A stretch of DNA of 64,000 nt from Caryophanales bacterium (GTDB taxonomy: Bacteria; Bacillota_I; Bacilli_A; RF39; UBA660). A model generated the notes under the pieces. That model had not been told where the DNA came from, ran no database searches, and saw only the letters and a list, made by a program, of their open reading frames with translations. The position numbers were made by a program, and so were the translations under genes. This document shows, one piece after another, positions 1 through 64,000 of this stretch (its first letter is position 1; every line of letters begins with the position of its first letter). The stretch covers positions 1 through 64,000 of the forward strand of contig JAEEJY010000033.1 in NCBI GenBank assembly GCA_016282155.1, written 5' to 3'.

Positions 1-1
1 A

Positions 2-97
2 TATCCAAAAACCTATTTTCTTTTTGTAGTTAATTAATAAATTACCACCCAAAGAAAGAAATAAAGAGATTACTGAAAATATTTTTAATAACGTCAT
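2..97 (-). CDS. Partial small membrane protein (runs off left edge)
   Basis: A reading frame starts at ATG 97 on the minus strand behind a good ribosome binding site (AAGGGG, about 6 nt upstream) and stays open to the window edge. The visible N-terminus (MTLLKIFSVISLFLSLGG...) is one hydrophobic segment followed by Asn/Lys-rich residues, so it is a signal anchor or small membrane protein. It begins 2 nt after the guanylate kinase stop, so it is the next gene of that operon. Function unknown. Confidence 0.55.
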   Translation of the reverse strand, partial: MTLLKIFSVISLFLSLGGNLLINYKKKIGFWI

Positions 98-99
98 TA

Positions 100-681
100 T
101 TAACCCCTTATAATAATTTCTTTTGCTATATCAATATAATCGTTAGGATTAACATTATCGTAAACTCTTGATGCAACATCATAAAAATCTACAACAAACT
201 TTGTTAAAGATAAAGCCTTTTCATCATCTTCGAGTCTTCTGTTCCATTCAGTTTCATCGAAGTTGGGTCTTTTCTTTGCTCTTTCTTTTCTCATTTCGTC
301 ATCACAATAGATATATAATAATTCACATTTATCTGCACCATAATAATCTATAAATGACCTTGCCCCATTTAAATCAAGAATTGTGATATATTTAGTATTA
401 GGGTCTAATTCTCTTTTCTGAATGCCATAATACCAAGTATCTGCAACATTGTTTAAAAGTGTGTGATATTCTCTGTATTCAATAAGTTCATCATCTGCAA
501 TTAATTCTTTAAACTGCTCTTTTGAAACATAATAATAATCTACACCTTCTTTTTCATTGTCTCTTTTAGGTCTACTTGTGGTGCTTACTATCGGCTTATA
601 ATTTGATAGTTTTAATACTTGTTGTAAAATAGTATCTTTTCCACTTGCAGACTTTCCTACAAGAATTGTAAACTGTTTCAT
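100..681 (-). CDS. gmk: Guanylate kinase
   Basis: 193 aa, close to the normal length of bacterial guanylate kinase. It phosphorylates (d)GMP to (d)GDP for the dNTP pool. The P-loop GKSASGKD lies at about residues 9-16. The GMP-binding region follows: STTSRP at about 34-39, then EGVDYYYVS, then the YREYHT stretch. The start is ATG 681 behind AAAGGA. It has its own leftward promoter (711-739). Together with dUTPase, NrdDG and a ThyX-like protein elsewhere in the window it forms a scattered nucleotide-metabolism set. Confidence 0.9.
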   Translation of the reverse strand: MKQFTILVGKSASGKDTILQQVLKLSNYKPIVSTTSRPKRDNEKEGVDYYYVSKEQFKELIADDELIEYREYHTLLNNVADTWYYGIQKRELDPNTKYITILDLNGARSFIDYYGADKCELLYIYCDDEMRKERAKKRPNFDETEWNRRLEDDEKALSLTKFVVDFYDVASRVYDNVNPNDYIDIAKEIIIRG

Positions 682-710
682 AATTTGTTCCTTTCTTAAG
701 TTTTGAGAAC

Positions 711-739
711 ATTATATCATATATCGAACAATAAGTCAA
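711..739 (-). promoter_or_regulatory. Sigma70-type promoter of the gmk operon
   Basis: Reading the minus strand, TTGACT (-35, 739-734), a 17-nt spacer and TATAAT (-10, 716-711) are preceded by TG, giving an extended -10 (TGATATAAT). It lies 30 nt upstream of the gmk start. Unlike most leftward promoters here it has no hairpin around the -10, which fits because no gene lies upstream. Confidence 0.85.
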
Positions 740-741
740 TA

Positions 742-945
742 AAAATTATAAAGTTTATAAAAAGTTTATAATTTTTATAAAAAATTAATAAATAGTTTAT
801 AAAAAATTTATAAATAAATACGCATATAATTATAAATTTTTTATAAACTTTATAAAGAAATTATAAACTAATTATAAATTTTTTATAAATAAATTATAAA
901 ATTTTTATAAATTATTTATAAACTTTTTATAAAATTTATCCGAAG
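742..945. repeat. TTATAAA-rich repeat tract in divergent control region
   Basis: This stretch consists almost entirely of variants of TTATAAA and TTTATAAA in both orientations, repeated about every 10-15 nt, between two divergently transcribed units. Such iteron-like AT-rich tracts occur at replication origins and as protein-binding arrays. The sequence alone cannot tell these apart. No credible reading frame was found here. Confidence 0.6.
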
Positions 946-957
946 TAAAATTAGGTC

Positions 958-992
958 AGCTCTTTATTATTTTGCTCTTTATTATTTTATTA
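958..992. repeat. Tandem repeat GCTCTTTATTATTTT x2
   Basis: Two adjacent copies of GCTCTTTATTATTTT follow the TTATAAA tract. No coding content. It could be a binding site or a replication slippage product. Confidence 0.5.
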
Positions 993-1033
993 TTATTTAT
1001 ATTATTAATATATATTTGTTATTTTAAGTAAAT

Positions 1034-1069
1034 AAAAGTTATTTTATGCTAACGCATAAAATAACTTTT
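1034..1069. repeat. 16-bp perfect inverted repeat (4-nt loop)
   Basis: Arms 1034-1049 and 1054-1069 are perfectly complementary (AAAAGTTATTTTATGC and its reverse complement) with loop TAAC. It lies 4 nt before an even longer hairpin. The AT-rich flanks would let it act as a terminator on either strand, or as a cruciform or origin element. Confidence 0.75.
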
Positions 1070-1073
1070 ATAA

Positions 1074-1126
1074 AAAATTTTTTATTATTGTGTTTTTATT
1101 CTAAAAACACAATAATAAAAAATTTT
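1074..1126. repeat. 25-bp perfect inverted repeat (3-nt loop)
   Basis: Arms 1074-1098 and 1102-1126 are perfectly complementary over 25 bp with loop TTC. It stands next to the 16-bp hairpin in the non-coding control region. The arms are too long and too AT-rich for a typical intrinsic terminator. A replication or transcription-blocking role is inferred, not shown. Confidence 0.75.
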
Positions 1127-1194
1127 AAAATAAATTGATTTTTATAAATATAAGAAATATATTTTTATATATAAAATAATTCCTTCTATAAGAA

Positions 1195-1255
1195 TATATT
1201 ATATATATAATATATAATATATATATAATATATATAATATATATATTATAAATAT
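1195..1255. repeat. TA-dinucleotide-rich tract
   Basis: An almost pure run of alternating T and A lies about 55 nt upstream of the rightward promoter. It would melt easily. No gene is visible. Confidence 0.5.
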
Positions 1256-1308
1256 AAAACATAAAAAATAAAATTTTAATATTTTAATATAAAATTATAA
1301 ACTATATG

Positions 1309-1337
1309 TTGACAAATAAGTTATAATGTGTTATAAT
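1309..1337 (+). promoter_or_regulatory. Perfect consensus sigma70 promoter for the RNA polymerase operon
   Basis: TTGACA at 1309-1314, a 17-nt spacer and TATAAT at 1332-1337, with TG one base before the -10 (extended -10). A perfect match to the housekeeping consensus, 40 nt upstream of the first gene of the operon. The phage polymerase is therefore predicted to be made early by the host enzyme. Confidence 0.93.
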
Positions 1338-1377
1338 ATACACAAGATATAGAAAATTAAAGAAAGGAGAAATCTAT

Positions 1378-1545
1378 ATGCTTGAAAGATTAAGACAAGA
1401 ATATGATGATTCATCGTATAAGCAAGATAATAAAGCATTAATTTTATCGCCAACAGAAAATGAAATAGAATATTCTTATGGTCTTCTTGAAGATATTTAT
1501 GATTATATAAATAACAAGTTCGGTTTACCTCTGGAGGAAGAATGA
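1378..1545 (+). CDS. Small acidic protein upstream of RNA polymerase
   Basis: 55 aa, ATG 1378 behind AAAGGAG. The sequence is acidic and Tyr-rich (MLERLRQEYDDSSYKQ at the start, PLEEE at the end). Its stop overlaps the polymerase start as ATGA (1542-1545), so the two genes are translationally coupled. A polymerase cofactor role is possible but only suggested by the coupling. No family recognised. Confidence 0.75.
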   Translation: MLERLRQEYDDSSYKQDNKALILSPTENEIEYSYGLLEDIYDYINNKFGLPLEEE

Positions 1546-4142
1546 GTTTAGAGTACGGAATAAAAATAAAAAACATTGAAGCGTCAACATTGTATGAATA
1601 TAACAATGGTGTTCGTGAAAAATACGAATATAAAAACGCAATGTTTACAAACAGTCTCTTGCACGATTTCTTGTTACAGAATGGTTTAAAGATAAAAAAT
1701 GAGTCCTACACAAAGGATATAATTTGTTTAGAATTTAATTATGGCTCAAGAAGTTACGAAGAAGAAAAACAACATCTGTACGGCTTAATTCATAAATACC
1801 GAAAAGAATTAAATAACTTAAAGATTCAGAAACAGACAAGTGAGATAATTGATAAAATAAATAAAATAAACGCAAAACGTAAGAGAATCTTTGAGTTATA
1901 CAACAAAGCAAAACAGAATAAGGACTTTTATGTAAAAAAGTCAAAAGAGGAAATTCGTAAAGAATTTTATGATAAAGGTGTTTATGTCACATATATTACA
2001 CGAAACAAGAACGGCACGATAAGACGTTCCGATATGTTGCACTATAAAATGCTTTATAGGTCAACAGGCAAAGCCAAAAAGGGTTCGTGTATGTTTATAT
2101 GCGATAGACTGTATAATAAGGCTCACAACTTTTTGTATATGGGTCTGAAACTACCTAAAGAGGACGCGCCCATAGTTGAGATAGGCGCATATAGTTCTTT
2201 AGTTGCTAGTTCGATTGTTGGAAAAGTAAAAATTAACCCTAGAGACATTTTAGTTTTAAAAGATATTGAATCACCAATGAAAACTAAAGTGTTATCTGTT
2301 GAAACAGATAGTGAAAAGCACTGTGTAATTAAAACCTATGACGATTATGAGTTAAAGAATGTGGTTTTTGATGGACAAGCATTAATTGACAGCAGTATTT
2401 TTCCAAACTGGGCAGATGGTTATGTGCTTTTAAGACACCATATGTGCAAAATGGCTTGTTTTAGCAGTAATATACAAACATTTTTCAAAGATTATTATGG
2501 CGACAAGTATGAAACTGCCGTAGTTGAAGATATGTTTGGGTGTGAGCATTATGTAAAAGATATAAAACTTATAACTACTGAATCTGCTTTGAAGTGGTTA
2601 AAGTTTAAATTCGCAAAACAGTTAGATTATAACTATTGGTGCGAAAGAGTTGAAGAAAATGGTTGTATGTTTGGAATTGTTAAGACTGCTCATAAGAGTA
2701 AGTTAGGCAATGTACAGAAAATGTCATACCAAATGGTCAACTCATTGAACCTTGACATTATGAAAGACGTTACAAAGACAAGTGTTGAGTACATAAACTT
2801 GATGAAAAAGGATGATAATGTCTTTTTAGATTATTTGCGTGATAATTATAACTTTACAAACGATTATGAAGTATTAGTTGCTTTATGCGAACAAAATAAT
2901 GACTTTGTAAGGTGCGATTATTTCAGAGAACGCAAAAGTGATATTATTCGTGGCTATATTAACAAGTTTAGATTTGGTAAGGTGATACAAGATGCAGATA
3001 ATTTAGTCTTATGTGGCTCACCTTATGCTATGTTGTTACAATCTGTTGGAGAAGATATCAACAAAGATGACACTTTGGTTGAAGAAGATGGTACAATTCA
3101 GTGTTACACTAACAGATTTGCTCACGATGAATATTTATGTGGCTTTAGAAGTCCACATAATTCACAGAATAATATTTTATATTTGCATAACATAAAGTCG
3201 CCGAAGATGGATAAATATTTTAACTTCGGAAATCAGATAATGGCAGTTAATGTTAGACATACTGATGTGCAAGATAGAGGAAATGGACTGGACTTTGATA
3301 GTGATGCGTGTTATACTACTAATCAAGCGGATATTGTAAAACACGCAAAATGGTGTTACAAGAACAGACCCACGATTGTTAATAATATCCCCAAAGAGAA
3401 GAACCATTATAACAATACTCTTGAAGATTTTGCGAATATTGATAACAATTTGGCTAAACAACAGTTAGCAATAGGCACAAGTAGTAACCTAGCACAGATT
3501 TGTCAGACTTATAGTTATACTTTGAACGATGAAAAGTATCAAGATTACACTTGTATACTTTCAGTATTGGCTCAAGTTGCTATTGATTCTGCTAAAAGGG
3601 CATTTGATATCAATGTTGTTGACGAAATAAACAGAATACGCAAAGACGCAGATATAGATACTAATAAATATCCTGCTTTTTGGAAATATGTCAACAGAGA
3701 TTTTCCCAAAGATAGAATCAATAACAAGTTAAAGTGTCCTATGAATTATTTATGCGATATAAAATTCAAAGAATATAAGACTAGTGGCATATTACCGATA
3801 AGTCATTTCTTTCAAAAGGTCGAAGAACCCAAAGATAGAAAGATTTGTAAGAAGGTTGAGAGTCTTATTGAAGAATATGGGCTTAATTATCACGATTATG
3901 AAGCCGAAGATGACGATTATTTTATCTTGAGAAGTGATTTTGATGATATGATTGCAGAGATTAGGACTATGTATATCTCTAAAAACTATGCTACGTTAAT
4001 GCATTGGTTAATCAATAGGGCTTTCAAGGTTAATAGTTCAAACTCTAAATTAAATAAAAATCGACCTTTGTTATTGAACACGTTATATAAAGTTAACCCA
4101 AAAGTTTTTCTTGAATGTTTTACAAAAAATATCAAAAATTGA
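1542..4142 (+). CDS. Phage DNA-dependent RNA polymerase, YonO/QDE-1-like (DxDxD)
   Basis: 866 aa. The C-terminal half carries the catalytic double-psi beta-barrel signature of cellular-type RNA polymerases: LCGSPYAML, then FRSPHNSQNN, then NGLDFDSDA with the metal-binding triad D584, D586 and D588. Cellular enzymes have NADFDGD here, so Gly is replaced by Ser. An upstream block (FDGQALID ... ADGYVLLRHHMCKM) matches the other barrel of single-chain enzymes such as SP-beta YonO and fungal QDE-1. It is not T7-like. It sits between a host-type promoter and the late genes, so late transcription is its likely job. The family call is from motif recognition, not a search. Confidence 0.8.
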   Translation: MSLEYGIKIKNIEASTLYEYNNGVREKYEYKNAMFTNSLLHDFLLQNGLKIKNESYTKDIICLEFNYGSRSYEEEKQHLYGLIHKYRKELNNLKIQKQTSEIIDKINKINAKRKRIFELYNKAKQNKDFYVKKSKEEIRKEFYDKGVYVTYITRNKNGTIRRSDMLHYKMLYRSTGKAKKGSCMFICDRLYNKAHNFLYMGLKLPKEDAPIVEIGAYSSLVASSIVGKVKINPRDILVLKDIESPMKTKVLSVETDSEKHCVIKTYDDYELKNVVFDGQALIDSSIFPNWADGYVLLRHHMCKMACFSSNIQTFFKDYYGDKYETAVVEDMFGCEHYVKDIKLITTESALKWLKFKFAKQLDYNYWCERVEENGCMFGIVKTAHKSKLGNVQKMSYQMVNSLNLDIMKDVTKTSVEYINLMKKDDNVFLDYLRDNYNFTNDYEVLVALCEQNNDFVRCDYFRERKSDIIRGYINKFRFGKVIQDADNLVLCGSPYAMLLQSVGEDINKDDTLVEEDGTIQCYTNRFAHDEYLCGFRSPHNSQNNILYLHNIKSPKMDKYFNFGNQIMAVNVRHTDVQDRGNGLDFDSDACYTTNQADIVKHAKWCYKNRPTIVNNIPKEKNHYNNTLEDFANIDNNLAKQQLAIGTSSNLAQICQTYSYTLNDEKYQDYTCILSVLAQVAIDSAKRAFDINVVDEINRIRKDADIDTNKYPAFWKYVNRDFPKDRINNKLKCPMNYLCDIKFKEYKTSGILPISHFFQKVEEPKDRKICKKVESLIEEYGLNYHDYEAEDDDYFILRSDFDDMIAEIRTMYISKNYATLMHWLINRAFKVNSSNSKLNKNRPLLLNTLYKVNPKVFLECFTKNIKN

Positions 4143-4360
4143 TAAAAAATTGCAAAAAAATGCTCGTTTTCAGGGACACTAAATTGATTCAAAACTCTGG
4201 GAAACATTGCAAATAGGGCATTTGAAGTGATTTTCTAATCCGAACTAATGAGGGGGAAGGAAAACCCCTTCAAAAAAATCGAAAAACAGGGCTCTCAAAT
4301 ACGTGAAAGTGAGTATGTCATTAGTAGCGTGACCGTTAATATCCAATACGGAATACAAAT
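4143..4360 (+). other. Structured non-coding region after RNA polymerase gene
   Basis: A 218-nt gap without a gene. An 8-bp pairing (ACTAATGA with TCATTAGT) closes a domain. Inside it are a GAAGG/CCTTC hairpin and an ATAC/GTAT hairpin. It is the junction between the early polymerase operon and the late genes, so a late promoter or leader RNA is plausible. No consensus sigma70 promoter and no GTACATA motif are present. Confidence 0.4.
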
Positions 4361-4383
4361 ATGGTGGACTGTTCATACATAAC

Positions 4384-4417
4384 CTTTGGGGAATTGATTA
4401 GGTTAAATTCCCCAAAG
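4384..4417 (+). promoter_or_regulatory. 12-bp leader hairpin before first HU-like gene
   Basis: CTTTGGGGAATT (4384-4395) pairs perfectly with AATTCCCCAAAG (4406-4417). It lies about 12 nt before the GAAAGGAG ribosome binding site of the HU-like gene. It resembles the hairpins that precede other late genes but is not followed by GTACATA. Confidence 0.6.
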
Positions 4418-4447
4418 AGAACTTTAAAGAAAGGAGAATGGAGTTTA

Positions 4448-4810
4448 TTGACGAACATAGAACAACGAAGTATTGACGATAAAGCACTGTATCGACTAAT
4501 AGAATCTCACCCAGATGTTGATTATTACGATTTGGGAATTGAAGAAATTCAAGCAGTCATTAAAGCATTTGCTAAAGTTGTGTTAGATTCAACTGAAGTG
4601 GATGTTAAAATTCCTTTTCCAGATTTAGGGGAATTTTATGTTAAGCAAAGTACATATGTTGGTGGTACAATAAACAATCTAACTGGTCAACCATTAATTA
4701 CACCACCAAAAGATTATAAGGTTTTAAGGTTTAAGCCAAAAAATTCTGTAAAAGAATTAATCAAGTCGAAAGGTATGACAAATTATGCAGAGAGAAATGA
4801 CGCAGAATGA
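4448..4810 (+). CDS. HU/IHF-like DNA-binding protein 1
   Basis: About 120 aa from TTG 4448. The central and C-terminal part has the HU arrangement: a helical N-terminus, FPDLGEFYVKQ (beta region with the conserved Gly), an arm containing GGTINNLTGQPL, then a P-rich turn and LRFKPKNSVKELI. It would bend or bridge DNA. An ATG at 4361 is in frame, but it has no ribosome binding site and would translate through a 12-bp hairpin. TTG 4448 sits behind GGAG and gives a normal N-terminus (TNIEQRSIDD). It overlaps the next gene. Confidence 0.75.
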   Translation: MTNIEQRSIDDKALYRLIESHPDVDYYDLGIEEIQAVIKAFAKVVLDSTEVDVKIPFPDLGEFYVKQSTYVGGTINNLTGQPLITPPKDYKVLRFKPKNSVKELIKSKGMTNYAERNDAE

Positions 4811-5480
4811 GATATACGAAATAGTATCGGCTAAATCATACGCAAGTAGGCATACAGTGAAGCGTATGTGGAACAATATGGTAGACCTTATAATTTCAGA
4901 GTTAAGAAATATTGGTGTCATTCGATTTGAAAATTTTGGAAAGTTTGAAATTGTTCAAATGGGTGGCAGAGATGAATGGTTCATAAACGAATTAGGGGCA
5001 AAAGAAAAACGATGGGTCGATTATTATTTGAGTGTTAAGTTTACACCTAGCGAGAACTTGTTGAAATATCTAAATGTTGCAAAACTGAATGGAAAATGGT
5101 CAACTACTAAAACATTTCAAGAGGATAACTTGGTTGTGGATAAACCTAACAGATACAAAACTAATCGCGCAAATAAATTAAAACTTGCTATTGACGAAGA
5201 TATGAGACAGAAGATTGATGAACTTGCCGAAAGAAAATTGAAAATATCCCAAAGAAAAGTGCAGAAGAAAGCAGAAGATAATTGGGCGATAAAAATTAAA
5301 TGTATCGACAATGACACAGTTTATAATTCAATTCGTCAATGTGCGATGGATTTAAATTTAAACTATCAAAATCTCAATAATCATCATCATAGACATTTAC
5401 TTAAGGGTGATGAGATATTTAAATTTAACGATTATACTTTTGAGATAATAAAAAGCAAAAAGATAGGAGATAAAGAATGA
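4797..5480 (+). CDS. HU-like protein 2 fused to a modular DNA-binding domain
   Basis: About 227 aa (ATG 4797; 4785 is also possible). Residues 1-95 look HU-like: a helical N-terminus with SYASRHTVKRMW, then IRFENFGKFEIV and KFTPSENLLKYLN. A basic linker follows (about 95-155). The C-terminus (NDTVYNSIRQCAMDLNLNYQNLNNH) resembles NUMOD/IENR-type helix-turn-helix modules found beside phage endonucleases. It overlaps the previous gene, so the two HU-like proteins may act as a pair. No nuclease domain is visible. Confidence 0.65.
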   Translation: MTQNEIYEIVSAKSYASRHTVKRMWNNMVDLIISELRNIGVIRFENFGKFEIVQMGGRDEWFINELGAKEKRWVDYYLSVKFTPSENLLKYLNVAKLNGKWSTTKTFQEDNLVVDKPNRYKTNRANKLKLAIDEDMRQKIDELAERKLKISQRKVQKKAEDNWAIKIKCIDNDTVYNSIRQCAMDLNLNYQNLNNHHHRHLLKGDEIFKFNDYTFEIIKSKKIGDKE

Positions 5481-5662
5481 AAGACGAACTTGTAAGAAAG
5501 AATATTACTTCAGTTGTTGGAACTCTCGATAAAAACGATGAAGATGAATTTATTGTAAGAGTTGAGACTAAAGAATCAGTTGAAGAAATTAATGTTATAA
5601 ACATATTAAACGATTTATTGGGAAGACAGATTAAGTTATACAGTGAGGAAGATATTTTATGA
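5477..5662 (+). CDS. Small hypothetical protein
   Basis: 61 aa, acidic, with no recognised motif. ATGA overlaps join it to both neighbours (5477-5480 and 5659-5662), so it is co-translated with the HU-like and phosphoesterase genes. The AGGAG ribosome binding site is clear. Confidence 0.7.
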   Translation: MKDELVRKNITSVVGTLDKNDEDEFIVRVETKESVEEINVINILNDLLGRQIKLYSEEDIL

Positions 5663-6858
5663 TTATTACAAGAAATGTCGGAGAAACAGATGACCAATTA
5701 ATTTATAGAGTCTGTTCAGTCAAAGACACTATCGGAACTTGGAATGACGTTGCAGATGTTCTTAATGAACTTTTAGGTAAGAGTTATGATGAAAGCGTCT
5801 ACAGAAAGAAGTATCAGTCATTCACAAATATCTTCAATGCTAATCAAGAAAAGTTTGTAACAGATAAGGCACAACTTGAAGATATTGAAATTCAAAAAGA
5901 ATTATTGCGCAAAGAAAGAATTAAACTTCAAACTGCTAATGTTGAGCGCAATAGAATTGACAGACACGAAGCAAGACAAGAACTTTGGTATGAGCAAGTC
6001 GGTCAGTACATAAGAACTCTTGAACCACCGAAATTTGAAAACTTAAATTATATACCTACAAACGATAAGATTTATGTTCAGTCTTTAGCAGATATTCACT
6101 ATGGCGCAAATTTTGTTTCTGCCAACAATGAATATTCAAGACAGATTGCAGTAGCAAGATTTAGTTTGTTAAAGGCTAAAACTATTAATTTCATCAAAGA
6201 GAAGAATTTGAGGGAATTGTATATTATTGATTTAGGTGATGAAATTCAAGGTATTTTAAGAGCGAATGATTTAAGCATTAATGATACAGCAGTTGTAAAG
6301 AGTGTTGTTGAAGTTGCAGATTTAATTTCACAGTATCTTAATGATTTAAGTAAGTATTGCAAGATTAAATTCTATGATATCTTATATGCAAATCATAGTC
6401 AGACTAGATTTCTAGGAACTAAAGCAAACGAAATGATGTTTGAAGATTTGGGATATATTATCGGTCATTATATTAAAACTTCTCTTAAGGCAAATGACAG
6501 AGTAGAAATTATATTGCCTAAAGACAACGATTTGTATTTAGACTTTAAGATATTTGATTATAATATAATTGCATTACACGGACACCAAATTAAGAATGTT
6601 GAGAATGTCCTTAAAGATTTATCAATGCAGAGAAGAAAGTTGTATGATTATGCACTTGTAGGTCATTATCATTCAAACTCAACAATTCAGAGTGGTGAAT
6701 CATATTGCAATGATTGTGAAGTATTAGTCGCACCATCAATTTGTGGTTCAGACCCCTATGCAGATAGTATATTTAAAGGTTCTAAACCTTCGAGTGTAAT
6801 TTGGGGCTTTGAAGAACTTGGTGGACATACTGAAACTTATAAGATGATTTTAGCATAA
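5659..6858 (+). CDS. Calcineurin-like metallophosphoesterase (Mre11/SbcD-type fold)
   Basis: 399 aa. The N-terminal third (about 1-130) is helical, with a helix-turn-helix-like start and a Lys/Arg/Glu coiled coil. The rest has the five metal-binding motifs in order: ADIHYG, LGDEIQG, ANHSQ (Asn-His), LHGHQ, and VGHYHSN. This is the catalytic set of the calcineurin-like superfamily, so a nuclease or phosphodiesterase is expected. Its place next to DNA-binding proteins and before packaging genes suggests DNA processing. Substrate unknown. Confidence 0.8.
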   Translation: MIITRNVGETDDQLIYRVCSVKDTIGTWNDVADVLNELLGKSYDESVYRKKYQSFTNIFNANQEKFVTDKAQLEDIEIQKELLRKERIKLQTANVERNRIDRHEARQELWYEQVGQYIRTLEPPKFENLNYIPTNDKIYVQSLADIHYGANFVSANNEYSRQIAVARFSLLKAKTINFIKEKNLRELYIIDLGDEIQGILRANDLSINDTAVVKSVVEVADLISQYLNDLSKYCKIKFYDILYANHSQTRFLGTKANEMMFEDLGYIIGHYIKTSLKANDRVEIILPKDNDLYLDFKIFDYNIIALHGHQIKNVENVLKDLSMQRRKLYDYALVGHYHSNSTIQSGESYCNDCEVLVAPSICGSDPYADSIFKGSKPSSVIWGFEELGGHTETYKMILA

Positions 6859-6879
6859 GGTGTTCGGTGAACACCTTAT
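6855..6879 (+). terminator. Hairpin after the phosphoesterase gene
   Basis: ATAAGGTGTTC and its exact complement with loop GGT (11-bp stem) overlap the stop codon. An 18-nt palindrome (ATTTTGTTATAACAAAAT) follows. The T-run is weak, so it could be a terminator or a processing hairpin ahead of the tRNA-like gene. Confidence 0.6.
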
Positions 6880-6919
6880 CATTTTGTTATAACAAAATAA
6901 ATGATACTATAGGTATCTT

Positions 6920-6993
6920 GGAATATTAGTTTAAAATGGCGAAAACGTCGAATATAAAGTCGAAAATATAGGTTCAAGTCCTATTATATTCCA
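6920..6993 (+). tRNA. tRNA-like gene with an 8-nt anticodon loop
   Basis: Acceptor arms GGAATAT (6920-6926) and ATATTCC (6986-6992) pair over 7 bp. T8-A9 are present. The D-arm is GTTT/AAAC with GG in the loop. The T-arm is ATAGG-TTCAAGT-CCTAT. The anticodon arm is abnormal: only TCGA/TCGA (4 bp) closes, leaving the 8-nt loop ATATAAAG, and one extra T lies between T-stem and acceptor. It may be a divergent phage tRNA, a decoy or a decaying gene. Isotype not assigned. Confidence 0.5.
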
Positions 6994-7026
6994 ATAATTA
7001 AACACAAAGCCATAAAGGAGAACTTT

Positions 7027-8466
7027 ATGAAGAAAGATAATAAACTTAAAATAAGTTTTATAGGTGGTAATTCTTATGATGTTACAGGCTCAATGATTTT
7101 AGTTGAGTGGAACAAAAGAAAGATATTATTAGACTGTGGACTTATTCAAGGTGGCACAACTTTACAAGATTATCGTGATAACAAAAATATGCTCACTAAA
7201 AATAAATTAAAAAATATTGAGTATGTTATTGTTGGAGAAAGACATATTGACCATATAGGCAATATTCCGTACATAACAAAAACTAATTATGATTGTAAAG
7301 TAATAACACCTGCAAAAACAAAGAAAATCTTTAAGCATATGCTTGAAGATTCTGCTAACATTGCAGACAGAGATTGTGAGATGTTGGCAAAGAAATATAA
7401 AGACAAAGTATTTATTCCTAGTTATACGATTGAAGATGTTGAACATTGTATTAATCAGATTCAAGAATTAACAGTTGGTGAAAAGATTAAAATAGATGAT
7501 GATATTACAATAAAGTTTAGTTATAGTGGTCATATATTTGGTGCGTGTCAAACTGAATTATGGATAAATGTTAATGGTAAAATAAAACACTTTTTATATA
7601 CTGCCGATTTGGGTAATATATTGAATTATAAAAATAGACCATTTACTGAAGAATTAGATAGAGTTAATAATGCTACTATTGTTATTTCTGAAAGCACATA
7701 TGGAAAGTTGGATAAATTTGTTTGCACCGAAAAAGTTATCGAGAAAGATATTGAAAAATTATATTCCACTATCGAACAATATACTATCGACAAAAAGAAT
7801 AGGGTTTTAATTCCTACGTTTAGTTTGGATAGAACTCCTGCTATGTTATATCTGATTTGGAAGAAATACAAAGATGATGAAAGATTTAAAGATGTAAAAG
7901 TTATAATTGACTCACCATTGTCTAATAAATTGTTAGACGTTTATATAAACGAGTTAGATGATGAAAAAGCAGAATTACTTCAAGAGATATTGTCTTGGGA
8001 TAATATTATTAGAGTAAGTGCTTCGGAAGAATCTAAATATGTTATGGAGAATTATAAGAATTGTGTAGTTGTCGCTTCGAGTGGTATGTGTTCACAAGGA
8101 CGCTCTAAAATTTGGTTAACTAAAATATTACCTAACGCAAACGATTGTTTGTTATTTAGTGGTTATTGTGCAGATAATACTTTGGGTGGCAAGATTAAAA
8201 ATAACAAACAGAAATATATTACGATTGATGGTAAAAATTATCCTAATAGGTGTAATATAGTTAACATACAAGGTCAGTCAAGTCATATGCAAAGAAATGA
8301 ATTAATTAAATATTTGAGTAGTATAAACTGCGAAAAAATTTATTTAGTACACGGAAGCACTCAAGCAAGAATTGACCTTGCACAAAGTTTGAAAGAGAAA
8401 CTTTCGGAAGAAAGTAAAACTACAAAAGTATCAATAGTTACTAAAGGTACTACTTGTAATTTTTAA
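7027..8466 (+). CDS. Metallo-beta-lactamase / beta-CASP ribonuclease homologue
   Basis: 479 aa, full length for the CPSF73-like beta-CASP RNase family. Motifs in order: the metal site, here G-E71-R-H73-I-D75-H76; SGHIFGA; YTADLGN; the beta-CASP motifs ESTYG, IPTFSLDRT, DSPL and ASSGMCSQGR; then GQSSHMQRNEL and VHGS near the end. The usual HxHxDH has its first His replaced by Glu (E71). It lies in the late operon before the packaging genes. An RNA-processing role is inferred from the family. The changed metal ligand leaves activity uncertain. Confidence 0.85.
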   Translation: MKKDNKLKISFIGGNSYDVTGSMILVEWNKRKILLDCGLIQGGTTLQDYRDNKNMLTKNKLKNIEYVIVGERHIDHIGNIPYITKTNYDCKVITPAKTKKIFKHMLEDSANIADRDCEMLAKKYKDKVFIPSYTIEDVEHCINQIQELTVGEKIKIDDDITIKFSYSGHIFGACQTELWINVNGKIKHFLYTADLGNILNYKNRPFTEELDRVNNATIVISESTYGKLDKFVCTEKVIEKDIEKLYSTIEQYTIDKKNRVLIPTFSLDRTPAMLYLIWKKYKDDERFKDVKVIIDSPLSNKLLDVYINELDDEKAELLQEILSWDNIIRVSASEESKYVMENYKNCVVVASSGMCSQGRSKIWLTKILPNANDCLLFSGYCADNTLGGKIKNNKQKYITIDGKNYPNRCNIVNIQGQSSHMQRNELIKYLSSINCEKIYLVHGSTQARIDLAQSLKEKLSEESKTTKVSIVTKGTTCNF

Positions 8467-8476
8467 GGAGTGAGTT

Positions 8477-8767
8477 ATGAAGAAAGATAATAATAAAAGT
8501 TTAATTGTTGCGTTTGTATTCGGAGTAGTTTTTATTATTGGTTTGTTACCGATAACAGAAAGCGTTGTCGAATGGATATGTTTATTTATTGAAAAGCATA
8601 AAGGTAATTTAACTAAAGATATTACAATAATAAACAGAGAGATTGAAGAACTTAATGGTGTTGAAGAATATAATACTAATGCTATTGGTTTTGAGATACC
8701 TTCGGTAAGCGAAGAATATTACGATGATGAAGAAGAAGATAGGTTGAAACAGAAAGTAGGGTTTTAG
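8477..8767 (+). CDS. Single-pass membrane protein, acidic tail
   Basis: 96 aa. One strong transmembrane segment lies at about residues 8-35 (LIVAFVFGVVFIIGLLPI...). A helical, strongly acidic C-terminal tail (YYDDEEEDRLKQ) follows. It starts 10 nt after the RNase homologue behind AGGAG. Function unknown. Confidence 0.75.
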   Translation: MKKDNNKSLIVAFVFGVVFIIGLLPITESVVEWICLFIEKHKGNLTKDITIINREIEELNGVEEYNTNAIGFEIPSVSEEYYDDEEEDRLKQKVGF

Positions 8768-8769
8768 AT

Positions 8770-8964
8770 ATGATTACATTAATGAAGATTGGAGATAGAC
8801 CTAATACAAATAGTTTGGAAATTTGGGGCAAATCCACAGATGAAAAACCTATAGGTCAGTTTGAAGGAGTAGATATAACTAACTGCTCAACATATTTTGC
8901 ATTTGATACAAAAGAAATGTTTGCATACGATAAAGATACTGATACTTGGGTATCTATAGGTTAA
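8770..8964 (+). CDS. Small hypothetical protein
   Basis: 64 aa with no recognised family. Pro/Gly-rich at the start, with two aromatic-rich beta-like stretches (STYFAFDTKEMFAYDKDTDTW). This pattern is common in small phage virion-associated proteins and prophage head-joining regions. Starts 2 nt after the previous stop and ends just before a GTACATA module. Confidence 0.65.
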   Translation: MITLMKIGDRPNTNSLEIWGKSTDEKPIGQFEGVDITNCSTYFAFDTKEMFAYDKDTDTWVSIG

Positions 8965-8968
8965 ATTT

Positions 8969-8993
8969 TAGGGGTCTTTACCCCTAGTACATA
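8969..8993 (+). promoter_or_regulatory. Late intergenic module 1: hairpin + GTACATA
   Basis: TAGGGG pairs with CCCCTA across loop TCTTTA (8969-8986), followed directly by GTACATA (8987-8993) and the ribosome binding site of the terminase-proximal gene. One of six copies of this arrangement on the + strand of the late region. Confidence 0.7.
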
Positions 8994-9005
8994 GAAAGGG
9001 AAATT

Positions 9006-9953
9006 ATGGCTAAAATAGAACCAAAATTTTCCACTTGTGTTGCTTGTGGCAGAGAATATACAATAGACCATTTTTACAAAAGAAATAAAAATTATGTTGA
9101 TGAATTTTCTAATGGTTACTTATGCTACTGCGATAAGTGTTGTGCAGAAATGTTAAAGTTCTACACAAAGAAAACTGGTAGTTTACAAAGTGGTTTTTAT
9201 TACACTTGTGCAAGACTCAATGTTCCGTTTATTAGGAAGCCTTATGAGTCAGTAATAAAACAAAAGAACGCATTCCAAAACAGAAGTAAATCACCCAAAG
9301 AAGACACTACTTATGATTTATTTTATTGGTATTGGGACTTCTTATGGGGAAAGTCAACAAGAATGACACCTACTGATACTTGGAATGAATTTTGTGATTC
9401 GGATATGAAAGCACAAGATGATGAATCAGTAAAGTCCAAAGAAGCAATACAGTTGGAAATGGACAAATATAAGATGGATTGGGGAAATCAAGAAAATATA
9501 GATGACTATAAATATCTATCTTATGTTTATGAAAAATATACGCAAGGACTTAATATAGAGTCTGCGCAACAAGATGACCTTATAAGAGATTTATGTATTG
9601 CAAGATTAGATAAAAGAAAAGTTGATGATGGTCGCTCGGCAGAAGACGTGACTAAAATTCAGAATAGAATCTTGCAATTATTAAATAAATTAAAATTGGA
9701 CAATTTTGAAAGTTCAAAACCTAAAACTTTAAGTGAACAATTCTTATCCAATAAGATTGCCATGATAGATGAAAATAATGTCAAAGATATTTATACTAAC
9801 AAAGATTATGAATATAAAGACATTAACAAAATACAAAAATATTACAAAGATATGTGTTTAAGACCTTTAGGCAATATGCTATTAGACAATAGAACATTTG
9901 ATATTGATATCAATGATATTGAACAATATAATTTGGACGAAGTAAATGAGTAA
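9006..9953 (+). CDS. Putative small terminase subunit (zinc-ribbon DNA-binding protein)
   Basis: 315 aa. The N-terminus has a four-Cys zinc site (CVAC at about 11-14 and CDKC at about 43-46). The remainder is helical and charged. It overlaps the large terminase start by 8 nt (9946-9953), the usual place of the small terminase subunit, which recognises DNA for packaging. The assignment rests on position and the zinc finger, not on sequence family. Confidence 0.6.
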   Translation: MAKIEPKFSTCVACGREYTIDHFYKRNKNYVDEFSNGYLCYCDKCCAEMLKFYTKKTGSLQSGFYYTCARLNVPFIRKPYESVIKQKNAFQNRSKSPKEDTTYDLFYWYWDFLWGKSTRMTPTDTWNEFCDSDMKAQDDESVKSKEAIQLEMDKYKMDWGNQENIDDYKYLSYVYEKYTQGLNIESAQQDDLIRDLCIARLDKRKVDDGRSAEDVTKIQNRILQLLNKLKLDNFESSKPKTLSEQFLSNKIAMIDENNVKDIYTNKDYEYKDINKIQKYYKDMCLRPLGNMLLDNRTFDIDINDIEQYNLDEVNE

Positions 9954-11715
9954 AGAAGAAGATATTGAAATAGCAAAACTCGCCAAAAAGGAAAGTAAAA
10001 GCAAACCCATAGATAAAAAAGATTATGACAGAAAAATTGCACAATGGCAAATGTTTTTCTTACATAATTTAAATATTTTTGTAAAAGAAGTTTTAGGAAT
10101 ACCTTTACATTTCTTTCAAGAGCAATTATTGTTAGAAATGTGGGATAGTGAAGTATTTGCATTTATTGGTAGTCGAGGAATTGGTAAATCATTCCTTGTA
10201 GCAGTTTTCGTAGTTGCAATTTGTTTACTGCTACCAAATTATAAAGTTGTAATATGTTCTATGACTATAGGACAGGGTAACCTTATAGTTGAAGAAAAGA
10301 TAAAGAAAATATTATCAAGCAACACTGGTTTGTCTAAAGTGCTAAATCAATTAGTTAAAGATGGATATATGGAATTTGGTAAAGATAGAGACACTGGTGG
10401 TGCTTTAGTTAAATTTGGAAACGGCTCGGAAATACTTTCTGCGTTTATTGGAGAAAGTTTACGTGGACGAAGATGCAATTTATTAATTACTGATGAATGT
10501 TGTCTAATCAAGAAAAAAGATTACGATTCTATCGCAGAACCTTTATTGGAAAAATATTCTTATAATGGTTTAGAGATAGAACCCAAACAAATATTCTTAA
10601 CTTCACCTAGAAATAAGGCTAGTTGGTTTTGGACTTATTTAAAGAAGTTAGTCCGTGACCATTATAAAGGTAAAACAGAAAGAAATTTCTTTGCTTCTGA
10701 CATTTATTGTGCAGTAGCAAATAAAATTCAGACAGTTAAACAGTTTCTTTCAAGACGAGATAACACAGACCCTTATGCTTGGGAACAAGAATATCTTTGT
10801 ATTTGGCACGGAGATAAAGAAGACGCAATCTTTAAGCGTCAAGATTATTTAGATGCTCAAATATTAGATTGTACTTATTATCCACCTAACTTAAATTATG
10901 ATTTTAAGAATATTATAGAATATAAAGAAAACGAAGTAAGATTTTTATGTGCCGACCTTGCATTGAGTGGTGGTAAAGAAAATGACTTAACCATACTAAT
11001 GTATTGTATTGCAGAAATCGACACGGGCAATTTAAGAATTGAATATATAACTAGTTATAGTGGTATGAATGCTAATGAACAAGTTAAAAGATTTAAGAAA
11101 GCCCTTGTAGATTTTAATGCTACATATTTTGTATATGATGCAAAAGGTATCGGTGTTGGTATTACTGATATTATGATGGCTAAAACATATTGTGAAGATA
11201 AAACATATGGTGCTTGGACTGTTAATACAGATAAGACTTTAATGATGTGTTCACAATCAGTTTTAGATGAGAAGGTAGCAAGAACTATTGAACAAGATTC
11301 ATTAGATGTAATGATTCCTGTTGTATCAAGTTCTGATTCAAACTCTAAAAACCATTATAATCTTTGGTCATACTTAAGAAACAAAAAGTTAAAATTGTTA
11401 AAAGACAGATATACTAAAGAATATGAATTGCAAGATGAAATGCCTACTTTTGTTACTAAAGATAGTGCAGAAAAGGCAGAAATATTATTGCCATATCAAC
11501 AAACTGACTTAATGATAAATGAAAGTTGTAGTTTGGAAATTATAAGAAATGGTTTGGATAATATTACTGTTAAAGAAAAGAGTGGTGCATTAAAGGATAG
11601 ATTTATGTGTCTTGGTTATGCCTGTGCTTTTGCAAATAAATTGTACACTAAATATCAAATTGGTTATGATGAAGAATTTGATATTAATGATTATACAGAA
11701 GCCTTCAATATTTAA
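9946..11715 (+). CDS. terL: Terminase large subunit
   Basis: 589 aa, normal length. The ATPase half has Walker A GSRGIGKS (residues 75-82), a motif CSMTIGQ, and Walker B with the catalytic acid LLITDE (179-184). The C-terminal RNase H-fold nuclease has FLCADLALSGGKENDLT and YFVYDAKGIGVG with its acidic residues. It powers DNA translocation into the prohead and cuts the concatemer. It overlaps the upstream zinc-ribbon gene and is followed by portal, as expected. Confidence 0.95.
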   Translation: MSKEEDIEIAKLAKKESKSKPIDKKDYDRKIAQWQMFFLHNLNIFVKEVLGIPLHFFQEQLLLEMWDSEVFAFIGSRGIGKSFLVAVFVVAICLLLPNYKVVICSMTIGQGNLIVEEKIKKILSSNTGLSKVLNQLVKDGYMEFGKDRDTGGALVKFGNGSEILSAFIGESLRGRRCNLLITDECCLIKKKDYDSIAEPLLEKYSYNGLEIEPKQIFLTSPRNKASWFWTYLKKLVRDHYKGKTERNFFASDIYCAVANKIQTVKQFLSRRDNTDPYAWEQEYLCIWHGDKEDAIFKRQDYLDAQILDCTYYPPNLNYDFKNIIEYKENEVRFLCADLALSGGKENDLTILMYCIAEIDTGNLRIEYITSYSGMNANEQVKRFKKALVDFNATYFVYDAKGIGVGITDIMMAKTYCEDKTYGAWTVNTDKTLMMCSQSVLDEKVARTIEQDSLDVMIPVVSSSDSNSKNHYNLWSYLRNKKLKLLKDRYTKEYELQDEMPTFVTKDSAEKAEILLPYQQTDLMINESCSLEIIRNGLDNITVKEKSGALKDRFMCLGYACAFANKLYTKYQIGYDEEFDINDYTEAFNI

Positions 11716-11735
11716 AGAAAGGGGGTTATTATACT

Positions 11736-13313
11736 TTGGAAAATACGGAAGAAGTTTCGTTAAGTTCCGAACAAGTATGGGACGTATTACAATATGCAGA
11801 CGCTTTATATCGTGATATTAAAATAAATGGTTTAGACCTTTATGGGAATACATATTTTTACAACCCTAGTACTGAAAAACTTAATTTAAAGAACTTAACA
11901 AACAACCCAAAAGTTTCTAGTCTCGAAGAAATTAGAAGCGCACAAGCGAATTATAAATACAATGATGAATTATTACAAGAAATGTCCGAATTTATGAAAT
12001 ATTGGGACAGTCTCTATAATAAAGCATTAAGATATTATAGTAGTTTACTTGCTTGGAATTGGAGTTATTCTTGTACTAACGCTCAAGGTGCAGATTATGC
12101 GTCTAAAGAATATAAAGAAGATTTACAGAAAGTGTTAGACTTCTTTACTAAATTCAACCTAAAGAGTGAAGGTAGCAGAATTATAGATAACTGTTTAGTT
12201 TCCGATAGTTATTTTACTTGGTTTAGAAAATCTAGTCTTGGATATACATTACAGATAATGCCACAAGATAGATGTAAGATAACAGGTACTAGTGCAGTTA
12301 GTAGATTCTTATATGATTTTGATTTGTCATATTTCTATGACCCTAGTGTTAATATATTGAATTATGATAATTCATTACAGAAAGCCTTTGTAGACTTTTC
12401 TAAAAAAGGCGACAATATTAGAACATTTGCTAATAGCAAAAATGCTTTAAGGACAACCTATATTTACAATAATTGGGTTAGAACAAAAGTAGATAGAGGT
12501 GCTTGGTGTTGGAAATTCAATGATGAAGATTTCAATGTTGTTCCACCTTTTACTGTAATATTTAAAGCAATATTTGATGATGATGTTATTCAGAGATTGC
12601 AGAAGAATAAAGATATGATTGGTTCTAACTTCTTATTGTGGGGTGAAATGCCTTTAAAGAAAGAAGGTATGGTAGGTACTGAAAAATCTGCATTTAAGGT
12701 TGACCCTAAACAGACAGGACAGTTACTTAACCTTGCAAGAAAAGGTGTTAGCAAAGAAATAAAGATTATTCCTTTACCTCTTGAGAATACAAGAACTGCA
12801 CAATTTCAAGATGGTAATTCTAATATGGCTCAAAACCTATTAAAATCTACGGCAGGTCAAATATCTAATGCACCAGAGTTCTTATATAGTACAGAACATA
12901 TGTCTCAAGAAGCATTAAAGAATGCTTTGTATTTAGACTATAAATGGGTGTCAAAGATATATAGACAGATGGAAGACTTCTTGGACTATTTTGTTAACAA
13001 GGAGACTACAAAATATAAATTCAAATTTACTGTTAGTGGCTCTAACTTATATTGGAATAGAAAAGATGAACAAGATAGTTTTATAAAATTATTGGACAAG
13101 GGAATTTTATTAAACGAATCTAAAATCGCTTCATTGTGGGATATGGAATGTCAAGAATTAATTGCAAATATGGACGAGATGAAACATAATGGCTTTATAG
13201 ATAAGTTGCAATTATTATTGAACACAAATACTAACAATGGAGAAGTAAAACCTAATGGAAGACCTATGACTGACGATAACGATAATACTGAATTAAGCAG
13301 AAATTATAGTTAG
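11736..13313 (+). CDS. Portal protein
   Basis: 525 aa, between terminase and protease-scaffold, the standard portal position. The sequence is rich in Tyr/Asn/Lys with YKWVSKIYRQMEDFLDYF in the C-terminal stem region and GQISNAPEFLYS before it, a pattern like SPP1/phi29-type portals. The start is TTG 11736 behind AAAGGGGG (spacing about 13 nt). No ATG is available at the N-terminus. The identity rests mainly on size and gene order. Confidence 0.8.
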   Translation: MENTEEVSLSSEQVWDVLQYADALYRDIKINGLDLYGNTYFYNPSTEKLNLKNLTNNPKVSSLEEIRSAQANYKYNDELLQEMSEFMKYWDSLYNKALRYYSSLLAWNWSYSCTNAQGADYASKEYKEDLQKVLDFFTKFNLKSEGSRIIDNCLVSDSYFTWFRKSSLGYTLQIMPQDRCKITGTSAVSRFLYDFDLSYFYDPSVNILNYDNSLQKAFVDFSKKGDNIRTFANSKNALRTTYIYNNWVRTKVDRGAWCWKFNDEDFNVVPPFTVIFKAIFDDDVIQRLQKNKDMIGSNFLLWGEMPLKKEGMVGTEKSAFKVDPKQTGQLLNLARKGVSKEIKIIPLPLENTRTAQFQDGNSNMAQNLLKSTAGQISNAPEFLYSTEHMSQEALKNALYLDYKWVSKIYRQMEDFLDYFVNKETTKYKFKFTVSGSNLYWNRKDEQDSFIKLLDKGILLNESKIASLWDMECQELIANMDEMKHNGFIDKLQLLLNTNTNNGEVKPNGRPMTDDNDNTELSRNYS

Positions 13314-13324
13314 GAGTTGATATT

Positions 13325-13513
13325 ATGATTATAATTGGCGAACCTTTAGATGAAGAACATTATGTTTGTATTGATTCAGATAGGGGAAAGGTATTACACG
13401 AATTAGGTTTTATTCCAATATATAAAAGCAGTAAAAATGGTAATATGTACTTTATTAAAAGCGATAACATTTTAAAGGTGGTAGAGGAAAAATGGAATAT
13501 CAAAATAGAGTAA
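13325..13513 (+). CDS. Small hypothetical protein between portal and protease
   Basis: 62 aa, ATG 13325 behind AGGAG. Unknown family. Its 3' end overlaps the protease-scaffold start by 22 nt, so they are co-translated. Its content (VCIDSDRGKVLHELGF ... YFIKSDNIL) suggests a small alpha/beta protein. Confidence 0.7.
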   Translation: MIIIGEPLDEEHYVCIDSDRGKVLHELGFIPIYKSSKNGNMYFIKSDNILKVVEEKWNIKIE

Positions 13514-14841
13514 CTATGTCAATCAAAGATTGGCTTAATTACGCAGATGATGATAATATTGAGTTTGCTTTTGGTAAAGTTGACTTTTTAAGCAATAAGC
13601 CTAATAGTCATAAACATATATACTCGGAAGAAGTTATTAAAGAGTATGCACCTACTGTTTTGGGTAAATGGGTGGTAGCAGAATATAATAAGTATACTAG
13701 TGACGCAACAACTCATACGGATAATGAAGTTATTGTAGGATATGTACCACTTTCACAAGAAGTTGCATACAGATATGATGTTGATGGATATTTAGTTGCT
13801 AGTGTAGATGTTATAATATCAAAATTATATGCTACTAATGTTTATGAAATGTTCAAAGCAAAGAACTACAAATCTGTTAGTATTGAAGAATTGGTCAATT
13901 TTACAGAAGAAACCAAAGATATACCTGACGGACAAGCAGAGAAAATAATTGAATCATTTAATGTTTGTGGAATTACAATATTAGGAGATATTTATAACCC
14001 TAGTGTTCCTAACGCTAATATTCAGTTAACTAGAATGTCAGATGAAGAAAGTAACAAGCAGTTTGAAAACGCTTATATTACTTATTCAGAAAAACATAAC
14101 AAAGATAATGGTATAGATAAAATTGATATTGTATTATCTAAACTTGAATCAATAGAGAGAATAATTGATAAGGAGAATCTTATGAAAAATTCTGAAAAAG
14201 AAAAAGTATTAAACTCTACTGATGAACAAGTTGAACAGGTTGTTAACGCAGAAGAACAGAATGTTGAAAATTCTGAAGGACAAGTAGTTGACAATGCAGA
14301 TTGTGGCGAAGACGAAGGTGAAGCAAAAGCCGAAGAAAACGCAGAGTCTGTAGACAACGCTTGTGGTGAAGAAGCGACTGAAAATGCTTGTGGTGAAGAT
14401 GAAAAAGTAGAGAACGCAGAAGATGACAAAGAAGAAGATGATGCTGAAGATGATGACGCTAAAGAAGTTGATAATAGCGAAGTTGAAATGGCAGAACTTC
14501 AGACAAAGTTATCGGAAGCAGAAGCAAAGATTGCTAGTTATGAATCAGAATTAGCAGAATTGCGTACATTTAAAGAGGACGTTCAAAACTCTGAAAAAGT
14601 TAATATTGCAAATGAGACTTTGGAAAAGATTAAATCATTTATTTCCGAAGCAGATTATGCAGAGTATGAGAAAGAGTTTGAAAATTGTTCTTACGCAGAA
14701 GTAGGGGCATTAAAGAACTCTATTCTTGCAAAGTATGTTGATGTGATTCTTGAGAAATCACAGAGCGCAAAAGAAGACACTGAAATAGTTGATTATGGTA
14801 TTCCCGTAACCAACTCTAAAGTTGAATCAATTTATGATTAA
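13492..14841 (+). CDS. Prohead protease-scaffold fusion
   Basis: 449 aa in two parts. Residues 1 to about 195 are a compact domain with KNYKSVSIEE, a Ser-containing strand like that of prohead assembly proteases, just before the capsid genes. From about 230 the protein is extremely acidic (many E, D, A and repeated NA/CGE stretches), then a coiled coil (about 325-375) and a helical C-terminus. That is typical of scaffolding proteins. An in-frame internal start at 14182 would give the scaffold alone. The catalytic residues of the protease part are not certain. Confidence 0.7.
   Translation: MEYQNRVTMSIKDWLNYADDDNIEFAFGKVDFLSNKPNSHKHIYSEEVIKEYAPTVLGKWVVAEYNKYTSDATTHTDNEVIVGYVPLSQEVAYRYDVDGYLVASVDVIISKLYATNVYEMFKAKNYKSVSIEELVNFTEETKDIPDGQAEKIIESFNVCGITILGDIYNPSVPNANIQLTRMSDEESNKQFENAYITYSEKHNKDNGIDKIDIVLSKLESIERIIDKENLMKNSEKEKVLNSTDEQVEQVVNAEEQNVENSEGQVVDNADCGEDEGEAKAEENAESVDNACGEEATENACGEDEKVENAEDDKEEDDAEDDDAKEVDNSEVEMAELQTKLSEAEAKIASYESELAELRTFKEDVQNSEKVNIANETLEKIKSFISEADYAEYEKEFENCSYAEVGALKNSILAKYVDVILEKSQSAKEDTEIVDYGIPVTNSKVESIYD
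14170..14184 (+). promoter_or_regulatory. Internal ribosome binding site for a nested scaffold
   Basis: AAGGAG at 14170-14175, then 6 nt, then ATG 14182, in frame with the protease-scaffold gene. The start falls exactly where the acidic scaffold part begins. It resembles lambda C/Nu3, where scaffold is translated from inside the protease gene. Confidence 0.75.
14182..14841 (+). CDS. Nested scaffolding protein (internal start)
   Basis: 219 aa if translated from the internal ATG. It starts MKNSEKEKV and consists of the acidic low-complexity part and the coiled coil of the longer protein. Expected to be made in excess as the capsid scaffold. Inferred from the strong ribosome binding site and the domain boundary; no separate gene is needed. 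Confidence 0.55.
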   Translation: MKNSEKEKVLNSTDEQVEQVVNAEEQNVENSEGQVVDNADCGEDEGEAKAEENAESVDNACGEEATENACGEDEKVENAEDDKEEDDAEDDDAKEVDNSEVEMAELQTKLSEAEAKIASYESELAELRTFKEDVQNSEKVNIANETLEKIKSFISEADYAEYEKEFENCSYAEVGALKNSILAKYVDVILEKSQSAKEDTEIVDYGIPVTNSKVESIYD

Positions 14842-14861
14842 TTTTATAAAGGAGAAAAAAA

Positions 14862-15401
14862 ATGGCAAAACACGGCGTATTATTTGAAATTGATAATTTT
14901 ATTCCTCGTTGTATCAATCGTGGCGCAATCGCAACAACCAACCTTGATGGTGGTGCAGTAGTTGCAGTTGGCGCACAGTCTACAACAGAAAAAGAACTCT
15001 ATACAGTATCTGCACCTGCAACTTCTACTGTAAAGAGAGTAGCAATCTGCTACAACCCTTCTGTTAAGTATGACGAAATCGGTGGAAATCTCTACCCTGC
15101 TCGTTCACTTGATGACAGAAATTATTACAATATCGCAGGTAAGGCACTTGATATTTTCTATCCCGATGTAGATGTTGAGTTTGGTATTACAATGGCAAAC
15201 ATCGAAGGTACAACAAAGCCTGTTGTTGGAAAGTTCCTTGAGGTAACTCCTACAAAGACAACTTTCTCTATTAAGAACTCACAGACTGCTAATGTTCCTT
15301 CATTTGAGGTTGTTGACATTAGAAAGCAGACATATCCTACAGGTGATTTCTCAAGTGATGTTGAAGATGTTTTCGTTGTAAAGACAAGATTTAACGGATA
15401 A
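14862..15401 (+). CDS. Putative head decoration / capsid stabilising protein
   Basis: 179 aa directly before the major capsid gene. Small, Gly/Ala/Val/Thr-rich beta-type sequence, a usual composition for decoration proteins. Codon use is shifted to C/G-ending codons (ATC, TTC, CTC) compared with its neighbours, as in the capsid gene, which suggests very high expression. Ribosome binding site AAAGGAGAAA. Family not certain. Confidence 0.6.
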   Translation: MAKHGVLFEIDNFIPRCINRGAIATTNLDGGAVVAVGAQSTTEKELYTVSAPATSTVKRVAICYNPSVKYDEIGGNLYPARSLDDRNYYNIAGKALDIFYPDVDVEFGITMANIEGTTKPVVGKFLEVTPTKTTFSIKNSQTANVPSFEVVDIRKQTYPTGDFSSDVEDVFVVKTRFNG

Positions 15402-15426
15402 TAAACTATAGAAAGGAAATGAAAAG

Positions 15427-16545
15427 ATGAAACAGTTTCAGAATGTAATTAAATATGCAGAGTCTTGTGATAACGCAAAGAAGTTAGTTGAAATGGCAGA
15501 AGACTATGCAAAGACTAGAGCAAATGAAATGTTCGGTAAGAATTTTGCTACTTACTCTACAAATAAAGATGGCATTCCTATGGACAAGGATAGCAAGGCA
15601 AAGCAGTTAAATGATATTTACTGCGAAGAACTTAAGAGACGTTCAAAGTATTCAGTAGAAGACTTTGATGGTGATGTTCGCGCTTATTCAGAGTTCAAGG
15701 CAGTTGCAGAAATGTCTGCACAGATTAATAAGATTCTCGTTGACGCTATGACACCGATTCTTATTTCTGCTTCAAACCTTGACCTTCTTGCAGAGTTCCA
15801 TTACGGTGGATATGGCGATGTATTCGAGTTTGAACTTTCTGACCCCCTTCCTTACTCTGTATCTAAAATTGGTGCAAGACAGAAGCACACAAAGACACAG
15901 GAGAAGAAAAGACAGAACAAGACAATCAGTACAGAGATGTATGGTCTTACAACAATCTCTACACTTCCCCAGATTATGCTTGGTGAAGCAATGATTGCAG
16001 AGGACGCTTACCTTATGGCACTCTCTATCAACAAGAAGATTTATGGTCTTGTTGTTAAGAAGTTTGTTAACGTAGTTAACACAATCGCAGATTCTAAATT
16101 CGTTGTAACAGGTTACAATGAGAACAACTTCCTTCAGAAGTTAAGAACAGGTTCTGCTTACAATGGTTCACCTATGGTTATCGTTGGTGATGCAGTTGCT
16201 TTGAAGTCTCTCCTTCCTGCTGAAAGCAGAGTAGAGATTCTCTTACAGGACGAGTTCAATACAACTCTTGGCTATATGTCAAAGTGGAACACATATAATG
16301 TTCTTGGTATTGATGTTGTTGCTGACCCCGATGAAGCAAGTGGTGTTCTTGGACTTCCTACAAACAAGTTATATGGTATTCCTGTAGATGGTAGAAAACT
16401 TATTCAGGTTGCTATCGGTGCTACAATGACCAATACTGATGGTGCGTGGGATAACAACAACCTTGCAATTCTCTCCACACTTCGTAAGGAAATTGGTGTA
16501 GAACTTGCTACAAACAAGAAGGTTGTTAGATGTGATTTTCAGTAA
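15427..16545 (+). CDS. Major capsid protein
   Basis: 372 aa, placed after protease-scaffold and decoration genes. Long N-terminal helical region (about 1-60) followed by alpha/beta sequence with VVADPDEASGVLGLP and IPVDGRKLIQVAIG near the end. Length and position fit an HK97-fold capsid protein. Codon use is clearly biased to C/G-ending codons and to AAG over AAA, unlike the terminase and portal genes. Followed by a hairpin-GTACATA module. Identity is from context and expression-type codon use. Confidence 0.8.
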   Translation: MKQFQNVIKYAESCDNAKKLVEMAEDYAKTRANEMFGKNFATYSTNKDGIPMDKDSKAKQLNDIYCEELKRRSKYSVEDFDGDVRAYSEFKAVAEMSAQINKILVDAMTPILISASNLDLLAEFHYGGYGDVFEFELSDPLPYSVSKIGARQKHTKTQEKKRQNKTISTEMYGLTTISTLPQIMLGEAMIAEDAYLMALSINKKIYGLVVKKFVNVVNTIADSKFVVTGYNENNFLQKLRTGSAYNGSPMVIVGDAVALKSLLPAESRVEILLQDEFNTTLGYMSKWNTYNVLGIDVVADPDEASGVLGLPTNKLYGIPVDGRKLIQVAIGATMTNTDGAWDNNNLAILSTLRKEIGVELATNKKVVRCDFQ

Positions 16546-16562
16546 TTAATCACTATAGATAT

Positions 16563-16605
16563 ATTCATAGTGGGAATTAATTTTCCCACTATGAATAAGT
16601 ACATA
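16563..16605 (+). promoter_or_regulatory. Late intergenic module 2: hairpin + GTACATA
   Basis: A 14-bp stem (ATTCATAGTGGGAA with its complement, 16563-16596) is followed after 2 nt by GTACATA (16599-16605), then AAAGGA and the next start. It lies right after the capsid gene. Confidence 0.75.
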
Positions 16606-16624
16606 ATGAAAGGAATTTTTAAAA

Positions 16625-17338
16625 ATGGCTAGACCTAAAAGTACAAGTACAAATACAAATACTACAAAGAAGACAACAACTACTGCAAAGAAGACAGAGA
16701 CAAAGAAAGTAGTTGAAAAGAAAGATGATGTTATCGAAGAAGTAAAAGAAGAAAATATAGATAATGAAAAAGAAACATTAAAGAAACAGAATGAAGAACT
16801 TGTTGATATTATTAAGCAGATGAAAGAGGAAATTAATAATCTTAAAACTGCTCAACCTAATATCATTGTTCAACAGAATGGTAATTCAGATTTAACAAGA
16901 ACTGTAAAGGTTACTTCACTTATGAATAATACTTTAGTTCTTACAACAATGCCTAATGGTAAAGGTAATGCATTTACTTTTGAAAAGTATGGCGATACAT
17001 TAAATATTAAGTTTACTGAAATTCAGTCTGTATTACAGTCTCATTCAAATATGTTTGAAGATGGACTTGTAGTACTTGAAAATGAGAAGGATTACGAAGA
17101 TTTAGGTATCGGATATCTTTATGGTAAAGTTTTAAGTAAGAAAGAAATGGATGAGGTTCTTTTACTTGAAGAAGATGAAGATATTGATATTATTCTTGAA
17201 ATGAGTGATACATTACTCGATAGTACTTTAAGAAAGATTTCAGAGAATATTAGTAATGGTGTAAATTATAATTACAACAGAATCAAAGTATTGCAAGATG
17301 AAACTGACTTAAAGATGTATATTAATTTAGCAGAATAA
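16625..17338 (+). CDS. Head-region protein with Thr/Lys-rich tail and coiled coil
   Basis: 237 aa. Residues 1-30 are low-complexity Thr/Asn/Lys. A Lys/Glu coiled coil follows (about 30-80). The C-terminal domain is mixed (TRTVKVTSLMNNTLVLTT, then acidic EEDEDID). It sits between capsid and connector genes, so a head or neck protein is likely. No family recognised. Confidence 0.6.
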   Translation: MARPKSTSTNTNTTKKTTTTAKKTETKKVVEKKDDVIEEVKEENIDNEKETLKKQNEELVDIIKQMKEEINNLKTAQPNIIVQQNGNSDLTRTVKVTSLMNNTLVLTTMPNGKGNAFTFEKYGDTLNIKFTEIQSVLQSHSNMFEDGLVVLENEKDYEDLGIGYLYGKVLSKKEMDEVLLLEEDEDIDIILEMSDTLLDSTLRKISENISNGVNYNYNRIKVLQDETDLKMYINLAE

Positions 17339-17367
17339 GGCTCACCCCCTTCCCTATAAAAGAACTA

Positions 17368-17407
17368 GGGCAGTTATTCTTTTAATTTCTTTAACTGCCC
17401 GTACATA
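17368..17407 (+). promoter_or_regulatory. Late intergenic module 3: hairpin + GTACATA
   Basis: GGGCAGTTA (17368-17376) pairs with TAACTGCCC (17392-17400) across a T-rich 15-nt loop, followed directly by GTACATA (17401-17407). Confidence 0.75.
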
Positions 17408-17433
17408 ATTTTTTAAGAAAGGAGTTTAAAATC

Positions 17434-17904
17434 GTGACAAGTTTTGAATCAATTTATGATTTGTTTATGGTAACTTCTGTATCTGACTATAGACTTAATG
17501 GTTTGTATAAAAATGATAAAGAAGCATTCTACGATTTTTTAAGGGGCTTTCTTACAAAATCAGTATTCCAATTCTCTGATGACTTTATTAGTTCTTTAGA
17601 ATTTATTAGTCAAGAAGAAGTTGAGAATGATATAACAGTTACTAGGTATTATTTCGTAGATGATTTATTACCATTAGAAAAGTCAATTTTGGTTGACGCT
17701 TTAGTTATTAATTGGTATCAAAAGAATACAGAAGATATTCTTGAAATGTCTTCAAGAATTGGAACTAAAGACGGAAAAGAGAACAATAATAGGTCAAATC
17801 TTAAAGAGAAGAATATTAGAATACGAGAATTATATAGTGCTATTTATGCCGATGTTAGAAACTTGCAGATGGCAAATCTTGACAAGTTGGAAGGGTGGGA
17901 ATAA
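17434..17904 (+). CDS. Putative head-tail connector protein
   Basis: 156 aa, GTG start behind AAAGGAG. Mostly helical, with acidic and aromatic residues, in the place where adaptor (gp6/gp15-like) proteins are encoded. One nucleotide separates it from nothing: the next start follows its stop at once. Assignment by size, helical content and position only. Confidence 0.5.
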   Translation: MTSFESIYDLFMVTSVSDYRLNGLYKNDKEAFYDFLRGFLTKSVFQFSDDFISSLEFISQEEVENDITVTRYYFVDDLLPLEKSILVDALVINWYQKNTEDILEMSSRIGTKDGKENNNRSNLKEKNIRIRELYSAIYADVRNLQMANLDKLEGWE

Positions 17905-19176
17905 ATGGAATTATATGATAACTACTTAAAGTATTTTGATAAAACACCAAATCAGCAATACAGAGAAGATATGCAAGAGTTCGTTGATGAATCTTGGGAC
18001 AATGATGTATTGTTAGATGATATCATATTAGAAGATGAACCTAGAACATTTATCTATGATAACAATAATATTAAATCAGTTAAGATAGATAGTGTTGCAG
18101 AAATTTCTACTAACCTTGCTAAAATAGAAGGTAACTATATATCTGTTTTATTCAAAGATTGTAGTTTTGAATATAATAGAGGTTCTATGTTTTATAGACC
18201 TAGTATTAAAAGTTACTATATTGTTTATCAGTCTACAAATGCTATGCGTACAACTGCTAAATGCAAGGCAATACAGTGTAATAATATAATTAAATGGGTT
18301 GATGTTTCTACAAAGAAGATAATCGAATATCCTTGTTCAATGGGTCAAGAATTATCTTCAACTACATCACAAGATTTAAAATTTGTATCTGTTGCAAATG
18401 GTAGAACTGTAGTAATTGTTTTTGGTAATGAATTTACAAGAAGACTAGAGTTAAATCAAAGACTGATTTTCAATGGTGTTCCTTATAGAATTAACGCAAT
18501 AAAAAATTACGAAGAAGATAATTACGAAAATAGAAGTGTAGATTTATTATTCTTGTATTTGGAAAAATCTTCTATAGAACCTACGGATGATTATATTCGT
18601 AGTATTGCTAATTTTAATAGTTTAGAATATCTTGTTACACCTAACATAAATGAATTAATAGATGTTAAAGGTGCTAACGGAACATTAACTGCTAAATTAA
18701 CTTGTAATGGGGAAGAAATTATCGACCCTAGATTTAAATGGTTTAGTAGCAATGAAGATGTTATTAAAATTGACAATAAAGGAAATTATAAAATAGTAGG
18801 AGAAGTAGGAGATACTGCAACTATTACTTGTTTATATGTTGAAGACATTAAATCAGAAATAACTGTAGAAGTCAGTGATAGTGCAGTCGAAGTAGCAGAA
18901 ATAAGAATTATTCCGACAGATAATTATATTGAAATATCTAAAGGTTCTTATAAAGAATTTAAGGCTTATTTATATATCAATAATGAGAAACAAATTGGTG
19001 ATAATATAAGTTATAATTATAACTTTGTAAATGATTGTTATAGTGTTGTAGATATAGAAGATGGAATAAAGATTATATGTAATAAACCTACCACCGAAAG
19101 ATTAGAAGTTACATTTTCTAATAACACATATTCCTTATCTAAAGTTGTTACTATAAAACTAAAAGGAGTGTGGTAA
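17905..19176 (+). CDS. Neck / head-closure protein with Ig-like (BIG2) domains
   Basis: 423 aa. Residues 1 to about 230 form a beta-rich domain of unknown family. From about 235 there are one or two Ig-like domains: LVTPNINELIDVKG ... FKWFSSNEDVIKIDNKGNYKIVGEVGDTATITC is a classic BIG2 pattern, and a second, weaker copy follows (about 335-420). Ig-like domains on virion proteins often bind host-surface sugars. Start ATG directly follows the previous stop. Confidence 0.6.
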   Translation: MELYDNYLKYFDKTPNQQYREDMQEFVDESWDNDVLLDDIILEDEPRTFIYDNNNIKSVKIDSVAEISTNLAKIEGNYISVLFKDCSFEYNRGSMFYRPSIKSYYIVYQSTNAMRTTAKCKAIQCNNIIKWVDVSTKKIIEYPCSMGQELSSTTSQDLKFVSVANGRTVVIVFGNEFTRRLELNQRLIFNGVPYRINAIKNYEEDNYENRSVDLLFLYLEKSSIEPTDDYIRSIANFNSLEYLVTPNINELIDVKGANGTLTAKLTCNGEEIIDPRFKWFSSNEDVIKIDNKGNYKIVGEVGDTATITCLYVEDIKSEITVEVSDSAVEVAEIRIIPTDNYIEISKGSYKEFKAYLYINNEKQIGDNISYNYNFVNDCYSVVDIEDGIKIICNKPTTERLEVTFSNNTYSLSKVVTIKLKGVW

Positions 19177-19177
19177 A

Positions 19178-19774
19178 ATGAATAATGATAATTTTGATAC
19201 TGCTTATAACAATGGCTCTGACATACCATATATTATTTCAAGAATATTTGAATTTTTGATTGAAAATGGAAGTGAAGATTTTTGGAAATGTTTAAAATAT
19301 CCAGAATATGATTGTTTAAGTAGACCAAATTTAACAATGTCTGAAAAAAGAGATTTAATTTATACTAATGGAAAAAATATCAATGAATATAATGTTTATC
19401 TAAATGCGCCTTTAATTGCAGTCGAAGAAGAAAAGGCTAAAACACTTTTGAAGTCTTATATTTTAAGAGTTAAGCCTATAGACAGAATGGACTTTGTTGT
19501 ATCTGTCAACTTCGAGATTATAACGCATACATCTTTATCAAATATAGAAAAGGGTGTGGATATGGTGAGCAGAGTAGATTTTATAGAGTCTGAATTAGTT
19601 CGTATGTTAAACCAAAGAGATTTCTTCTTTGGTAGAGTTCAATTTAACCATAGATTAAGCACCGATTCTGATAGTTATTTGGCTTATAATAACTCAAATA
19701 ATTATTTTGGTAGAGTATTATGCTTTGCAATATTAAACGTGCGCCACGATGAAGATATTGAATGTGGTGACTAA
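19178..19774 (+). CDS. Putative tail completion protein
   Basis: 198 aa between the neck protein and the major tail region. No clear motif. Mixed alpha/beta with FVVSVNFEIITHTSLS and FGRVQFNHRLS. Its stop overlaps the next start (19774). The position fits a tail terminator or minor connector protein; the sequence alone does not prove it. Confidence 0.5.
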   Translation: MNNDNFDTAYNNGSDIPYIISRIFEFLIENGSEDFWKCLKYPEYDCLSRPNLTMSEKRDLIYTNGKNINEYNVYLNAPLIAVEEEKAKTLLKSYILRVKPIDRMDFVVSVNFEIITHTSLSNIEKGVDMVSRVDFIESELVRMLNQRDFFFGRVQFNHRLSTDSDSYLAYNNSNNYFGRVLCFAILNVRHDEDIECGD

Positions 19775-20592
19775 TGTTAAAGAATTTAGAAACATTAACT
19801 AGATATTATTTTTCCAAAGGAAAACCTTGTCCATATAAATTAAAATCTAATATTGAGATATTGATATATCCTATATTGGTTAAAGATTACGAATCATATG
19901 ATGAATGCAGAAGTATATTAGAGATTGATAAGAGAAGTATTGATGATGTTAATATTATTAGTATGTCTCAATTAGATTTCTTGGAATATACTTTTGGCAA
20001 TGAAATGATAATTGATGAAGTAACTAAAACTACATTAGGAAATAATGAATTACAAAAGTTTAAAAAGATTTTTAGTCTTTGTCTGCACGAAGATTATGTT
20101 GCAATAGCAAAAGATGATAATGGTAAATCTGTTATTATTGTTGCAGAGAAAGATAATGAAGGAGAGTTTATATTAAAATATAAGATATCGAATAAAGACT
20201 ATTTAAACATTGCTAAAATTATATTATTTCAGAATGATATAAATTATGATGATACTTATATCAACCCCGATGTTGTTAAAGAATATAATGCTATGATGGA
20301 ATTAAAAACCAAAAACATTAGTTCACCTACGTTAGAAAGAAGAAAAATCTTCGTTTTAAGTAGGTATAGATGTACATTGGAAGATATTGAAAATATGACT
20401 TATAGAATGTTTAATATGTTGTTCGATGAGTATGTTGATATAGAACAGTACTTTGTTGATAATATGTATAAAACCGCATATAAATTTGATATCAAAGAAA
20501 ATATTGCTTATCCTTTATATAAACCGAAAGAAGATAAATTTAAAGACTTATTTATTAGTCAAGAGTCATTAAATAGTAAGTTAGGCAATTAA
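19774..20592 (+). CDS. Hypothetical tail-region protein
   Basis: 272 aa, helical and highly charged, no recognised family. It overlaps the previous stop codon and precedes the major tail protein by 23 nt. Such position suggests a role in tail assembly, but nothing in the sequence specifies it. Confidence 0.55.
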   Translation: MLKNLETLTRYYFSKGKPCPYKLKSNIEILIYPILVKDYESYDECRSILEIDKRSIDDVNIISMSQLDFLEYTFGNEMIIDEVTKTTLGNNELQKFKKIFSLCLHEDYVAIAKDDNGKSVIIVAEKDNEGEFILKYKISNKDYLNIAKIILFQNDINYDDTYINPDVVKEYNAMMELKTKNISSPTLERRKIFVLSRYRCTLEDIENMTYRMFNMLFDEYVDIEQYFVDNMYKTAYKFDIKENIAYPLYKPKEDKFKDLFISQESLNSKLGN

Positions 20593-20615
20593 AAATATTG
20601 TAAAGGAGATAAAAT

Positions 20616-21671
20616 ATGAAAAACTATATTCTTGGTACAGTTGGCTACGCAGAAGGTTTTCTTAATGGTCAGAGAGTATTAAAGTCTAAAACACTTTTAA
20701 ACAACTCTATTTCTTTTGCCGTTAGCCCTACTGAAGTTCGTGGTGGTGAAGGTAACGCACTTATCGGAACAATGTTCTTCGATTCAACATTTAATATGTC
20801 ACTCGAAGATGCAACATTTGCTCTTGAGTACCTCGCACTTAAGACAGGTTCTGCTATCTCAACAGGTTCAAGTGATTGGAAGACAGAGACAATCACAACT
20901 TCTGTTGCTAATGAAATTACTGTTACTGGAACTCCCGTTGATTTCGGTGGTTTTGGTAAGGTTGGTTTCTACAGAGTTGCAGGAACTGATGATGAAATTC
21001 AGATTGAATTTAATGGACAGACTGCTGATGTTCAGGGTCTTGCAGTTGGTACAAAGGTATGTGTAACATACAATGTAAACATTGCAAACGCTAGAGAGAT
21101 TAAGATTGCTTCTAACTTCGTACCTAGTGAACTTTATCTTTTAGTTCATACACCTTTATTTAAGGCTGGTTCTACAGATACTGCTAGTTCACAGAAGGTT
21201 GGTGAAGTTGTAATCGAGATTCCTAGATTCCTTATTGACCCTAGTGGTGACTTATCACTTACTTCTAATGGTGTCGCTTCAGTTGCACTTAATGGTTCTG
21301 CACAGGTAACATTTGACAACACAGGTTCTTGTGATAACTCAAGTTACTATGGTAGAATTAAGGAAATCATTGCTAACGCAGATATCCTTGATAGTGCTAC
21401 AAACATTGTTGTTTCTGATTCAGATATCGACCTTTTAGTTGATGAGACTCAGGCACTTGAAGTTATGGCACTTTTTGGTGGTTTGACACTTCCTGCTAAA
21501 CTTGACAATACAGACCTTACATTTGTATCTGATAGCACTACAATCGCTACAGTTGACGCAAATGGTGTTGTTGAGGGTAAGTCAGCAGGTACTGCAATTA
21601 TTGATGTAACTGTTGCAGGTCACGCTAACCTTGTTGCAAAGGCAGTTGTAACTGTTTCTACTGCACCCTAA
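20616..21671 (+). CDS. Major tail (tube) protein with C-terminal Ig-like domain
   Basis: 351 aa. The N-terminal about 260 residues are beta-rich, as in tail tube subunits. The C-terminus (about 265-351) is a BIG2 Ig-like domain: LVDETQALEVMALFGG ... TIATVDANGVVEGKSAGTAIIDVT. Codon use is shifted to C/G-ending codons like the capsid genes, a sign of a very abundant structural protein. Upstream of the tape measure gene, as expected. Confidence 0.8.
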   Translation: MKNYILGTVGYAEGFLNGQRVLKSKTLLNNSISFAVSPTEVRGGEGNALIGTMFFDSTFNMSLEDATFALEYLALKTGSAISTGSSDWKTETITTSVANEITVTGTPVDFGGFGKVGFYRVAGTDDEIQIEFNGQTADVQGLAVGTKVCVTYNVNIANAREIKIASNFVPSELYLLVHTPLFKAGSTDTASSQKVGEVVIEIPRFLIDPSGDLSLTSNGVASVALNGSAQVTFDNTGSCDNSSYYGRIKEIIANADILDSATNIVVSDSDIDLLVDETQALEVMALFGGLTLPAKLDNTDLTFVSDSTTIATVDANGVVEGKSAGTAIIDVTVAGHANLVAKAVVTVSTAP

Positions 21672-21694
21672 TTAATATAATAATATTATAATAG

Positions 21695-21732
21695 CAAGAG
21701 AGAGTTTAATCGCTCTCTCTTGTAAGTACATA
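21695..21732 (+). promoter_or_regulatory. Late intergenic module 4: hairpin + GTACATA
   Basis: CAAGAGAGAG (21695-21704) pairs with CTCTCTCTTG (21713-21722), then 3 nt, then GTACATA (21726-21732) and AAGGAG. It follows the major tail protein gene. Confidence 0.75.
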
Positions 21733-21752
21733 ACAATATAAGGAGATAAAAA

Positions 21753-22223
21753 ATGTGTCAATTTACTTTTTATAAAGAAGAAGAAAAGGGTACATATTTC
21801 CCACAGTTATATTGTCATATAACAAACACTTTTTGTCTTTATAGAAAAAAGTGTTTAACAGAAGGTAAATATATATTGATTGACGGAGAAAGTTGGAAGG
21901 ACTGTTATATAATGAATGAATATTTAATAGATAAGAATTTACCACAAGGCGCATATAAAGTTATAAATACTAATACGCGTAGAAATGGTAAAATCGAATT
22001 ATATGTAAGGCTTAATAAAGACACTACTATAAAAGTGGATAGTCCAAATAATGAAATACTTGAATATGTATATTTAGATAAGGTTGGCAATAACTATGTC
22101 GCATATGCTTCGCCCATACAGAAGAAGGTTGAGGAAAAGGTTGAAGAACCTATAGAGCAACCTAAAAAGAAAGAAAATACTACAAAGAAGACGAAGACTA
22201 CAAATGGCAAAAAGAAAAATTAA
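21753..22223 (+). CDS. Hypothetical protein upstream of MazF-like gene
   Basis: 156 aa. The N-terminal part has four Cys in 45 residues (CQF, CHITNTFC, KKC), the middle is beta-like (KIELYVRLNKDTTIKVD), and the last 35 residues are Lys/Thr/Pro-rich and basic. It overlaps the MazF-like start by 20 nt. It does not look like a known MazE-type antitoxin, although position would allow one. Confidence 0.6.
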   Translation: MCQFTFYKEEEKGTYFPQLYCHITNTFCLYRKKCLTEGKYILIDGESWKDCYIMNEYLIDKNLPQGAYKVINTNTRRNGKIELYVRLNKDTTIKVDSPNNEILEYVYLDKVGNNYVAYASPIQKKVEEKVEEPIEQPKKKENTTKKTKTTNGKKKN

Positions 22224-22563
22224 ACAAGGCGACATTTATATGGTTTCTTTTGGTGATACTATTGGTTGTGAACAAAGTGGAGTTAGACCTTGTTTGATAA
22301 TTCAAAATGATTGGGGAAATGAATATAGTCCCACAACCATAATTTTACCAATTACGAGTAAGAATAAAAACATATTGCCTACTCATTATATATTATACAA
22401 GAAAGATTATCCCTCATTATCTTTTGAATGTAATATTGTACTTGGTGAGCAAATTAGATGTATAGACAAAAAGCGACTTGAAAGAAAGTTATGCACCATA
22501 ACAAAAGATGATATTATTAAGATAATAGAAATCTTAAGCCAAAATTTTATTTTAGCAGATTAG
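22204..22563 (+). CDS. MazF/PemK-like endoribonuclease toxin
   Basis: 119 aa, full length for the family. It has the classic layout: GDIYMVSFGDTIGCEQSG, RPCLIIQNDWGN, then TTIILPITSK, and IRCIDKKRL near the end. MazF enzymes cut single-stranded mRNA at short sequence motifs. The gene lies inside the late tail operon, starts within the previous gene, has only a weak ribosome binding site, and has no recognisable antitoxin beside it. A phage use for mRNA turnover or host shutoff is possible. Confidence 0.85.
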   Translation: MAKRKIKQGDIYMVSFGDTIGCEQSGVRPCLIIQNDWGNEYSPTTIILPITSKNKNILPTHYILYKKDYPSLSFECNIVLGEQIRCIDKKRLERKLCTITKDDIIKIIEILSQNFILAD

Positions 22564-22578
22564 AAAGGGAAAAGTATA

Positions 22579-23070
22579 ATGGAACAGATTGATTTATTGG
22601 TAAATAGAATTGATAATATCGAGAACAACGAGATAGCCAATCTGAAAAACGATATAAAAGATATTAATACTAAAGTAAATGATATGAGTTTAACTTTAGA
22701 ACGTAATAATATCTTAACACAACAGAATATAGAAACATCAAAAGAATTAACGGCTACAATGTCAACAATAAAAGACACAATGGTTAATATGAATGAAGCG
22801 ATTAAGCAGTCAAATCTTGTGTCAGAAAATTTATCTAATAATATTGATAAACTAACTGTTCAAGTAAATAAGGTTGACGAAAAATTTGAAAATAAAATAA
22901 TAGATATAGGGGAAAGAGTTGAAGAAATAGATAATAAAAGTAAGATAGATATTACCGAAGTTCAGAGAGATAATGCCAAAGGTGAAATTGGTAAATATTT
23001 AATCGGTGGTGGAATCGGTGTAGGTGTCGGTACTTTAATTGTCGAAATAATAAAACTCTTTGTTAAATAA
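22579..23070 (+). CDS. Coiled-coil protein with C-terminal membrane segment
   Basis: 163 aa. Residues 1 to about 135 are a long coiled coil rich in Asn/Lys/Glu/Asp. The C-terminus has Gly-rich GGGIGVGVGTLIVEIIKL, a transmembrane segment. The layout is like XhlA or phage holin-accessory proteins, but it is far from the lysis cassette and sits in the tail operon. Start ATG behind AAAGGG. Confidence 0.65.
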   Translation: MEQIDLLVNRIDNIENNEIANLKNDIKDINTKVNDMSLTLERNNILTQQNIETSKELTATMSTIKDTMVNMNEAIKQSNLVSENLSNNIDKLTVQVNKVDEKFENKIIDIGERVEEIDNKSKIDITEVQRDNAKGEIGKYLIGGGIGVGVGTLIVEIIKLFVK

Positions 23071-23080
23071 AGGAGTATTT

Positions 23081-23512
23081 ATGAAGATAGAAAGAGATTA
23101 TTTAACTGCTGGTGAGATTAGATACATTGTTAACTTAATGTTGAATCTTGATAATGATTATATGACAAGAGAATACGTTAAGATTTTAACAGTTGCAGAT
23201 ATATGCACTGATATTAAACTTAAAAAAGGTAAAGATGAAAATGGTGAAGAATCTGTAACTTGGAGCGAAGACGTTTATAACGAAATGTGGAAGAATGGCG
23301 AAATTGATACTCTTTATAGTGAGATTAGAAATATTGGTCTTATTGAAGAAATCGTTTCAAAATACGAAAGTGTTTATTCTTTAGTTAAGAATAAACTTGA
23401 AGATATGGCTAAAGGTATCGAAGATATTAATGTTAATGATTTAATCGGTACTCTTGCTAAAAATTTTAAAGAATTGACAGACGCTAAAGCAGTAATAGAA
23501 GAAAAGAAGTGA
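23081..23512 (+). CDS. Putative tail assembly chaperone
   Basis: About 143 aa from ATG 23081, which has AAGGAG 6 nt upstream; upstream TTG at 23060 lacks such a site. Helical and acidic (YLTAGEIRYIVNLML ...). Lies between major tail and tape measure genes, the usual place of tail assembly chaperones. No frameshift site for a G/GT-type extension was found. Confidence 0.5.
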   Translation: MKIERDYLTAGEIRYIVNLMLNLDNDYMTREYVKILTVADICTDIKLKKGKDENGEESVTWSEDVYNEMWKNGEIDTLYSEIRNIGLIEEIVSKYESVYSLVKNKLEDMAKGIEDINVNDLIGTLAKNFKELTDAKAVIEEKK

Positions 23513-23516
23513 TGAT

Positions 23517-24056
23517 ATGGCTACTTGGAGTGGTAATGTCGGTTTTGACAATTTCAATTCATTATATTTAAATATTGGTGAAGTAACTTCTGATATAATG
23601 AATGAATGCATAGAAAAAGATATATTTCCTAAACTATTAGAATTTATAGAAAGCGATGTATATAGTTATGACGCTACTTGGACTAATGGCGGTAAGGAAG
23701 ATGATGAATGTGCAAGAACAGGTCAATTTAAAAAGGCTTGGTTTGTTGGAAAGATAAAGTCGGGTTTTTATGACCAACTTTATATTGGTTTAGATGGTAG
23801 TAAATTGAAATATAAAGCACCATTTGTTCATCGTTCTATATCTATGTATGATGAAATAGAAAATATTTTACCAGAGATTATAAATAATGGTTTAAATAAA
23901 AGTTGCTTTAATTTTCCTGCTATTGAAGCAAGACCATTCTGGACTGATTTTCAGAATTGGGTTGAAGACAATCTTGCAGATTTATTTATTGCAAGATGTA
24001 AAAAGCACGGAATAAAGATGACTGTTGGTGGTGGCAGTGGATTAAACATATATTAA
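23517..24056 (+). CDS. Minor tail-region protein
   Basis: 179 aa, Trp/Asp/Phe-rich (MATWSGNVGFDNFN at the start, RPFWTDFQNWVEDN near the end). This pattern resembles HK97 gp10-like tail joining proteins. Followed by a strong terminator-like hairpin. The identity is tentative. Confidence 0.5.
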   Translation: MATWSGNVGFDNFNSLYLNIGEVTSDIMNECIEKDIFPKLLEFIESDVYSYDATWTNGGKEDDECARTGQFKKAWFVGKIKSGFYDQLYIGLDGSKLKYKAPFVHRSISMYDEIENILPEIINNGLNKSCFNFPAIEARPFWTDFQNWVEDNLADLFIARCKKHGIKMTVGGGSGLNIY

Positions 24057-24061
24057 AGATT

Positions 24062-24096
24062 AAAGGAGATTACTTTTGGTAATCTCCTTTTTTACT
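24062..24096 (+). terminator. Intrinsic terminator before the RuvC-like gene
   Basis: AAAGGAGATTAC (24062-24073) pairs with GTAATCTCCTTT (24079-24090) and runs into six T's. A canonical intrinsic terminator inside the late operon. The ruvC-like gene starts 14 nt later, without a visible new promoter. Confidence 0.8.
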
Positions 24097-24109
24097 CAAA
24101 GGAGTGTTT

Positions 24110-24676
24110 ATGAAGTATATAAGTATTGACGCTTCTAGCACTTGCATCGGTTGGGCTTTATGGGATAATACTGAATTATTAGAATATGGTAAATTAAAGC
24201 CTACTAATGAAGATGCTAAATGGAGAGATAGAATTATAGACTTATTACCACAATTAGATAAATTGTTAAAGAAGCATAAACCTAAAAAGGTTTATTGTGA
24301 AGATGTTCCACTTATGAATAAAGGTGGAAAAAGTACATTAGTCATTTTAGGCGCAGTACAAGGCTCTATATTGGGCTTATGTGCTTCAAATGGTATAAGT
24401 ATCGAGTTCATTAGTGTTAGTACTTGGAGAAGCCATATAGGGCTTTACGATGGCACTGCAAAAGGTAAAGAAAGAGATAATCTTAAAGTTAATTCAATCA
24501 AACTTGCTAATGAAATATTTGATATAGATTTAAAATATACAATTACTAAAAGTGGTAATTATAACGATAAGAAGTCTGATGACGATATAGCAGATAGTAT
24601 TTTGTTATATGCGTCAACTGTAAAGAAATATTGTGAAAGAAAAAGGGGAAAATTTGGTAGAAAGGAGAGTAATTAA
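24110..24676 (+). CDS. RuvC-like Holliday junction resolvase
   Basis: 188 aa from ATG 24110 (behind AAAGGAG; the GTG six bases upstream is less likely). RNase H-fold resolvase motifs: SIDASSTCIGWAL with the first catalytic Asp, YCEDVP with the Glu, and DDDIADSILL with the C-terminal acidic pair. It would resolve recombination or packaging branch points. It overlaps the tape measure start (ATGA-type junction at 24676), an unusual place for a resolvase. Confidence 0.8.
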   Translation: MKYISIDASSTCIGWALWDNTELLEYGKLKPTNEDAKWRDRIIDLLPQLDKLLKKHKPKKVYCEDVPLMNKGGKSTLVILGAVQGSILGLCASNGISIEFISVSTWRSHIGLYDGTAKGKERDNLKVNSIKLANEIFDIDLKYTITKSGNYNDKKSDDDIADSILLYASTVKKYCERKRGKFGRKESN

Positions 24677-26090
24677 TGGACTTTAATTTGAAAATTGGTG
24701 CAGTTGTAAATAAAACTGAAGTAGGTCAACAAGTTAAAAAGGCTTTAAACGAACTTGAACATACCGATGTAACCAAATTAAAGATAACTATTGACGGAAA
24801 AGAATTTGTCAAACAAATAGATACATTTGCTAATAAAAGTGGCGAATTAGTAAAAACTGAAAAAATATTAATTGAAACCACTAATCAATTAGGCAAAGCG
24901 TTTGAAAATGTTACAGGCGTTGCTAAAGGTAAGTTTGGCGCAGAAAGTATTGTAACCGAATTAAAATCTGCTTATGACCACACCAAAACATTAACTAAAG
25001 AAGTTCAAAAATATATTGACCAACAAGGAAAGTCTGTAGTTAAAACTACAGAAATGAATGAAAATGGTCAGAGATATATTAAGACGATTACTACCGAAAC
25101 TACCGCATTGGGTGATTTAAGAAAAGTAACTCAAATCACCGATGAACAAGGTAATAAATTAGCAAAAGATTTTACTGAAATACAGAGAGTAACAGAAGTA
25201 ACTAATAAAACAATGCATAAGTTCACTGATGAATTAGGAAGAACTGTTACTGAAATAAGAGAGTTAGACAATAAAGGTGTAACTCGAATAAAGAAAATAG
25301 TAGAATCTACAAATGAACTTGGTGTTAAAACTAAAGAAACTTCTAAATATATAGAAAATTCTAATGGTGAACTTTTTAAATTAGGAAATACTTATAAAGA
25401 AGTAACTAATGATGAAATAGCATATCAACAACAACAAGAGAAACTTAAACAAACTACTGAAGAAGTTACAGAAAGCACTGAAAAACAAAATAAGGCTCAA
25501 GGAAATATTCTTGAAACATTTGGCAAAGTATTAAAATTCCAAATGGTAACTAAAATTATAACAGGTTTTACTACTGCTTGTAGAGAAGCAATAGAAACCG
25601 TTAAAGATTTTGATAGTGCTTTGACAGAGTTTAAAAAGGTATCTGATTTAAGTGGTGAAGCATTAGATAACTATGCGAAGAAATTAGGTGATTTAGGAGA
25701 GTCTGTTGCTCGTACTCGTACAGAGATGGTTGAAGCGTCAACCGAATTTAAGAAGTCTGGTTATTCAGACGCAGACTCTGCTCAACTCGCTCAATTAGCA
25801 CAATTATATTCTAATATTGCAGATGAAGAAATAACGGCTGGAGAAAGTGCTAGTTTTCTTATTTCTCAAATGAAAGCATTTGGATATACGGCAGATGAAG
25901 CAATTCATATATTAGATGGTATAAATGAAGTATCAAACAATTATGCCGTATCTAGTGCAGACTTGGCTAACAACTTGGGAAAGGTATCTGCAACTTTACA
26001 CGCAAATAATGTTAGTTATGAAGAATCGTTAGGTATGTTAACTGCGATTACTGAAATAACACGGAACGCCAGTACAGGCGCCAGGGGATT
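24676..26090 (+). CDS. Tail tape measure protein, exon 1
   Basis: Codes for the first 471 residues plus two bases of a codon. The unspliced frame would stop at 26106. The N-terminal about 290 residues are a long helical, Thr/Lys/Glu-rich rod. Then comes the conserved tape measure core (SALTEFKKVSDLSGEALDNY ... NASTGARGL). It is cut at GARGL by a group I intron and continues at 27528. Splicing would give a 1742-aa protein. It overlaps the RuvC-like stop. Confidence 0.85.
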
Positions 26091-26180
26091 AAGAATCCTG
26101 TTTTGACCCCCTTTAAAAACTCTGTGAATTGACTGGAAATTCCTAAAGATTTATCTACTAAACTATAATAGAAATATTAT

Positions 26181-26355
26181 AGTGGCAATGTTAATTACAA
26201 AGGTATAGTGATAAAGATAAATATATATGGACAATCAGCAACCAAGCACCTATGGGAATATAGGTGAAGGCTCAACGACTAGAGTTGAAATAATACTCAA
26301 ATAGCGCAGGGAATTATATTAATATTTTAATATAATTATGATATAGTCTGAACAT
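26181..26355 (+). ncRNA. Group I intron catalytic core (P3-P8)
   Basis: Conserved parts in order: P-like AATCAGCAACCAAGC, a P5 hairpin (CCTAT/ATAGG), R-like GGCTCAACGACTAGAG, and S-like GATATAGTC (near 26340). GACTA and TAGTC form P7. The hallmarks are those of subgroup IA phage introns. The homing endonuclease gene starts 25 nt after the S element. Confidence 0.85.
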
Positions 26356-26379
26356 TATATGAAAATATAAGGAGAATGT

Positions 26380-27510
26380 ATGTATAATATAAAAGAAATA
26401 AAAGAGAAATTAAAAAAATATAATTGTAATATAGTTAATGATGAAGAATATATTAATATGACCACACCTTTAACATTGGAACAAAATGGTTATTATACTA
26501 AAATGTGCGTAAACAATGTTTTAAATGGTGAAAAGTTTAATACATTCGGAACAAAAAACCCTTATTGTGTAAAGAATATGAATACTTATGCAAGAAATAA
26601 GGGAATTAAATCTGAAATATTATCTGTAAAATCTGTTGTTAAAAATAATAAACGTAGAATTTTAGTAGAAGTTAAATGCGAAAGATGTGGCGAAATATTT
26701 ACTAGAGAATGGACGCATTTAAAAAACAGTTCAATGCTATGCAATGATTGTGTAAGAAAAAAACAAGTAATCAAACAAACACCAAAGAATATTGAATTTG
26801 TAAAATCAAAAGGATATAAGTTTATTGATATTCCGAAATATTTAAATGTTCACGATAGAGTTATGGTAGAAGATAAAAACGGATATCGTGGTTATATGGA
26901 TATATGTGGAATTAAAAGTAAACAAAGAATGATATGCTTTAGTATGTATACAAATAAAGAAAATTATTTGTATAATGCTCAAAACTATGTAAAGCAAAAT
27001 GGTTTAGATGTTGAAATATTAGATATTAAAACTTATGAAAATAAACAACACCCATTACTATTATGTAAATGCAGTTGTGGTGAAAGTTTTGAAACTAATA
27101 TCTGGCACATAATTCAAGGTAAAACAAGATGTAATAAATGTTCATCTAGGGAAAGTAACAGAGAGTATAAAGTAAAACAATTCCTAGAAGAAAACAACAT
27201 TGAATATATCCAAGAATTTAAATTAAGTGCTTGTAAAGATATTTTACCTTTACCTTTTGATTTTTGGTTAAAAGATTACAATATATTAATTGAAGTAGAT
27301 GGTGAACAACACGAAAAACCAACTGCTTTTGGTGGAGATAGAAATATTGCAGAAATAAATTTTAAACAACAGTTAAAAAGAGACAAAATAAAGAATGATT
27401 ATTGTAAATATAATAACATTCCTTTATTAAGAATTAATTATACAGATATAGATAATACAGATAATTATAAAAATATAATAACTTCTTTCATACATTCCGT
27501 TCAAATTTAA
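26380..27510 (+). CDS. Intron-encoded homing endonuclease (PD-(D/E)XK/Vsr-like)
   Basis: 376 aa, ATG 26380 behind AAGGAG. Two Cys4 zinc ribbons lie in the middle (CERC ... CNDC, about 103-127; CKCSCG ... CNKC, about 227-253). The C-terminal nuclease has LPFDFWL and ILIEVDGEQHEKP, the acidic strands of a PD-(D/E)XK or Vsr-type fold. It ends 17 nt before the 3' splice site. The usual role is to cut intronless alleles so the intron is copied. Not HNH, GIY-YIG or LAGLIDADG. Confidence 0.8.
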   Translation: MYNIKEIKEKLKKYNCNIVNDEEYINMTTPLTLEQNGYYTKMCVNNVLNGEKFNTFGTKNPYCVKNMNTYARNKGIKSEILSVKSVVKNNKRRILVEVKCERCGEIFTREWTHLKNSSMLCNDCVRKKQVIKQTPKNIEFVKSKGYKFIDIPKYLNVHDRVMVEDKNGYRGYMDICGIKSKQRMICFSMYTNKENYLYNAQNYVKQNGLDVEILDIKTYENKQHPLLLCKCSCGESFETNIWHIIQGKTRCNKCSSRESNREYKVKQFLEENNIEYIQEFKLSACKDILPLPFDFWLKDYNILIEVDGEQHEKPTAFGGDRNIAEINFKQQLKRDKIKNDYCKYNNIPLLRINYTDIDNTDNYKNIITSFIHSVQI

Positions 27511-27527
27511 TTTGAATGAACATAAAG

Positions 27528-30500
27528 GAAACAAATATCTTCAAGACTTGTTCAAATTAATGATGAAGCAAGTTCTACAGGTAAGAAATTAAGAGCAATC
27601 TATGAAGACCTTGATATTGCGATATATGATTCAAACGGACAATTACGTTCAACATTTGATATATTGCAAGAGTTAAGTACTAAATGGGAAACTCTTGATA
27701 CAAATACAAAACAATATATTGCGTTAACATCTTCAGGTGCAAACCAAATTCAGAACTTTTATGCTTTAATGTCTAATTTTGGTACTGCCGTAGACGCTAC
27801 TAATACTGCTATAAATGCAAGTGGTAGTGCTTGGAGAGAAAATGCTAAATATATGGAAAGCATTGAAGCCAAAACTCAAAAATTAAAAACTGCAATTCAA
27901 GATTTAATTTTAGGTAATGGTGGACTTGAAAAGTTGATAAAAATCGTTTTAGATTTATCAACTAATATAGTTAAACTTATAGATAATGCAGGTGGTTTAA
28001 CTACAATAATAGGTACATTAAGTGGTGCTTTAATATTATTAAATAGAGAAGCCGTACTTAAACTTGTTCAAGGTTTATTTTCAGTAGGACAAGCAGTAGA
28101 AGAAGCAACGATTGAACTTAAAATATTTGGTACAACTGTAACAACTACTAATACTGCAATTAATGCTACTGCTGGATATATAGGTATTTTAGTATTGGCT
28201 TGTACTGCTTTAGTAGCAGTATTAAGTTATGTTGCTAAAAGTAATGAAAGAACTATAAAAGATATTGGTGAACTTAATCAGAAAATAGAAATTGAAAGAA
28301 ACGAAATTAAGGAAATCACCGATAATCTTGAAAAGTTAAAGAGTAAACTTAACGAACTAAAAAATATTGAAAACCCTAGTTTAACAGATGAAAGAGATAT
28401 ACAAAATTTAAATGTAGAAATTCATCAGTTAGAGACCGAACTTGCTCTTAAGAAAAAGATTAACGAAGAAGACGAAAGAACTAGAGAGAAAAAAGCAAGT
28501 AAGATAGTTAGTGGAAGTTTATTTGCAGGAAATAAATCTTTAGGTGAAGACTTATTAGTAAATGAAGCGTCATATTTTAAACAAGTAACAGGAAGTTCAA
28601 CTAACGAAGGAAAATATGACACGTTAGGGGAAACCTACTATCAACAAGTTATAAGTTACACAGATAGACTTAATGCAGTAAAAGAAAAACTTAATGAATT
28701 AATTGAAGAAAATAGTACTCTTGTAGATGAAAATGGTAATGTACTTGAAGGGCAAAACAAAAAATACGAAGAAAACAATAAAAAGATAGAGATAGCAGAT
28801 AAACTTATTGATAGTTATGATAAAATGCTTATCAAGGCTACTACCGAATTGGAAAATACAACAGAAGGTCTTGATAAAAATTCTTTATCTTATCAGTTGG
28901 CTAGACAGGCTATAGATTATTATTCTGAATCAGTTTGGAACTCTTTAGACGCAACTGAAAAACAAGCAACTTCAGAAGAATTAATTACTTCTGAATTAGA
29001 AAGAGTTAGAGAAGAATATTCACTAACAGATGACGAATATCAAAAACTTCAAGATACAGTAGAAGAAGCAATAGCAAATAAAGGTGATGAAGAAGACGCT
29101 TATCTTGTTGCTTCTAATGCTATTAATGAATTTATCAGTTCTATAAGAGAAGAATCAGATTTATTGTCTGATTGGAACAAACAACTTGATGACCTACAGG
29201 CTAATTACAAAACTTTAAGTGAAGCAGTAGAGGAATATAATACTAATGGTGGCTATTCAGTAGATACTGTACAAAAATTATTAGCATTATCTCCCGAATA
29301 TCTTTCAATGCTTGTTGAAGAAAATGGTCAACTTAAAGTTAGTGAAGAAGCATTAAAAGCAAAAGCCGTTGCAATCATAGAAGAAGCAAAAGCCAAAATC
29401 TATGAAGAAGGTGCAGAAAGAATAAATCAAATAGCGCAAAGAGATTCTACTGCTACTACAAATGAAAATACTCAAGCAGTAAAAAATAATACAGAAGCAA
29501 ATCTCGCTAATGCTAAATCAGTATATGATATGGCAAAATCAAGAGAGTTACTAAATAATGGTGGCGCTCGTAAAGAAATTGACGCTATTGATAAAGATGT
29601 TCAAAAGAGAGTTAAAACGCTTGATAATTTACTTCTCGATTTGGACAAAGATTTCAAGAAGACATTTACGGACGCTAAAACTTCTGCTAGTCAAGCAAAA
29701 TCAGAAGTTAATGCATTGAAGTCTTCTGTTGAAGCCCTTAAACAAGAAGTCGCTGATATGAATGATGAACTTGATAAATATAAGAAAGCCATCAGTTATA
29801 TCAAAGGCAAACTTGATGAAGAAATAGATTCGCTCAAAGAGCAAAGAGATATCGAAGTTCAGTTGCTTGAAGACAAGATAGAAGCACTCGAAGATGAAAA
29901 GCGACTTGACGAAGATAGACATAAAGAAGAAATTCGTTTGCTTGAAGAAGAAAGAGATTTAATAATCAATACTACTAAAGAGCAAATCGAAACTCTTAAA
30001 GAAAGAAAAGAGCAAGAAGAAGAATATTGGAATAATAAAATTCAAGCCCTTAAAGACCAAAATGAAGCGTTAGAAGAACAAGCAGAACTAGAGAAGTTAT
30101 TACTCAATCTTGAAACTGCTAAAAATACTAAAGTCAGAGTTTATAAAAAGGGTCAAGGCTTTGTATGGCAAACTGACGCAGAAGCAGTCAAGAAAGCAAA
30201 GAAAGAACTTGATACTTTCTATAGAAAGAAAGACTATGATAACGCGCTTAAGGAACTTGAGAATTTCAAAAAGGCTTCTTTGGATAGTTATAACGCACAG
30301 ATTGATGATTTAAATAATTATGTTAATTCAGTCAAGAATGCTTATAACACTCAAATTGACGGAATTAATGCCCTTATTGCTACGAATAAGACTAAATATG
30401 ATGAACAAATCACTAGTCTTAAGAATATGGTCAAGCAAACTAAATCTGCTTATGAAGAACAAATAAAGTATTTTGAAGAATACAAAAAGAGTTTTGATAA

Positions 30501-31341
30501 GCAGTTAAATGCGTATGAAGACCAACAATCTAGATTGCTTACGTTGCAATTAACAGGCATAGATTTTGAGAATCAGAATTGGAAAACAAGATTAAGTAAT
30601 CTTGATTCATTTGCAAAAGAATATAATAACAAACTTGCAGAGTTACAGAAGAAGCAAGAAGAATTAAATGCACTGCAAAGACAGTTGAATAGTTCTTCTT
30701 CATCAAGTGGTAGTACAAATTATAACCCTACTCCTACACCCACACCTACACCAACACCAACTACTAGAACTAAAACTGTTTATGTTGTAGGTGGTAAAGA
30801 GTTTTCAGATTATAATAGTGCTATTAATACTGTAAATTCTAATAAGAGATTTAATGAAGATATTGATAGACAAATTGCAGAAGTCAGAAAAAAGGGTGGA
30901 AACACTACTGCTATGCAGGCACAAATAAATGCATTAAACTCTCAAAAGAAAGCAACAAGTTATTCTACCAAAACAGTAACATATGCAAAAGGTACACCTT
31001 CTGTAAAAGATGACCAAATTGCTATCGTAGGTGAGAACCCTAACAAAGAATTAGTTATTGGTTCTAAACTTAATGGTACTGCTATGAACTTAAAGAAGGG
31101 TACAGGTGTTGTTAACGCTAAATCTACAAGTACTTTAGCAGGATTATTAAATACTTTAGGTGGACAGTTAAGTAGTGCTAGTACGGGTAATTATAACTTA
31201 TCCGATAATAGTACTCAAACATCACAATCAATTCAGATTGGTAATATATCCTTACCTCAAGTTAGAGACGCAAATGATTTTATAGATGCATTAAGCAATT
31301 TCCAAAACATAATGGCTCAAAAGGCTTATTCTAGTATTTAA
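27528..31341 (+). CDS. Tail tape measure protein, exon 2
   Basis: About 1271 residues after splicing, from KQISSRLVQIND. It has a Gly/Ala-rich hydrophobic stretch (about 28000-28230 nt) typical of tape measure membrane segments, then several hundred residues of coiled coil, a (PT)n linker near 30730-30765, and a C-terminus with GTPSVKDDQIAIVGENP and NKELVIG, a known tape measure end motif. The ATG at 27664 is not a true start: coding homology continues upstream to the splice site. Confidence 0.85.
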
Positions 31342-31346
31342 ATATA

Positions 31347-31382
31347 AAAGAGAGAAGTTTAGGCTTCTCTCTTTAGTACATA
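31347..31382 (+). promoter_or_regulatory. Late intergenic module 5: hairpin + GTACATA
   Basis: AAAGAGAGAAG (31347-31357) pairs with CTTCTCTCTTT (31364-31374), then GTACATA (31376-31382) and AAAGGAG. It follows the tape measure gene. Confidence 0.75.
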
Positions 31383-31404
31383 ATAAAATAAAGGAGAAAT
31401 AACT

Positions 31405-32502
31405 ATGGCAACAAACACTCAAGAAGCAATCAACGCGATTGCTAGTGGAATAGTTGAGTATGTAGATAATAAAATTTCAAATATACCATATGTGCGTACT
31501 GAACTAGGCACAATAAAAAGTGTTAGTTTGACTAATGGTAAATATTTACATACAGTTACAGTTAGAAATTTTGATTATATAAAAATAAAGTCTGTAGGTA
31601 ATAATAAATATCTTGTTGGAAGTATAGTATATTTGCTTGTACCTAATGGACAGTATAATAATATGTTTATATTAGGACACCTTGATGACGCGTTAGCAAA
31701 TATTAAAGGTGGTACTATAGATATTGGTAACGGAAAGTTTTCTGTAGACGCTAGTGGTAATATGACTGCTACTAGTGGTAAGATTGGTTTGTTTGATATT
31801 GATGAAGGTTTTAAATATTACAATCCAGAAAGTCCTACAGATGTAATTGGTGATATTATACCATTCTCTAGTGGTGGTGTTGGTGGTATAGAAATTGGTG
31901 GCGCAGAATTAAGATTATCTAGTAGTAGAAGTACACAATTATTATCTGATAGAGATGTTTCATTACACGGAAAAGAAGATGTAGAGATAACATCTGGAAT
32001 AAATGAAGGTGGTATAACAGAAAGTGGAAATATAAGTATGAGTTCTTTTGGTGGAGATATAAGTATAATAGGTATATTTAAATGTTATTCTTATTCTTTA
32101 ATTACACCACAAATAAATTTTCAAACCCCATATTCTTCAGATAATGTAACATATACATATTCTAGGTTGCCTATGTTAGCACCATCTTACAGACAAACTT
32201 CTGATAAGAGAATGAAGAAAGATATAAAGAAGTTAAATATTAAGAAAGCGTCTGATTTTATATTAAGTCTTAAACCTTGTGAATTTAGATATAAAGAAAA
32301 TGATGAAGAAAAACATCACGGCTTTATTGCACAAGAAGTTAAGAAAAATATGTATGATGATTGGAGTCTACACACTGGTAATGAAAGTCAAACACTTGCT
32401 TATACTGAACTTATTGCAGATATGGTTGCTACAATTCAAAAGCAACAAGAACAAATAGAAGAATTAAGGAAGGATATTGAAATATTAAAGAAAGGAGAAT
32501 AA
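31405..32502 (+). CDS. Tail fibre/spike-type protein with S74 autoprocessing chaperone
   Basis: 365 aa. The N-terminus is beta-rich (VGSIVYLLVPNGQYNN), the middle a Gly/Ser beta region, and the C-terminus an intramolecular chaperone of the peptidase S74 type: S266-D-K-R-M-KKDIKKL, LKPCEFRYK, HGFIAQEV, ending in a coiled coil. S74 chaperones fold trimeric fibres and cut themselves at the Ser. Located right after the tape measure gene. Confidence 0.85.
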   Translation: MATNTQEAINAIASGIVEYVDNKISNIPYVRTELGTIKSVSLTNGKYLHTVTVRNFDYIKIKSVGNNKYLVGSIVYLLVPNGQYNNMFILGHLDDALANIKGGTIDIGNGKFSVDASGNMTATSGKIGLFDIDEGFKYYNPESPTDVIGDIIPFSSGGVGGIEIGGAELRLSSSRSTQLLSDRDVSLHGKEDVEITSGINEGGITESGNISMSSFGGDISIIGIFKCYSYSLITPQINFQTPYSSDNVTYTYSRLPMLAPSYRQTSDKRMKKDIKKLNIKKASDFILSLKPCEFRYKENDEEKHHGFIAQEVKKNMYDDWSLHTGNESQTLAYTELIADMVATIQKQQEQIEELRKDIEILKKGE

Positions 32503-32512
32503 ATGACAAAGT

Positions 32513-35296
32513 ATGGCAACTATTGAAAAATCTCCTGTGATTTTAAGTGCAAAAGCGAGTTATATTGGTGAACATTTTGCTACTATTGAACTAGTTTTTG
32601 AATGGGACATTAATGATTTTGATAATATTACAGGTATGGTCTATATGGTAGGCGATATTGATTATTCCTATGGTTTTTATCAAGGTACTATATCTGTACA
32701 ATATTTAGGAAACAATACTTTTAAATGGATAGGAAGTACTGATAGCAGTTGGTTGGTTTTAGGTGAAAGTCAATATAAAATAAAAATATATGGTGAAAAA
32801 ACCTCAACTCAAGAAGAATTTGATACTTTATATTCTGATAAATTTATAATGTACTTGTTTCAACAACCTGTAATTACTTCAAATGTTTATGCTGGTCAAC
32901 TTGTAGAAATGGAAGATGGTGCTTTTACATTTGAAGATATATATAATCAATCACAGTCGGCAGAACTTTATTGGTATCAATATATATTATATGATTCCAA
33001 CGATGTAGTATTACAAACAGGAGAAAAAACATACTGCTATGAATCTCCTCCTGTTAATATGAGTTATACTTTTGATGGGTTTATTAATCGTCAAAATTAT
33101 AAAATAAAAATTAAAACTGCTACTTTATATGGCGATTTAGAATACGAAAAAACAACTTCCTTTACTGCTAGGACTAATACAGTAATTGCAGATTATCCTA
33201 ATGTACTTGAAGCAGAATGTAAAAGTAATGCAGATAGCAATGATATTAAAATAACATTCTATTGGAATACTAATAGATTTGAACCCGTAGATTATATGGT
33301 GTTCATCAATAATGATGAAGAAGGTGTCAAATTTATTAATACAGAAGATATAACATATCTTGGTGATAATGTATATGAGTTAAATATTAATGTGTTAAAT
33401 TCAGATACACAAATATTTGAGTTTGGTGAAAATTCTTATCAAATCAAATTGATAAGTTATGATAGTGGTGATGAAATTGCTAGTTCAAGGTCTAATAGTT
33501 TTATGATGTTTAGGGGCAATCTTCCCGTTATAACAAATTCAAATATATCTGAATATGAAGTAATTACAGAAAGTGGTTATATATTTTCTGATACTTATTA
33601 TCAAGCACAGAATGACCCTTTAGATTATTGTCAATATACTTTATATGACGCAAATGATAATGTATTGGAAAAGAGTGATAAAATATTTAGCACGAATTTA
33701 CCACCGATAATATTATATTATTATTTCAATGGTTTTGAGAACAATACGATGTATAAAATAGGGTTTTATTTAAGAACTCAACACGGTCTGGAGGTTAGTA
33801 AAGTGACGAGTTTTAATGTAGAGTATGATGAACCCATTTTAAAGAGTAAACTAAAAGTTGAAAATAAATGTAATGAAGGATATATAGACATTAGTAGTAA
33901 CATCTTTGCAGGTCAAGGTATTACTAGTCCTACCCCTATGGTTTATATTGATGAAGGGGGTAAATATTCTGCATACGCTATAGCGTCAGACCCTGTTATA
34001 CAATATGGTTCTAATACAAGCAGATGGATATATTGGAATAATGGAATTGATATAGATAAAAACTTTGTTTTAAAGTTTTGGTTTACATTGGGTTCAACTA
34101 ATAATAATATTATTAGAATGTATGATGATGATGGTCATTATATAAATGTAAAATATAAAAGACTTAAAAGAAATAATCAAGCATTTAATGGCGACTTCAT
34201 TGAAATTTCAGATGAGAATGGAAATGTAATCGCCAATTCTAATATACTTTCTATAAGAGCAAATTCAACCGATAAATTCTTCTTATGGATAAAGGTTGTA
34301 GATGATGAATGGGAAGTAATAATACAAAACCTCGAACAAGATACTTCTGTATTTAATTGGAATGATTTAGACGATAATTTAGGTTGGAATCAGACTACAG
34401 ATTTAACTTGGGAAGGTGAGCAATATGAAGACGAAGGTTTATCAACGGCTTATCCTATTGCAATAAGAAATAATCTTACCAATGTAATAGTTGGTAATGC
34501 AATCTGTAGACAGTTAGAAGTTACAAATAATATTGAAGAAACTTACAATCAGAATTTTGATGATTGGGATGAGTTTATGGTATTGAAATGTGACTTTGAT
34601 AGAAACGTACAAGCAGGTAACCTTGAAGAACAAGTAGGCAATATTGACGCGATTAGAATTAAGAGAAAAGATGCAAGTATGGGTAAATGGATAACCATAT
34701 TTGAAAGAGAGATTAATGATGATACAGACTTAAAGATTGCTTACAGAGATTATGGTGTACCTAAAGGAATTGAACAGACTTATGCTTTAGTTCCCGTTTT
34801 AGCAGATAAGACAGAAGGTAATTATATTACTGCTAAAGTTGTACCTAATTGGAATGCTACATTTATTTATGATGGCGAACAGTGCTTTAAATTATATAGT
34901 TCAATTACATATGGTAATGTGGCGAAGAATAGACCTGTTGGTGTATTGAACCCTATAGGTGCTATTTATCCTACTGTAATACAGAATGGCGAAAATAAAT
35001 ATATGAGTGGTATGGTATCTGGACAGTTGTTAGGATATAATTACGAACAGACAAGAAGATTAGATAGAGTAGATGTTACAAGACAGATTCAAGACTTTAC
35101 CGATTTCTTAACAAATGGTAGAGCAAAAATAATCTTCGATTGGAATGGTAATTGTTGGTTAGCAAGAGTTACAGATTCACCTACTATAAATTACAATATC
35201 AAAACAACTAATGGTGTGGCTACAGTATCATTTAGTTGGGTTGAACAAGGCAAATATAATAATGAAGAAGACCTTGAGAATAATAATCTTAAATAG
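32513..35296 (+). CDS. Large tail-tip protein with fibronectin-like repeats
   Basis: 927 aa. Two or more repeats of about 215 residues in the first half share ATIELVFEWDINDF / NDIKITFYWNTNRF and FGENSYQIKL, an all-beta (fibronectin/Ig-like) layout. The C-terminal about 250 residues (RPVGVLNPIGAIYPTVIQNG ... WNGNCWLARVTD) look like a distal-tail or adhesin base domain. The start is ATG 32513. A short out-of-frame ATG frame of 7 codons (32503) precedes it, so coupling is possible. Confidence 0.6.
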   Translation: MATIEKSPVILSAKASYIGEHFATIELVFEWDINDFDNITGMVYMVGDIDYSYGFYQGTISVQYLGNNTFKWIGSTDSSWLVLGESQYKIKIYGEKTSTQEEFDTLYSDKFIMYLFQQPVITSNVYAGQLVEMEDGAFTFEDIYNQSQSAELYWYQYILYDSNDVVLQTGEKTYCYESPPVNMSYTFDGFINRQNYKIKIKTATLYGDLEYEKTTSFTARTNTVIADYPNVLEAECKSNADSNDIKITFYWNTNRFEPVDYMVFINNDEEGVKFINTEDITYLGDNVYELNINVLNSDTQIFEFGENSYQIKLISYDSGDEIASSRSNSFMMFRGNLPVITNSNISEYEVITESGYIFSDTYYQAQNDPLDYCQYTLYDANDNVLEKSDKIFSTNLPPIILYYYFNGFENNTMYKIGFYLRTQHGLEVSKVTSFNVEYDEPILKSKLKVENKCNEGYIDISSNIFAGQGITSPTPMVYIDEGGKYSAYAIASDPVIQYGSNTSRWIYWNNGIDIDKNFVLKFWFTLGSTNNNIIRMYDDDGHYINVKYKRLKRNNQAFNGDFIEISDENGNVIANSNILSIRANSTDKFFLWIKVVDDEWEVIIQNLEQDTSVFNWNDLDDNLGWNQTTDLTWEGEQYEDEGLSTAYPIAIRNNLTNVIVGNAICRQLEVTNNIEETYNQNFDDWDEFMVLKCDFDRNVQAGNLEEQVGNIDAIRIKRKDASMGKWITIFEREINDDTDLKIAYRDYGVPKGIEQTYALVPVLADKTEGNYITAKVVPNWNATFIYDGEQCFKLYSSITYGNVAKNRPVGVLNPIGAIYPTVIQNGENKYMSGMVSGQLLGYNYEQTRRLDRVDVTRQIQDFTDFLTNGRAKIIFDWNGNCWLARVTDSPTINYNIKTTNGVATVSFSWVEQGKYNNEEDLENNNLK

Positions 35297-35310
35297 AGAG
35301 GAGTGGGATA

Positions 35311-36495
35311 ATGGGTCTGTTTAAATATTTCAACCCTGAAGAATATAGAGTAAGTAAACAGAACAATAGAACTTTGCATATTCTAATATATATATTAGAT
35401 TTTCAGTTCAGAAAAATTGCAGAGTTAAGTGGTATTGTTTTGGATAACTCTACATTTTCTATTGACGCGAATAGCGATATAAGAAGAACTTGTAATTTAT
35501 CTATTATTCCTACTTCATCAGATTTTGATATCACCGCTAATAGTGATATATGGATAGATAAATATATTCAAGTAAAGGTTGGAATTGAAGATACAAGTAA
35601 CAATAATGAAATAGTATATACTAATAAAGGTGTATACTTGATTAATAATCCTAGTAAAGTTTATAGCGCAACTAGTAATCAATTAACTATAACAGGAATT
35701 GATTTAATGGCTAAACTTACAGGAATGAGAAATGGATATTTGAGTGGCACTCAAGGTGGAGTGTCATATCAAATTCCAGCAGGTAGTGATATTGGTGATG
35801 CTATCAAATCTACTTTTGCATTAGGTGGATTTGATAATGTCGCGGTATCAGATTTTAAACCTACTTCGGTTGTGCCTAATGATATTATAATATCAGTTGG
35901 AAGTACGATTTATGGTATGTTAAAAGAATTAGTTGATATTAATTCATTTTATCAAATGTATTTTGATGAAAATGGTGTGCCTTATGTAAATCGTATTCCT
36001 AGTGGTGACAATGAGCCTGTAATGGTTGATGATGATTTATGGAAAGATGTTTTAATTTCTTATAATCAAAATATATCTTTTGAAGAAGTTAAAAATGTTG
36101 TTGAAGTTTATGGTAAAACTTTAGATGACGGAACTACACCTTATGCTATTGCTTTAGATGATGACCCTAGAAGTCCATTCTATGCTTATGGTAAAGCAGG
36201 TCAAATTAGAATCATCTTAAGTGGTGGTGAATATGATAATATATATACTGATGAATTGGCACAAGATAGAGCCGATTATGAGTTATATTTAAGATGTAGA
36301 TTACAAGACCAATTAACGATTACTACTGTACCTATTTATTGGTTAAATGTGAATTGGTTGATTGAAATCACATTGCCTAATAAGCAAGGCGAAGAAGTAA
36401 CTGAAAAATATATAATTAAAAAGATTGATACTACTGTAGGAGTTAATGGAACTCAAACTATTACTATGATGAAATATTATCCTACAGATGTATAG
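35311..36495 (+). CDS. Tail baseplate / tail-associated protein (DUF5048-like)
   Basis: 394 aa. N-terminus RTLHILIYILDFQFRKIAELSGIVLD, then RRTCNLSIIP, WIDKYIQVKVGI and TNKGVYLINNP, then IDLMAKLTGMRNGYLSG. This is a pattern of Firmicutes siphophage tail-hub proteins. The C-terminus is beta-rich with NWLIEITLPNKQ. It sits between the tip protein and fibres. Confidence 0.65.
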   Translation: MGLFKYFNPEEYRVSKQNNRTLHILIYILDFQFRKIAELSGIVLDNSTFSIDANSDIRRTCNLSIIPTSSDFDITANSDIWIDKYIQVKVGIEDTSNNNEIVYTNKGVYLINNPSKVYSATSNQLTITGIDLMAKLTGMRNGYLSGTQGGVSYQIPAGSDIGDAIKSTFALGGFDNVAVSDFKPTSVVPNDIIISVGSTIYGMLKELVDINSFYQMYFDENGVPYVNRIPSGDNEPVMVDDDLWKDVLISYNQNISFEEVKNVVEVYGKTLDDGTTPYAIALDDDPRSPFYAYGKAGQIRIILSGGEYDNIYTDELAQDRADYELYLRCRLQDQLTITTVPIYWLNVNWLIEITLPNKQGEEVTEKYIIKKIDTTVGVNGTQTITMMKYYPTDV

Positions 36496-36509
36496 AAAGG
36501 AAATATAAA

Positions 36510-37409
36510 ATGGCAAGTATTCAAATTAATAGAGGTACTACTACTGAAATTGAAAATACGCCATATAGAGATGGTTTAATCTCTTTTGATACCGACAAGA
36601 AAGAAATCTTGATGGATAACAATGGGGAAAGAGAAACTTATGGTGCTAACGGCACTGAAGTTACTGCTAACCCTGAAGGTCAAGCCACTGGAGATTTACA
36701 GAAATTAGGTATTGGCGAAGATATTTATAATGTTAGTGGTGGTCATACAATTCAGAATACAAGTGGTACGGCAGTAACACAAAGAACTAAAATGCGTATT
36801 AATGGCGCATATGTTCACGATGATGCTACTAATCAAGTTACTGATGTTGATATTGTAAGAGATATGCTTAAATCTGAAATTGAGTCATTAAGTGGTGATT
36901 CAGTTGAAGGTTTTCAACATAGTACTGACGAACCTGATGAAGTACAAATTACAATACCTACAGAACTTGACGATTTAAATGATGTTAGTATTGATAATAA
37001 CTTGGAAGATGGTCAAGTATTGAAATATAATAGTACTACTCATAAATGGGAAAATAGTACTGTTGGTTATTTTGTATCACAAAGTTCACCTATTACAGTT
37101 GAAGCAACTACAAATACAACATTGGTTACAATACCAAAAGTTGAAGCAGGTGTATATATTGTTTGCGGTTCATTAAAAATTAATACTATGCCATCAAGCA
37201 ATGTTTTAAGATATTTTCAATTAACAATGTCAAATGGAGATAAGATTTGTGAGATGACAATAAATCAGGCAGCCTATGCTACAATTAGAATACCTGTAAG
37301 TGGTGTAGTAATATTTAATTCCGATACTACAAATGTTAATTTAATTGTTTATTTGAGAGAACAATTAGAAATTGCAGAAACTGAAATAGGTCTTATGAAA
37401 ATGTTCTAA
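36510..37409 (+). CDS. Tail fibre-like protein
   Basis: 299 aa. N-terminus ASIQINRGTTTEIENTPYRDGLISFDTDKK is a common fibre-base motif. Middle: HTIQNTSGTAVTQRTKMRINGAYVHDD, shared with the 44510 gene. C-terminal beta domain. Likely a short fibre or collar subunit. The host-type promoter at 37414 begins 4 nt after its stop. Confidence 0.65.
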   Translation: MASIQINRGTTTEIENTPYRDGLISFDTDKKEILMDNNGERETYGANGTEVTANPEGQATGDLQKLGIGEDIYNVSGGHTIQNTSGTAVTQRTKMRINGAYVHDDATNQVTDVDIVRDMLKSEIESLSGDSVEGFQHSTDEPDEVQITIPTELDDLNDVSIDNNLEDGQVLKYNSTTHKWENSTVGYFVSQSSPITVEATTNTTLVTIPKVEAGVYIVCGSLKINTMPSSNVLRYFQLTMSNGDKICEMTINQAAYATIRIPVSGVVIFNSDTTNVNLIVYLREQLEIAETEIGLMKMF

Positions 37410-37413
37410 TCGG

Positions 37414-37442
37414 TTGACAATTTTCATTGAGTATGTTATAAT
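37414..37442 (+). promoter_or_regulatory. Consensus sigma70 promoter inside the late region
   Basis: TTGACA (37414-37419), 17-nt spacer, TATAAT (37437-37442), with TG before the -10. It is the only host-type promoter recognised inside the late rightward region. It drives two small early-type genes, then a structured RNA. Confidence 0.9.
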
Positions 37443-37476
37443 ACTTATAGTTAGTAGATAAAATAGGAGAATAACA

Positions 37477-37662
37477 ATGAAGATTGAAATTGAAGTAAAA
37501 GATAATGCTACAAACGAAGATATTATTAAGTCTTTATTTCCTACAATGTACACTAATACAGATAAATTACGAGAACCAGAGTTTATTTATCTTTGCAGTA
37601 ATGGAACGATTCAAGCAAAAATATATACTGATTGGTGGAACGCAAAATTTAAGAGAGAATAA
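37477..37662 (+). CDS. Small hypothetical protein (early-type insertion)
   Basis: 61 aa, ATG 37477 behind AGGAG. Begins KIEIEVKDNATNEDIIKSLF, alpha/beta, and ends with KIYTDWWNAKFKRE. It resembles the tiny genes of the early leftward operons more than the fibre genes around it. Unknown function. Confidence 0.7.
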   Translation: MKIEIEVKDNATNEDIIKSLFPTMYTNTDKLREPEFIYLCSNGTIQAKIYTDWWNAKFKRE

Positions 37663-37665
37663 ACA

Positions 37666-37836
37666 ATGATACAAATTGACAAGCCAATGCCTAAATCTTG
37701 TTCAGATTGTTTGCTTTGTAAAATATTCAAAGAAGATATTTTATATTGCAAGGCAACGGACGAGATTTTAAGGGGCGAAGCATTTTACAGAAAAAGATTT
37801 GATGATTGTCCCTTAAAAGAGATTAAGGAAGAATAA
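37666..37836 (+). CDS. Small Cys-rich protein, MPKSC family
   Basis: 56 aa, MIQIDKPMPKSCSDCLLC at the start, six Cys in all, ending DDCPLKEIKEE. A clear paralogue of the leftward early gene at 48592-48753 (M-x-I-D-x-x-MPKSC-x-DC ... EDCPL). A small zinc-binding protein is likely. Shorter than most gene-calling cut-offs. Confidence 0.75.
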   Translation: MIQIDKPMPKSCSDCLLCKIFKEDILYCKATDEILRGEAFYRKRFDDCPLKEIKEE

Positions 37837-37849
37837 AAATATATAAATA

Positions 37850-37935
37850 TCGGTGTGGCGAGGAGTAGTCAAGGCAAAACAAAAGTCAATGCAATAGTTG
37901 GGGGTTAACTTTATACCCTTGCCGAGTCACACCGA
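37850..37935 (+). ncRNA. Structured RNA element closed by TCGGTGTG/CACACCGA
   Basis: TCGGTGTG (37850-37857) pairs with CACACCGA (37928-37935). Inside, GGCAA pairs with TTGCC. The sequence GTAGTCAAGGC looks like a tRNA D-arm, but there is no T-arm motif. It lies between the small early-type genes and the next fibre gene. It may be a degenerate or novel tRNA-like RNA, or a leader or terminator. Function unknown. Confidence 0.45.
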
Positions 37936-37960
37936 ATTTATTTTAAAAAGGAGATAAAAA

Positions 37961-40066
37961 ATGAGTTTTTACTATAAAAAGCAACTAATTTCTGGGGTTA
38001 ATGTACCTTCGGAATACACACTTGCAGAATATAATAATCTAACTGTAAAACCTCAAGAATGGATAAGAACAGATTCTCCTACAGAAAACGCGTCTAAATT
38101 ATTAAGATTAAATGACGTTAATATAAATAACCCTACAGATAATGAAGTATTAGCCTATGATAATATTTTACATAAATGGACAAATCAAAAGGCTAGTGGT
38201 GGTCTAGTTGCGAGAATTAAAGTATTGTCAGAAACGGGTTCAACTGTTACTGCAACTAAAGACGCAACTACAATTACTTTAGTAGAAGTTACAAGTGGTG
38301 TATTTCAATGTGATATTGAAGAATATGGCACTTGGGTTGTAAGTTCTACATATGATGATTTTGCAATACAAGAAAGTGTAGTAGTAGATACTGCTAAAGT
38401 ATATACTGTAACAACAAATCACTTTAGAGCAAGTATAACAGTAACATATCCTAGTGGTGCGACTGTTAGTTGTTCTAAAATCGGACAAGAAACTCAATAC
38501 GCAGATAGTAATCCTTATACATTTGAAGTTGAAGAAAGTGGTATTTGGACTATTACAACTACTAAAGATGGTAAGAGTTGGACGCAAGATGTTGTTATTT
38601 CAACTAGTGGTGAAGAAGATGATATTGAATCAGTGCCTGATGGTAATACTGTAACTGCTAATGATATAACTTATCTGTTGTATTGTTCAGAAGTATTTGA
38701 TAAATCTTATACTACATTGTCGCAGATATTAAATGATAGTGATACTTTGTTTGCAGTAATAAATTCAGAAAATGGTATAGATTATCTTGTAAGAAGTACA
38801 TCTTATGCAAGTGATATTGCAAGTAATCAAACTGCTATGTCTGTAATAGGCGCAAGTGATTATGCAAGTAATACTTTGCTCGAAGATACTACTTGGAGAA
38901 CTGCTTTATTAACTTCTAGTTATGCAAGTAGCATTATTAATACAGAAAACCCTGTAATGTATGGAAATACAGTTCCTACGGGAGAATGTAGTGCAAGTTC
39001 TACTAATGGTAGTAACTCACCTTATAAGGCATTTAATGGAAGCACAAGTAATTATTGGGAAGCAACTTCTACAACTAATTCTTGGGTACAATATGCGTTT
39101 GCTAATGCTGTTAAGATTCAGAAGTGTGTAATTACACCTAATTATGTTTCTAGTAATCTTTGTGCAAAGAATTATAAGGTTCAAGCATCAAATGATAACT
39201 CAACTTGGGTTGATTTATATACAGGAATATTTAATAACGCAAATGATGAAACTGCAACCATAGTATTTAGAAATGTTAATGCTTATAAATATTATAGAAT
39301 AAATACCACTGACGCTTATGGTAGCAATAGAATTGGTTATAAGAGTATTAAATTCTTTGGTAGACAGAATGGTGGTATTCAGACTTGGTTAAGAGCAGGT
39401 GGAATCACTAATAAGCAGTATACAACATTAAGTGCAGTTCTTGCAGATACAAGTACAGTTGCAACACTTATGGCTAATAATGACGCAGTAGATTATCTTG
39501 TAACAGTTCATAGTTGGTCTAGTGATATTTGCTATAATGAAAATGCAATGCAGTGTATAGGCGCAAATAATTATTGTGCTAATACATTACTCGCAGACCC
39601 TAGTTGGTTAACAGATATTTATATTTCTGAAAATTACTATGCTTATGTATTGAATGTACAGACACCTATGATGACTTCTAATACAACACCTTCTGGTGAA
39701 GTATTCGCAAGTAGTGTCGCGTCTGGTCAAGCATATTTAGCATTTGATGGATATTATGAGACTTGTGTAAGTATTCCTAATGCAGTCGGTAATTATATTG
39801 GTTATGATTTTGGTAGTGCTAAACATATGTATCTTGCAGTATTCCAAGTAGAAAATACTAGTGGTACTACATATAAGTTGCAAGGCTCAAGTGATGGTAC
39901 AACGTGGACGGATATTGAATCGTTTAGTTCAGATTCGTTTATACCTAATTCGTTGCCTATTAATGATACTTATAGAATGTATAGATTCTATCAGAACTCA
40001 AAGACTACTAATAATGCTAATATTGATTATTATGACATTACTTTGTATGGTAGACAAGATGTATAG
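37961..40066 (+). CDS. Receptor-binding protein with discoidin (F5/8C-like) domains, copy 1
   Basis: 701 aa. N-terminal anchor YKKQLISGVNVPSEYTL (about 5-45) is shared with the 45468 gene. A beta-rich middle follows (about 75-220). Then come two copies of a module: DYLVRSTSYASDIASNQTAM ... YASNTLLEDTTW, followed by a discoidin-like fold (ASNDNSTWVDLYTG ... KYYRINTT). Discoidin domains bind sugars, so host recognition is likely. At residues QTWLRAGG this copy has Trp where copy 2 has a stop. Confidence 0.75.
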   Translation: MSFYYKKQLISGVNVPSEYTLAEYNNLTVKPQEWIRTDSPTENASKLLRLNDVNINNPTDNEVLAYDNILHKWTNQKASGGLVARIKVLSETGSTVTATKDATTITLVEVTSGVFQCDIEEYGTWVVSSTYDDFAIQESVVVDTAKVYTVTTNHFRASITVTYPSGATVSCSKIGQETQYADSNPYTFEVEESGIWTITTTKDGKSWTQDVVISTSGEEDDIESVPDGNTVTANDITYLLYCSEVFDKSYTTLSQILNDSDTLFAVINSENGIDYLVRSTSYASDIASNQTAMSVIGASDYASNTLLEDTTWRTALLTSSYASSIINTENPVMYGNTVPTGECSASSTNGSNSPYKAFNGSTSNYWEATSTTNSWVQYAFANAVKIQKCVITPNYVSSNLCAKNYKVQASNDNSTWVDLYTGIFNNANDETATIVFRNVNAYKYYRINTTDAYGSNRIGYKSIKFFGRQNGGIQTWLRAGGITNKQYTTLSAVLADTSTVATLMANNDAVDYLVTVHSWSSDICYNENAMQCIGANNYCANTLLADPSWLTDIYISENYYAYVLNVQTPMMTSNTTPSGEVFASSVASGQAYLAFDGYYETCVSIPNAVGNYIGYDFGSAKHMYLAVFQVENTSGTTYKLQGSSDGTTWTDIESFSSDSFIPNSLPINDTYRMYRFYQNSKTTNNANIDYYDITLYGRQDV

Positions 40067-40074
40067 GAGAATAT

Positions 40075-40332
40075 ATGAAAAGAAGTTTTACTGATAAGTT
40101 ATATTTATTTAATCTTATCTTTTCTTGGTTATTTATTGCAATATGTATTGCATTAACTGTTTTTAGTGGATATTTAAATATAACTGATTTATCTATAGTT
40201 AACGTAGGAATACCTACAATCTTTGCAGAACTTTCCGTGCATACAGGTTTTGTAATATGGAAAGCAAAGGTAGAGAATTGTAGAAAATTTAAAGATGTAA
40301 ATTTGTTACAAGAATTAGAAAGCGAGGTTTAA
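40075..40332 (+). CDS. Holin-like small membrane protein
   Basis: 85 aa with two predicted transmembrane segments (about 9-33 and 42-62) and a short charged C-terminus. It lies directly upstream of the LLH-type holin and the endolysin, so a lysis-cassette holin or antiholin is likely. ATG 40075 behind AGGAG. Confidence 0.6.
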   Translation: MKRSFTDKLYLFNLIFSWLFIAICIALTVFSGYLNITDLSIVNVGIPTIFAELSVHTGFVIWKAKVENCRKFKDVNLLQELESEV

Positions 40333-40333
40333 T

Positions 40334-40687
40334 ATGAATATCGACTTTGAAATTGTAAAATTAATTGTTTATTTGGTAATGGCTTTAGCCGTACTTGTAG
40401 TTAGTGGCTTTGTTCTTCCTATGGTTAGACAGAATATTGGCACAGAGAAGTACAATTTAATATTGGGATATATTGAACAAGCAGTTAATTCAGCAGAACA
40501 GATTTTCGGTGGAGAAGGAACGGGCGAACAGAAGAAAGCATATGTTATTCACATTATGCAAGGTATACTTGAGAAGGTTGGTTATAAACTCACCGAAGAA
40601 CAGTTGAATATGCTTATTGAGTCGGCAGTTAAGGCTATGAATGACGCTAAAGCAATTAATGAGAAATTAGATGTTAAAGTTGAATAA
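40334..40687 (+). CDS. LLH-family phage holin
   Basis: 117 aa: one transmembrane segment (about 8-32), then helical soluble part with NLILGYIEQAVNSAEQIF and KVGYKLTEEQLNMLIESAVKAMN, the pattern of LL-H-type holins. It opens the membrane for the endolysin. Located just before the endolysin. Confidence 0.8.
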   Translation: MNIDFEIVKLIVYLVMALAVLVVSGFVLPMVRQNIGTEKYNLILGYIEQAVNSAEQIFGGEGTGEQKKAYVIHIMQGILEKVGYKLTEEQLNMLIESAVKAMNDAKAINEKLDVKVE

Positions 40688-40700
40688 GGAAGGTGATAAA

Positions 40701-41732
40701 ATGCAAGGAATTGATGTTTCTAATTATCAAGGAAATATTGATTGGGCTAAAGTAAAGGCTAGTGGTAAAGACTTTGCTATTATCCGTGCAGGTTGGGGTC
40801 AGACTAATACAGACCCCAAGTTCAAAGAATATATAGAGAATGCAATTAAGAATGGATTCAATATTGGAATATATTGGTTCATTTATGCAAGAAGTGAAAA
40901 GGACGCTATTAATAATGCTATTAAATGTGATAGTTTAATTGCGCCTTATAAGCAGTATATTAATTTTAAAGTCTGGGCAGATTGGGAATATGATAGTGAT
41001 AACTATTGTAAAGGTCTTGATAAAAATACAAGAACTCAATGGGTTAAGGCTTTCTGTAATAAGATTAAAGAACGTGGTTATGATGTAGGTATTTATGCTA
41101 ACCCTGATTATATCAAGAATAAATTTGGAGATATCTCTGAATATCCTTTATGGTTGGCTTATTATACATCTAGCGTAAATTCTGCAATGGCATACAACCC
41201 TTTGATGTGGCAGTATTCTTCTAAAGGTAGAGTTAATGGTATTGGTGGTAATGTTGACCTCGATGAGTATTATGGTAATTTTATACAAGTTAAGACTGAA
41301 GAACCCAAACCTAAAACAGAGACTGCACCTATAACAGAAGTTGCTACAACAACTAATTATAAAGTTAAAAGTGGAGATACTCTTGGCGCGATTGCGTCAA
41401 AGTATAAAACTAATGTTGACACTTTAATGAAACTTAACCCTCAAATTAAGAATAGAAATCTTATTCAGACAGGTCAGATTATTAAAGTGCCTAGCATTAC
41501 AAGTGTTATATCTAATCCTTATAAAGAACCTATTGTAATATTAAAACACGGTTCAAGAGGTGAAGGTGTAAAATGGTTACAGTGGGCTTTAAAGTCCAAA
41601 GGTTATGATTTAGTTATAGATGGTATTTTTGGCAACTGTACTAACAACGCAGTATTGAATTTTCAGAAAAGCGTTGGTATTCAAGTTGATGGCAAAGTTG
41701 GAGTTATAACAAGAACAGAACTTAAGAAGTAA
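40701..41732 (+). CDS. Endolysin: GH25 lysozyme + LysM + peptidoglycan-binding domain
   Basis: 343 aa from ATG 40701 (AGGAAGG upstream). Residues 1 to about 195 are glycoside hydrolase 25: GIDVSNYQGNIDWAKVK, FAIIRAGWG, and WADWEYD with the acidic catalytic pair. A LysM repeat follows (YKVKSGDTLGAIASKY, about 225-270). The C-terminus is a peptidoglycan-binding type 1 domain (WLQWALKSKGYDLVIDGIFG, about 290-343). It cleaves the glycan strands of the wall at lysis. Confidence 0.92.
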   Translation: MQGIDVSNYQGNIDWAKVKASGKDFAIIRAGWGQTNTDPKFKEYIENAIKNGFNIGIYWFIYARSEKDAINNAIKCDSLIAPYKQYINFKVWADWEYDSDNYCKGLDKNTRTQWVKAFCNKIKERGYDVGIYANPDYIKNKFGDISEYPLWLAYYTSSVNSAMAYNPLMWQYSSKGRVNGIGGNVDLDEYYGNFIQVKTEEPKPKTETAPITEVATTTNYKVKSGDTLGAIASKYKTNVDTLMKLNPQIKNRNLIQTGQIIKVPSITSVISNPYKEPIVILKHGSRGEGVKWLQWALKSKGYDLVIDGIFGNCTNNAVLNFQKSVGIQVDGKVGVITRTELKK

Positions 41733-41742
41733 AGGAGAGATT

Positions 41743-42234
41743 ATGAGAGGATATAGAATGACTGCATTCAATGGTGGGGAAGAACCCGTAGCCAAAGAAT
41801 TGTGGTTATATGATTATGACAATTCTAGTGAGTACGCTTCTCTTTGGAGTCCTACAGTACCTCGAATATCAGTATCGCGACCTGGCGCAAGTTCGGATTG
41901 GAATAGTTATAGTACTTCATTAATTAATTTTAAGAATATATCTAAATATAAATATTGCCATATTATAGGAAGTACATCTGGTTATACACCTTATGGTTCT
42001 GCTAATAGTGCTTCCATTTGGTTATCCAATTCTGCTAATAAGAATGTTAAAACATTATATTCAAGAGGTTCTGCTGGCGGTGGAACTGGCATTGCGATTA
42101 ATGTTACTATAGATATTTCGGATATAACCGAAGATATTAAAATTAATTGTTCTGTAGGCGCTCAATGTGGAAGTACAGGTAATACTTGTTGGTCAAGATT
42201 TGAGTTAACTAAATTATGGTTTGCGAATGAGTAG
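41743..42234 (+). CDS. MRGY-family tail accessory protein 1
   Basis: 163 aa. Begins MRGYRMTAFNGGEEP. A beta-sandwich-like body follows, with Ser/Thr/Gly/Asn-rich strands, ending SRFELTKLWFANE. It is one of at least four paralogues that share the MRGY start and a C-terminal (I/V/L)W motif. Probably a small receptor-binding or baseplate decoration protein. Confidence 0.6.
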   Translation: MRGYRMTAFNGGEEPVAKELWLYDYDNSSEYASLWSPTVPRISVSRPGASSDWNSYSTSLINFKNISKYKYCHIIGSTSGYTPYGSANSASIWLSNSANKNVKTLYSRGSAGGGTGIAINVTIDISDITEDIKINCSVGAQCGSTGNTCWSRFELTKLWFANE

Positions 42235-42244
42235 GTGAATATAA

Positions 42245-42715
42245 ATGCGAGGTTATAAAATGAGTGGCATAGAAGAAGGAGAAGGAGATAGTAAGTTTAA
42301 AATCTTTTGGCTCGGTGTAGTTGAAGGAGTTACTTGGGGCTTTTCAAAAAGTCTCCCTGATTCTGATTCTAGGGCAAGTTATTCAACGGGAAGTAGAATG
42401 TCTTCTTCTGTATCTGAATATTATGCACAAAGTAGTTTGTATTCGTCTGCAATCAATTTAACAGATTATTCTAAATTATGTATTACTGCTACAGTTGGTA
42501 GTGGTGCTTCAAATAACGGAACATACCAATATGGAATAACTAATAATATTGGAATAAATCAAACATTTACTAAAGTGCTTACTACCCCTGGTGCAGGCAA
42601 CTTCGTTATTGATATTTCAAGTCTTCAAGGAAATTATTATTTTAAGATTTTTGAAAGTTCTGGAAATAGAAGTTCTAAAAGTGTTGAAATTACTCACATA
42701 TGGCTTGAGAAATAA
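42245..42715 (+). CDS. MRGY-family tail accessory protein 2
   Basis: 156 aa. Starts MRGYKMSGIEEGEGDSK, then FWLGVVEGVTWGFSKS and DSDSRASYSTGSRM. The C-terminus is FVIDISSLQGNYYFKIF ... THIWLEK. Paralogous to the next gene (shared WTF/WGF, DSDSR and DISSL blocks). Confidence 0.6.
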   Translation: MRGYKMSGIEEGEGDSKFKIFWLGVVEGVTWGFSKSLPDSDSRASYSTGSRMSSSVSEYYAQSSLYSSAINLTDYSKLCITATVGSGASNNGTYQYGITNNIGINQTFTKVLTTPGAGNFVIDISSLQGNYYFKIFESSGNRSSKSVEITHIWLEK

Positions 42716-42726
42716 GGTGTTAATAT

Positions 42727-43206
42727 ATGAGAGGTTATAGACAAATAGACATAAAAGGTGAAGGTGGAGAGAAGCCATCACCACAAACATTAAAGTTGTT
42801 TTGGGATGGACTTGTTAATGATATAACTTGGACATTTACTTGGCATAAATCTGATAGTGATTCAAGAGAGTCGCATTCTATAACAAACACTTTGGCTATT
42901 TCAACATCTGGCTATTATGCAGATTGTATGTTTTATACACCACAAATAGATTTAACAAATTATTCTAAAATAAAGTTTACAGTTAATAGTGGTTGGAGTC
43001 AGACTGCCGATGGGCGCAAAGTTGGTGTTATGATTAATAATGCGCTTAATTCATATACAAGACAACAGACTGGTGTTGGTGGTGCAAATACTTATACATT
43101 AGATATTTCAAGTTTAAGAGGTTTTTATTTTGTTAGTATATATACATCATCACAGAATAGAAATGGGTCTGGTATAACTGTTTCAAGAGTATGGCTTGAA
43201 CAATGA
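42727..43206 (+). CDS. MRGY-family tail accessory protein 3
   Basis: 159 aa. MRGYRQIDIKGEGGEKP, then LFWDGLVNDITWTFTWHKSDSDSRES, and at the C-terminus TYTLDISSLRGFYFVSIY ... SRVWLEQ. Closest to the previous gene. The N-terminus is conserved and the middle variable, as expected for modules under receptor selection. Confidence 0.6.
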   Translation: MRGYRQIDIKGEGGEKPSPQTLKLFWDGLVNDITWTFTWHKSDSDSRESHSITNTLAISTSGYYADCMFYTPQIDLTNYSKIKFTVNSGWSQTADGRKVGVMINNALNSYTRQQTGVGGANTYTLDISSLRGFYFVSIYTSSQNRNGSGITVSRVWLEQ

Positions 43207-43231
43207 TATTATAATATAAAGGAGTGATATA

Positions 43232-44032
43232 ATGGACGTAATAGACGTATCAGTTGCTTCAATGTCGGATAAGAAATTTGACGTTATGGCTAGATATTGG
43301 TATGATAATAACGATGAAAGCACAATGGAAGATTATCCTTACGTTTGTGTTGTAGGTCAAACACCTAGATACGATGATACGAATAAACTTCCTGTTTATA
43401 AAACTGATATTCAGAATGGTGTACCACAAGATATAATCAAGAAGGTATTTAAAGCATTTGAAGATGAAGGAGTAATTGGAAATAAATATTATATTTTAAG
43501 AATATCTAAAACTGCCGAACATCAGTATCACGCAACTTTACTCACAGATACTAATCCTTTAGTTTGTGATTTTGATACTACAAGTAATGAATTAAAGGTA
43601 AGAACATTTGATACTAGTAATGTATGGGACGCTGATTTTATAGAGGATTATCCCCCTATGATATTGGGAACTGCTATTTCCCCTAGTCCATATAATAATG
43701 GTGGTAGTGGAAATGTTGTAACATATTCATATGGTTTGGAGTTTGTTAATCCGTTAATTGATTCAAATGAGGATGTTGTAGTTATTGTAAATCCTAATCA
43801 GAAAGACATATTTGATGGTGAAGATACCATTGTATTTGAAAACAGAGATGTTCCTAAAACTTCAGATAATGCTATGCCTTTATGGCAGTTAAATGGTGTT
43901 GGTATGTTACCTACATCTACAGAAAGAGAAAGTATTAATATGGTTACTGAAGCATATTTTGATTCTACAGGAATTAAACTCTATGCTACAGACCAACCTA
44001 CAGTAGATTTAACATTAGAAATGAAGGTATAA
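43232..44032 (+). CDS. Hypothetical fibre-region protein
   Basis: 266 aa, acidic beta-rich protein without a recognised family. Ends VDLTLEMKV. Preceded by AAAGGAG, and 3 nt before the next start. Context suggests a virion or fibre-assembly protein. Confidence 0.55.
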   Translation: MDVIDVSVASMSDKKFDVMARYWYDNNDESTMEDYPYVCVVGQTPRYDDTNKLPVYKTDIQNGVPQDIIKKVFKAFEDEGVIGNKYYILRISKTAEHQYHATLLTDTNPLVCDFDTTSNELKVRTFDTSNVWDADFIEDYPPMILGTAISPSPYNNGGSGNVVTYSYGLEFVNPLIDSNEDVVVIVNPNQKDIFDGEDTIVFENRDVPKTSDNAMPLWQLNGVGMLPTSTERESINMVTEAYFDSTGIKLYATDQPTVDLTLEMKV

Positions 44033-44035
44033 ATT

Positions 44036-44431
44036 ATGGCTAGAGGTCACAGAACTAATGTTATTACTTTGGCACAAGCAGAACCTTACAAAATAGAAAT
44101 ATTGAATTATGATGGAACATATAGTCGCTGTGTCAATCCAACAGTAACAGATGGAATCCTAACGGCAAGTATAGGTGGAACAATGTGGGGTGTGAGTGAC
44201 CATTTAATAATTCAGTTTTCAGTATCGGACGAAAGTGTATTATCAATAGCAAGTGCATTAACATTAAATGCAAGATATCATATTGTTAATTCAAATAATG
44301 TTTCGGTGTACAATAGTTCTAGTGCAGGTTCAATAACATTATCTGCTGATATATACACTTTTTATATTTATTACCCTTTGTCAAATGTAAATGATTTAGA
44401 CCAACACGGAATAACAGTTAGAAAGAAATAA
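44036..44431 (+). CDS. MARGH-type small tail accessory protein
   Basis: 131 aa. MARGHRTNVITL resembles the MRGY start of the neighbouring family. The rest (LTASIGGTMWGVSDHLIIQFS) is beta-rich and unlike the others. Probably an accessory fibre subunit. Ends before module 6. Confidence 0.5.
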   Translation: MARGHRTNVITLAQAEPYKIEILNYDGTYSRCVNPTVTDGILTASIGGTMWGVSDHLIIQFSVSDESVLSIASALTLNARYHIVNSNNVSVYNSSSAGSITLSADIYTFYIYYPLSNVNDLDQHGITVRKK

Positions 44432-44453
44432 ATATAAATGCTATTCACATAAT

Positions 44454-44484
44454 ATAGGGGAATTTATTTCCCCTATTGTACATA
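44454..44484 (+). promoter_or_regulatory. Late intergenic module 6: hairpin + GTACATA
   Basis: ATAGGGGAA (44454-44462) pairs with TTCCCCTAT (44468-44476), then GTACATA (44478-44484), and AAAGGAG before the next start. Confidence 0.75.
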
Positions 44485-44509
44485 AAAAATTTTATAAAGG
44501 AGAGATTAG

Positions 44510-45454
44510 ATGGAAGTATTAATGTGTGGGGAAAACCCCGTTGGTAGTTTACTTGGTAGTGCAGATGATACACCATATGAAAATGAAATAAGCGTTGGTG
44601 ACGCTTTAGATAATATATCAAATAGTATTGCTCAAAAAGAAACATCACCTTCAGCACACGCTTATGACGTTGGTGATTATCTTACTTATAATGGAATATT
44701 ATATGTTGTTACATCACCTATTACTGTAGGTGGGGTAATTACACCTAATACTAATGTTAACGCAGTTAAATTAGTTGATATTAGTGGGGGTGGCGGTAGT
44801 GGAAGCGGTCATACGATTGTAGATGATGGTGGCACTGCTATAGGCGCAAAATCTAATTTACAATTCAAGGGCGCATATGTTCATAATAGTGGTAATAATA
44901 CTATTGTTGAAGTTGCTAGAGAAATTAGTTCATCTGATTTTAATAATCTTTCTAGTGCAGAAAAGAAGGGTATAATTAGAACTACAGATGATAATAAAAC
45001 ATATGTTAATGGTACTAATATTACACCTAATACTATTGATGTTACCTCTATTGCTACAGTAGAGACTTCACCTACAACTAATTCATATGCTACAGGAACT
45101 CATTTAGTTTATAATGGAATATTATATAAAGTTATTGCACCTATTTCTCAAGGTGGAACTTTAACTGTAGGCACTAATATTCAAGCCGATACTTTACAAG
45201 CGCAGATTGACGCAGTTGGTATTAAGAAGATTACAGTTAGTGCAACTATACCTTTAAGTGAAACCATCGCTACTGCAACTACAGGTATTGCTAAAAATAG
45301 AATCATAAGCATTGTTCCTTGTGATACTGCAACAAGTTATGAGAATATCACTTATAGATTAAAGAGCGATGGCAATATATTTGTTGCTTTGGTTAACGAT
45401 TACAATGAATCTGAAGTGCCTATGGTATATGACTTTATTGTAGTATATATTTAA
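44510..45454 (+). CDS. Tail fibre-like protein with internal repeat
   Basis: 314 aa. Two copies of a module, ETSPSAHAYDVGDYLTYNGILYVV and ETSPTTNSYATGTHLVYNGILYK. A shared block HTIVDDGGTAIGAKSNLQFKG (also in the 36510 gene) links it to fibre bases. The C-terminus is a beta domain. Likely a fibre shaft or connector for the receptor-binding protein that follows. Confidence 0.65.
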   Translation: MEVLMCGENPVGSLLGSADDTPYENEISVGDALDNISNSIAQKETSPSAHAYDVGDYLTYNGILYVVTSPITVGGVITPNTNVNAVKLVDISGGGGSGSGHTIVDDGGTAIGAKSNLQFKGAYVHNSGNNTIVEVAREISSSDFNNLSSAEKKGIIRTTDDNKTYVNGTNITPNTIDVTSIATVETSPTTNSYATGTHLVYNGILYKVIAPISQGGTLTVGTNIQADTLQAQIDAVGIKKITVSATIPLSETIATATTGIAKNRIISIVPCDTATSYENITYRLKSDGNIFVALVNDYNESEVPMVYDFIVVYI

Positions 45455-45467
45455 GAAAGGGAAAATT

Positions 45468-46709
45468 ATGTTATATTATAAAGGACATAAAATATTAGGT
45501 GTCAATTTCTTACCTAGATATACTTTGGCTCAATATACTGCATTAAGTGTTAAGCCACATTATTGGATAAGAACTGACGCACCTTTTAGATATAGTGGGG
45601 TTATTACAACATTAGATGATTTAACTGATGTTGAAATATCTAATCCCACAGATAAACAAGTTCTGACTTATAATGCTACAAGTCAGAAATGGGAAAATAA
45701 AGACGCAATGGGTGGTATGTTGCCACAAATCGTTGCGAGTACAGATACGGGAAGTACTGTTGTTGCAACTAAAGGTGGCATAACTATTCCTTTAACTGAA
45801 ACATCTACAGGTGTTTTTGAATGTGTTTTATATAATGGTTCAGACACTTATGGTGAATGGACTCTTACTGCTACATTAAATGGAGATACAGAAACTACAA
45901 CTGTTGATGTTGATACTGTTAAGATTTATAATGTTACATTTGCACCACCTATTCCAGATGGTAGCACAGTATTACCTACTGATGATATTGAAATATTATT
46001 AAATTGTGCAAATATATGGGATAGTCCTATTACAACATTATCAGAGTTATTAGCAGATAGTACTACGTTAGAGACTGTAATAAATGATAACAATGCTATT
46101 GATTATCTTGTTAGAAGTACAAGTTTTGCAAGTGATATTGCAAGTAATCAAACTGCTATGTCACTTATAGGTCTTAATAACTATGCAAGTAATACATTGT
46201 TGGCAGATAGCACTTGGCTTAATGCTATATGTAATAGTGCTTATTTTAATAAAGTTCTTAATACATCTAATCCTACAATGACAAGCAATACTACACCTGC
46301 CGGCAATCTCGCATCTGTATCAGATGCTTATGAGGGTGTTGCATATCAGATTTTTGATAACAATGACACGACAAAATGGTTGTCTATGAGTAATAACCCT
46401 TGGGCTAAACTTGAACTTGCAACACCGTTTGCTGTTAATAGAGTTATGCTTAAATATGCAGATGTTGCAAGAAGTGATACCTTAACACTCACAATAGCAG
46501 GTTCTAATGATGATGTTACATATTCGACAATTGACACTGTAACAACAAATCTTAATAGTAATGCACAGACGTTTGCTGTTTTGAATAATACCGCATACAA
46601 GTATTATAAATTCACATGGAACGGCTACTTGTATATTTCAGGACAGTACAATGCAAGAGTTGCAACAATTCAATTTAACGGACGTGTAGATGGTGGTGTA
46701 CAGGATTGA
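45468..46709 (+). CDS. Receptor-binding protein copy 2, first part (ends at in-frame UGA)
   Basis: 413 aa. N-terminal anchor YYKGHKILGVNFLPRYTL matches copy 1 at 37961. One repeat module and one discoidin-like domain follow (AGSNDDVTYSTIDTVTT ... YKYYKFTWNG). It stops at TGA 46707-46709, where the paralogue has a Trp codon (TGG) before LRAGG. The homologous frame continues unbroken after the stop. Could be a nonsense-truncated, read-through or phase-shifted product. Confidence 0.8.
   Translation: MLYYKGHKILGVNFLPRYTLAQYTALSVKPHYWIRTDAPFRYSGVITTLDDLTDVEISNPTDKQVLTYNATSQKWENKDAMGGMLPQIVASTDTGSTVVATKGGITIPLTETSTGVFECVLYNGSDTYGEWTLTATLNGDTETTTVDVDTVKIYNVTFAPPIPDGSTVLPTDDIEILLNCANIWDSPITTLSELLADSTTLETVINDNNAIDYLVRSTSFASDIASNQTAMSLIGLNNYASNTLLADSTWLNAICNSAYFNKVLNTSNPTMTSNTTPAGNLASVSDAYEGVAYQIFDNNDTTKWLSMSNNPWAKLELATPFAVNRVMLKYADVARSDTLTLTIAGSNDDVTYSTIDTVTTNLNSNAQTFAVLNNTAYKYYKFTWNGYLYISGQYNARVATIQFNGRVDGGVQD
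46152..46235 (+). repeat. 84-bp direct repeat, copy A
   Basis: Matches 46860-46943 with one visible mismatch. Codes for TAMSLIGLNNYASNTLLADS in both copies. Lies in the two repeat modules of the same receptor-binding gene, so recombination could delete or duplicate a domain. Confidence 0.85.
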
Positions 46710-47426
46710 TTAAGAGCAGGTGGAATCACAGACAAGGATTATGTTACATTAGCAGAGGTTCTTGCTGATTCAAGTACATTATCAACACTTATAGCAAGTC
46801 ACAATGCTATGGATTATCTTGTTACAGCCAAAGGTCTTATTGATATAGTTAATGATAGTACTGCTATGTCACTTATAGGTCTTAATAACTATGCAAGTAA
46901 TACATTGTTGGCAGATAGCATTTGGCTTAATGCTATATGTAATTCAACTTACTTTGAGAGTGTGCTTAATGACAAAGTGCCTACAATGACAGATGCTACA
47001 GCACCGAGTGGTGAGGTTTCAGCAAGTTCCTCTCTTGCAGGTTATCCCGAATATGTCGCTTATAAGGCTTTTGATGGTAATGACAATAGTTATTGGCAAT
47101 CGGGGGCAAACACAGGGAATAATTCTTGGATACAGTATAAATTTGATAATCCCAATAAAATTAAATGTTTAGGGATTAAAACTATCAATGCTTATAATAC
47201 ATATATTGGAACACTTCAGGCTTCAAGTGACGGTAATACATTTACAGATATGAAGTCTAATATATCAGTTGCTCCGAGTAATACAGCAATAAAAGTCCCT
47301 GTTAAAAATCTTAGCAATCTAATCAATATGTATTATAGAATGCAGACAGTTCAATATAACTATGCAGATGGCAGCGGCAGAACTATATTATCAACAGTAC
47401 AGTTCTATTGCAGAAAAGATGTATAA
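46710..47426 (+). pseudogene. Receptor-binding protein copy 2, continuation after UGA
   Basis: Same reading frame as the preceding part. From LRAGGITDKDYVTLAEVL it carries the second repeat module (DYLVTAKGLIDIVNDSTAM) and the second discoidin-like domain (WIQYKFDNPNKIKCLGI ... MYYRMQTVQ). No ribosome binding site before its first ATG (46809), so it needs read-through or is dead. Confidence 0.75.
46860..46943 (+). repeat. 84-bp direct repeat, copy B
   Basis: Second copy of the repeat at 46152-46235, differing at one base (CACTTGG versus CATTTGG). Located after the in-frame UGA. Confidence 0.85.
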
Positions 47427-47473
47427 AACAAAGGGTGGGGCGATAACATCAAGCCACCTATAAGGGAGAAATT

Positions 47474-47800
47474 ATGAGAGGTTACAGAACTGATATTATA
47501 ATAAATAATGGGGGGGGTAGTGACCCTAACAAGAAATATCTGTATAACTTCGGAGATTCTTATGAGCAATTAACAGGTGGCTATGTAGGTAGAAGATATG
47601 GTCAATATACAGGCGGAGATAGATGTACCCCTATGGTATCGGCACAATCACAAAGACTTGATGTTTATCAAGGTTCAGTTCAGTATACTGATTATGGTGC
47701 ATATGGTGGTGGTACACAATCTTTAGTTAATTTAGATGGTTATAATACTTTACATATGCTTTATGTGTTTGGTAATGGCTCTGAACAAGAATTAGTTTAG
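47474..47800 (+). CDS. MRGY-family tail accessory protein 4, first part (frameshifted)
   Basis: 108 aa. MRGYRTDIIINNGGGSDP start; a run of eight G's (47510-47517) encodes the Gly stretch. The body is beta-rich. It stops at TAG 47798 after GSEQELV, where the paralogues would continue with LDIS-like sequence. That sequence is present in the frame starting at 47800, so one base appears to be missing. Confidence 0.75.
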   Translation: MRGYRTDIIINNGGGSDPNKKYLYNFGDSYEQLTGGYVGRRYGQYTGGDRCTPMVSAQSQRLDVYQGSVQYTDYGAYGGGTQSLVNLDGYNTLHMLYVFGNGSEQELV

Positions 47801-47994
47801 ATATTTCAACACTAAAAACTTCTTATTATATTGGCTTCTGCTATAACTACCATCATAGTGGTTCAAATTGTTATATTGCATTATTAGTATCGACTACAAC
47901 AAGTGGTGGTCTTGGTAATAAAAGCGTATCACATAATGTCGGTTATAGTTGGAGTTCACATTTATATATTTCTAAAATTTGGCTTGAAAAGTAA
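47800..47994 (+). pseudogene. MRGY-family protein 4, out-of-frame continuation
   Basis: About 64 residues starting DISTLKTSYYIGFCY and ending YISKIWLEK, matching the C-terminus of the 42245 and 42727 proteins. It is in a different frame from the first part (-1 or +2). One T added near 47796-47798 would restore one protein of about 173 aa. Confidence 0.75.
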
Positions 47995-48005
47995 AAGGAG
48001 ATATT

Positions 48006-48314
48006 ATGTATCAAGGAAACACACCAACTCTTACTTTCAATATCAAGAATAATACTTTTGATATGAATAGTATTCAATTATGTCATATTACAATACGAAA
48101 TGAGAATGGGGTAAATCAAACTGTATATACAGAACCTACAATAGATGTAGAAAATAAAAAGATATCTCTTGAATTAACTCAAAAAGATACTTTAAAGTTT
48201 AACGAAGGTAATTTATATATTCAAATAAGATTAAAAGCCAATGATAAGATTACTTGTAATAAAAACCCTATCGTTACAACTATTAAAGAGATATATGAGA
48301 GGGAAGAAATATGA
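48006..48314 (+). CDS. BppU-like N-terminal domain baseplate protein
   Basis: 102 aa. MYQGNTPTLTFNIKN, CHITIRNENG, LYIQIRLKAND form an all-beta pattern like the N-terminal domain of baseplate protein BppU. A small subunit of the fibre base is likely. Its stop overlaps the next start. Confidence 0.6.
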   Translation: MYQGNTPTLTFNIKNNTFDMNSIQLCHITIRNENGVNQTVYTEPTIDVENKKISLELTQKDTLKFNEGNLYIQIRLKANDKITCNKNPIVTTIKEIYEREEI

Positions 48315-48415
48315 TAATAGATGTTATATTAGAGCCTTTAGAATATAGTTTTGATATTGAAATAGAAAATATTCAACAAGAATTTGATGTTGAAATAGTA
48401 AAAGAGACAGAGTAA
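48311..48415 (+). CDS. Very small acidic protein at the end of the late region
   Basis: 34 aa, ATG 48311 in an ATGA overlap with the previous stop. MIIDVILEPLEYSFDIEIEN, repetitive acidic beta sequence. Last gene before the terminator. Short, but coupling and end position support it. Confidence 0.55.
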   Translation: MIIDVILEPLEYSFDIEIENIQQEFDVEIVKETE

Positions 48416-48432
48416 TCTGTCTCTTTTTTTTA
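48400..48432. terminator. Bidirectional intrinsic terminator between late and early genes
   Basis: AAAAGAGACAGA (48400-48411) pairs with TCTGTCTCTTTT (48416-48427) around GTAA, with T-runs on both strands. It separates the converging late (+) and early (-) operons. Confidence 0.92.
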
Positions 48433-48588
48433 CTTTTTAAGTTCAATTTGCCATTCGATTTCTTCTTTTGCTACAAGTATCAGTAATATAATTATTATAA
48501 TAGATATCACGCTTAAAGCAAAACATAATATTATACAACCAATTAAAAATATAGTTGATAAGATATTAATTAAATTTAACATTACCAT
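48430..48588 (-). CDS. Small membrane protein
   Basis: 52 aa. MVMLNLINILSTIFL ... LLILVAKEEIEWQIELKK: one or two transmembrane segments, short charged tail. Start ATG 48588 behind GGAG that lies in the 3' end of the previous gene. Last gene of the leftward operon, unknown function. Confidence 0.65.
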   Translation of the reverse strand: MVMLNLINILSTIFLIGCIILCFALSVISIIIIILLILVAKEEIEWQIELKK

Positions 48589-48591
48589 CTT

Positions 48592-48753
48592 TTACTCCTC
48601 TAACGGACAATCTTCTGCTCTTTCACCATCTAAATCTGTTACATATAATTTACAAAAAGGACACTTAAGTTCAAAAAAGTAACCATCTTCTTCAAAGTAT
48701 GCTATAGGGCAATCATTACAAGATTTAGGCATTTCCATATCAATATTTATCAT
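48592..48753 (-). CDS. Small Cys-rich protein, MPKSC family
   Basis: 53 aa: MINIDMEMPKSCNDCPIAYF ... CPFCKLYV ... EDCPLEE. Five Cys, probably a zinc site. Paralogous to the rightward small gene at 37666. Overlaps the previous gene by 14 nt. Confidence 0.75.
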   Translation of the reverse strand: MINIDMEMPKSCNDCPIAYFEEDGYFFELKCPFCKLYVTDLDGERAEDCPLEE

Positions 48754-48976
48754 TTGTTTCTCCTTTCAGTTCTTCCTTTTTCTGCTCTGCTATTTCATAA
48801 GTGAAATACTTGTAATAATGGTTTCGCATATACTTTTCAAATTTTTTATAACACTTCTCGCATAAATATCTTTTAGTATCGTGTTCCCAAAAAGAAATAC
48901 CTTTACAAGTGACCGTATATCTTGTTTCGCTGTCGATATCCTCTCCACATTTATTGCATTTATCAAGAATCAACAT
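48740..48976 (-). CDS. Small zinc-finger protein
   Basis: 78 aa. CNKC ... C (about 7-10 and 24) and CEKC (about 39-42) form a zinc site. A helical tail (YYKYFTYEIAEQKKEELKGE) follows. The final ELKGE is encoded by the ribosome binding site of the next gene. Unknown role. Confidence 0.7.
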   Translation of the reverse strand: MLILDKCNKCGEDIDSETRYTVTCKGISFWEHDTKRYLCEKCYKKFEKYMRNHYYKYFTYEIAEQKKEELKGETNDKY

Positions 48977-49256
48977 CTTTGTTTTCTCCTTTCAGTTCTG
49001 TAATACGCTTGTCTATAATATAAACACAGTCGCTCACTGATGATGAAAACGATTCATCTATTTCTGACTTTACGCTTTCAAGTTCTTCAATAATACTCTG
49101 CTGATTTTTAAGTGCTTGTATTCCTAAATTTAATGCTTCTTGAAAACATATCATTGCTTTTTCTCTTAATCTTTTTGTATCTTCAGAATAATCATCAAAT
49201 TCAATATCTCTGTATTTAATTAGTCCTAGCCAATCTATTGCTTCTCGATTCGTCAT
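48963..49256 (-). CDS. Small helical protein, MTxxEAIDWL family without zinc ribbon
   Basis: 97 aa. Starts MTNREAIDWL and has GIQALKNQ, the same N-terminal module as the 51101 gene, but the C-terminal zinc ribbon is replaced by a helical end (VYIIDKRITELKGE). ATGA overlap with the upstream gene. Confidence 0.7.
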   Translation of the reverse strand: MTNREAIDWLGLIKYRDIEFDDYSEDTKRLREKAMICFQEALNLGIQALKNQQSIIEELESVKSEIDESFSSSVSDCVYIIDKRITELKGENKDVDS

Positions 49257-49402
49257 TCTTCTTCTCCTTCTAATTGTTCGATATAATCTTGTATAATATC
49301 ACTTGCAATAAAAAGACCATTATTAGTTTGTTCGGAATAATAAGCAGTGTGTCTTTCTATTGTTCCTTTTAATTCTTTCAATATATAAATAGTAGAATCC
49401 AT
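49253..49402 (-). CDS. Small helical protein
   Basis: 49 aa, MDSTIYILKELKGTIERH ... ASDIIQDYIEQLEGEEE. Starts at ATG 49402 behind AGAAAG, overlaps the next start by 4 nt. The C-terminal motif IIxxYIxxLxGE is shared with several neighbours. Shorter than the usual gene-calling cut-off. Confidence 0.65.
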   Translation of the reverse strand: MDSTIYILKELKGTIERHTAYYSEQTNNGLFIASDIIQDYIEQLEGEEE

Positions 49403-49413
49403 ATTCTTTCTCC

Positions 49414-49605
49414 TTATGAAAATTCTCTGTAATAAAATTTCATTTCACTATTACAATTAGGACACTTATCTAACCCTATTACATCTAAACATAAATAATA
49501 TGGTTCAGTCTTTAATTCTGATTCTTTATGACAAATAGAACAAGTTCCATAAGCCTTTTCTGTTGTAAATGTTCCGTGAATATTTATCCATTTACCCTTA
49601 TTCAC
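49414..49605 (-). CDS. Small zinc-ribbon protein
   Basis: 63 aa. GKWINIHGTF, CSIC (about 21-24) and CPNC (about 48-51), a zinc ribbon of the type found in many Clostridia phage early proteins. Short C-terminus FYYREFS. Confidence 0.7.
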   Translation of the reverse strand: MNKGKWINIHGTFTTEKAYGTCSICHKESELKTEPYYLCLDVIGLDKCPNCNSEMKFYYREFS

Positions 49606-49630
49606 TCTTTATTCTCCTTTTAAATCATAG

Positions 49631-49834
49631 TCAACCACCAATCATTCGGTGTATGTCTAATATGATATTTTCTTCTTCTTCTTTAAATTTTCTCTTGAAA
49701 TATTCTTGATTATTCTCTGCAATAGCGGATGACCAACAATGATAACAGTTATCATACCATTGTTCTAATTCGCAATCTTTGCCAATAAATATATTATTAA
49801 ATCCTATATCTTTAGGACAATGTATATCTCTCAT
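49631..49834 (-). CDS. Small hypothetical protein
   Basis: 67 aa with scattered Cys (HC, DCE, CYHC) and a charged helical C-terminus. No recognised family. Good ribosome binding site (GGAG), within the leftward early operon. Confidence 0.65.
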   Translation of the reverse strand: MRDIHCPKDIGFNNIFIGKDCELEQWYDNCYHCWSSAIAENNQEYFKRKFKEEEENIILDIHRMIGG

Positions 49835-49844
49835 TTACTTTCTC

Positions 49845-49985
49845 CTAACTATCTATTGTAACTGTTCCATCGCTTGTAACATAAACTTCTATGGCTGTAT
49901 CATATCCATCACAGTTTCTAACCTTAACATCATAATTTTTATCTTCTATCTTTTCTAACTCTGCTATCAATTCTTTGACTGTCAT
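49845..49985 (-). CDS. Small hypothetical protein
   Basis: 46 aa. MTVKELIAELEKIEDK, then YDVKVRNCDGYDTAIEVYVTS. This short helix-beta pattern is common in Firmicutes phages. Start ATG 49985 follows the ribosome binding site encoded in the upstream gene's start region. Confidence 0.65.
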   Translation of the reverse strand: MTVKELIAELEKIEDKNYDVKVRNCDGYDTAIEVYVTSDGTVTIDS

Positions 49986-50207
49986 TTATTCTCCTTTAAC
50001 TATTTTAAAGAAATCGTATGTTCTATTAAGTTCTTCAAATCTTCTTACTAATAATAAATGACCATTATCTTCAAGATGCTTCTTACCATACTTTGCTACA
50101 ATGTTACAAATATGGTAATCATCTAATTCGTGCTTCGGAATTTTAGTTCCGTCTTCTGACAACCAAAAATACTTTTCATTATCTCTTTTATCGCAATCTC
50201 TAATCAT
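49986..50207 (-). CDS. Small hypothetical protein
   Basis: 73 aa, mixed charged, MIRDCDKRDNEKYFWLSEDG. C-terminus FFKIVKGE, where AAAGGAGAA also serves as ribosome binding site for the next gene. No family. Confidence 0.65.
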   Translation of the reverse strand: MIRDCDKRDNEKYFWLSEDGTKIPKHELDDYHICNIVAKYGKKHLEDNGHLLLVRRFEELNRTYDFFKIVKGE

Positions 50208-50333
50208 TTATTTCTCCTTTTTATATTCAATATAATCACATATATTACCAATAAGTTGTGATATCCAACTCGTTACTTTACAAGCAAAAAACAAAATTCC
50301 CATAATACAAAATATAATTTCTATTACTTTCAT
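50208..50333 (-). CDS. Small single-pass membrane protein
   Basis: 41 aa, MKVIEIIFCIMGILFFACK, one transmembrane segment, short tail ending EYKKEK. Start ATG 50333 overlaps the preceding stop. Its tail codes the AAAAGGAG site of the next gene. Too short for standard gene calls. Confidence 0.65.
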   Translation of the reverse strand: MKVIEIIFCIMGILFFACKVTSWISQLIGNICDYIEYKKEK

Positions 50334-50572
50334 TACTGTTCTCCTTTCAGTTCGGCTATATATTTATCTATGATTTTTGCACTCTCTCTGTAACCAGCAT
50401 CAGCACCATCCCAACCATTATCGTGACTTTTTATTTCTATCTTTATCTGTTCGAGTTCTGTTGCTAATACTCTCTTATCTCTGCGATATAACCACGCACC
50501 CATTTCTTTTGAAGTTAATACTCGTATAACACTATCTAAATGTTCCCATATAGTTAGTTCCTTATCTGTCAT
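50333..50572 (-). CDS. Small helical protein
   Basis: 79 aa, MTDKELTIWEHLDSVIRVL ... AKIIDKYIAELKGEQ. The C-terminal motif is shared with the 48963 protein. Overlaps the next gene by one base. Confidence 0.65.
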   Translation of the reverse strand: MTDKELTIWEHLDSVIRVLTSKEMGAWLYRRDKRVLATELEQIKIEIKSHDNGWDGADAGYRESAKIIDKYIAELKGEQ

Positions 50573-50584
50573 TATTCTACATTC

Positions 50585-50821
50585 TCACTTTCTCTTATCT
50601 TCAAATTCGTAACAATCGTGACAATATCTGCACTTCTTTTCAAAATGTGAAGCATCTTTCGATGTGCAATTCTTACAGATAGATTCTTGAAGAACATTTG
50701 AAATTGTTTCAAGCGTTGCTAATTTATCTTTAAGTGTTTTTATTTCTTGATTAACTTCTACCAATGCACTTCGTTTTCTACTTATATCAAATAATAATTC
50801 ATTACTTTCTTTTACTGTCAT
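50585..50821 (-). CDS. Small coiled-coil protein with C-terminal zinc site
   Basis: 78 aa from ATG 50821 behind AAAGGAG (an upstream in-frame start at 50881 has no such site). A coiled coil (about 5-50) followed by CKNC and CRYCHDC. Unknown function. Confidence 0.65.
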   Translation of the reverse strand: MTVKESNELLFDISRKRSALVEVNQEIKTLKDKLATLETISNVLQESICKNCTSKDASHFEKKCRYCHDCYEFEDKRK

Positions 50822-50843
50822 TATTGCTCTCCTTTTAACTCTG

Positions 50844-51104
50844 TTATTTATTGTACCAAGCAATATAGGGATATCGTTCAATAAATTCTTCTTTTGACAT
50901 ATAAAAGGCTTTGCTTCTTATAAAATCAAAAATATCTGTTTCAAAGCCATCAGTTACAAATTCTTGTCCATTATGAATATCTCCTATACCATCATAAGAA
51001 CTAATTGAACCGTCTTCCCAATAATCTAAAAAGTCTTTTGTTAACATAAGACAATCTTGAAGTTCTTTATTCATTTCCATTTTTACTCTATCAAAAGTTT
51101 TCAT
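50844..51104 (-). CDS. Small acidic protein
   Basis: 86 aa from ATG 51104, which follows GGAGAAAGAGA in the tail of the upstream gene (4-nt overlap). Acidic and aromatic-rich (FLDYWEDGSISSYDG, PYIAWYNK). No family recognised. Confidence 0.65.
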   Translation of the reverse strand: MKTFDRVKMEMNKELQDCLMLTKDFLDYWEDGSISSYDGIGDIHNGQEFVTDGFETDIFDFIRSKAFYMSKEEFIERYPYIAWYNK

Positions 51105-51364
51105 TCTCTTTCTCCTTCCATCTTTGCACCACACATAGAACAATACTTAAACTTCATAGGTCTATCAAACTTGTCTAAATGAGTATGAATATCACAACAA
51201 CTACATTTACTACCAAATTCATCATCAATCCAATGTGCTGTCTTTTGATTTTCGAGTGCTTCTATTCCCATTTGAAGTGCTTGAGCAAGTTCTTGTCCGT
51301 CATCATCCATTTCCCAATGTTCTTTTCTTGACTGTAACCAATCTACTGCTTCTTCTCTTGTCAT
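51101..51364 (-). CDS. MTxxEAxDWL-family zinc-ribbon protein
   Basis: 87 aa. N-terminal helix MTREEAVDWLQSRKEHW, then MGIEALENQKTAHWID, then CSCC and CSMCGAKM, a zinc ribbon. First gene after the 51397 promoter. Related to the 53198 and 48963 proteins by its N-terminal module. Confidence 0.75.
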   Translation of the reverse strand: MTREEAVDWLQSRKEHWEMDDDGQELAQALQMGIEALENQKTAHWIDDEFGSKCSCCDIHTHLDKFDRPMKFKYCSMCGAKMEGERE

Positions 51365-51396
51365 TATTTATTCTCCTTGTTTGATTTGATATACAT

Positions 51397-51425
51397 ATTA
51401 TATCAAAAATAAAAAAAGTTGTCAA
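51397..51425 (-). promoter_or_regulatory. Early promoter whose -35 lies in a terminator arm
   Basis: Minus strand: TTGACA (51425-51420), 17-nt T-rich spacer, TATAAT (51402-51397) with TGA before it. The -35 is part of the right arm of the terminator hairpin of the preceding operon (51414-51445). Confidence 0.88.
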
Positions 51426-51445
51426 GTATTTTTTTGACAACTTTT
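51414..51445 (-). terminator. Intrinsic terminator overlapping the next promoter
   Basis: AAAAGTTGTCAA (read on minus, 51445-51434) pairs with TTGACAACTTTT (51425-51414) around an A-rich loop and runs into TTTATTTTT. It ends the 54267-51451 operon and its second arm supplies the -35 of the next promoter. Confidence 0.85.
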
Positions 51446-51450
51446 AAAAA

Positions 51451-51855
51451 TTAATTTTCTTCTTTAACTTCTGAAACTTTTTCAAAAATATAATCTATTA
51501 ATTCTTTAGTATCTTCTTTTGCTTCATTTACATTTTCTACAGTTACAACAGATGCAATCAGCATTTTAGTTACTGTTTTAGATGTAGGAACTGCTATTGA
51601 TAATGTTAAAGATATTATAAAGATTATTACTGTTGAAATAAATAATTTTTTAATAATTTTTAAACATTGTGGAATTTCCTTAATATTTTTTTCAAAAATA
51701 TAATAACCAAATTCATCCATATAATCATTTATCCAATTACAAATTTCAATTATTAAAGCAACAATAGATATGCTTAATATTACCATTGAAATACCCTTAA
51801 ACCAATCGCAAATATCCATTAAATAAAACCAAATAGGGTTAATATAATATGTCAT
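51451..51855 (-). CDS. Membrane protein with two transmembrane segments
   Basis: 134 aa, hydrophobic segments at about 18-42 and 68-95, C-terminal acidic helix (KEDTKELIDYIFEKVSEVKEEN). Last gene of the 54267 operon. Function unknown. Confidence 0.7.
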   Translation of the reverse strand: MTYYINPIWFYLMDICDWFKGISMVILSISIVALIIEICNWINDYMDEFGYYIFEKNIKEIPQCLKIIKKLFISTVIIFIISLTLSIAVPTSKTVTKMLIASVVTVENVNEAKEDTKELIDYIFEKVSEVKEEN

Positions 51856-51867
51856 AATTTTCTCCTT

Positions 51868-52110
51868 TTATAATATATAATCTATATATTTATGTCTATT
51901 ACCACGAATATTATCATTAGGGGGAATATAATGTATTATCTTTATATAAGAGCCATTTTTAAATTGCAATACAATATCTTCTTTATTCTCAATATCCTTT
52001 TTAAAAACGATTATTTCACTATTTGGCATAGATATAGCCTTAATTAATGCTCTCAAACCGCCTAGATAATATTTACTTGAGTTATTTATTCGTACTTCCA
52101 AATCCACCAA
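51868..52110 (-). CDS. Small hypothetical protein
   Basis: 80 aa, non-ATG start (TTG or GTG near 52110) inside the 3' end of the dUTPase gene (29-nt overlap). Alpha/beta sequence (YYLGGLRALIKAISMPNSEIIVF). No family recognised. Coupled to dUTPase. Confidence 0.55.
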   Translation of the reverse strand: MVDLEVRINNSSKYYLGGLRALIKAISMPNSEIIVFKKDIENKEDIVLQFKNGSYIKIIHYIPPNDNIRGNRHKYIDYIL

Positions 52111-52528
52111 TTCTTTCTTTATCTAAATTTCCATTATCAGCAATAAGATAATTAATAAACATTCCTTGTGCTATTCTATCTCCCTTATGAATGTACTGAA
52201 CTGTATCAGAAATATTTAATAAGAATATTCCAATATTACCATCATTGCTCTCGTTTCCATAGTAATCACTATCAATCCAACCTTGTGAATTTGCTAACAT
52301 AAACTTACCGCCCATAGAACTACGAACATTTAAAATCAAACCTTCATTGTCTTGCATATAAGCCTTTACATCTGTCCAAATTTTACATATTTCATTAGGT
52401 TTAACTTCATAATCCTTGTTAGCATAAAAATCATATGCCATAGCCTTTTTAGTTGCTCTAGTAGGTAAAATAGGACTACCTTCTGTTTTCTTAAATTCTT
52501 CTTTTACTTCTTCAAATCCACGAATCAT
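52082..52528 (-). CDS. dut: dUTPase (dUTP diphosphatase)
   Basis: 148 aa, normal length for the trimeric dUTPases. All five motifs are visible: KKAMAYDFYA (I), NVRSSMG (II), GWIDSDYYG (III), KGDRIAQGMF (IV) and GGFGSTNK (V, P-loop-like C-terminus). It hydrolyses dUTP to dUMP and keeps uracil out of DNA. Start ATG 52528 behind AAAGGAG. Confidence 0.93.
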   Translation of the reverse strand: MIRGFEEVKEEFKKTEGSPILPTRATKKAMAYDFYANKDYEVKPNEICKIWTDVKAYMQDNEGLILNVRSSMGGKFMLANSQGWIDSDYYGNESNDGNIGIFLLNISDTVQYIHKGDRIAQGMFINYLIADNGNLDKERIGGFGSTNK

Positions 52529-52637
52529 ATGAACTCCTTTTTCTTTATTCTTTTTATTGTGTGTGGTTAAATAACCTAAAATAAAACTAATTAATGTACC
52601 AATGCCAAAGTAAAATTAATTTAATAAAATCACTCAT
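52529..52637 (-). pseudogene. Remnant or frameshifted tiny membrane protein
   Basis: An ATG at 52637 with ribosome binding site gives only 16 codons (MSDFIKLILLWHWYIN). One base skipped after codon 9-10 would continue as FGIGTLISFILGYLTTHN..., a transmembrane segment, ending in frame with the dUTPase start. A +1 frameshift or a decayed membrane gene. Confidence 0.35.
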
Positions 52638-52640
52638 TCT

Positions 52641-52949
52641 TTATTTTCCTTCTTTTCCTTTAGAAATATCAATATCATACCATTCAATATTTCCGTCTTC
52701 GTCTTCTACTTCAATGCATAGTATTTCTTTATCTTCTTCAATATTTATATCAAATAATGTACTCGTAAATCTTTCATTTGGAATTTCTTCAAAATGAAAG
52801 TAAGTAAAATAATTTTCCAATTCGATTTCTTTTATTGTGTATGTTTCTCCTATTTTTAATGATTTATATTTAAAAGTTGGAAAGATTTTTAAAATACATT
52901 TTGCTTTTAATTTATCATATTTGAATGTTAATTTTTTAGCCTTCTTCAT
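52641..52949 (-). CDS. Hypothetical protein
   Basis: 102 aa. Basic N-terminus (MKKAKKLTFKYDKLKAKC), beta-rich middle (SLKIGETYTIKEIELE), acidic end. No family. Within the early operon. Confidence 0.65.
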   Translation of the reverse strand: MKKAKKLTFKYDKLKAKCILKIFPTFKYKSLKIGETYTIKEIELENYFTYFHFEEIPNERFTSTLFDINIEEDKEILCIEVEDEDGNIEWYDIDISKGKEGK

Positions 52950-52961
52950 TTATTTCTTTTA

Positions 52962-53150
52962 TTATTTTCCTTTATCTGCTTCTATAATTGTTGATGCATC
53001 ACCTTCTGCAAGTCCTTTGTTTTGTAATGATTCGATAATTGCTTTGAATACATCGTCAACAGTTAGGCAATTATCAATCAATAATTCTTTGTATTTCTGT
53101 CTTTTAGATGCATCTTCTAGTGTTGCAATAAAAGCATCAGCATCAATCAA
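52962..53150 (-). CDS. Small hypothetical protein (TTG start)
   Basis: 62 aa, LIDADAFIATLEDASKRQKY, a start common to many small phage proteins (RLIDADA). TTG start at 53150 behind GGAAGA. Unknown function. Confidence 0.55.
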   Translation of the reverse strand: MIDADAFIATLEDASKRQKYKELLIDNCLTVDDVFKAIIESLQNKGLAEGDASTIIEADKGK

Positions 53151-53197
53151 TCTTCCGTGTCCTTAAGGTCAATACCCATTGTATTTAATTTGTAGAT

Positions 53198-53587
53198 TTA
53201 CTCGCTTTCCTGTTGTTCAATCATCTTTGCGCCACAGTTAAAACAATAATGATTTCTCTTTAGTGTATTTGTGTAATCTCCTACTGTTTCGTTAAAGTCC
53301 ATAGTGTCTGAATTATACGTTATTCTTGTTTTAATTACTCCACATTCAGAACACTTAATTGCTATTCTATCCCAATTATCAGGCTGTTCTCTTGGTACAA
53401 ATTCAGCAACCCAATGACCTATGTTTTGATTTTCAAGTGCTTCTATAGCAATATCAATGGCTTCTTCATCAAGTTCTATATCATCTGCTACCATTTCAAA
53501 TGTTTCACTTGCTCTTAATGCCTTTTTTGCCATAGTGGCTGAATCCTTTATATTTTCTAGCCTTTGAATAACTTCTTTTGTTGTCAT
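53198..53587 (-). CDS. MTxxEAI-type zinc-ribbon protein
   Basis: 129 aa. MTTKEVIQRLENI, then IAIEALENQNIGHWVAEF, then CSEC and CFNCGAKM. Same layout as 51101: N-terminal helical module, linker and zinc ribbon. Likely an early regulatory or takeover protein; unknown. Confidence 0.7.
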   Translation of the reverse strand: MTTKEVIQRLENIKDSATMAKKALRASETFEMVADDIELDEEAIDIAIEALENQNIGHWVAEFVPREQPDNWDRIAIKCSECGVIKTRITYNSDTMDFNETVGDYTNTLKRNHYCFNCGAKMIEQQESE

Positions 53588-53844
53588 TATTCATTCTCCT
53601 TAATATAATTATCTATAATTTTTATTGCAGTCTTTAAGCCTTTGACTTCATATTCTTCTGCTAAATTATTTGGTAAACATTTTTCTGCAATGAAGTTTAT
53701 ATTTTCCTTAATCTTTTCAAATTCTTCTTCAAGTGGTATGCCGTTTGCTATTAACCGAAACGGCTTATAATCACTTTTATTTTTTCGCACTTCATACTTT
53801 AATATTTCGACATAATCTTTATCTACATCAATTACTAACTTCAT
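53587..53844 (-). CDS. Small MKLVIDVD-family protein A
   Basis: 85 aa. MKLVIDVDKDYVEILKYEV is nearly identical at the start to the next protein (53828). The C-terminus (GLKTAIKIIDNYIKENE) differs. Stop and next start overlap by one base. Confidence 0.65.
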   Translation of the reverse strand: MKLVIDVDKDYVEILKYEVRKNKSDYKPFRLIANGIPLEEEFEKIKENINFIAEKCLPNNLAEEYEVKGLKTAIKIIDNYIKENE

Positions 53845-54040
53845 CTTTATTCCTTTTTATTTGTTTAATATATGATTTAACAACTTCTTCATTTATAGGG
53901 TCTTTCATATGTATAAGAAAATTTTCGAGTAATATTCCATTTCTTACACTTTCCCATATTACTTCGCCTGTATCAGGCCAGTAGATTTCCCCTTTGCATT
54001 CATTATAAATTTCTTCATCTACATCAATTACTAATTTCAT
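53828..54040 (-). CDS. Small MKLVIDVD-family protein B
   Basis: 70 aa. MKLVIDVDEEIYNECKGEIYW; paralogue of the neighbouring 53587 gene by its N-terminus. Overlaps it by 17 nt. Adjacent duplication followed by divergence. Confidence 0.65.
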   Translation of the reverse strand: MKLVIDVDEEIYNECKGEIYWPDTGEVIWESVRNGILLENFLIHMKDPINEEVVKSYIKQIKRNKDEVSN

Positions 54041-54267
54041 TCTTCTTCCTCGATTTCTGACTTGTACTTGTCGATTTCCTTATAGAACGCTTCAGATTTG
54101 CTTGTATCGTTAGTTAATATAGTAACCTCATATTCATTAGGTAACTCTAAACTCATAACGCTATAAAGGCTTTTAGCATTAATATCGCCTATCTTAACAT
54201 CTTCGTTATACTTACTTGTTATTACTATGAATTTACCACAATTCTTTTTTGTTAAATAAACTTTCAT
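54037..54267 (-). CDS. Small hypothetical protein
   Basis: 76 aa, MKVYLTKKNCGKFIVITSKYN, alpha/beta, acidic C-terminus ending EIEEEE. First gene after the 54309 promoter, with the ribosome binding site just inside the right arm of the promoter-terminator element. Confidence 0.65.
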   Translation of the reverse strand: MKVYLTKKNCGKFIVITSKYNEDVKIGDINAKSLYSVMSLELPNEYEVTILTNDTSKSEAFYKEIDKYKSEIEEEE

Positions 54268-54280
54268 ATTAATCTCCTAA

Positions 54281-54338
54281 AAAAATACTTTCCTTAACTG
54301 ATATATGCATTATATCATAAGGAAAGTATTTTTGTCAA
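54281..54338 (-). promoter_or_regulatory. Promoter embedded in a terminator hairpin
   Basis: A 16-bp inverted repeat (54281-54296 and 54318-54333) with a T7 run on the minus strand terminates the nrdD/nrdG operon. The promoter sits in it: -35 TTGACA (54338-54333), -10 TATAAT (54314-54309) in the loop, 18-nt spacer. A transcript starting here lacks the left arm and so cannot form the terminator. Confidence 0.82.
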
Positions 54339-54354
54339 GTATTTTTTTTAACAT

Positions 54355-54828
54355 TTATGAAATTTTTATTGCGTATTGATTTGGTGACGCTAATTCAACT
54401 CCTAATACTTCATCAAAATGATGTTCTTGATTAGGAATGAATCTACCAAACTTAATTATAATATTTGGATATTGTTTTAATTGATTAAGTTGTTCTGAAA
54501 TTTCATTTGGATAATATCCTGTATAAATAACTATATCATCATCTACATATAATCTAAAAGCATTTATTAGTAATAATAAATCTTTCCAACTATCAAATGG
54601 TTCAAGCCCACCGAAAACTATTGCTTTAGTAAGATTGTTTTGTAGGTATTTGTTTATGATATTGTCATATAAAATTTCTATATCTTGTGATTTCGCAAGT
54701 TCACTATTTTGGCAAACTTGCGAACCACATTCCTTATCACATTTAAAAGAACATTTCGGAAAACCTATTAACATAGAAGGTTTCTTATAATTTGTAAAAT
54801 CTTCTGTTAAAATTGTTTTTACTTTCAT
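54355..54828 (-). CDS. nrdG: Anaerobic ribonucleotide reductase activating protein (radical SAM)
   Basis: 157 aa. CSFKCDKEC GSQVCQN at about 28-42 carries the cluster cysteines, with spacing C-x3-C-x3-C instead of the usual C-x3-C-x2-C. VFGGLEPFDSW and YTGYYPNEI are the SAM-binding motifs of NrdG. It generates the glycyl radical on NrdD. Its start overlaps the nrdD stop. Confidence 0.85.
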   Translation of the reverse strand: MKVKTILTEDFTNYKKPSMLIGFPKCSFKCDKECGSQVCQNSELAKSQDIEILYDNIINKYLQNNLTKAIVFGGLEPFDSWKDLLLLINAFRLYVDDDIVIYTGYYPNEISEQLNQLKQYPNIIIKFGRFIPNQEHHFDEVLGVELASPNQYAIKIS

Positions 54829-56591
54829 TATATAGATAACTGCTTTCTATCTTCAAATTCTGCTCTCTTACCACGATTGAAGTTTTCTACTTCTCTCAAG
54901 TATCCAGTGATTCTTTGATATTTTCTTAATTTGCTCTTACATATGGGACACTTATCAACTATCTCTTTTACATATCCGTGTTCATTACAATATCTTGATA
55001 TGGGCGATAAACTAATATAAGGAACACCATAATTAGAAAGTGTATTCTTTACAATCTCTTTAGCGTTATCTCCACTGATTCCACCTTCAAGATAAATATG
55101 AATTACAGTTCCGCCTGTAAACTGCTTCTGTAATGACTCTTGATGTTTAAATGTTGTGTCAATATCTTCAATAAGTTTAACAGGGATATGACAAGAGTTA
55201 GTATAATAACAATCATTTCCCTTACCTTGAGTTATGATATCGGGATAATCTTTTTTATCTTTAAGTGCGAGTCTATAACAAGTTGATTCAGCAGGGGTTG
55301 CTTCGTAATTAAATAGAACACCTGTTTCCTCTTGATATTCAATGAGTTTACTTCTAATATGTTCACCAACTTCTTCTGCGAATGCTTTACCTTTTTCTGA
55401 AATGATATTTGAATTATCATCAAAGAAGTTCTCGCACATTTCATTCATTCCAATAACACCGATTGTAGAGAAATGATTCTTAAGAGTTCCTACATATTCT
55501 ATGAAAGCAGGAATTGCATTAGTTTCAATAATATTCTTCTCTAACCAATCTCTTTTCATTACTAAACTCTTTTTAGCAACGTCTAAATAATAATCTAATT
55601 TCTTAAAGAACTGCTCTTTATCTTCTTTAGATTCATAAGCAATTCTAGGAAGGTTAATAGTTACTACACCGATTGAGCCAGTGCTATCACCACTACCAAA
55701 TAACCCACCATTTCTCTTTCTTAATTCTTTAAGATTAAGGGCTAATCTACAACACATACTTCTAATATCTTCAGGGTTCATATCTGAACTTAAGAAGTTA
55801 GCAAAATAAGGTGTGCCGTATTTCCCTGCTAATTCCCAAAGTAATTTGTTGTTAGGGTTATCCCAATCAAATCTCTTGTGAATATTATAAGTAGGAATAG
55901 GATAAGCAAATAATTTATGCTCACTATCACCTTCTAACATAATCTCAAAGAATGCTTTATTTAACATATCCATTTCTCTCTGACAAGAACCATAAGTAAA
56001 ACTTTCAAGTTCTCCACCGATAATAACATATTCGTCTAACATATCACTAGGGGGTGTCAAATCGAATGTTAAGTTTGTAAAAGCAGGTTCTGCACCCATA
56101 CGGCTATTTGAGTTGATACTAAAGATAAAGTTCTGCATATTTTGTTTTACATCATCATATGTTAAACCATCTTTCTTGATAAAAGGTGAAAGCAATGTAT
56201 CAAAACCATTTAATGCAACTGCGCCTAAAATCTCATTCTGAAAGATTGTCATAAGGTTGCTAATCTGATTTAAAGCACTATCAAAGTGTTTAGCAGGTGA
56301 AGATGTAGGCACGTTAGGAACACCCTTAACACCTTTTAAAAGGATATCTTTTAATGAATATCCACAACAGTAAAGTGACATACCACCTAAATCGTGAATA
56401 TGTATGTGACCTGTTACATAGGCTTGTGCGATATCTTCTGTATAAACTTCTCTTAACCAATAATCTTTACTTACTTCTGTTGTAATATATTTATTTAAAC
56501 CACCAAAACTAAAAGGTGAATTTGAATTTTCTTTAACTCTCCAATCTTGATTTTTTAAATATGGCTCTACGATATTTTTACTGCTTTTCAT
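54828..56591 (-). CDS. nrdD: Anaerobic (class III) ribonucleoside-triphosphate reductase
   Basis: 587 aa. It lacks the N-terminal ATP-cone of many homologues. Typical motifs: HIHDLGGMSLYCCG, ANFLSSDMNPEDIRSMCCRL, GSIGVVTINLPRIA, and a zinc-binding CPIC near the end. The C-terminal glycyl radical site is RITGYLREVENFN with Gly563. It reduces NTPs to dNTPs without oxygen. It overlaps nrdG and the glutaredoxin-like gene. Confidence 0.93.
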   Translation of the reverse strand: MKSSKNIVEPYLKNQDWRVKENSNSPFSFGGLNKYITTEVSKDYWLREVYTEDIAQAYVTGHIHIHDLGGMSLYCCGYSLKDILLKGVKGVPNVPTSSPAKHFDSALNQISNLMTIFQNEILGAVALNGFDTLLSPFIKKDGLTYDDVKQNMQNFIFSINSNSRMGAEPAFTNLTFDLTPPSDMLDEYVIIGGELESFTYGSCQREMDMLNKAFFEIMLEGDSEHKLFAYPIPTYNIHKRFDWDNPNNKLLWELAGKYGTPYFANFLSSDMNPEDIRSMCCRLALNLKELRKRNGGLFGSGDSTGSIGVVTINLPRIAYESKEDKEQFFKKLDYYLDVAKKSLVMKRDWLEKNIIETNAIPAFIEYVGTLKNHFSTIGVIGMNEMCENFFDDNSNIISEKGKAFAEEVGEHIRSKLIEYQEETGVLFNYEATPAESTCYRLALKDKKDYPDIITQGKGNDCYYTNSCHIPVKLIEDIDTTFKHQESLQKQFTGGTVIHIYLEGGISGDNAKEIVKNTLSNYGVPYISLSPISRYCNEHGYVKEIVDKCPICKSKLRKYQRITGYLREVENFNRGKRAEFEDRKQLSI

Positions 56592-56793
56592 TGTCTCTCT
56601 CTCCTATCCACTTCATAGCATTTGCGTAATTCATAAGTTTGCCATCAACTTCAAGAGTTGGTGCTGTCATAATTCCCTTTTCTGACATAATATCAATATC
56701 AGTAATGGTTTCAAATTCAATATTTGATTGTTTAAGTTTCTTTTCTAATATAATGCAATTTGGACAATTAATAGTATATAATACTACCTTCAT
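56578..56793 (-). CDS. Glutaredoxin/NrdH-like redoxin
   Basis: 71 aa. Active site CPNC at residues 10-13, TAPTLEVDGK for the cis-Pro loop. Small redoxin fold. It overlaps the nrdD start by 14 nt, so it is the likely electron donor or activation partner of the reductase. Confidence 0.8.
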   Translation of the reverse strand: MKVVLYTINCPNCIILEKKLKQSNIEFETITDIDIMSEKGIMTAPTLEVDGKLMNYANAMKWIGERDNEKQ

Positions 56794-56807
56794 ATTCTAG
56801 TCTCTCC

Positions 56808-57011
56808 TTATATTACATAAATTTCTATATAGTTGTCAACTTCGTTTACACAATCATAAACATCCGCGACTTCTCTTTCCAATTCATTTATTGGAATATC
56901 ATTTATTGGGTAATTTCTTACATCTACTGTTCCATCTCGATTATATTCCATTATCCAAACTTCTTTATTCTGTTTTTTTCTAATGTTTCTTATTATGTTT
57001 TTCACTTTCAT
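56808..57011 (-). CDS. Small hypothetical protein
   Basis: 67 aa. Basic N-terminus MKVKNIIRNIRKKQNKEVW, then an acidic C-terminal half. No family. Between the hydrolase and redoxin genes. Confidence 0.6.
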   Translation of the reverse strand: MKVKNIIRNIRKKQNKEVWIMEYNRDGTVDVRNYPINDIPINELEREVADVYDCVNEVDNYIEIYVI

Positions 57012-57046
57012 AATGGCGACATTTAATGAATACTCTCCTTTCTTAA

Positions 57047-57700
57047 TTAGTAGAAATGATGAACTGCGTCATCACTAAATATGTACTGACTGTTGCTAAA
57101 GGTTTCTGTCTTTTTGCCACTATGAAAATATAAAGCCCCTTGTGTAGTATCTTCAAACATTATTGCATATTCTACTGCAAGTCTAGTTGAATCATCAATA
57201 TTAGTTCTATGATAAGCAAATTGATTAGGGCTTGTAATAACATCATAAACATTATCCTTAAATTTATCACTGTTTACTCTGTTCAATATTACATTGGCTA
57301 CATTAACCTTTGCTAAAAAAGAACAATCGTGACATTCTGTTTCTACACAACGGCAAAGATATTCAATATCATTTTGAGAGTAGTAAATATATATATCGGC
57401 ATTATTTTCAATTTCTTTATAGAGTTTGTAATATAATTCTAAATCGTATTCTTTAATTGGTTCAATTAATTTTAATTTGTCTTCTTTGCTAATGTCATTA
57501 AGTTCTTCTAGTTTTGTAGTTACGCTATCTAATTCTGTTTTTAATCTTTCAATATCATTATCTTTTTGTTCTAATTCTATTTCGTATTCTTTAATCTGTT
57601 CTTCTAATTCAATATTCTGTTCGCTTGATGTTATTGTATATACAAATAAAAATAATAATATAACTCCGTATAAAACAAAAAGTATGCTTAATTTCTTCAT
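57047..57700 (-). CDS. SleB-type cell wall hydrolase, membrane-anchored
   Basis: 217 aa. N-terminal transmembrane segment (about 4-22), coiled coil (about 28-80), then a hydrolase 2 (SleB/CwlJ-like) domain: CRCVETECHDCSFLAKVNVANVILNRV, NQFAYHR, ALYFHSG. The conserved Glu (VETE) is the expected catalytic acid. It lies in an early operon, far from the late endolysin, so a role in wall remodelling or another stage is possible. Confidence 0.8.
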   Translation of the reverse strand: MKKLSILFVLYGVILLFLFVYTITSSEQNIELEEQIKEYEIELEQKDNDIERLKTELDSVTTKLEELNDISKEDKLKLIEPIKEYDLELYYKLYKEIENNADIYIYYSQNDIEYLCRCVETECHDCSFLAKVNVANVILNRVNSDKFKDNVYDVITSPNQFAYHRTNIDDSTRLAVEYAIMFEDTTQGALYFHSGKKTETFSNSQYIFSDDAVHHFY

Positions 57701-57718
57701 ATTTTATCCTCTAAAATA

Positions 57719-57776
57719 ATATAGGTGTATTTAAATCATACACCTATATTATACCACATATTGATTAATTTGTCAA
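57719..57776 (-). promoter_or_regulatory. Early promoter with 15-bp hairpin covering -10 and transcript 5' end
   Basis: Minus strand: TTGACA (57776-57771), 17-nt spacer, TATAAT (57753-57748), TGG upstream. The repeat ATAATATAGGTGTAT, with its complement nearby, begins inside the -10 and includes the transcription start. The transcript would start with a stem-loop. It also acts as a possible end for helicase transcripts. Confidence 0.82.
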
Positions 57777-60029
57777 GTCTTTTTCTACATTTTGTGTTAA
57801 TAAATCTAATAAAAATGTATCTCGATTATCATTTACAACTACATTTAAGGCTTTTTCGTATGTTGAAATATTACCGATGTCAATACAAGATTTTTTATTT
57901 CTTGTATCGGCTACATATAACAAACCTCTTGACAACATTTTATGATGTGATTCAGAAATAATATTGATTGTATAATCTGTAGTTGAGCCTTGAGCCTTAA
58001 AGGTGGAAATTGAATATCCTAACAGCAACTGACCCATTACTTTAGATTTATTCATATAGATTAAAGTTTCATCAAACTGAACAATAATTCCTTCCTTACC
58101 TAAAACTTCTCTAATAACACCACTCTGTCCATTTACAACCATACTATCGGCTACATCATCTTCGGATAATACACCTAATTCATCTTCTTGCATTTTCTTA
58201 TAGGCTTCATAAGATACTGCGTGATAATCATTTTTGGTATTTAAAACGATATCGCCAACTCTAAATGTAATTGTATTTCCGTTTATCTTTCTTGTGATGA
58301 CTACTTCATTGGCTTTAGGTGGGTTAACTTCTGCTTGAATTGCATTGTTGATTGCATAAGTTCCCATAGAACCAATATTCATAGGTGCAAGAATCAAAAT
58401 GTCTTTAGGTTTAATTCCTTTATTAAGAAGTTTATGATACTGCTTTAGGACTTCATTAGGGATATCATCTTCTTCGGTTTCGATGAATTTGTAGTTATCA
58501 CAGACTGAATAAACATTATCTTCGTGCTTAACCATTTCTTCATCATTAAAAAACGATTTTCCTTGTCTTACATTGGTTGCTACAAAGAGTGAACCATTTG
58601 ACTTGTATCTAAATACTTCTGTTAACATTGTCATAGGAATGATGTTAGAAGTAATAAAATCATCAAATATCTTTCCTAAAGAGATACTAGGTATCTGTGC
58701 AGGGTCGCCTACTAATACAACTCTCATATTAGGGTTAATAATTGTATTAATTAACATACAGAATACGTCTAACCCAACCATACCAAATTCATCTACAATT
58801 AACACATCGGAATTGATTTCTCCTTGTAATACTCTTTTATGAATTGTAGATGCTTCCTTGCCCGTCTGTTCCGCTAATACTCTACTTGCTTTTCCAGTGG
58901 GACAAACTAACGTATATGTCATATTATGGTCATCTAACATTCTAATAAGTGCTTTAATTGAGAATGTTTTGCCAACACCACTAAAACCTGTTAATAAGCA
59001 AACTTGACTTTCGCAGAATACTTTTAATGCGCTTAACTGCATATCACTCAATTCAGAACCATCTAAATTAACCTTATAATCGCGCCAATTTAAGTCCAAT
59101 TTACTATCATTCGATAATTTCTCCATCACCCAATTTCTAATGCGAATTTCGGCTAAATATGTACTCATAAGGGCAATATATTTATCGTTATCATCATAAT
59201 AAATATTAGCACTATTTACACATACGTCTTTGATTAATTTTAATAGTCTGCTATCATAATCGTGAGCCTTTTCCCAAAGAATTGAGCCTTTGATTCTACT
59301 AGAACCTTGAGATTCATTTTCGTGAAGAATATCCATAATCATTGCTTCACATCTCTGTTCAGATTCTACTAATTCAGTTCTAAAGGAACAAAGTAATTTA
59401 TCTGTAGATTCAAATGAGCGTCCTAACACTTCGATTAATACATAATAAGGTGTTTCATTAAGTGCAGTTTCAACATTTTCATTTGAATAATACTCTTGAT
59501 ATAACTTCTTACAATCGCTTATATTAAACTGATAATCTGTATATTTATTTAAAATATGGATATACTTATATTTTTCATTTAATTCTCTTACATAAGCGTT
59601 TAAATAAGATTCTCCTACGTTATAAATCTTCTTAACATCAATCGAGTCTTTACCTTCTTTAATTACTTTAGCGATGAAATTGGGATAAGCGTCAAGAATA
59701 TTATTTGCTTGATTAGCCGTAGTAAAACTTGTTAAAATTTCAAAAGATTCTTCTCTGCTTAATTCATCAAGATTAATCTCTGTTAAACTAGGGCAACTAA
59801 CTACACTATAACTAGTGCCGTAATTATTAGTCGATTCCTCTCTAATATTAAGTTCGTACTGTTCGTCTACAGATAAGAATCCTAACTCTCCCACTAGAGA
59901 AATATTACCATACTTATTTGTCTTAACCTTTTTAATATAATCGGCAAAAGGCTGAAATGCTAAAATCTTATAACTGCCGTTGCTGTAAATCTCTCTAATA
60001 ATTTTTCCTTTGACTTGAATTTCGCTCAT
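57765..60029 (-). CDS. RecD-like SF1B helicase
   Basis: 754 aa from ATG 60029 (AAAGGAAG upstream; an upstream ATG at 60062 has no such site). Walker A GFSGVGKT (about 357-364), DE box DVLIVDEFGMVG, motif III VLVGDPAQIPS, and C-terminal YSISTFKAQGS with the SH3-like VVNGQSGVIREVLGKEGI region. The N-terminal about 330 residues are a helical/OB-like region as in RecD2/TraA. It unwinds DNA 5'-3' by homology. Confidence 0.85.
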   Translation of the reverse strand: MSEIQVKGKIIREIYSNGSYKILAFQPFADYIKKVKTNKYGNISLVGELGFLSVDEQYELNIREESTNNYGTSYSVVSCPSLTEINLDELSREESFEILTSFTTANQANNILDAYPNFIAKVIKEGKDSIDVKKIYNVGESYLNAYVRELNEKYKYIHILNKYTDYQFNISDCKKLYQEYYSNENVETALNETPYYVLIEVLGRSFESTDKLLCSFRTELVESEQRCEAMIMDILHENESQGSSRIKGSILWEKAHDYDSRLLKLIKDVCVNSANIYYDDNDKYIALMSTYLAEIRIRNWVMEKLSNDSKLDLNWRDYKVNLDGSELSDMQLSALKVFCESQVCLLTGFSGVGKTFSIKALIRMLDDHNMTYTLVCPTGKASRVLAEQTGKEASTIHKRVLQGEINSDVLIVDEFGMVGLDVFCMLINTIINPNMRVVLVGDPAQIPSISLGKIFDDFITSNIIPMTMLTEVFRYKSNGSLFVATNVRQGKSFFNDEEMVKHEDNVYSVCDNYKFIETEEDDIPNEVLKQYHKLLNKGIKPKDILILAPMNIGSMGTYAINNAIQAEVNPPKANEVVITRKINGNTITFRVGDIVLNTKNDYHAVSYEAYKKMQEDELGVLSEDDVADSMVVNGQSGVIREVLGKEGIIVQFDETLIYMNKSKVMGQLLLGYSISTFKAQGSTTDYTINIISESHHKMLSRGLLYVADTRNKKSCIDIGNISTYEKALNVVVNDNRDTFLLDLLTQNVEKDLTN

Positions 60030-60049
60030 AATACTTCCTTTCAAATAAA

Positions 60050-60102
60050 AAACTCTTTTCAAATGACATAGATATTATATCAAAATAAAAAGAGTTTGTC
60101 AA
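60050..60102 (-). promoter_or_regulatory. Helicase promoter inside a terminator-like inverted repeat
   Basis: TTGACA (60102-60097), 17-nt spacer, TATAAT (60079-60074) in extended -10 form. A 10-bp repeat (AAACTCTTTT and AAAAGAGTTT, 60097-60088 and 60059-60050) encloses the -10, and its second arm runs into TTTATTT. Same layout as 54281 and 63473. Confidence 0.78.
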
Positions 60103-60116
60103 GAGAAAAATAAAAA

Positions 60117-60141
60117 AAATCCATAGAAAAACTATGGATTT
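60117..60141. terminator. Intrinsic terminator after the tRNA array
   Basis: ATCCATAG pairs with CTATGGAT around AAAAA (60119-60139), with T-runs on both sides. It ends the leftward tRNA and tRNA-like operon. Confidence 0.85.
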
Positions 60142-60151
60142 TTTATTTAAT

Positions 60152-60272
60152 TAGATAGTAAGCCCACCAATCGCCTTTTTGTCGGTGTGTAAGTTTAAAA
60201 CACATATATTGTGTTCTATCTGTTAAAGCATCTCCGCTTCGTCTTCAATAGTTGCGACCAACATACTATCTA
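60152..60272 (-). ncRNA. Structured RNA, last element of tRNA-like array
   Basis: TAGATAGTA (60152-60160) pairs with TACTATCTA (60264-60272), 9 bp, around about 100 nt with an internal AACAC/GTGTT hairpin. It lies between tRNA-Trp and the terminator in the same operon. No T-arm. A short frame (MCFKLTHRQKGDWWAYY) is open inside, but coding is doubtful. Function unknown. Confidence 0.4.
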
Positions 60273-60280
60273 CTTAATAA

Positions 60281-60353
60281 CATACACTCAATGACTCGAA
60301 CCTTGCCTTACAGTTTTGGAGACTGTCGTGCTTACCACTAACACTAAATGTAC
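60281..60353 (-). tRNA. tRNA-Trp (CCA)
   Basis: All arms fit: acceptor GTACATT with AGTGTAT, T8-A9, D-arm GTGT/GCAC with GG in the loop, anticodon stem ACAGT/ACTGT with loop CTCCAAA (anticodon CCA), variable AAGG, T-arm CAAGG-TTCGAGT-CATTG. 73 nt. Reads UGG codons; it is not a UGA suppressor. Confidence 0.9.
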
Positions 60354-60359
60354 TTATAT

Positions 60360-60475
60360 TGCATAGGTAAGGACTTGAACCTTACACGATTAGGATTTCA
60401 ACTGACAGTACCTAATCTTATTACTGCATCTTCTCTAAAAGACAATCTTTGCGTTTACCTATTCGCCACTATGCA
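60360..60475 (-). tRNA. Long-variable-arm tRNA-like gene (Leu-like D-arm)
   Basis: Acceptor TGCATAG/CTATGCA, D-arm like Leu (GCG...GGTAAACGC), variable arm GATTAGG/CCTAATC, T-arm with GTAAGG-TTCAAGT-CCTTAC. The anticodon arm is odd: 8 extra bases follow the D-arm and only TCTT/AAGA closes a 6-nt loop containing TAG. 116 nt, 6-bp T-stem. Isotype not secure; it may be non-canonical or decayed. Confidence 0.55.
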
Positions 60476-60478
60476 AAT

Positions 60479-60570
60479 TTAAAATAAAGATGATAAGTTA
60501 TCGACTATTCTTATCTGACTTGCGACTGCTTTATGTCGAAAAGTTCAGCCTTGCCATTTCTTTATTTTAA
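60479..60570 (-). ncRNA. tRNA-like structured RNA without T-arm
   Basis: An 11-bp closing stem (TTAAAATAAAG 60479-60489 with 60560-60570). Inside on the minus strand: AAATGGC, a CGAC/GTCG stem with an 8-nt loop ATAAAGCA, and GATAAG/CTTATC. Parts resemble the 6920 element (AAATGGC, then TCGA and ATAAAG). No TTC T-loop. Unknown RNA. Confidence 0.4.
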
Positions 60571-60671
60571 CTACCACAGTAGGATTCGAACCTACATTAA
60601 CATATATGCTCTTATATGTTGACCCCTTATCATTGGGTTGATGCAAAACTCTGCCATTGAGTTATGTGGTA
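60571..60671 (-). tRNA. tRNA-like gene, Ile-like anticodon arm (GAT)
   Basis: Acceptor TACCACA/TGTGGTA, T8-A9, D-arm ACTC/GAGT, T-arm GTAGG-TTCGAAT-CCTAC. A long variable arm AACATATA/TATATGTT is unusual for Ile. The stem ACCC/GGGT closes ATGATAA (anticodon GAT), but 10 extra bases lie between D-arm and this stem. First gene after the 60685 promoter. Confidence 0.6.
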
Positions 60672-60684
60672 ACTTTATAATGAT

Positions 60685-60713
60685 ATTATATCATATCTAA
60701 ATTAATTTGTCAA
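60685..60713 (-). promoter_or_regulatory. Promoter of the tRNA and tRNA-like array
   Basis: Minus strand: TTGACA (60713-60708), 17-nt spacer, TATAAT (60690-60685), extended -10 TGATATAAT. A small palindrome (ATGATATAATATCAT) covers the -10. It lies 14 nt upstream of the first tRNA-like gene. Confidence 0.88.
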
Positions 60714-60716
60714 CAA

Positions 60717-61097
60717 TTATTTTTTATATTTTTCAAAATTATTTTTGTCTTCAATATATTTAGACTTATCATTTGTATGAATTTCAAATGTAACTCTATT
60801 AAAGATATAATTGTCTATGCTTATATAATCTATTGCTTCTGTTCTTGTCAATTCTAATACTTTAACTTTATAATTGGTTTCATCAATCATATCGTTAAGA
60901 TTGTATTCATTTTCAAAAAATATATCTGTAGAATACGGAGTAAAGAGTCTACTTGTTGCAATAAGCGCACATACAGCAACAAAAACTAATAAACCACCAC
61001 CAAAATCTCCATCATTTATTATACTTATTATAGTTAATATAATAAATAATATTGTTAATATTGCAAAAACAAAAAATATTACTGTAGCCAATATCAT
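60717..61097 (-). CDS. Membrane protein with two transmembrane segments
   Basis: 126 aa. Hydrophobic segments at about 3-25 and 33-52, then a soluble acidic C-terminus (about 60-126). Last gene before the tRNA promoter. Function unknown. Confidence 0.65.
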   Translation of the reverse strand: MILATVIFFVFAILTILFIILTIISIINDGDFGGGLLVFVAVCALIATSRLFTPYSTDIFFENEYNLNDMIDETNYKVKVLELTRTEAIDYISIDNYIFNRVTFEIHTNDKSKYIEDKNNFEKYKK

Positions 61098-61107
61098 ATC
61101 ATTCTCC

Positions 61108-61890
61108 TTAATTCTGAATATTTCTTAATAACTCTCTATCAAACATAGGCTGAAATCTCATAAGTTCATTGCAAATAAGTTCGCAACACTGCTTTACTTC
61201 TGGATTTGCACCACCATTAATATTTCTCTCTTTGTAAACGTGTGCAAATTCTGTAAGATTTACCTTGAATACAAAATCACTAGGAAAGCCTAAATTGTAT
61301 AAACCACGTTTTACATCTTGATTATCTTCACTACCTTTAACAATATATCCATTAAAAGCACGAACATAATCTTTTCCGTTATAATGAATTTCTTGTGGCA
61401 TTTCAATATCAAGATAATCCAATACTGCGTCTGTAGTTAACACTTTGTCTGCATAATAATCTGACATATTCTGTAATTTGGTTTCGTCTTTAATATTCTT
61501 GATTCTTGAACTTGTTCTAATAATTCGATTATTAAATCTACAAGCGTGTGCATCCCAATCGTCTTGACCTGCTCTATGAAGTCCATATACTGTACAAGAA
61601 ATATCAATAAATCTCAACATTGTAATATGTTTCTGACCCCAAGTGCATAACATCTTAAGCCACTTATTGTACTGTTCCTCATCTGCTTTAGCATCTTTAA
61701 GTAATGCACCAATCCACTTATTATTTGATTCGATACCATCTAATCTGTAATGTCTTCCGTATTCGTCATTTACTGCCTTGCAAATTCGTCTAACTTCATT
61801 CTCAAGTTCTCTTGTTAAAGTTCCCCTTGATACAAACATACTACAAATCGCGTCATCAATGCCTGTAATACTATTAATGTAAACTTCCAT
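61108..61890 (-). CDS. ThyX-like (FAD-dependent thymidylate synthase-like) protein
   Basis: 260 aa from ATG 61890 (AGAGGA upstream; 61935 has none). The C-terminal FVFKVNLTEFAHVYKERN ... EVKQCCELICNEL resembles the NxRxxLHFxxxR and AQxEIR region of ThyX. The FAD motif region is diverged: ThyX has RHRxxS, here LHRAGQDD with SSRI downstream. Fits the nucleotide genes around (dut, nrdD, gmk). Activity uncertain because motif residues are lost. Confidence 0.5.
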   Translation of the reverse strand: MEVYINSITGIDDAICSMFVSRGTLTRELENEVRRICKAVNDEYGRHYRLDGIESNNKWIGALLKDAKADEEQYNKWLKMLCTWGQKHITMLRFIDISCTVYGLHRAGQDDWDAHACRFNNRIIRTSSRIKNIKDETKLQNMSDYYADKVLTTDAVLDYLDIEMPQEIHYNGKDYVRAFNGYIVKGSEDNQDVKRGLYNLGFPSDFVFKVNLTEFAHVYKERNINGGANPEVKQCCELICNELMRFQPMFDRELLRNIQN

Positions 61891-61901
61891 ATGATTCCTC
61901 T

Positions 61902-62210
61902 CTATTCTATATATTCTTTTACTTCGTCCAAACAATCAGGGCAAGAATATAAAATTAATACTTCATATCCATCTTCATCAATATCCTTATGTAATTCATC
62001 AACTGTAAAAATCTTACCACAAGACTTACACTGATAAAGTTTTAAAGGGTCTTCATAATACTCACCAAATGAATCACTATGACAACAAGGACAATATGAC
62101 ATTCTCTCGTAAGCAGGTTGACCCCAACATTCGCCACGATATTCTTCTTCATATACAATATCGTCTTCTTTAAAAATGCTACCACAGTCCCAACATTCGT
62201 ATAACTGCAT
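61902..62210 (-). CDS. Double zinc-ribbon protein
   Basis: 102 aa. Two Cys4 sites: CWDC ... CPCC (about 6-42) and CKSC ... CPDC (about 60-93), each on a beta-ribbon. Acidic linkers. Likely nucleic acid or protein binding; no family. Confidence 0.7.
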   Translation of the reverse strand: MQLYECWDCGSIFKEDDIVYEEEYRGECWGQPAYERMSYCPCCHSDSFGEYYEDPLKLYQCKSCGKIFTVDELHKDIDEDGYEVLILYSCPDCLDEVKEYIE

Positions 62211-62211
62211 A

Positions 62212-62607
62212 TTAACTCCTTAATTTAAAATATCCATATAGACACTTATCTCCACAATCCCAAGTGTCATAATAACTACCATCTCTTACTGAAGACCAAT
62301 GATTCGCCAAACTCAAAACATAAACACCATCTTTGTTTTTCTTTGCAAATTCTTTTACTGTTGGTCTTTTAGTGCCTTTTTTGTTGCTTATTCCAATATA
62401 TTCAAAGCCTAATTCTGACATTACTTCTTTGTATAATTTTAAAGGCATACAACTAATAGGACACTGATATTTAATTTCATATGGTACAATTATATTAAAA
62501 GTTTCTATCCAAGTCTTATCAAAGACATTACATAACGCTCTAATAACACAATCGCCATATTCGTCTTTTGTATCTAAATGATTCGGCTGAAAGTAAGTAT
62601 ATCCCAT
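62212..62607 (-). CDS. Papain/C39-like cysteine protease-like protein
   Basis: 131 aa. GDCVIRALCNVFDKTW (Cys at about 20), then SLANHWSSVRDGSYYDTWDCGDKCLYGYF with H at about 103 and D at about 113, in the spacing of papain-like Cys-His-Asp/Asn folds. Small size and the absence of a propeptide suggest a phage accessory. The fold call is from motif spacing only. Confidence 0.55.
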   Translation of the reverse strand: MGYTYFQPNHLDTKDEYGDCVIRALCNVFDKTWIETFNIIVPYEIKYQCPISCMPLKLYKEVMSELGFEYIGISNKKGTKRPTVKEFAKKNKDGVYVLSLANHWSSVRDGSYYDTWDCGDKCLYGYFKLRS

Positions 62608-62608
62608 T

Positions 62609-62842
62609 TTATTCTTCCTTTTCTTTGATTACAGTTCCATCATTTAATGTAAAAGGTTCATCTACCTTACCATAAAATGATTCAACAAATCTTTTATCAA
62701 ATTCCATAGTTTCGTTATTAGGATATAGAAGTCTATACTTATCACCATTGAAGCCTACAATCAATCGTCTAGTATTGGGGTTAATTTCTTCTCTAACTGT
62801 TAATCTAATAACATCACCAACTTTAAATCTGTTCTCGTCCAT
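62609..62842 (-). CDS. Small SH3-like protein
   Basis: 77 aa from ATG 62842 (GGAAGGAGATAC upstream). RFKVGDVIRLTVREE and KYRLLYPNN are KOW/SH3-like beta strands. Overlaps the upstream gene by 20 nt. Unknown. Confidence 0.65.
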   Translation of the reverse strand: MDENRFKVGDVIRLTVREEINPNTRRLIVGFNGDKYRLLYPNNETMEFDKRFVESFYGKVDEPFTLNDGTVIKEKEE

Positions 62843-63455
62843 CTGTATCTCCTTCCTTGTATAATGATGTATCAATAAGTGAAAGTAAATTCTTTCTTTC
62901 ATCAATACTTCTCATAAATTCTGCATAAAGGGTTTTTTCTGATTCGGTTTTTAATTTAACAACATAAAATATATCATCCAACTGTTTATTTGGATAAGTT
63001 TTTACGTTTAAATCTCTTAAAATAATCGAGGTTGTATTATTTTCTTTATCCACATTTATTATACGACCATCAAAGAGATTTATTATACCTGCCTTACATT
63101 TAACAACAGTTCCAACACTAAATTTATCTTTATTACTACTTTCAATCAGTTCAAGACTACTTAATGCTACCAAATAACATTCATCGTTATAAGTGTTCTG
63201 AATAAACGCAAGTTCTTCACCATCATTCTTACTTCTACTTGCGATATGAATTATTTTAAATTCATTATTATAATCTTCCCTTGTCTTATAATTAAAAGTG
63301 TCATCTCTGTCACAAGGAATATTATTATAAACAAATTTATAAATTAGTTCCTTATCTGTTATATTATTGATTACCCATTGTGCATAATTGGGAAAACTTC
63401 TTCCCCAATTATTAACTTTAACTAAATCACCTTTTTCAAATTTAACTATTGCCAT
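62823..63455 (-). CDS. SH3/KOW-like repeat protein
   Basis: 210 aa, with repeated beta stretches KGDLVKVNNWG (about 8-20) and VGTVVKCKAGIINLFDGRI (about 115-135). C-terminal helix. No enzyme motif. First gene after the 63489 promoter. Unknown role. Confidence 0.65.
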   Translation of the reverse strand: MAIVKFEKGDLVKVNNWGRSFPNYAQWVINNITDKELIYKFVYNNIPCDRDDTFNYKTREDYNNEFKIIHIASRSKNDGEELAFIQNTYNDECYLVALSSLELIESSNKDKFSVGTVVKCKAGIINLFDGRIINVDKENNTTSIILRDLNVKTYPNKQLDDIFYVVKLKTESEKTLYAEFMRSIDERKNLLSLIDTSLYKEGDTDGREQI

Positions 63456-63472
63456 AATTTATCTCCTTTAAA

Positions 63473-63517
63473 AATCGTCTATATGCGTATTATAACATAT
63501 AGACGATTATTTGTCAA
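63473..63517 (-). promoter_or_regulatory. Promoter with -10 inside a terminator loop
   Basis: TTGACA (63517-63512), 17-nt spacer, TATAAT (63494-63489), extended -10. A 13-bp inverted repeat (63473-63485 and 63496-63508) encloses the -10 and is followed on the minus strand by TTTTT. The -35 overlaps the stop region of the upstream gene. Confidence 0.82.
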
Positions 63518-63999
63518 GCATTTTGTATAGAAAATACTTTTAAAATTTCTTCAGTTTCTGGCGACTCTAACCAACTACCTTCAACAAGTCTACGCTTATG
63601 TTTAGTTTCAAAGCAACATTTAATGATATCGCCAACTTCACATTTGCATTCTTCCCACCATTTCTTTAGGACTTTAACAGATTTAAGATATCCGAATTTG
63701 ATTGAGTATAAGTCGATATATACAGAACCATATTTATTTACTTCTATATTTCTTACACCATAAATGTTTTCATCTATATTTTCATCAACAATATCTGTAT
63801 ATCCTAAAAGCGATAGTTCGTATGAAATCCTTAATGTTTTGGTTACTGTTGGAATGTTTGTATTGTTATAAATTTCTTTTATTATTCCAATATTATCCAA
63901 ATTCCTAAACTGCTTTTCTGTTTCAGATTTAGAGTATTTTTTAATTATTTCGATTTCTTCGTTTGTCATTTTGGTTTTAGAGAGTATTTTTGCACCATA
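63514..63999 (-). CDS. C-terminal part of a larger protein (runs off right edge)
   Basis: At least 162 codons, open to the window edge without a ribosome binding site before the first ATG (63969), so the gene probably extends beyond the window. The visible part is Lys/Glu-rich helical, then beta-rich (CEVGDIIKCCFETKH, RLVEGSW). No family recognised. Confidence 0.55.
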   Translation of the reverse strand, partial: YGAKILSKTKMTNEEIEIIKKYSKSETEKQFRNLDNIGIIKEIYNNTNIPTVTKTLRISYELSLLGYTDIVDENIDENIYGVRNIEVNKYGSVYIDLYSIKFGYLKSVKVLKKWWEECKCEVGDIIKCCFETKHKRRLVEGSWLESPETEEILKVFSIQNA

Positions 64000-64000
64000 A

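What the first reader, a model, noticed from the sequence alone, without database searches (positions are those of the whole stretch)
8969..44484. Six late hairpins each followed by GTACATA
At 8969, 16563, 17368, 21695, 31347 and 44454, all on the + strand of the late region, a stem-loop is followed within 0-3 nt by GTACATA and then a ribosome binding site. The hairpin sequences differ, but the position of GTACATA is fixed. No copy was seen between leftward early genes. It is a candidate late promoter, processing site or anti-terminator signal for the phage polymerase or the beta-CASP RNase homologue.
Basis: partly seen in the sequence, partly recalled or inferred. Interest (0 to 1): 0.8.

Follow-up and report, generated by a model that had tools for sequence, protein, structure and literature searches.

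The report
Phage nuclease cut sites between genes
A gut-bacterium phage marks six boundaries between its late genes with an RNA hairpin followed by GUACAUA, and it carries a MazF-type RNA-cutting enzyme whose closest relatives cut exactly this core (UACAU), so the phage has probably turned a bacterial toxin into a tool for cutting its own long messenger RNA into stable pieces.

Summary
All six sites exist, each in the order stop codon, hairpin, 0-3 nt, GTACATA, ribosome binding site, start codon. With a fixed definition the window yields exactly these six.

The main-promoter reading is not favoured. The phage encodes a YonO-like (SPbeta-type) RNA polymerase. A different element, conserved behind the polymerase gene in relatives, falls on the mapped YonO start site in SPbeta.

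Relatives carry hairpins at the same junctions, usually followed by U-rich sequence; GTACATA takes that slot here. The RNA-processing reading gains an unexpected partner: late gene 22204-22563 is a MazF/PemK endoribonuclease. It is closest to S. aureus and B. subtilis MazF, which cut UACAU, and four key residues are kept. Relatives G548 and G550, with similar MazF genes, have hairpin-TACATA sites. G193 and G549, with changed MazF residues, have none. In the host's order, seven mazF operons begin with hairpin-TACATA-ribosome binding site, and such sites are about 70 times denser near mazF genes than in control loci.

Best explanation: phage MazF cuts the late polycistronic mRNA at hairpin-flanked GUACAUA. 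No transcript or enzyme data exist, and UACAU is not depleted in late coding sequence. The beta-CASP gene is a weaker candidate.

The parts
8969..8993 (+). site 1: hairpin TAGGGGT/ACCCCTA + GTACATA (8987-8993), before the terminase small-subunit-like gene 9006
   Evidence: the same arrangement in L010 (6744) and L066 (2474)
16562..16605 (+). site 2: 15-bp hairpin + A + GTACATA (16599-16605), after the putative major capsid gene
   Evidence: relatives also have a hairpin at this junction
17368..17407 (+). site 3: hairpin + GTACATA (17401-17407)
21695..21732 (+). site 4: hairpin + TAA + GTACATA (21726-21732), after the putative major tail gene, two genes before the mazF-like gene; second GTACATA at 21790-21796
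   Evidence: homologous junction reads TTACATA in G548 and TTTTACATA in G550
31347..31382 (+). site 5: hairpin + A + GTACATA (31376-31382), directly after the putative tape-measure gene
44454..44484 (+). site 6: hairpin + T + GTACATA (44478-44484)
22204..22563 (+). MazF/PemK-like endoribonuclease (119 aa), proposed to cut the six sites
   Evidence: Pfam PF02452 92.5 bits; best PDB matches S. aureus MazF (4e-23) and B. subtilis MazF (8e-21); residues matching B. subtilis G18, R25, P26, T48 conserved
1542..4142 (+). YonO-like single-chain RNA polymerase, expected to transcribe the late genes
   Evidence: phrog_8308; tblastn to SPbeta-type YonO and Enterocloster phage homologues; invariant DFDSD motif
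4236..4257 (+). candidate YonO-type late promoter element TAATCCGAACTAATGAGGGGGA
   Evidence: motif in about 20 of 30 divergent RNAP-downstream gaps, of which the window site is one; 22.9 bits here against 13.1 for the next place in the contig
7027..8466 (+). beta-CASP ribonuclease homologue (CPSF73/TTHA0252-like), considered and ranked lower as the cutting enzyme
   Evidence: Pfam and PDB matches

Best explanation
The six elements are RNA-processing marks in a long late transcript. [quoted passage not shown] A MazF-like endoribonuclease, itself a late gene, cuts the transcript inside GUACAUA at the UACAU core. The hairpin directly upstream keeps the site single-stranded and caps the 3' end of the upstream piece; [quoted passage not shown] This separates highly expressed structural genes from their neighbours and lets MazF act on its own message. 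Shown here: the sites, their conservation, the MazF gene with intact key residues, and the association of hairpin-TACATA sites with mazF genes. Inferred: cutting, its specificity for these sites, and the effect on mRNA.
For: (1) Heptamer position is fixed to the hairpin (0-3 nt) and not to the start codon (12-26 nt). (2) The only PF02452 protein found in the 1.17 Mb assembly is in this late operon; its nearest solved relatives are S. aureus and B. subtilis MazF. B. subtilis MazF binds single-stranded RNA at UACAU (PMC6562991) and was solved with UUdUACAUAA, with G18, R25, P26 and T48 implicated (PMC8634880); the phage protein has G21, R28, P29, T51. (3) The gene is conserved at 40-45% in G548, G549, G550 and G193. 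TACATA follows late hairpins in window, G548 and G550, whose MazF keeps GxEQ and EQxR, but not in G193 and G549, which read GSVQ and EQxT. Nine other phage data sets in which no homologue was detected have 0 of about 75 such hairpins (Fisher P=0.019 without the window). (4) In other genomes of the host order, seven mazF operons have hairpin + TACATA + SD directly upstream, and two more mazF loci have such a site before a recombinase gene. A fixed search finds 8 sites in 89 kb of mazF loci against 1 in 1168 kb of controls. (5) No T-run follows the hairpins, unlike the SPbeta late hairpins.
Against: UACAU is not significantly avoided in late coding sequence (48 against 54.6 expected, P=0.14; GTACATA 1 against 2.7), so the enzyme must prefer the hairpin context or longer sequence, or coding sites are shielded. 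The seven mazF-operon sites are partly orthologous, so the counts are not independent. L010 and L066 have GTACATA sites, but their contigs end before the mazF region. No recognizable antitoxin flanks the phage gene. Most relatives keep U-rich hairpins at the same junctions, so the ancestral role may be termination. No RNA data exist for this phage.
Confidence: 0.62

Rival explanations
1. The hairpins are partial transcription terminators for the YonO-like polymerase, with GTACATA as a lineage-specific replacement of the U-tract.
For: Relatives and SPbeta have hairpins at the same junctions followed by T-rich sequence (mean T of first 8: 5.0 in SPbeta, 2.6 in the window). At the tail-gene junction the series TTTTTACTT (G193), TTTTACATA (G550), TTACATA (G548), GTACATA (window) looks continuous.
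Against: GUACAUA has two U and should terminate poorly; does not explain the identity of seven bases at six sites or the link to mazF; SPbeta late genes are reported as one operon despite such hairpins (PMC5467207).
Confidence: 0.17
2. The phage MazF is a host-shutoff or fitness nuclease, and hairpin-UACAU sites serve mainly to control mazF expression; the other sites are by-products.
For: Sites lie upstream of mazF in seven host-order operons, in G548 and at 21726 in the window.
Against: Five of six window sites are far from mazF, at capsid, tape-measure and lysis-side junctions.
Confidence: 0.09
3. GTACATA is a late promoter of the YonO-like polymerase and the hairpin ends the previous transcript.
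For: Located before ribosome binding sites of late genes; no host-type promoter in most of the late region; the YonO promoter is unknown (PMC5467207).
Against: A different conserved element maps to the SPbeta YonO start site and occurs once, behind the window polymerase gene; in all six late-gap sites the motif has a hairpin, never alone; some relatives with a 50-60% identical polymerase lack it.
Confidence: 0.06
4. The phage beta-CASP ribonuclease cuts 3' of the hairpin, like CPSF73 at histone mRNA ends.
For: The gene is present in the late region and matches CPSF73 and TTHA0252.
Against: Phages G536, G537, G539, G193 and MT835469 carry the gene without TACATA hairpins.
Confidence: 0.04

Closest known systems
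MazF/PemK endoribonucleases of Firmicutes (B. subtilis EndoA/NdoA, S. aureus MazF)
   Same: sequence family, key residues, and UACAU as the published B. subtilis target
   Different: encoded inside a phage late structural operon, conserved there in five phages, no recognizable antitoxin gene, candidate sites placed at gene junctions next to hairpins
Phage T4 RegB (sequence-specific endoribonuclease; from general knowledge)
   Same: phage-encoded, small, cuts phage mRNA at a short motif near ribosome binding sites
   Different: RegB cuts GGAG in early mRNA to inactivate it; here the motif is GUACAUA after a hairpin, in late mRNA, upstream of the ribosome binding site
SPbeta late operon and YonO RNA polymerase (PMC5467207)
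   Same: homologous polymerase and terminase, similar gene order, hairpins at late junctions
   Different: SPbeta hairpins carry U-tracts; no mazF homologue was found in the SPBc2 late genes by the protein search used here
Plastid intercistronic expression element (title and abstract only, PMC2230500)
   Same: cuts polycistronic mRNA into translatable units
   Different: different system, protein factors and sequence

Membership tests
MazF/PemK (PF02452) | profile score above curated cut-off | tested here: met
   92.5 bits against cut-off 23.1
MazF/PemK (PF02452) | residues matching B. subtilis G18, R25, P26, T48 | tested here: met
   G21, R28, P29, T51 of the window protein (PMC8634880)
MazF/PemK (PF02452) | cleavage at UACAU or related sequence | not testable with these tools
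   needs purified protein
MazF/PemK (PF02452) | adjacent MazE antitoxin (toxin-antitoxin module) | tested here: inconclusive
   neighbouring genes have no meaningful Pfam match; unrecognized antitoxins are possible
YonO-type RNA polymerase | sequence homology to SPbeta YonO | tested here: met
   tblastn hit to Spbetavirus BUCT082 YonO 1e-10 and PMBT24 polymerase 1e-17
YonO-type RNA polymerase | DxDxD catalytic motif | tested here: met
   DFDSD invariant in three homologues
Intrinsic terminator | G+C-rich hairpin followed by U-tract | tested here: not met
   none of the six has a T-run after the stem; none is in the terminator-like list on the + strand
Sigma-70 promoter | TTGACA-17-TATAAT before the start | tested here: not met
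   perfect copies lie in the early region, before the RNAP gene and at 37414, none at the six sites

The most novel reading that the evidence does not exclude
A phage lineage has domesticated a MazF toxin as its late mRNA processing enzyme and co-evolved hairpin-flanked UACAU punctuation marks at gene junctions; the same hairpin-UACAUA mark also sits upstream of mazF operons in bacteria of the host order, so it is a general MazF substrate or autoregulation element.
Probability: 0.5. Interest if true: 0.9.

Novelty: new variant of a known kind. Interest (0 to 1): 0.78.

Why it matters
The physiological role of MazF toxins is debated. This would be a clear case in which a MazF has designated cut sites chosen by placement and structure rather than random UACAU words, in a system where each site, the enzyme and the transcribing polymerase are encoded within 45 kb. 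It also gives testable substrates (hairpin + GUACAUA) and a simple explanation for similar elements upstream of bacterial mazF operons. As a by-product, it points to a candidate promoter for YonO-family polymerases, which the original paper left open.

Tried and rejected
Covariance model of the element (R1): too rigid, it missed most of its own training sites, so its negative genome result is uninformative. Single-sequence terminase scan of viral contigs found nothing. MazF alignment scan of viral contigs found only the known phages and a near duplicate. UACAU depletion in late coding strand: not significant. Main-promoter reading: tested with the RNAP-gap motif, rejected as the main promoter. 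Beta-CASP link: no co-occurrence. GGGACACTAAA shared with the SPbeta yonN-yonK gap: suggestive, but not at the mapped start. A literature search for GTACATA with phage gave four papers, none of whose titles or abstracts concern such an element; they were not read in full. The second GTACATA in L010/L066, between SD and start codon of the exonuclease gene, may be chance.

Full report
SETTING. The window is 64 kb of an 81.9 kb contig in a 1.17 Mb genome assembly. The genes are those of a tailed phage. Rightward late genes run from about 1.5 to 48.4 kb; leftward early and metabolic genes follow. The 866-aa protein at 1542-4142 is related to the SPbeta RNA polymerase YonO, and the terminase is of SPbeta type. 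Gene order (polymerase, HU proteins, exonuclease, terminase, portal) follows SPbeta. Leftward early genes have six perfect TTGACA-17/18-TATAAT promoters. In the rightward region only the polymerase gene (1309) and one spot at 37414 have a perfect one. This fits a switch from host polymerase to a YonO-like polymerase for late genes, as shown for SPbeta (PMC5467207).

OBSERVATION. All six hairpin-GTACATA sites are real. GTACATA is not over-represented as a word, but 6 of 15 copies directly follow a hairpin, against 2% expected (P=3.5e-7). A fixed rule (hairpin, TACATA within 5 nt, SD within 30 nt) returns exactly the six sites in 64 kb.

RELATIVES. L010 and L066 (polymerase of L010 60% identical; L066 is close to L010) have a hairpin plus GTACATA at the syntenic gap upstream of the terminase small-subunit-like gene. 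Other YonO-polymerase phages have hairpins at late junctions, regularly after the capsid gene, but usually with U-rich sequence behind the stem. SPbeta shows the same with clear U-tracts. At the junction after the major tail gene the post-hairpin sequence is TAAGTACATA in the window, TTACATA in G548, TTTTACATA in G550 and U-rich in G549 and G193. So the hairpin is old and widespread, and TACATA is particular to a sub-lineage.

PROMOTER TEST. A motif search of 30 divergent polymerase-downstream gaps, including the window's own, gave TAAAGTCCCCTAATGAAGGAGA. In the window contig its best place is 4236 (22.9 bits; next 13.1), right behind the polymerase gene. SPbeta was not used to build the motif. 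Its second-best match in the whole SPBc2 genome, and the best on the late strand, is at 60609, with a second copy starting at 60452. Converting the published YonO start site (2,225,998 in B. subtilis 168, PMC5467207) with the yomD-bhlB coordinates given in PMC8270828 places it at 60451, one base from that copy. The conversion assumes no insertion or deletion between the two sequences over 36 kb. The GTACATA sites do not match this motif. The published SPbeta data describe one late operon. GTACATA is therefore unlikely to be the main late promoter.

THE ENZYME. The UACAU core suggested a MazF target, because the B. subtilis enzyme cuts UACAU (PMC6562991; for S. aureus the same specificity is general knowledge). 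A search of the window's own genome for PF02452 found a single protein, and it is in the window at 22204-22563. It is closest to S. aureus and B. subtilis MazF. Residues aligned to B. subtilis G18, R25, P26 and T48, which contact RNA or are needed for toxicity (PMC8634880), are G21, R28, P29 and T51. Homologues occupy the late region of G548, G549, G550 and G193. The three phages with GxEQ and EQxR have TACATA hairpins; the two with GSVQ and EQxT have none. This is five genomes only, so it is a pattern and not proof.

INDEPENDENT TEST. I searched 385 genomes of the host's order for relatives of the phage MazF and then looked for the element near them. Seven loci have hairpin, TACATA, AGGAGG-like SD and a 66-69 aa gene directly before mazF. 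Two others have such a site before a serine-recombinase-like gene about 350 nt after mazF. The fixed rule finds 8 sites in 89 kb of mazF loci and 1 in 1168 kb of other loci. The seven sites are partly homologous, so this is fewer than seven independent events, but the link to mazF was not put in by hand: the loci were chosen by protein similarity alone.

MECHANISM. The simplest joint reading is that MazF cuts the late transcript at the six marks. Cutting between hairpin and ribosome binding site leaves a hairpin-capped 3' end and a downstream message with a 5'-OH end. Both are known to slow decay in Firmicutes (general knowledge). The marks follow genes of high demand (putative capsid, tail and tape-measure genes), where separation from neighbours is useful. 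Shown: sites, placement, conservation, enzyme gene, association. Inferred: cutting, hairpin dependence, effect on mRNA.

WEAK POINTS. UACAU is only slightly under-represented in late genes (P=0.14), so unrestricted cutting would hurt the phage; hairpin or flank preference, or ribosome shielding, must be assumed. The ancestral hairpins look like terminators, so a termination role cannot be excluded. L010 and L066 do not reach the mazF region. No expression data are available for this phage.

Noticed in passing
window 4236-4257; loci; NC_001884 60609 and 60452: A conserved element (consensus TAAAGTCCCCTAATGAAGGAGA) lies behind the YonO-like polymerase gene in about 20 of 30 divergent phages; one SPbeta copy starts one base from the published YonO transcription start, so it is a candidate YonO-family promoter or leader element.
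   Followed up: partly
window 4173-4183; L006 8341; L095 4755-4765: GGGACACTAAA occurs after the polymerase gene in the window and in the SPbeta yonN-yonK non-coding gap; GGGACAC recurs after the polymerase stop in several relatives.
   Followed up: partly
window 51397-63517, - strand: Six perfect TTGACA-17/18-TGnTATAAT promoters drive the leftward genes; several overlap inverted repeats that look like operators.
   Followed up: no
window 37414-37442, + strand: A perfect host-type promoter sits inside the late region before small ORFs, like a separately expressed cargo gene.
   Followed up: no
window 6920-6993, + strand: tRNA gene with a four-base anticodon call (ataa) just before the beta-CASP gene (ARAGORN, Rfam 34 bits).
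   Followed up: no
window 26107-27663, + strand: Intron-like region with an endonuclease-like ORF (26380-27510) before the tape-measure gene; a similar arrangement is in G193 (L021 6134-7580).
   Followed up: no
L108, L109, L110, L111, L113, L119, L121: A conserved 66-69 aa protein (MKRKKYKVRIKLIFET...MDH...) precedes mazF in these operons and may be an unrecognized antitoxin.
   Followed up: no
L031, L036/G541, L038, G539, G551 late gaps: Some hairpins in other YonO-polymerase phages share a loop with GTCAAAA or GTCACAA, possibly another lineage-specific late RNA element.
   Followed up: no

Follow-up and report, generated by a model that had tools for sequence, protein, structure and literature searches.

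Single cases of promoter-terminator overlap are already known from the PeSLs of T4-like phages, T4 gene e, phiX174, and Salmonella tufB-secE. In a PeSL (promoter-early stem-loop), the stem-loop lies upstream of the promoter and not around it. For these elements of T4-like phages, PMC4503421 and PMC5348500 cite Arbiol 2010 and Comeau 2014. In T4, leader hairpins that accompany late promoters of gene e, soc, 49, and I-TevI act by blocking translation (PMC3014915). An overlap of promoter and terminator in one intergenic region of phiX174 is mentioned in PMC9135205, and PMC7055797 mentions an inter-operon terminator-promoter overlap at Salmonella tufB-secE with a reported effect on expression and fitness. 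For Kayvirus 515A1, an early promoter consensus and 42 terminators were derived from RNA-seq (PMC7698491).

We analyzed a window of 64,000 nucleotides with which an 82-kb phage contig (C38) begins; the contig runs on to 81,936. On C38, 8 of 17 consensus σ70 promoters overlap a same-strand hairpin followed by a T-run, and no Rfam family covers these elements. Like PeSLs, they lie between small early genes and combine a stem-loop terminator with an early σ70-like promoter; unlike PeSLs, they are nested, with nesting the commonest arrangement and arms that are not common to the copies. In the 50 kb of RB49 that we examined, three terminators end 15 to 16 bp upstream of the −35 in tandem, and one of the four sites nests (3201, with the −10 between the arms). 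The T4 gene e type resembles the C38 sites in having its promoter inside the hairpin region, so that the started RNA is predicted to lack the 5′ strand and the upstream RNA to fold it; however, the C38 promoters are consensus σ70 promoters, their hairpins carry a T-run, and the Shine-Dalgarno sequence lies inside the 3′ arm at 75644 only, being outside the stem at the other seven sites. The phiX174 case, as mentioned, concerns one element in a small phage, compared with eight on C38 plus compensatory evolution in relatives. The Salmonella case concerns few conserved operons of a bacterial chromosome, and the likeness lies in the overlap. Kayviruses (phage K, vB_SauM-515A1) have the promoter consensus TTGACW-17-TRTGNTATANT, as in C38, and overlap is not mentioned in the available parts of their descriptions (PMC7698491, PMC9241854). 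In our analysis, 7 of 51 promoters of 515A1 were nested, against 0.19 expected, and most were not nested; the seven lie at 28046 and 32872 (minus strand) and at 119144, 125137, 131655, 133202, and 136756 (plus strand) of MN047438.

Geometry and predicted folding of the nested sites

The preliminary description placed an inverted repeat with a T-run around a promoter at 54281-54338, 60050-60102, and 63473-63517, and all three are present. Each has a minus-strand TTGACA-17/18-TATAAT promoter whose spacer is the 5′ arm; past the −10 comes the 3′ arm, which leads into the T-run, and the stems measure 12 to 16 bp. At the first site (54281-54338), the −35 TTGACA (54338-54333) and −10 TATAAT (54314-54309) accompany arms at 54333-54318 and 54296-54281, followed by the T-run, a Shine-Dalgarno sequence, and an ATG at 54267. 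The second site (60046-60102) precedes a RecD/Dda-like helicase gene and has its promoter at 60102-60074, arms at 60097-60086 and 60061-60050, and a T-run. Separate from it, 11 bp upstream of its promoter, lies a conventional terminator (60114-60144, not assigned to one strand) with a 13-bp stem, a 5-nt loop, and a T-run on both strands. The third site (63471-63517) joins a promoter at 63517-63489 to arms at 63508-63495 and 63486-63473, a T-run, and the Shine-Dalgarno sequence AAAGGAG. The −35 and spacer had been taken together as one arm, which is correct for the spacer at all three sites, but the −35 hexamer lies mostly outside. Nor does the −10 occupy the loop at 54338 and 60102, where RNAfold puts it in the upper stem and the predicted stability (−19.3 and −16.1 kcal/mol, respectively) is raised for that reason.

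The pattern, described as recurrent, extends to more sites than these three. At 57716-57776 on the minus strand, the hairpin begins inside the −10 of the promoter at 57776-57748 (arms 57752-57738 and 57730-57716, 15 bp and perfect), its T-run is interrupted (TTATTTT), and of the 12 nt in the core 5′ arm just 4 remain in RNA from +1. At 51397-51445, also on the minus strand, a terminator with arms at 51445-51434 and 51425-51414 includes in its 3′ arm the −35 TTGACA of the promoter at 51425-51397 and has its T-run in the promoter spacer. Three further nested sites lie beyond the window at 66710, 71849, and 75644 (C38 coordinates; minus 64,000 for L009). The five nested window sites show 12 of 12 matches to TTGACA and TATAAT at a spacing of 16 to 18 nt, with the TG of TGn present. 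At all eight sites, the hairpin and then the T-run lie on the promoter strand, with stems of 11 to 18 bp and T-runs of 4 to 7. The distance between arms ranges from 4 to 24 nt, and arm sequences differ from copy to copy, the copies sharing little beyond the two hexamers. Given AT-rich stems throughout and T-runs that in some cases are short or broken up, some sites may terminate weakly.

The nested sites use three registers, and in each the promoter-started RNA keeps little or none of the 5′ arm. Hairpins of read-through RNA were predicted at −12.3 to −20.5 kcal/mol, compared with 0 for RNA from +1 (−1.8 in one case), transcript starts being placed 7 nt after the −10. Geometry and predicted energies thus fit, at all eight sites, the earlier proposal that RNA from upstream folds the hairpin and RNA started inside cannot. 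A role as 5′-leader stabilizer was rejected, as the promoter-started RNA is predicted to lack the hairpin.

We consider it likely that these sites are composite promoter-terminators that insulate neighboring early operons by stopping upstream transcripts. A polymerase coming from the upstream operon would transcribe the whole inverted repeat, upon which the hairpin would form and the U-run would release the RNA. A polymerase starting at the embedded σ70 promoter would, given the geometry, begin inside or beyond the repeat; its RNA, with little or nothing of the 5′ arm, should form no hairpin, and the next operon would be transcribed. With both elements in a common 30 to 60 bp, one operon could end and the next begin in the intergenic gaps of 53 to 102 bp found at seven of the eight sites. 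This would show how a phage can close one operon and open the next within the same 50 bp. Where the Shine-Dalgarno sequence is in the 3′ arm, as at 75644 and several sites of relatives, the ribosome site of the read-through RNA may also be hidden, adding a second level of insulation.

Frequency of nesting and junctions without a repeat

In shuffles that preserved the −35 and −10, a mean of 0.06 and a maximum of 1 nested site was expected on C38, and none of 200 shuffles reached 8. A generic terminator scan demanding 3 G-C pairs and a loop of 3 to 8 found only two minus-strand hairpins at 50 to 64 kb (51445 and 60144), with no excess over shuffles. The signal is the overlap of hairpins with promoters, not the number of hairpins, and predictors requiring GC-rich stems or short loops would miss most such terminators. 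Beyond 51 kb, eight of nine minus-strand terminators overlap or abut a promoter, the remaining one is intragenic, and none of the nine sits wholly downstream of a start. Most leftward early-operon junctions in this phage appear to have their start signal folded into the stop signal of the preceding operon. The assembly contains a second promoter-rich, phage-like contig, C29, which we examined as a candidate companion; none of its 28 promoters was nested. A TATCA motif suspected downstream of the −10 was dropped, as its enrichment was weak and not shared.

As the preliminary description stated, the promoters at 711-739 (minus strand, in a divergent region) and 1309-1337 (plus strand, upstream of a polymerase-like gene at 1542-4142) have no hairpin. 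Its accompanying rule, that it is promoters with no upstream gene that lack the repeat, suits these two but not 60713, 69316, 74485, and 78918, each of which directly follows a same-strand gene. The first of these, a consensus minus-strand promoter at 60685-60713, follows a same-strand gene ending at 60717, precedes tRNA genes, and lacks any terminator. Since 4 of the 13 leftward promoters preceded by a gene on their own strand are without any terminator, the rule is a tendency and not strict, and insulation is evidently not required everywhere.

Related phages and alternative explanations

Scanning viral contigs with the helicase as single protein returned no relative, nor did a nucleotide search of phage records; primase alignment gave distant loci only, and a genome-contig scan gave one locus. 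Helicase matches in related bacterial genomes, considered as copies of this phage, were rejected, as they look like cellular RecD-type genes (25 to 35% identity, about one per genome). Among close relatives, 9 of 26 promoters were nested (0.12 expected), and in phage record L203, 4 of 8 (0.05 expected). Close relatives have promoter and hairpin in an unchanged register, but with other arms, at three syntenic junctions; both hexamers are retained despite near-complete arm replacement. Compensatory changes altered 6, 7, and 5 pairs on both sides, compared with 0 to 2 pairs in a control with the register slid. L201 site 16724, syntenic with 60102, has the same register and different arms, and the DnaB junction in L375/L376 has yet another unrelated arm sequence. 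Against the insulator reading, one nested repeat of a relative, in L375 at 3229, lacks a T-run. A fold kept with different letters looks like a real compact insulator. The preliminary description had tied its reading to conservation in related phages, and this held for close relatives; in the more distant Enterocloster phages, most corresponding junctions are tandem, with a conventional terminator directly upstream of the promoter. This suggests that termination plus initiation at these junctions is old and that the packing differs.

An explanation that we regard as unlikely is that the hairpins are translational, as in T4 gene e, with read-through RNA masking the Shine-Dalgarno sequence of the next gene, RNA started inside exposing it, and termination secondary. 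The T4 precedent has its promoter within the hairpin (PMC3014915), and besides 75644 the Shine-Dalgarno sequence is within the 3′ arm at L201 9484, 12224, and 16724 and at L126 4274 and 6372. Some such sites in relatives have a poor T-run, L201 9484 among them, so the function there may include masking of the ribosome site. On C38, however, the Shine-Dalgarno sequence follows the T-run at 54338, 60102, 63517, and 57776, the hairpins at 51425, 66710, and 71849 end within the promoter spacer with no ribosome site nearby, and all eight sites carry T-runs.

Compaction without selected insulation, in which short gaps squeeze terminators and promoters together and overlap is a by-product, seems to us quite improbable. 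It would suit the gap lengths above and those of 63 to 88 bp in Kayvirus, as well as the tandem placement in Enterocloster relatives, and it is compatible with the mechanism; yet the syntenic register is kept while the arms change almost completely, and a random squeeze would sometimes put a hairpin wholly downstream of a start, as none does. Perfect inverted repeats centered on promoters are typical of operators, but it is disfavored and very improbable that a DNA-binding regulator of the early promoters, whether from phage or host, uses them as operators: no two sites of the phage have the same arms, syntenic sites differ in their arms as well, the spacing varies, and T-runs follow on one side. 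Equally remote are PeSL-like recombination cassettes serving mainly to shuffle gene modules. The composite of terminator and early promoter between small early genes is what PeSL denotes (PMC4503421), but the copies have unlike arms.

Nested sites in other phages

In a wider set, 20 of 173 promoters were nested, against 0.9 expected. Beyond the insulation proposed for this phage, there may be a general class of self-insulating promoters of about 50 bp in phages of low-GC bacteria, with interchangeable registers, repeatedly invented, and blocking at two levels (termination and, where the Shine-Dalgarno sequence is in the arm, ribosome access); we put this forward only tentatively and hold it somewhat less probable than its opposite. 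The nested arrangement predicts that in Gram-positive phages many promoters and terminators annotated apart together form single elements, and such elements would be natural designs for compact insulated promoters. As Kayvirus has both nested sites and published RNA-seq, the idea is testable on existing data. Rumen phages also have nested sites, and the Enterocloster phages L033, L034, and L035 carry the 57776-type architecture in the corresponding position, which follows the helicase.

Promoters nested in predicted terminators on the phage contig

Contig JAEEJY010000033.1 (C38) is 81,936 bp long, its first 64,000 bp being the window, and belongs to a 1.17-Mb bacterial assembly that is low in GC and incomplete. 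By gene content, C38 is a tailed phage: besides a terminase and an exonuclease, it has a RecD/Dda-like helicase, a RecJ-like exonuclease, and a primase, together with a replicative helicase resembling DnaB; the last has mixed family matches, and copies in relatives are annotated as DnaB-like. Genes run rightward from ~1.5 to 48 kb, and those between 50 kb and the contig's right end run leftward. The whole of C38 was scanned for TTGACA/TATAAT promoters with at most one mismatch, TGn being required if one base was off. Eight of the 17 promoters found overlap a same-strand hairpin and T-run and are termed nested: 51425, 54338, 57776, 60102, and 63517 in the window and 66710, 71849, and 75644 past it. 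The three leftward sites of the preliminary description (54281-54338, 60050-60102, and 63473-63517) all proved correct on re-examination of the sequence. When both hexamers were fixed and the remainder was shuffled with dinucleotides preserved, 200 trials gave a mean of 0.06 nested promoters and a maximum of 1. None of 28 promoters on contig C29 of the same assembly was nested, nor were eight in loci on its other contigs. C29 (27 kb, 28 near-consensus promoters, mostly extended −10) is a second promoter-dense element.

A generic terminator-only scan showed no excess of terminators; the unusual feature is their overlap with promoters rather than their number. Past 51 kb, a promoter-independent scan of the minus strand returned nine strong hairpins with T-runs: seven share sequence with a promoter, 60144 adjoins one, and the ninth is inside a gene. 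The T-run at 63517 fell slightly under the threshold of that scan and was recovered by the promoter-anchored one.

The nested sites adopt three registers. At 54338, 60102, 63517, and 75644 (type B), the spacer serves as 5' arm, the −10 precedes the 3' arm, and the T-run falls within the leader. At 66710 and 71849 (type A), the −35 sits within or beside the loop, and the spacer holds the 3' arm and T-run; at 51425, also type A, the −35 itself forms part of the 3' arm. At 57776 (type C), the hairpin begins within the −10. At all eight sites, the assumed start point removes the 5' arm or falls past the hairpin. RNA arriving from upstream folded at −12.3 to −20.5 kcal/mol; when folding began at an assumed start 7 nt past the −10, with the 3' end unchanged, the value was 0 kcal/mol, except at 57776 (−1.8). 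In Kayvirus, transcription from promoters with the same consensus begins 6 nt past the −10 (PMC7698491).

Conservation and wider occurrence

Close relatives were found by alignment-guided scans: L201 (helicase 48%), L126, L127, and L138 (DnaB 54-56%), and L375/L376. Every one has nested sites. The conservation check proposed in the preliminary description came out in its favor for these close relatives, with arms changed and pairing retained at three syntenic junctions. Upstream of the DNA polymerase, C38 66710 and L201 13290 have an identical register and a GACAA loop, and 6 of 11 pairs differ on both sides with 0 broken. Upstream of the helicase, five pairs are altered on both sides between C38 60102 and L201 16724, and the junction after DnaB in L126 and L127 keeps one register with seven such pairs; a register-slid control gave 0-2. 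L375/L376 have a further, different arm at the DnaB junction. C38 itself has its nested site for the DnaB-primase interval at 75644, two small genes farther along. In these few pairwise comparisons, arms that were replaced while pairing was retained are difficult to account for unless the fold is under selection.

L375 (MUGC01000045) is listed as part of a Thermoplasmata archaeon assembly and is identical at the junction to L376, a viral contig; since L375 is a phage contig and its sigma-70 promoters are bacterial, it was probably misbinned with the archaeon. In the L375 promoter at 3229-3275, an inverted repeat of 11 bp surrounds the −10 and is not followed by a T-run, which does not fit termination.

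The closest described relatives, the ~100-kb Enterocloster bolteae phages PMBT24, CB457P1/P2, and CB473P1-3, share ~40% helicase identity and partial synteny with C38. Their DnaB-primase junction, and that upstream of the sigma factor gene preceding the helicase, have a conventional terminator followed directly by a promoter. The exception lies downstream of the helicase gene, where the hairpin (12-16 bp, with a T-run) begins at the −10 or immediately past it, as it does at C38 57776 (L033 7549-7619, L034 3551-3624, and L035 3885-3955; counterparts of window 57716-57776).

In a larger phage set gathered through DnaB, 20 of 173 promoters were nested versus 0.9 expected. In a frequent form there, the 3' arm is TTGACTT (AAGTCAA...TTGACTTTTT). 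This form occurs in at least 120 stretches of all viral contigs, and a control with the first arm reversed gave 44 stretches across the full collection; among the matches listed, pairing beyond the arm averaged 4.8 further pairs in target sites versus 1.2. Kayvirus 515A1 has 7 of 51 promoters nested versus 0.19 expected from plain shuffles, all seven, by its gene tables, in 63-88 bp gaps between same-strand genes. In RB49, where promoter-early stem-loops (PeSLs) have reportedly been described, the 50 kb scanned contained one clearly nested site (3201) and three tandem ones, with the terminator preceding the promoter.

Predicted function and known parallels

Thirteen leftward C38 promoters are preceded by a gene or tRNA on the same strand. 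Of these promoters, eight are nested, 80521 has a tandem terminator only, and four (78918, 74485, 69316, and 60713) have no terminator; therefore, the earlier claim that the repeat is absent only where no gene lies upstream stands as a tendency and fails as a strict rule. We take termination to be the main predicted function, because T-runs follow the hairpins at all eight C38 sites and type A sites are distant from any ribosome site. The same two observations count against hairpins acting chiefly by hiding a ribosome site, as at T4 gene e, where the site is hidden in longer early transcripts and exposed in late transcripts started inside (PMC3014915). Some sites in relatives, with a poor T-run and a Shine-Dalgarno sequence within an arm, do resemble gene e, and there masking may be an added layer to termination. 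That the repeats are operators is disfavored, since every repeat has arms of its own.

Composite or overlapping terminator-promoters are already known, as reported for PeSLs (cited in PMC4503421), phiX174 (PMC9135205), and Salmonella tufB-secE (PMC7055797). Phrase searches of open-access literature with few subscription journals found no description of promoters nested in terminators as a repeated rule in phages.

Other features of the contig

An 866-aa protein (phrog_8308; window 1542-4142, plus strand) is 25% identical over 469 aa to a PMBT24 protein annotated as an RNA-dependent RNA polymerase. It has NGLDFDSDA in place of NGCDFDGDA in PMBT24, like the catalytic motif DFDGD found in double-psi-barrel RNA polymerases. 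The protein is probably a single-chain phage RNA polymerase of the YonO type; Pfam and PDB searches with it gave no match. Between divergent promoters 739 and 1309, a cluster of long, very AT-rich inverted repeats (795-1123; stems 13-21 bp) is a possible origin or regulatory hub. The early region contains minus-strand tRNA genes for Trp and Ile (window 60281-60664) and for Ser, Leu, and Gln (2945-3414 of L009, the remainder of C38 past 64000). A plus-strand tRNA with an unusual loop (window 6920-6993; ARAGORN anticodon ataa, also an Rfam tRNA match) is possibly degenerate or has a four-base anticodon.
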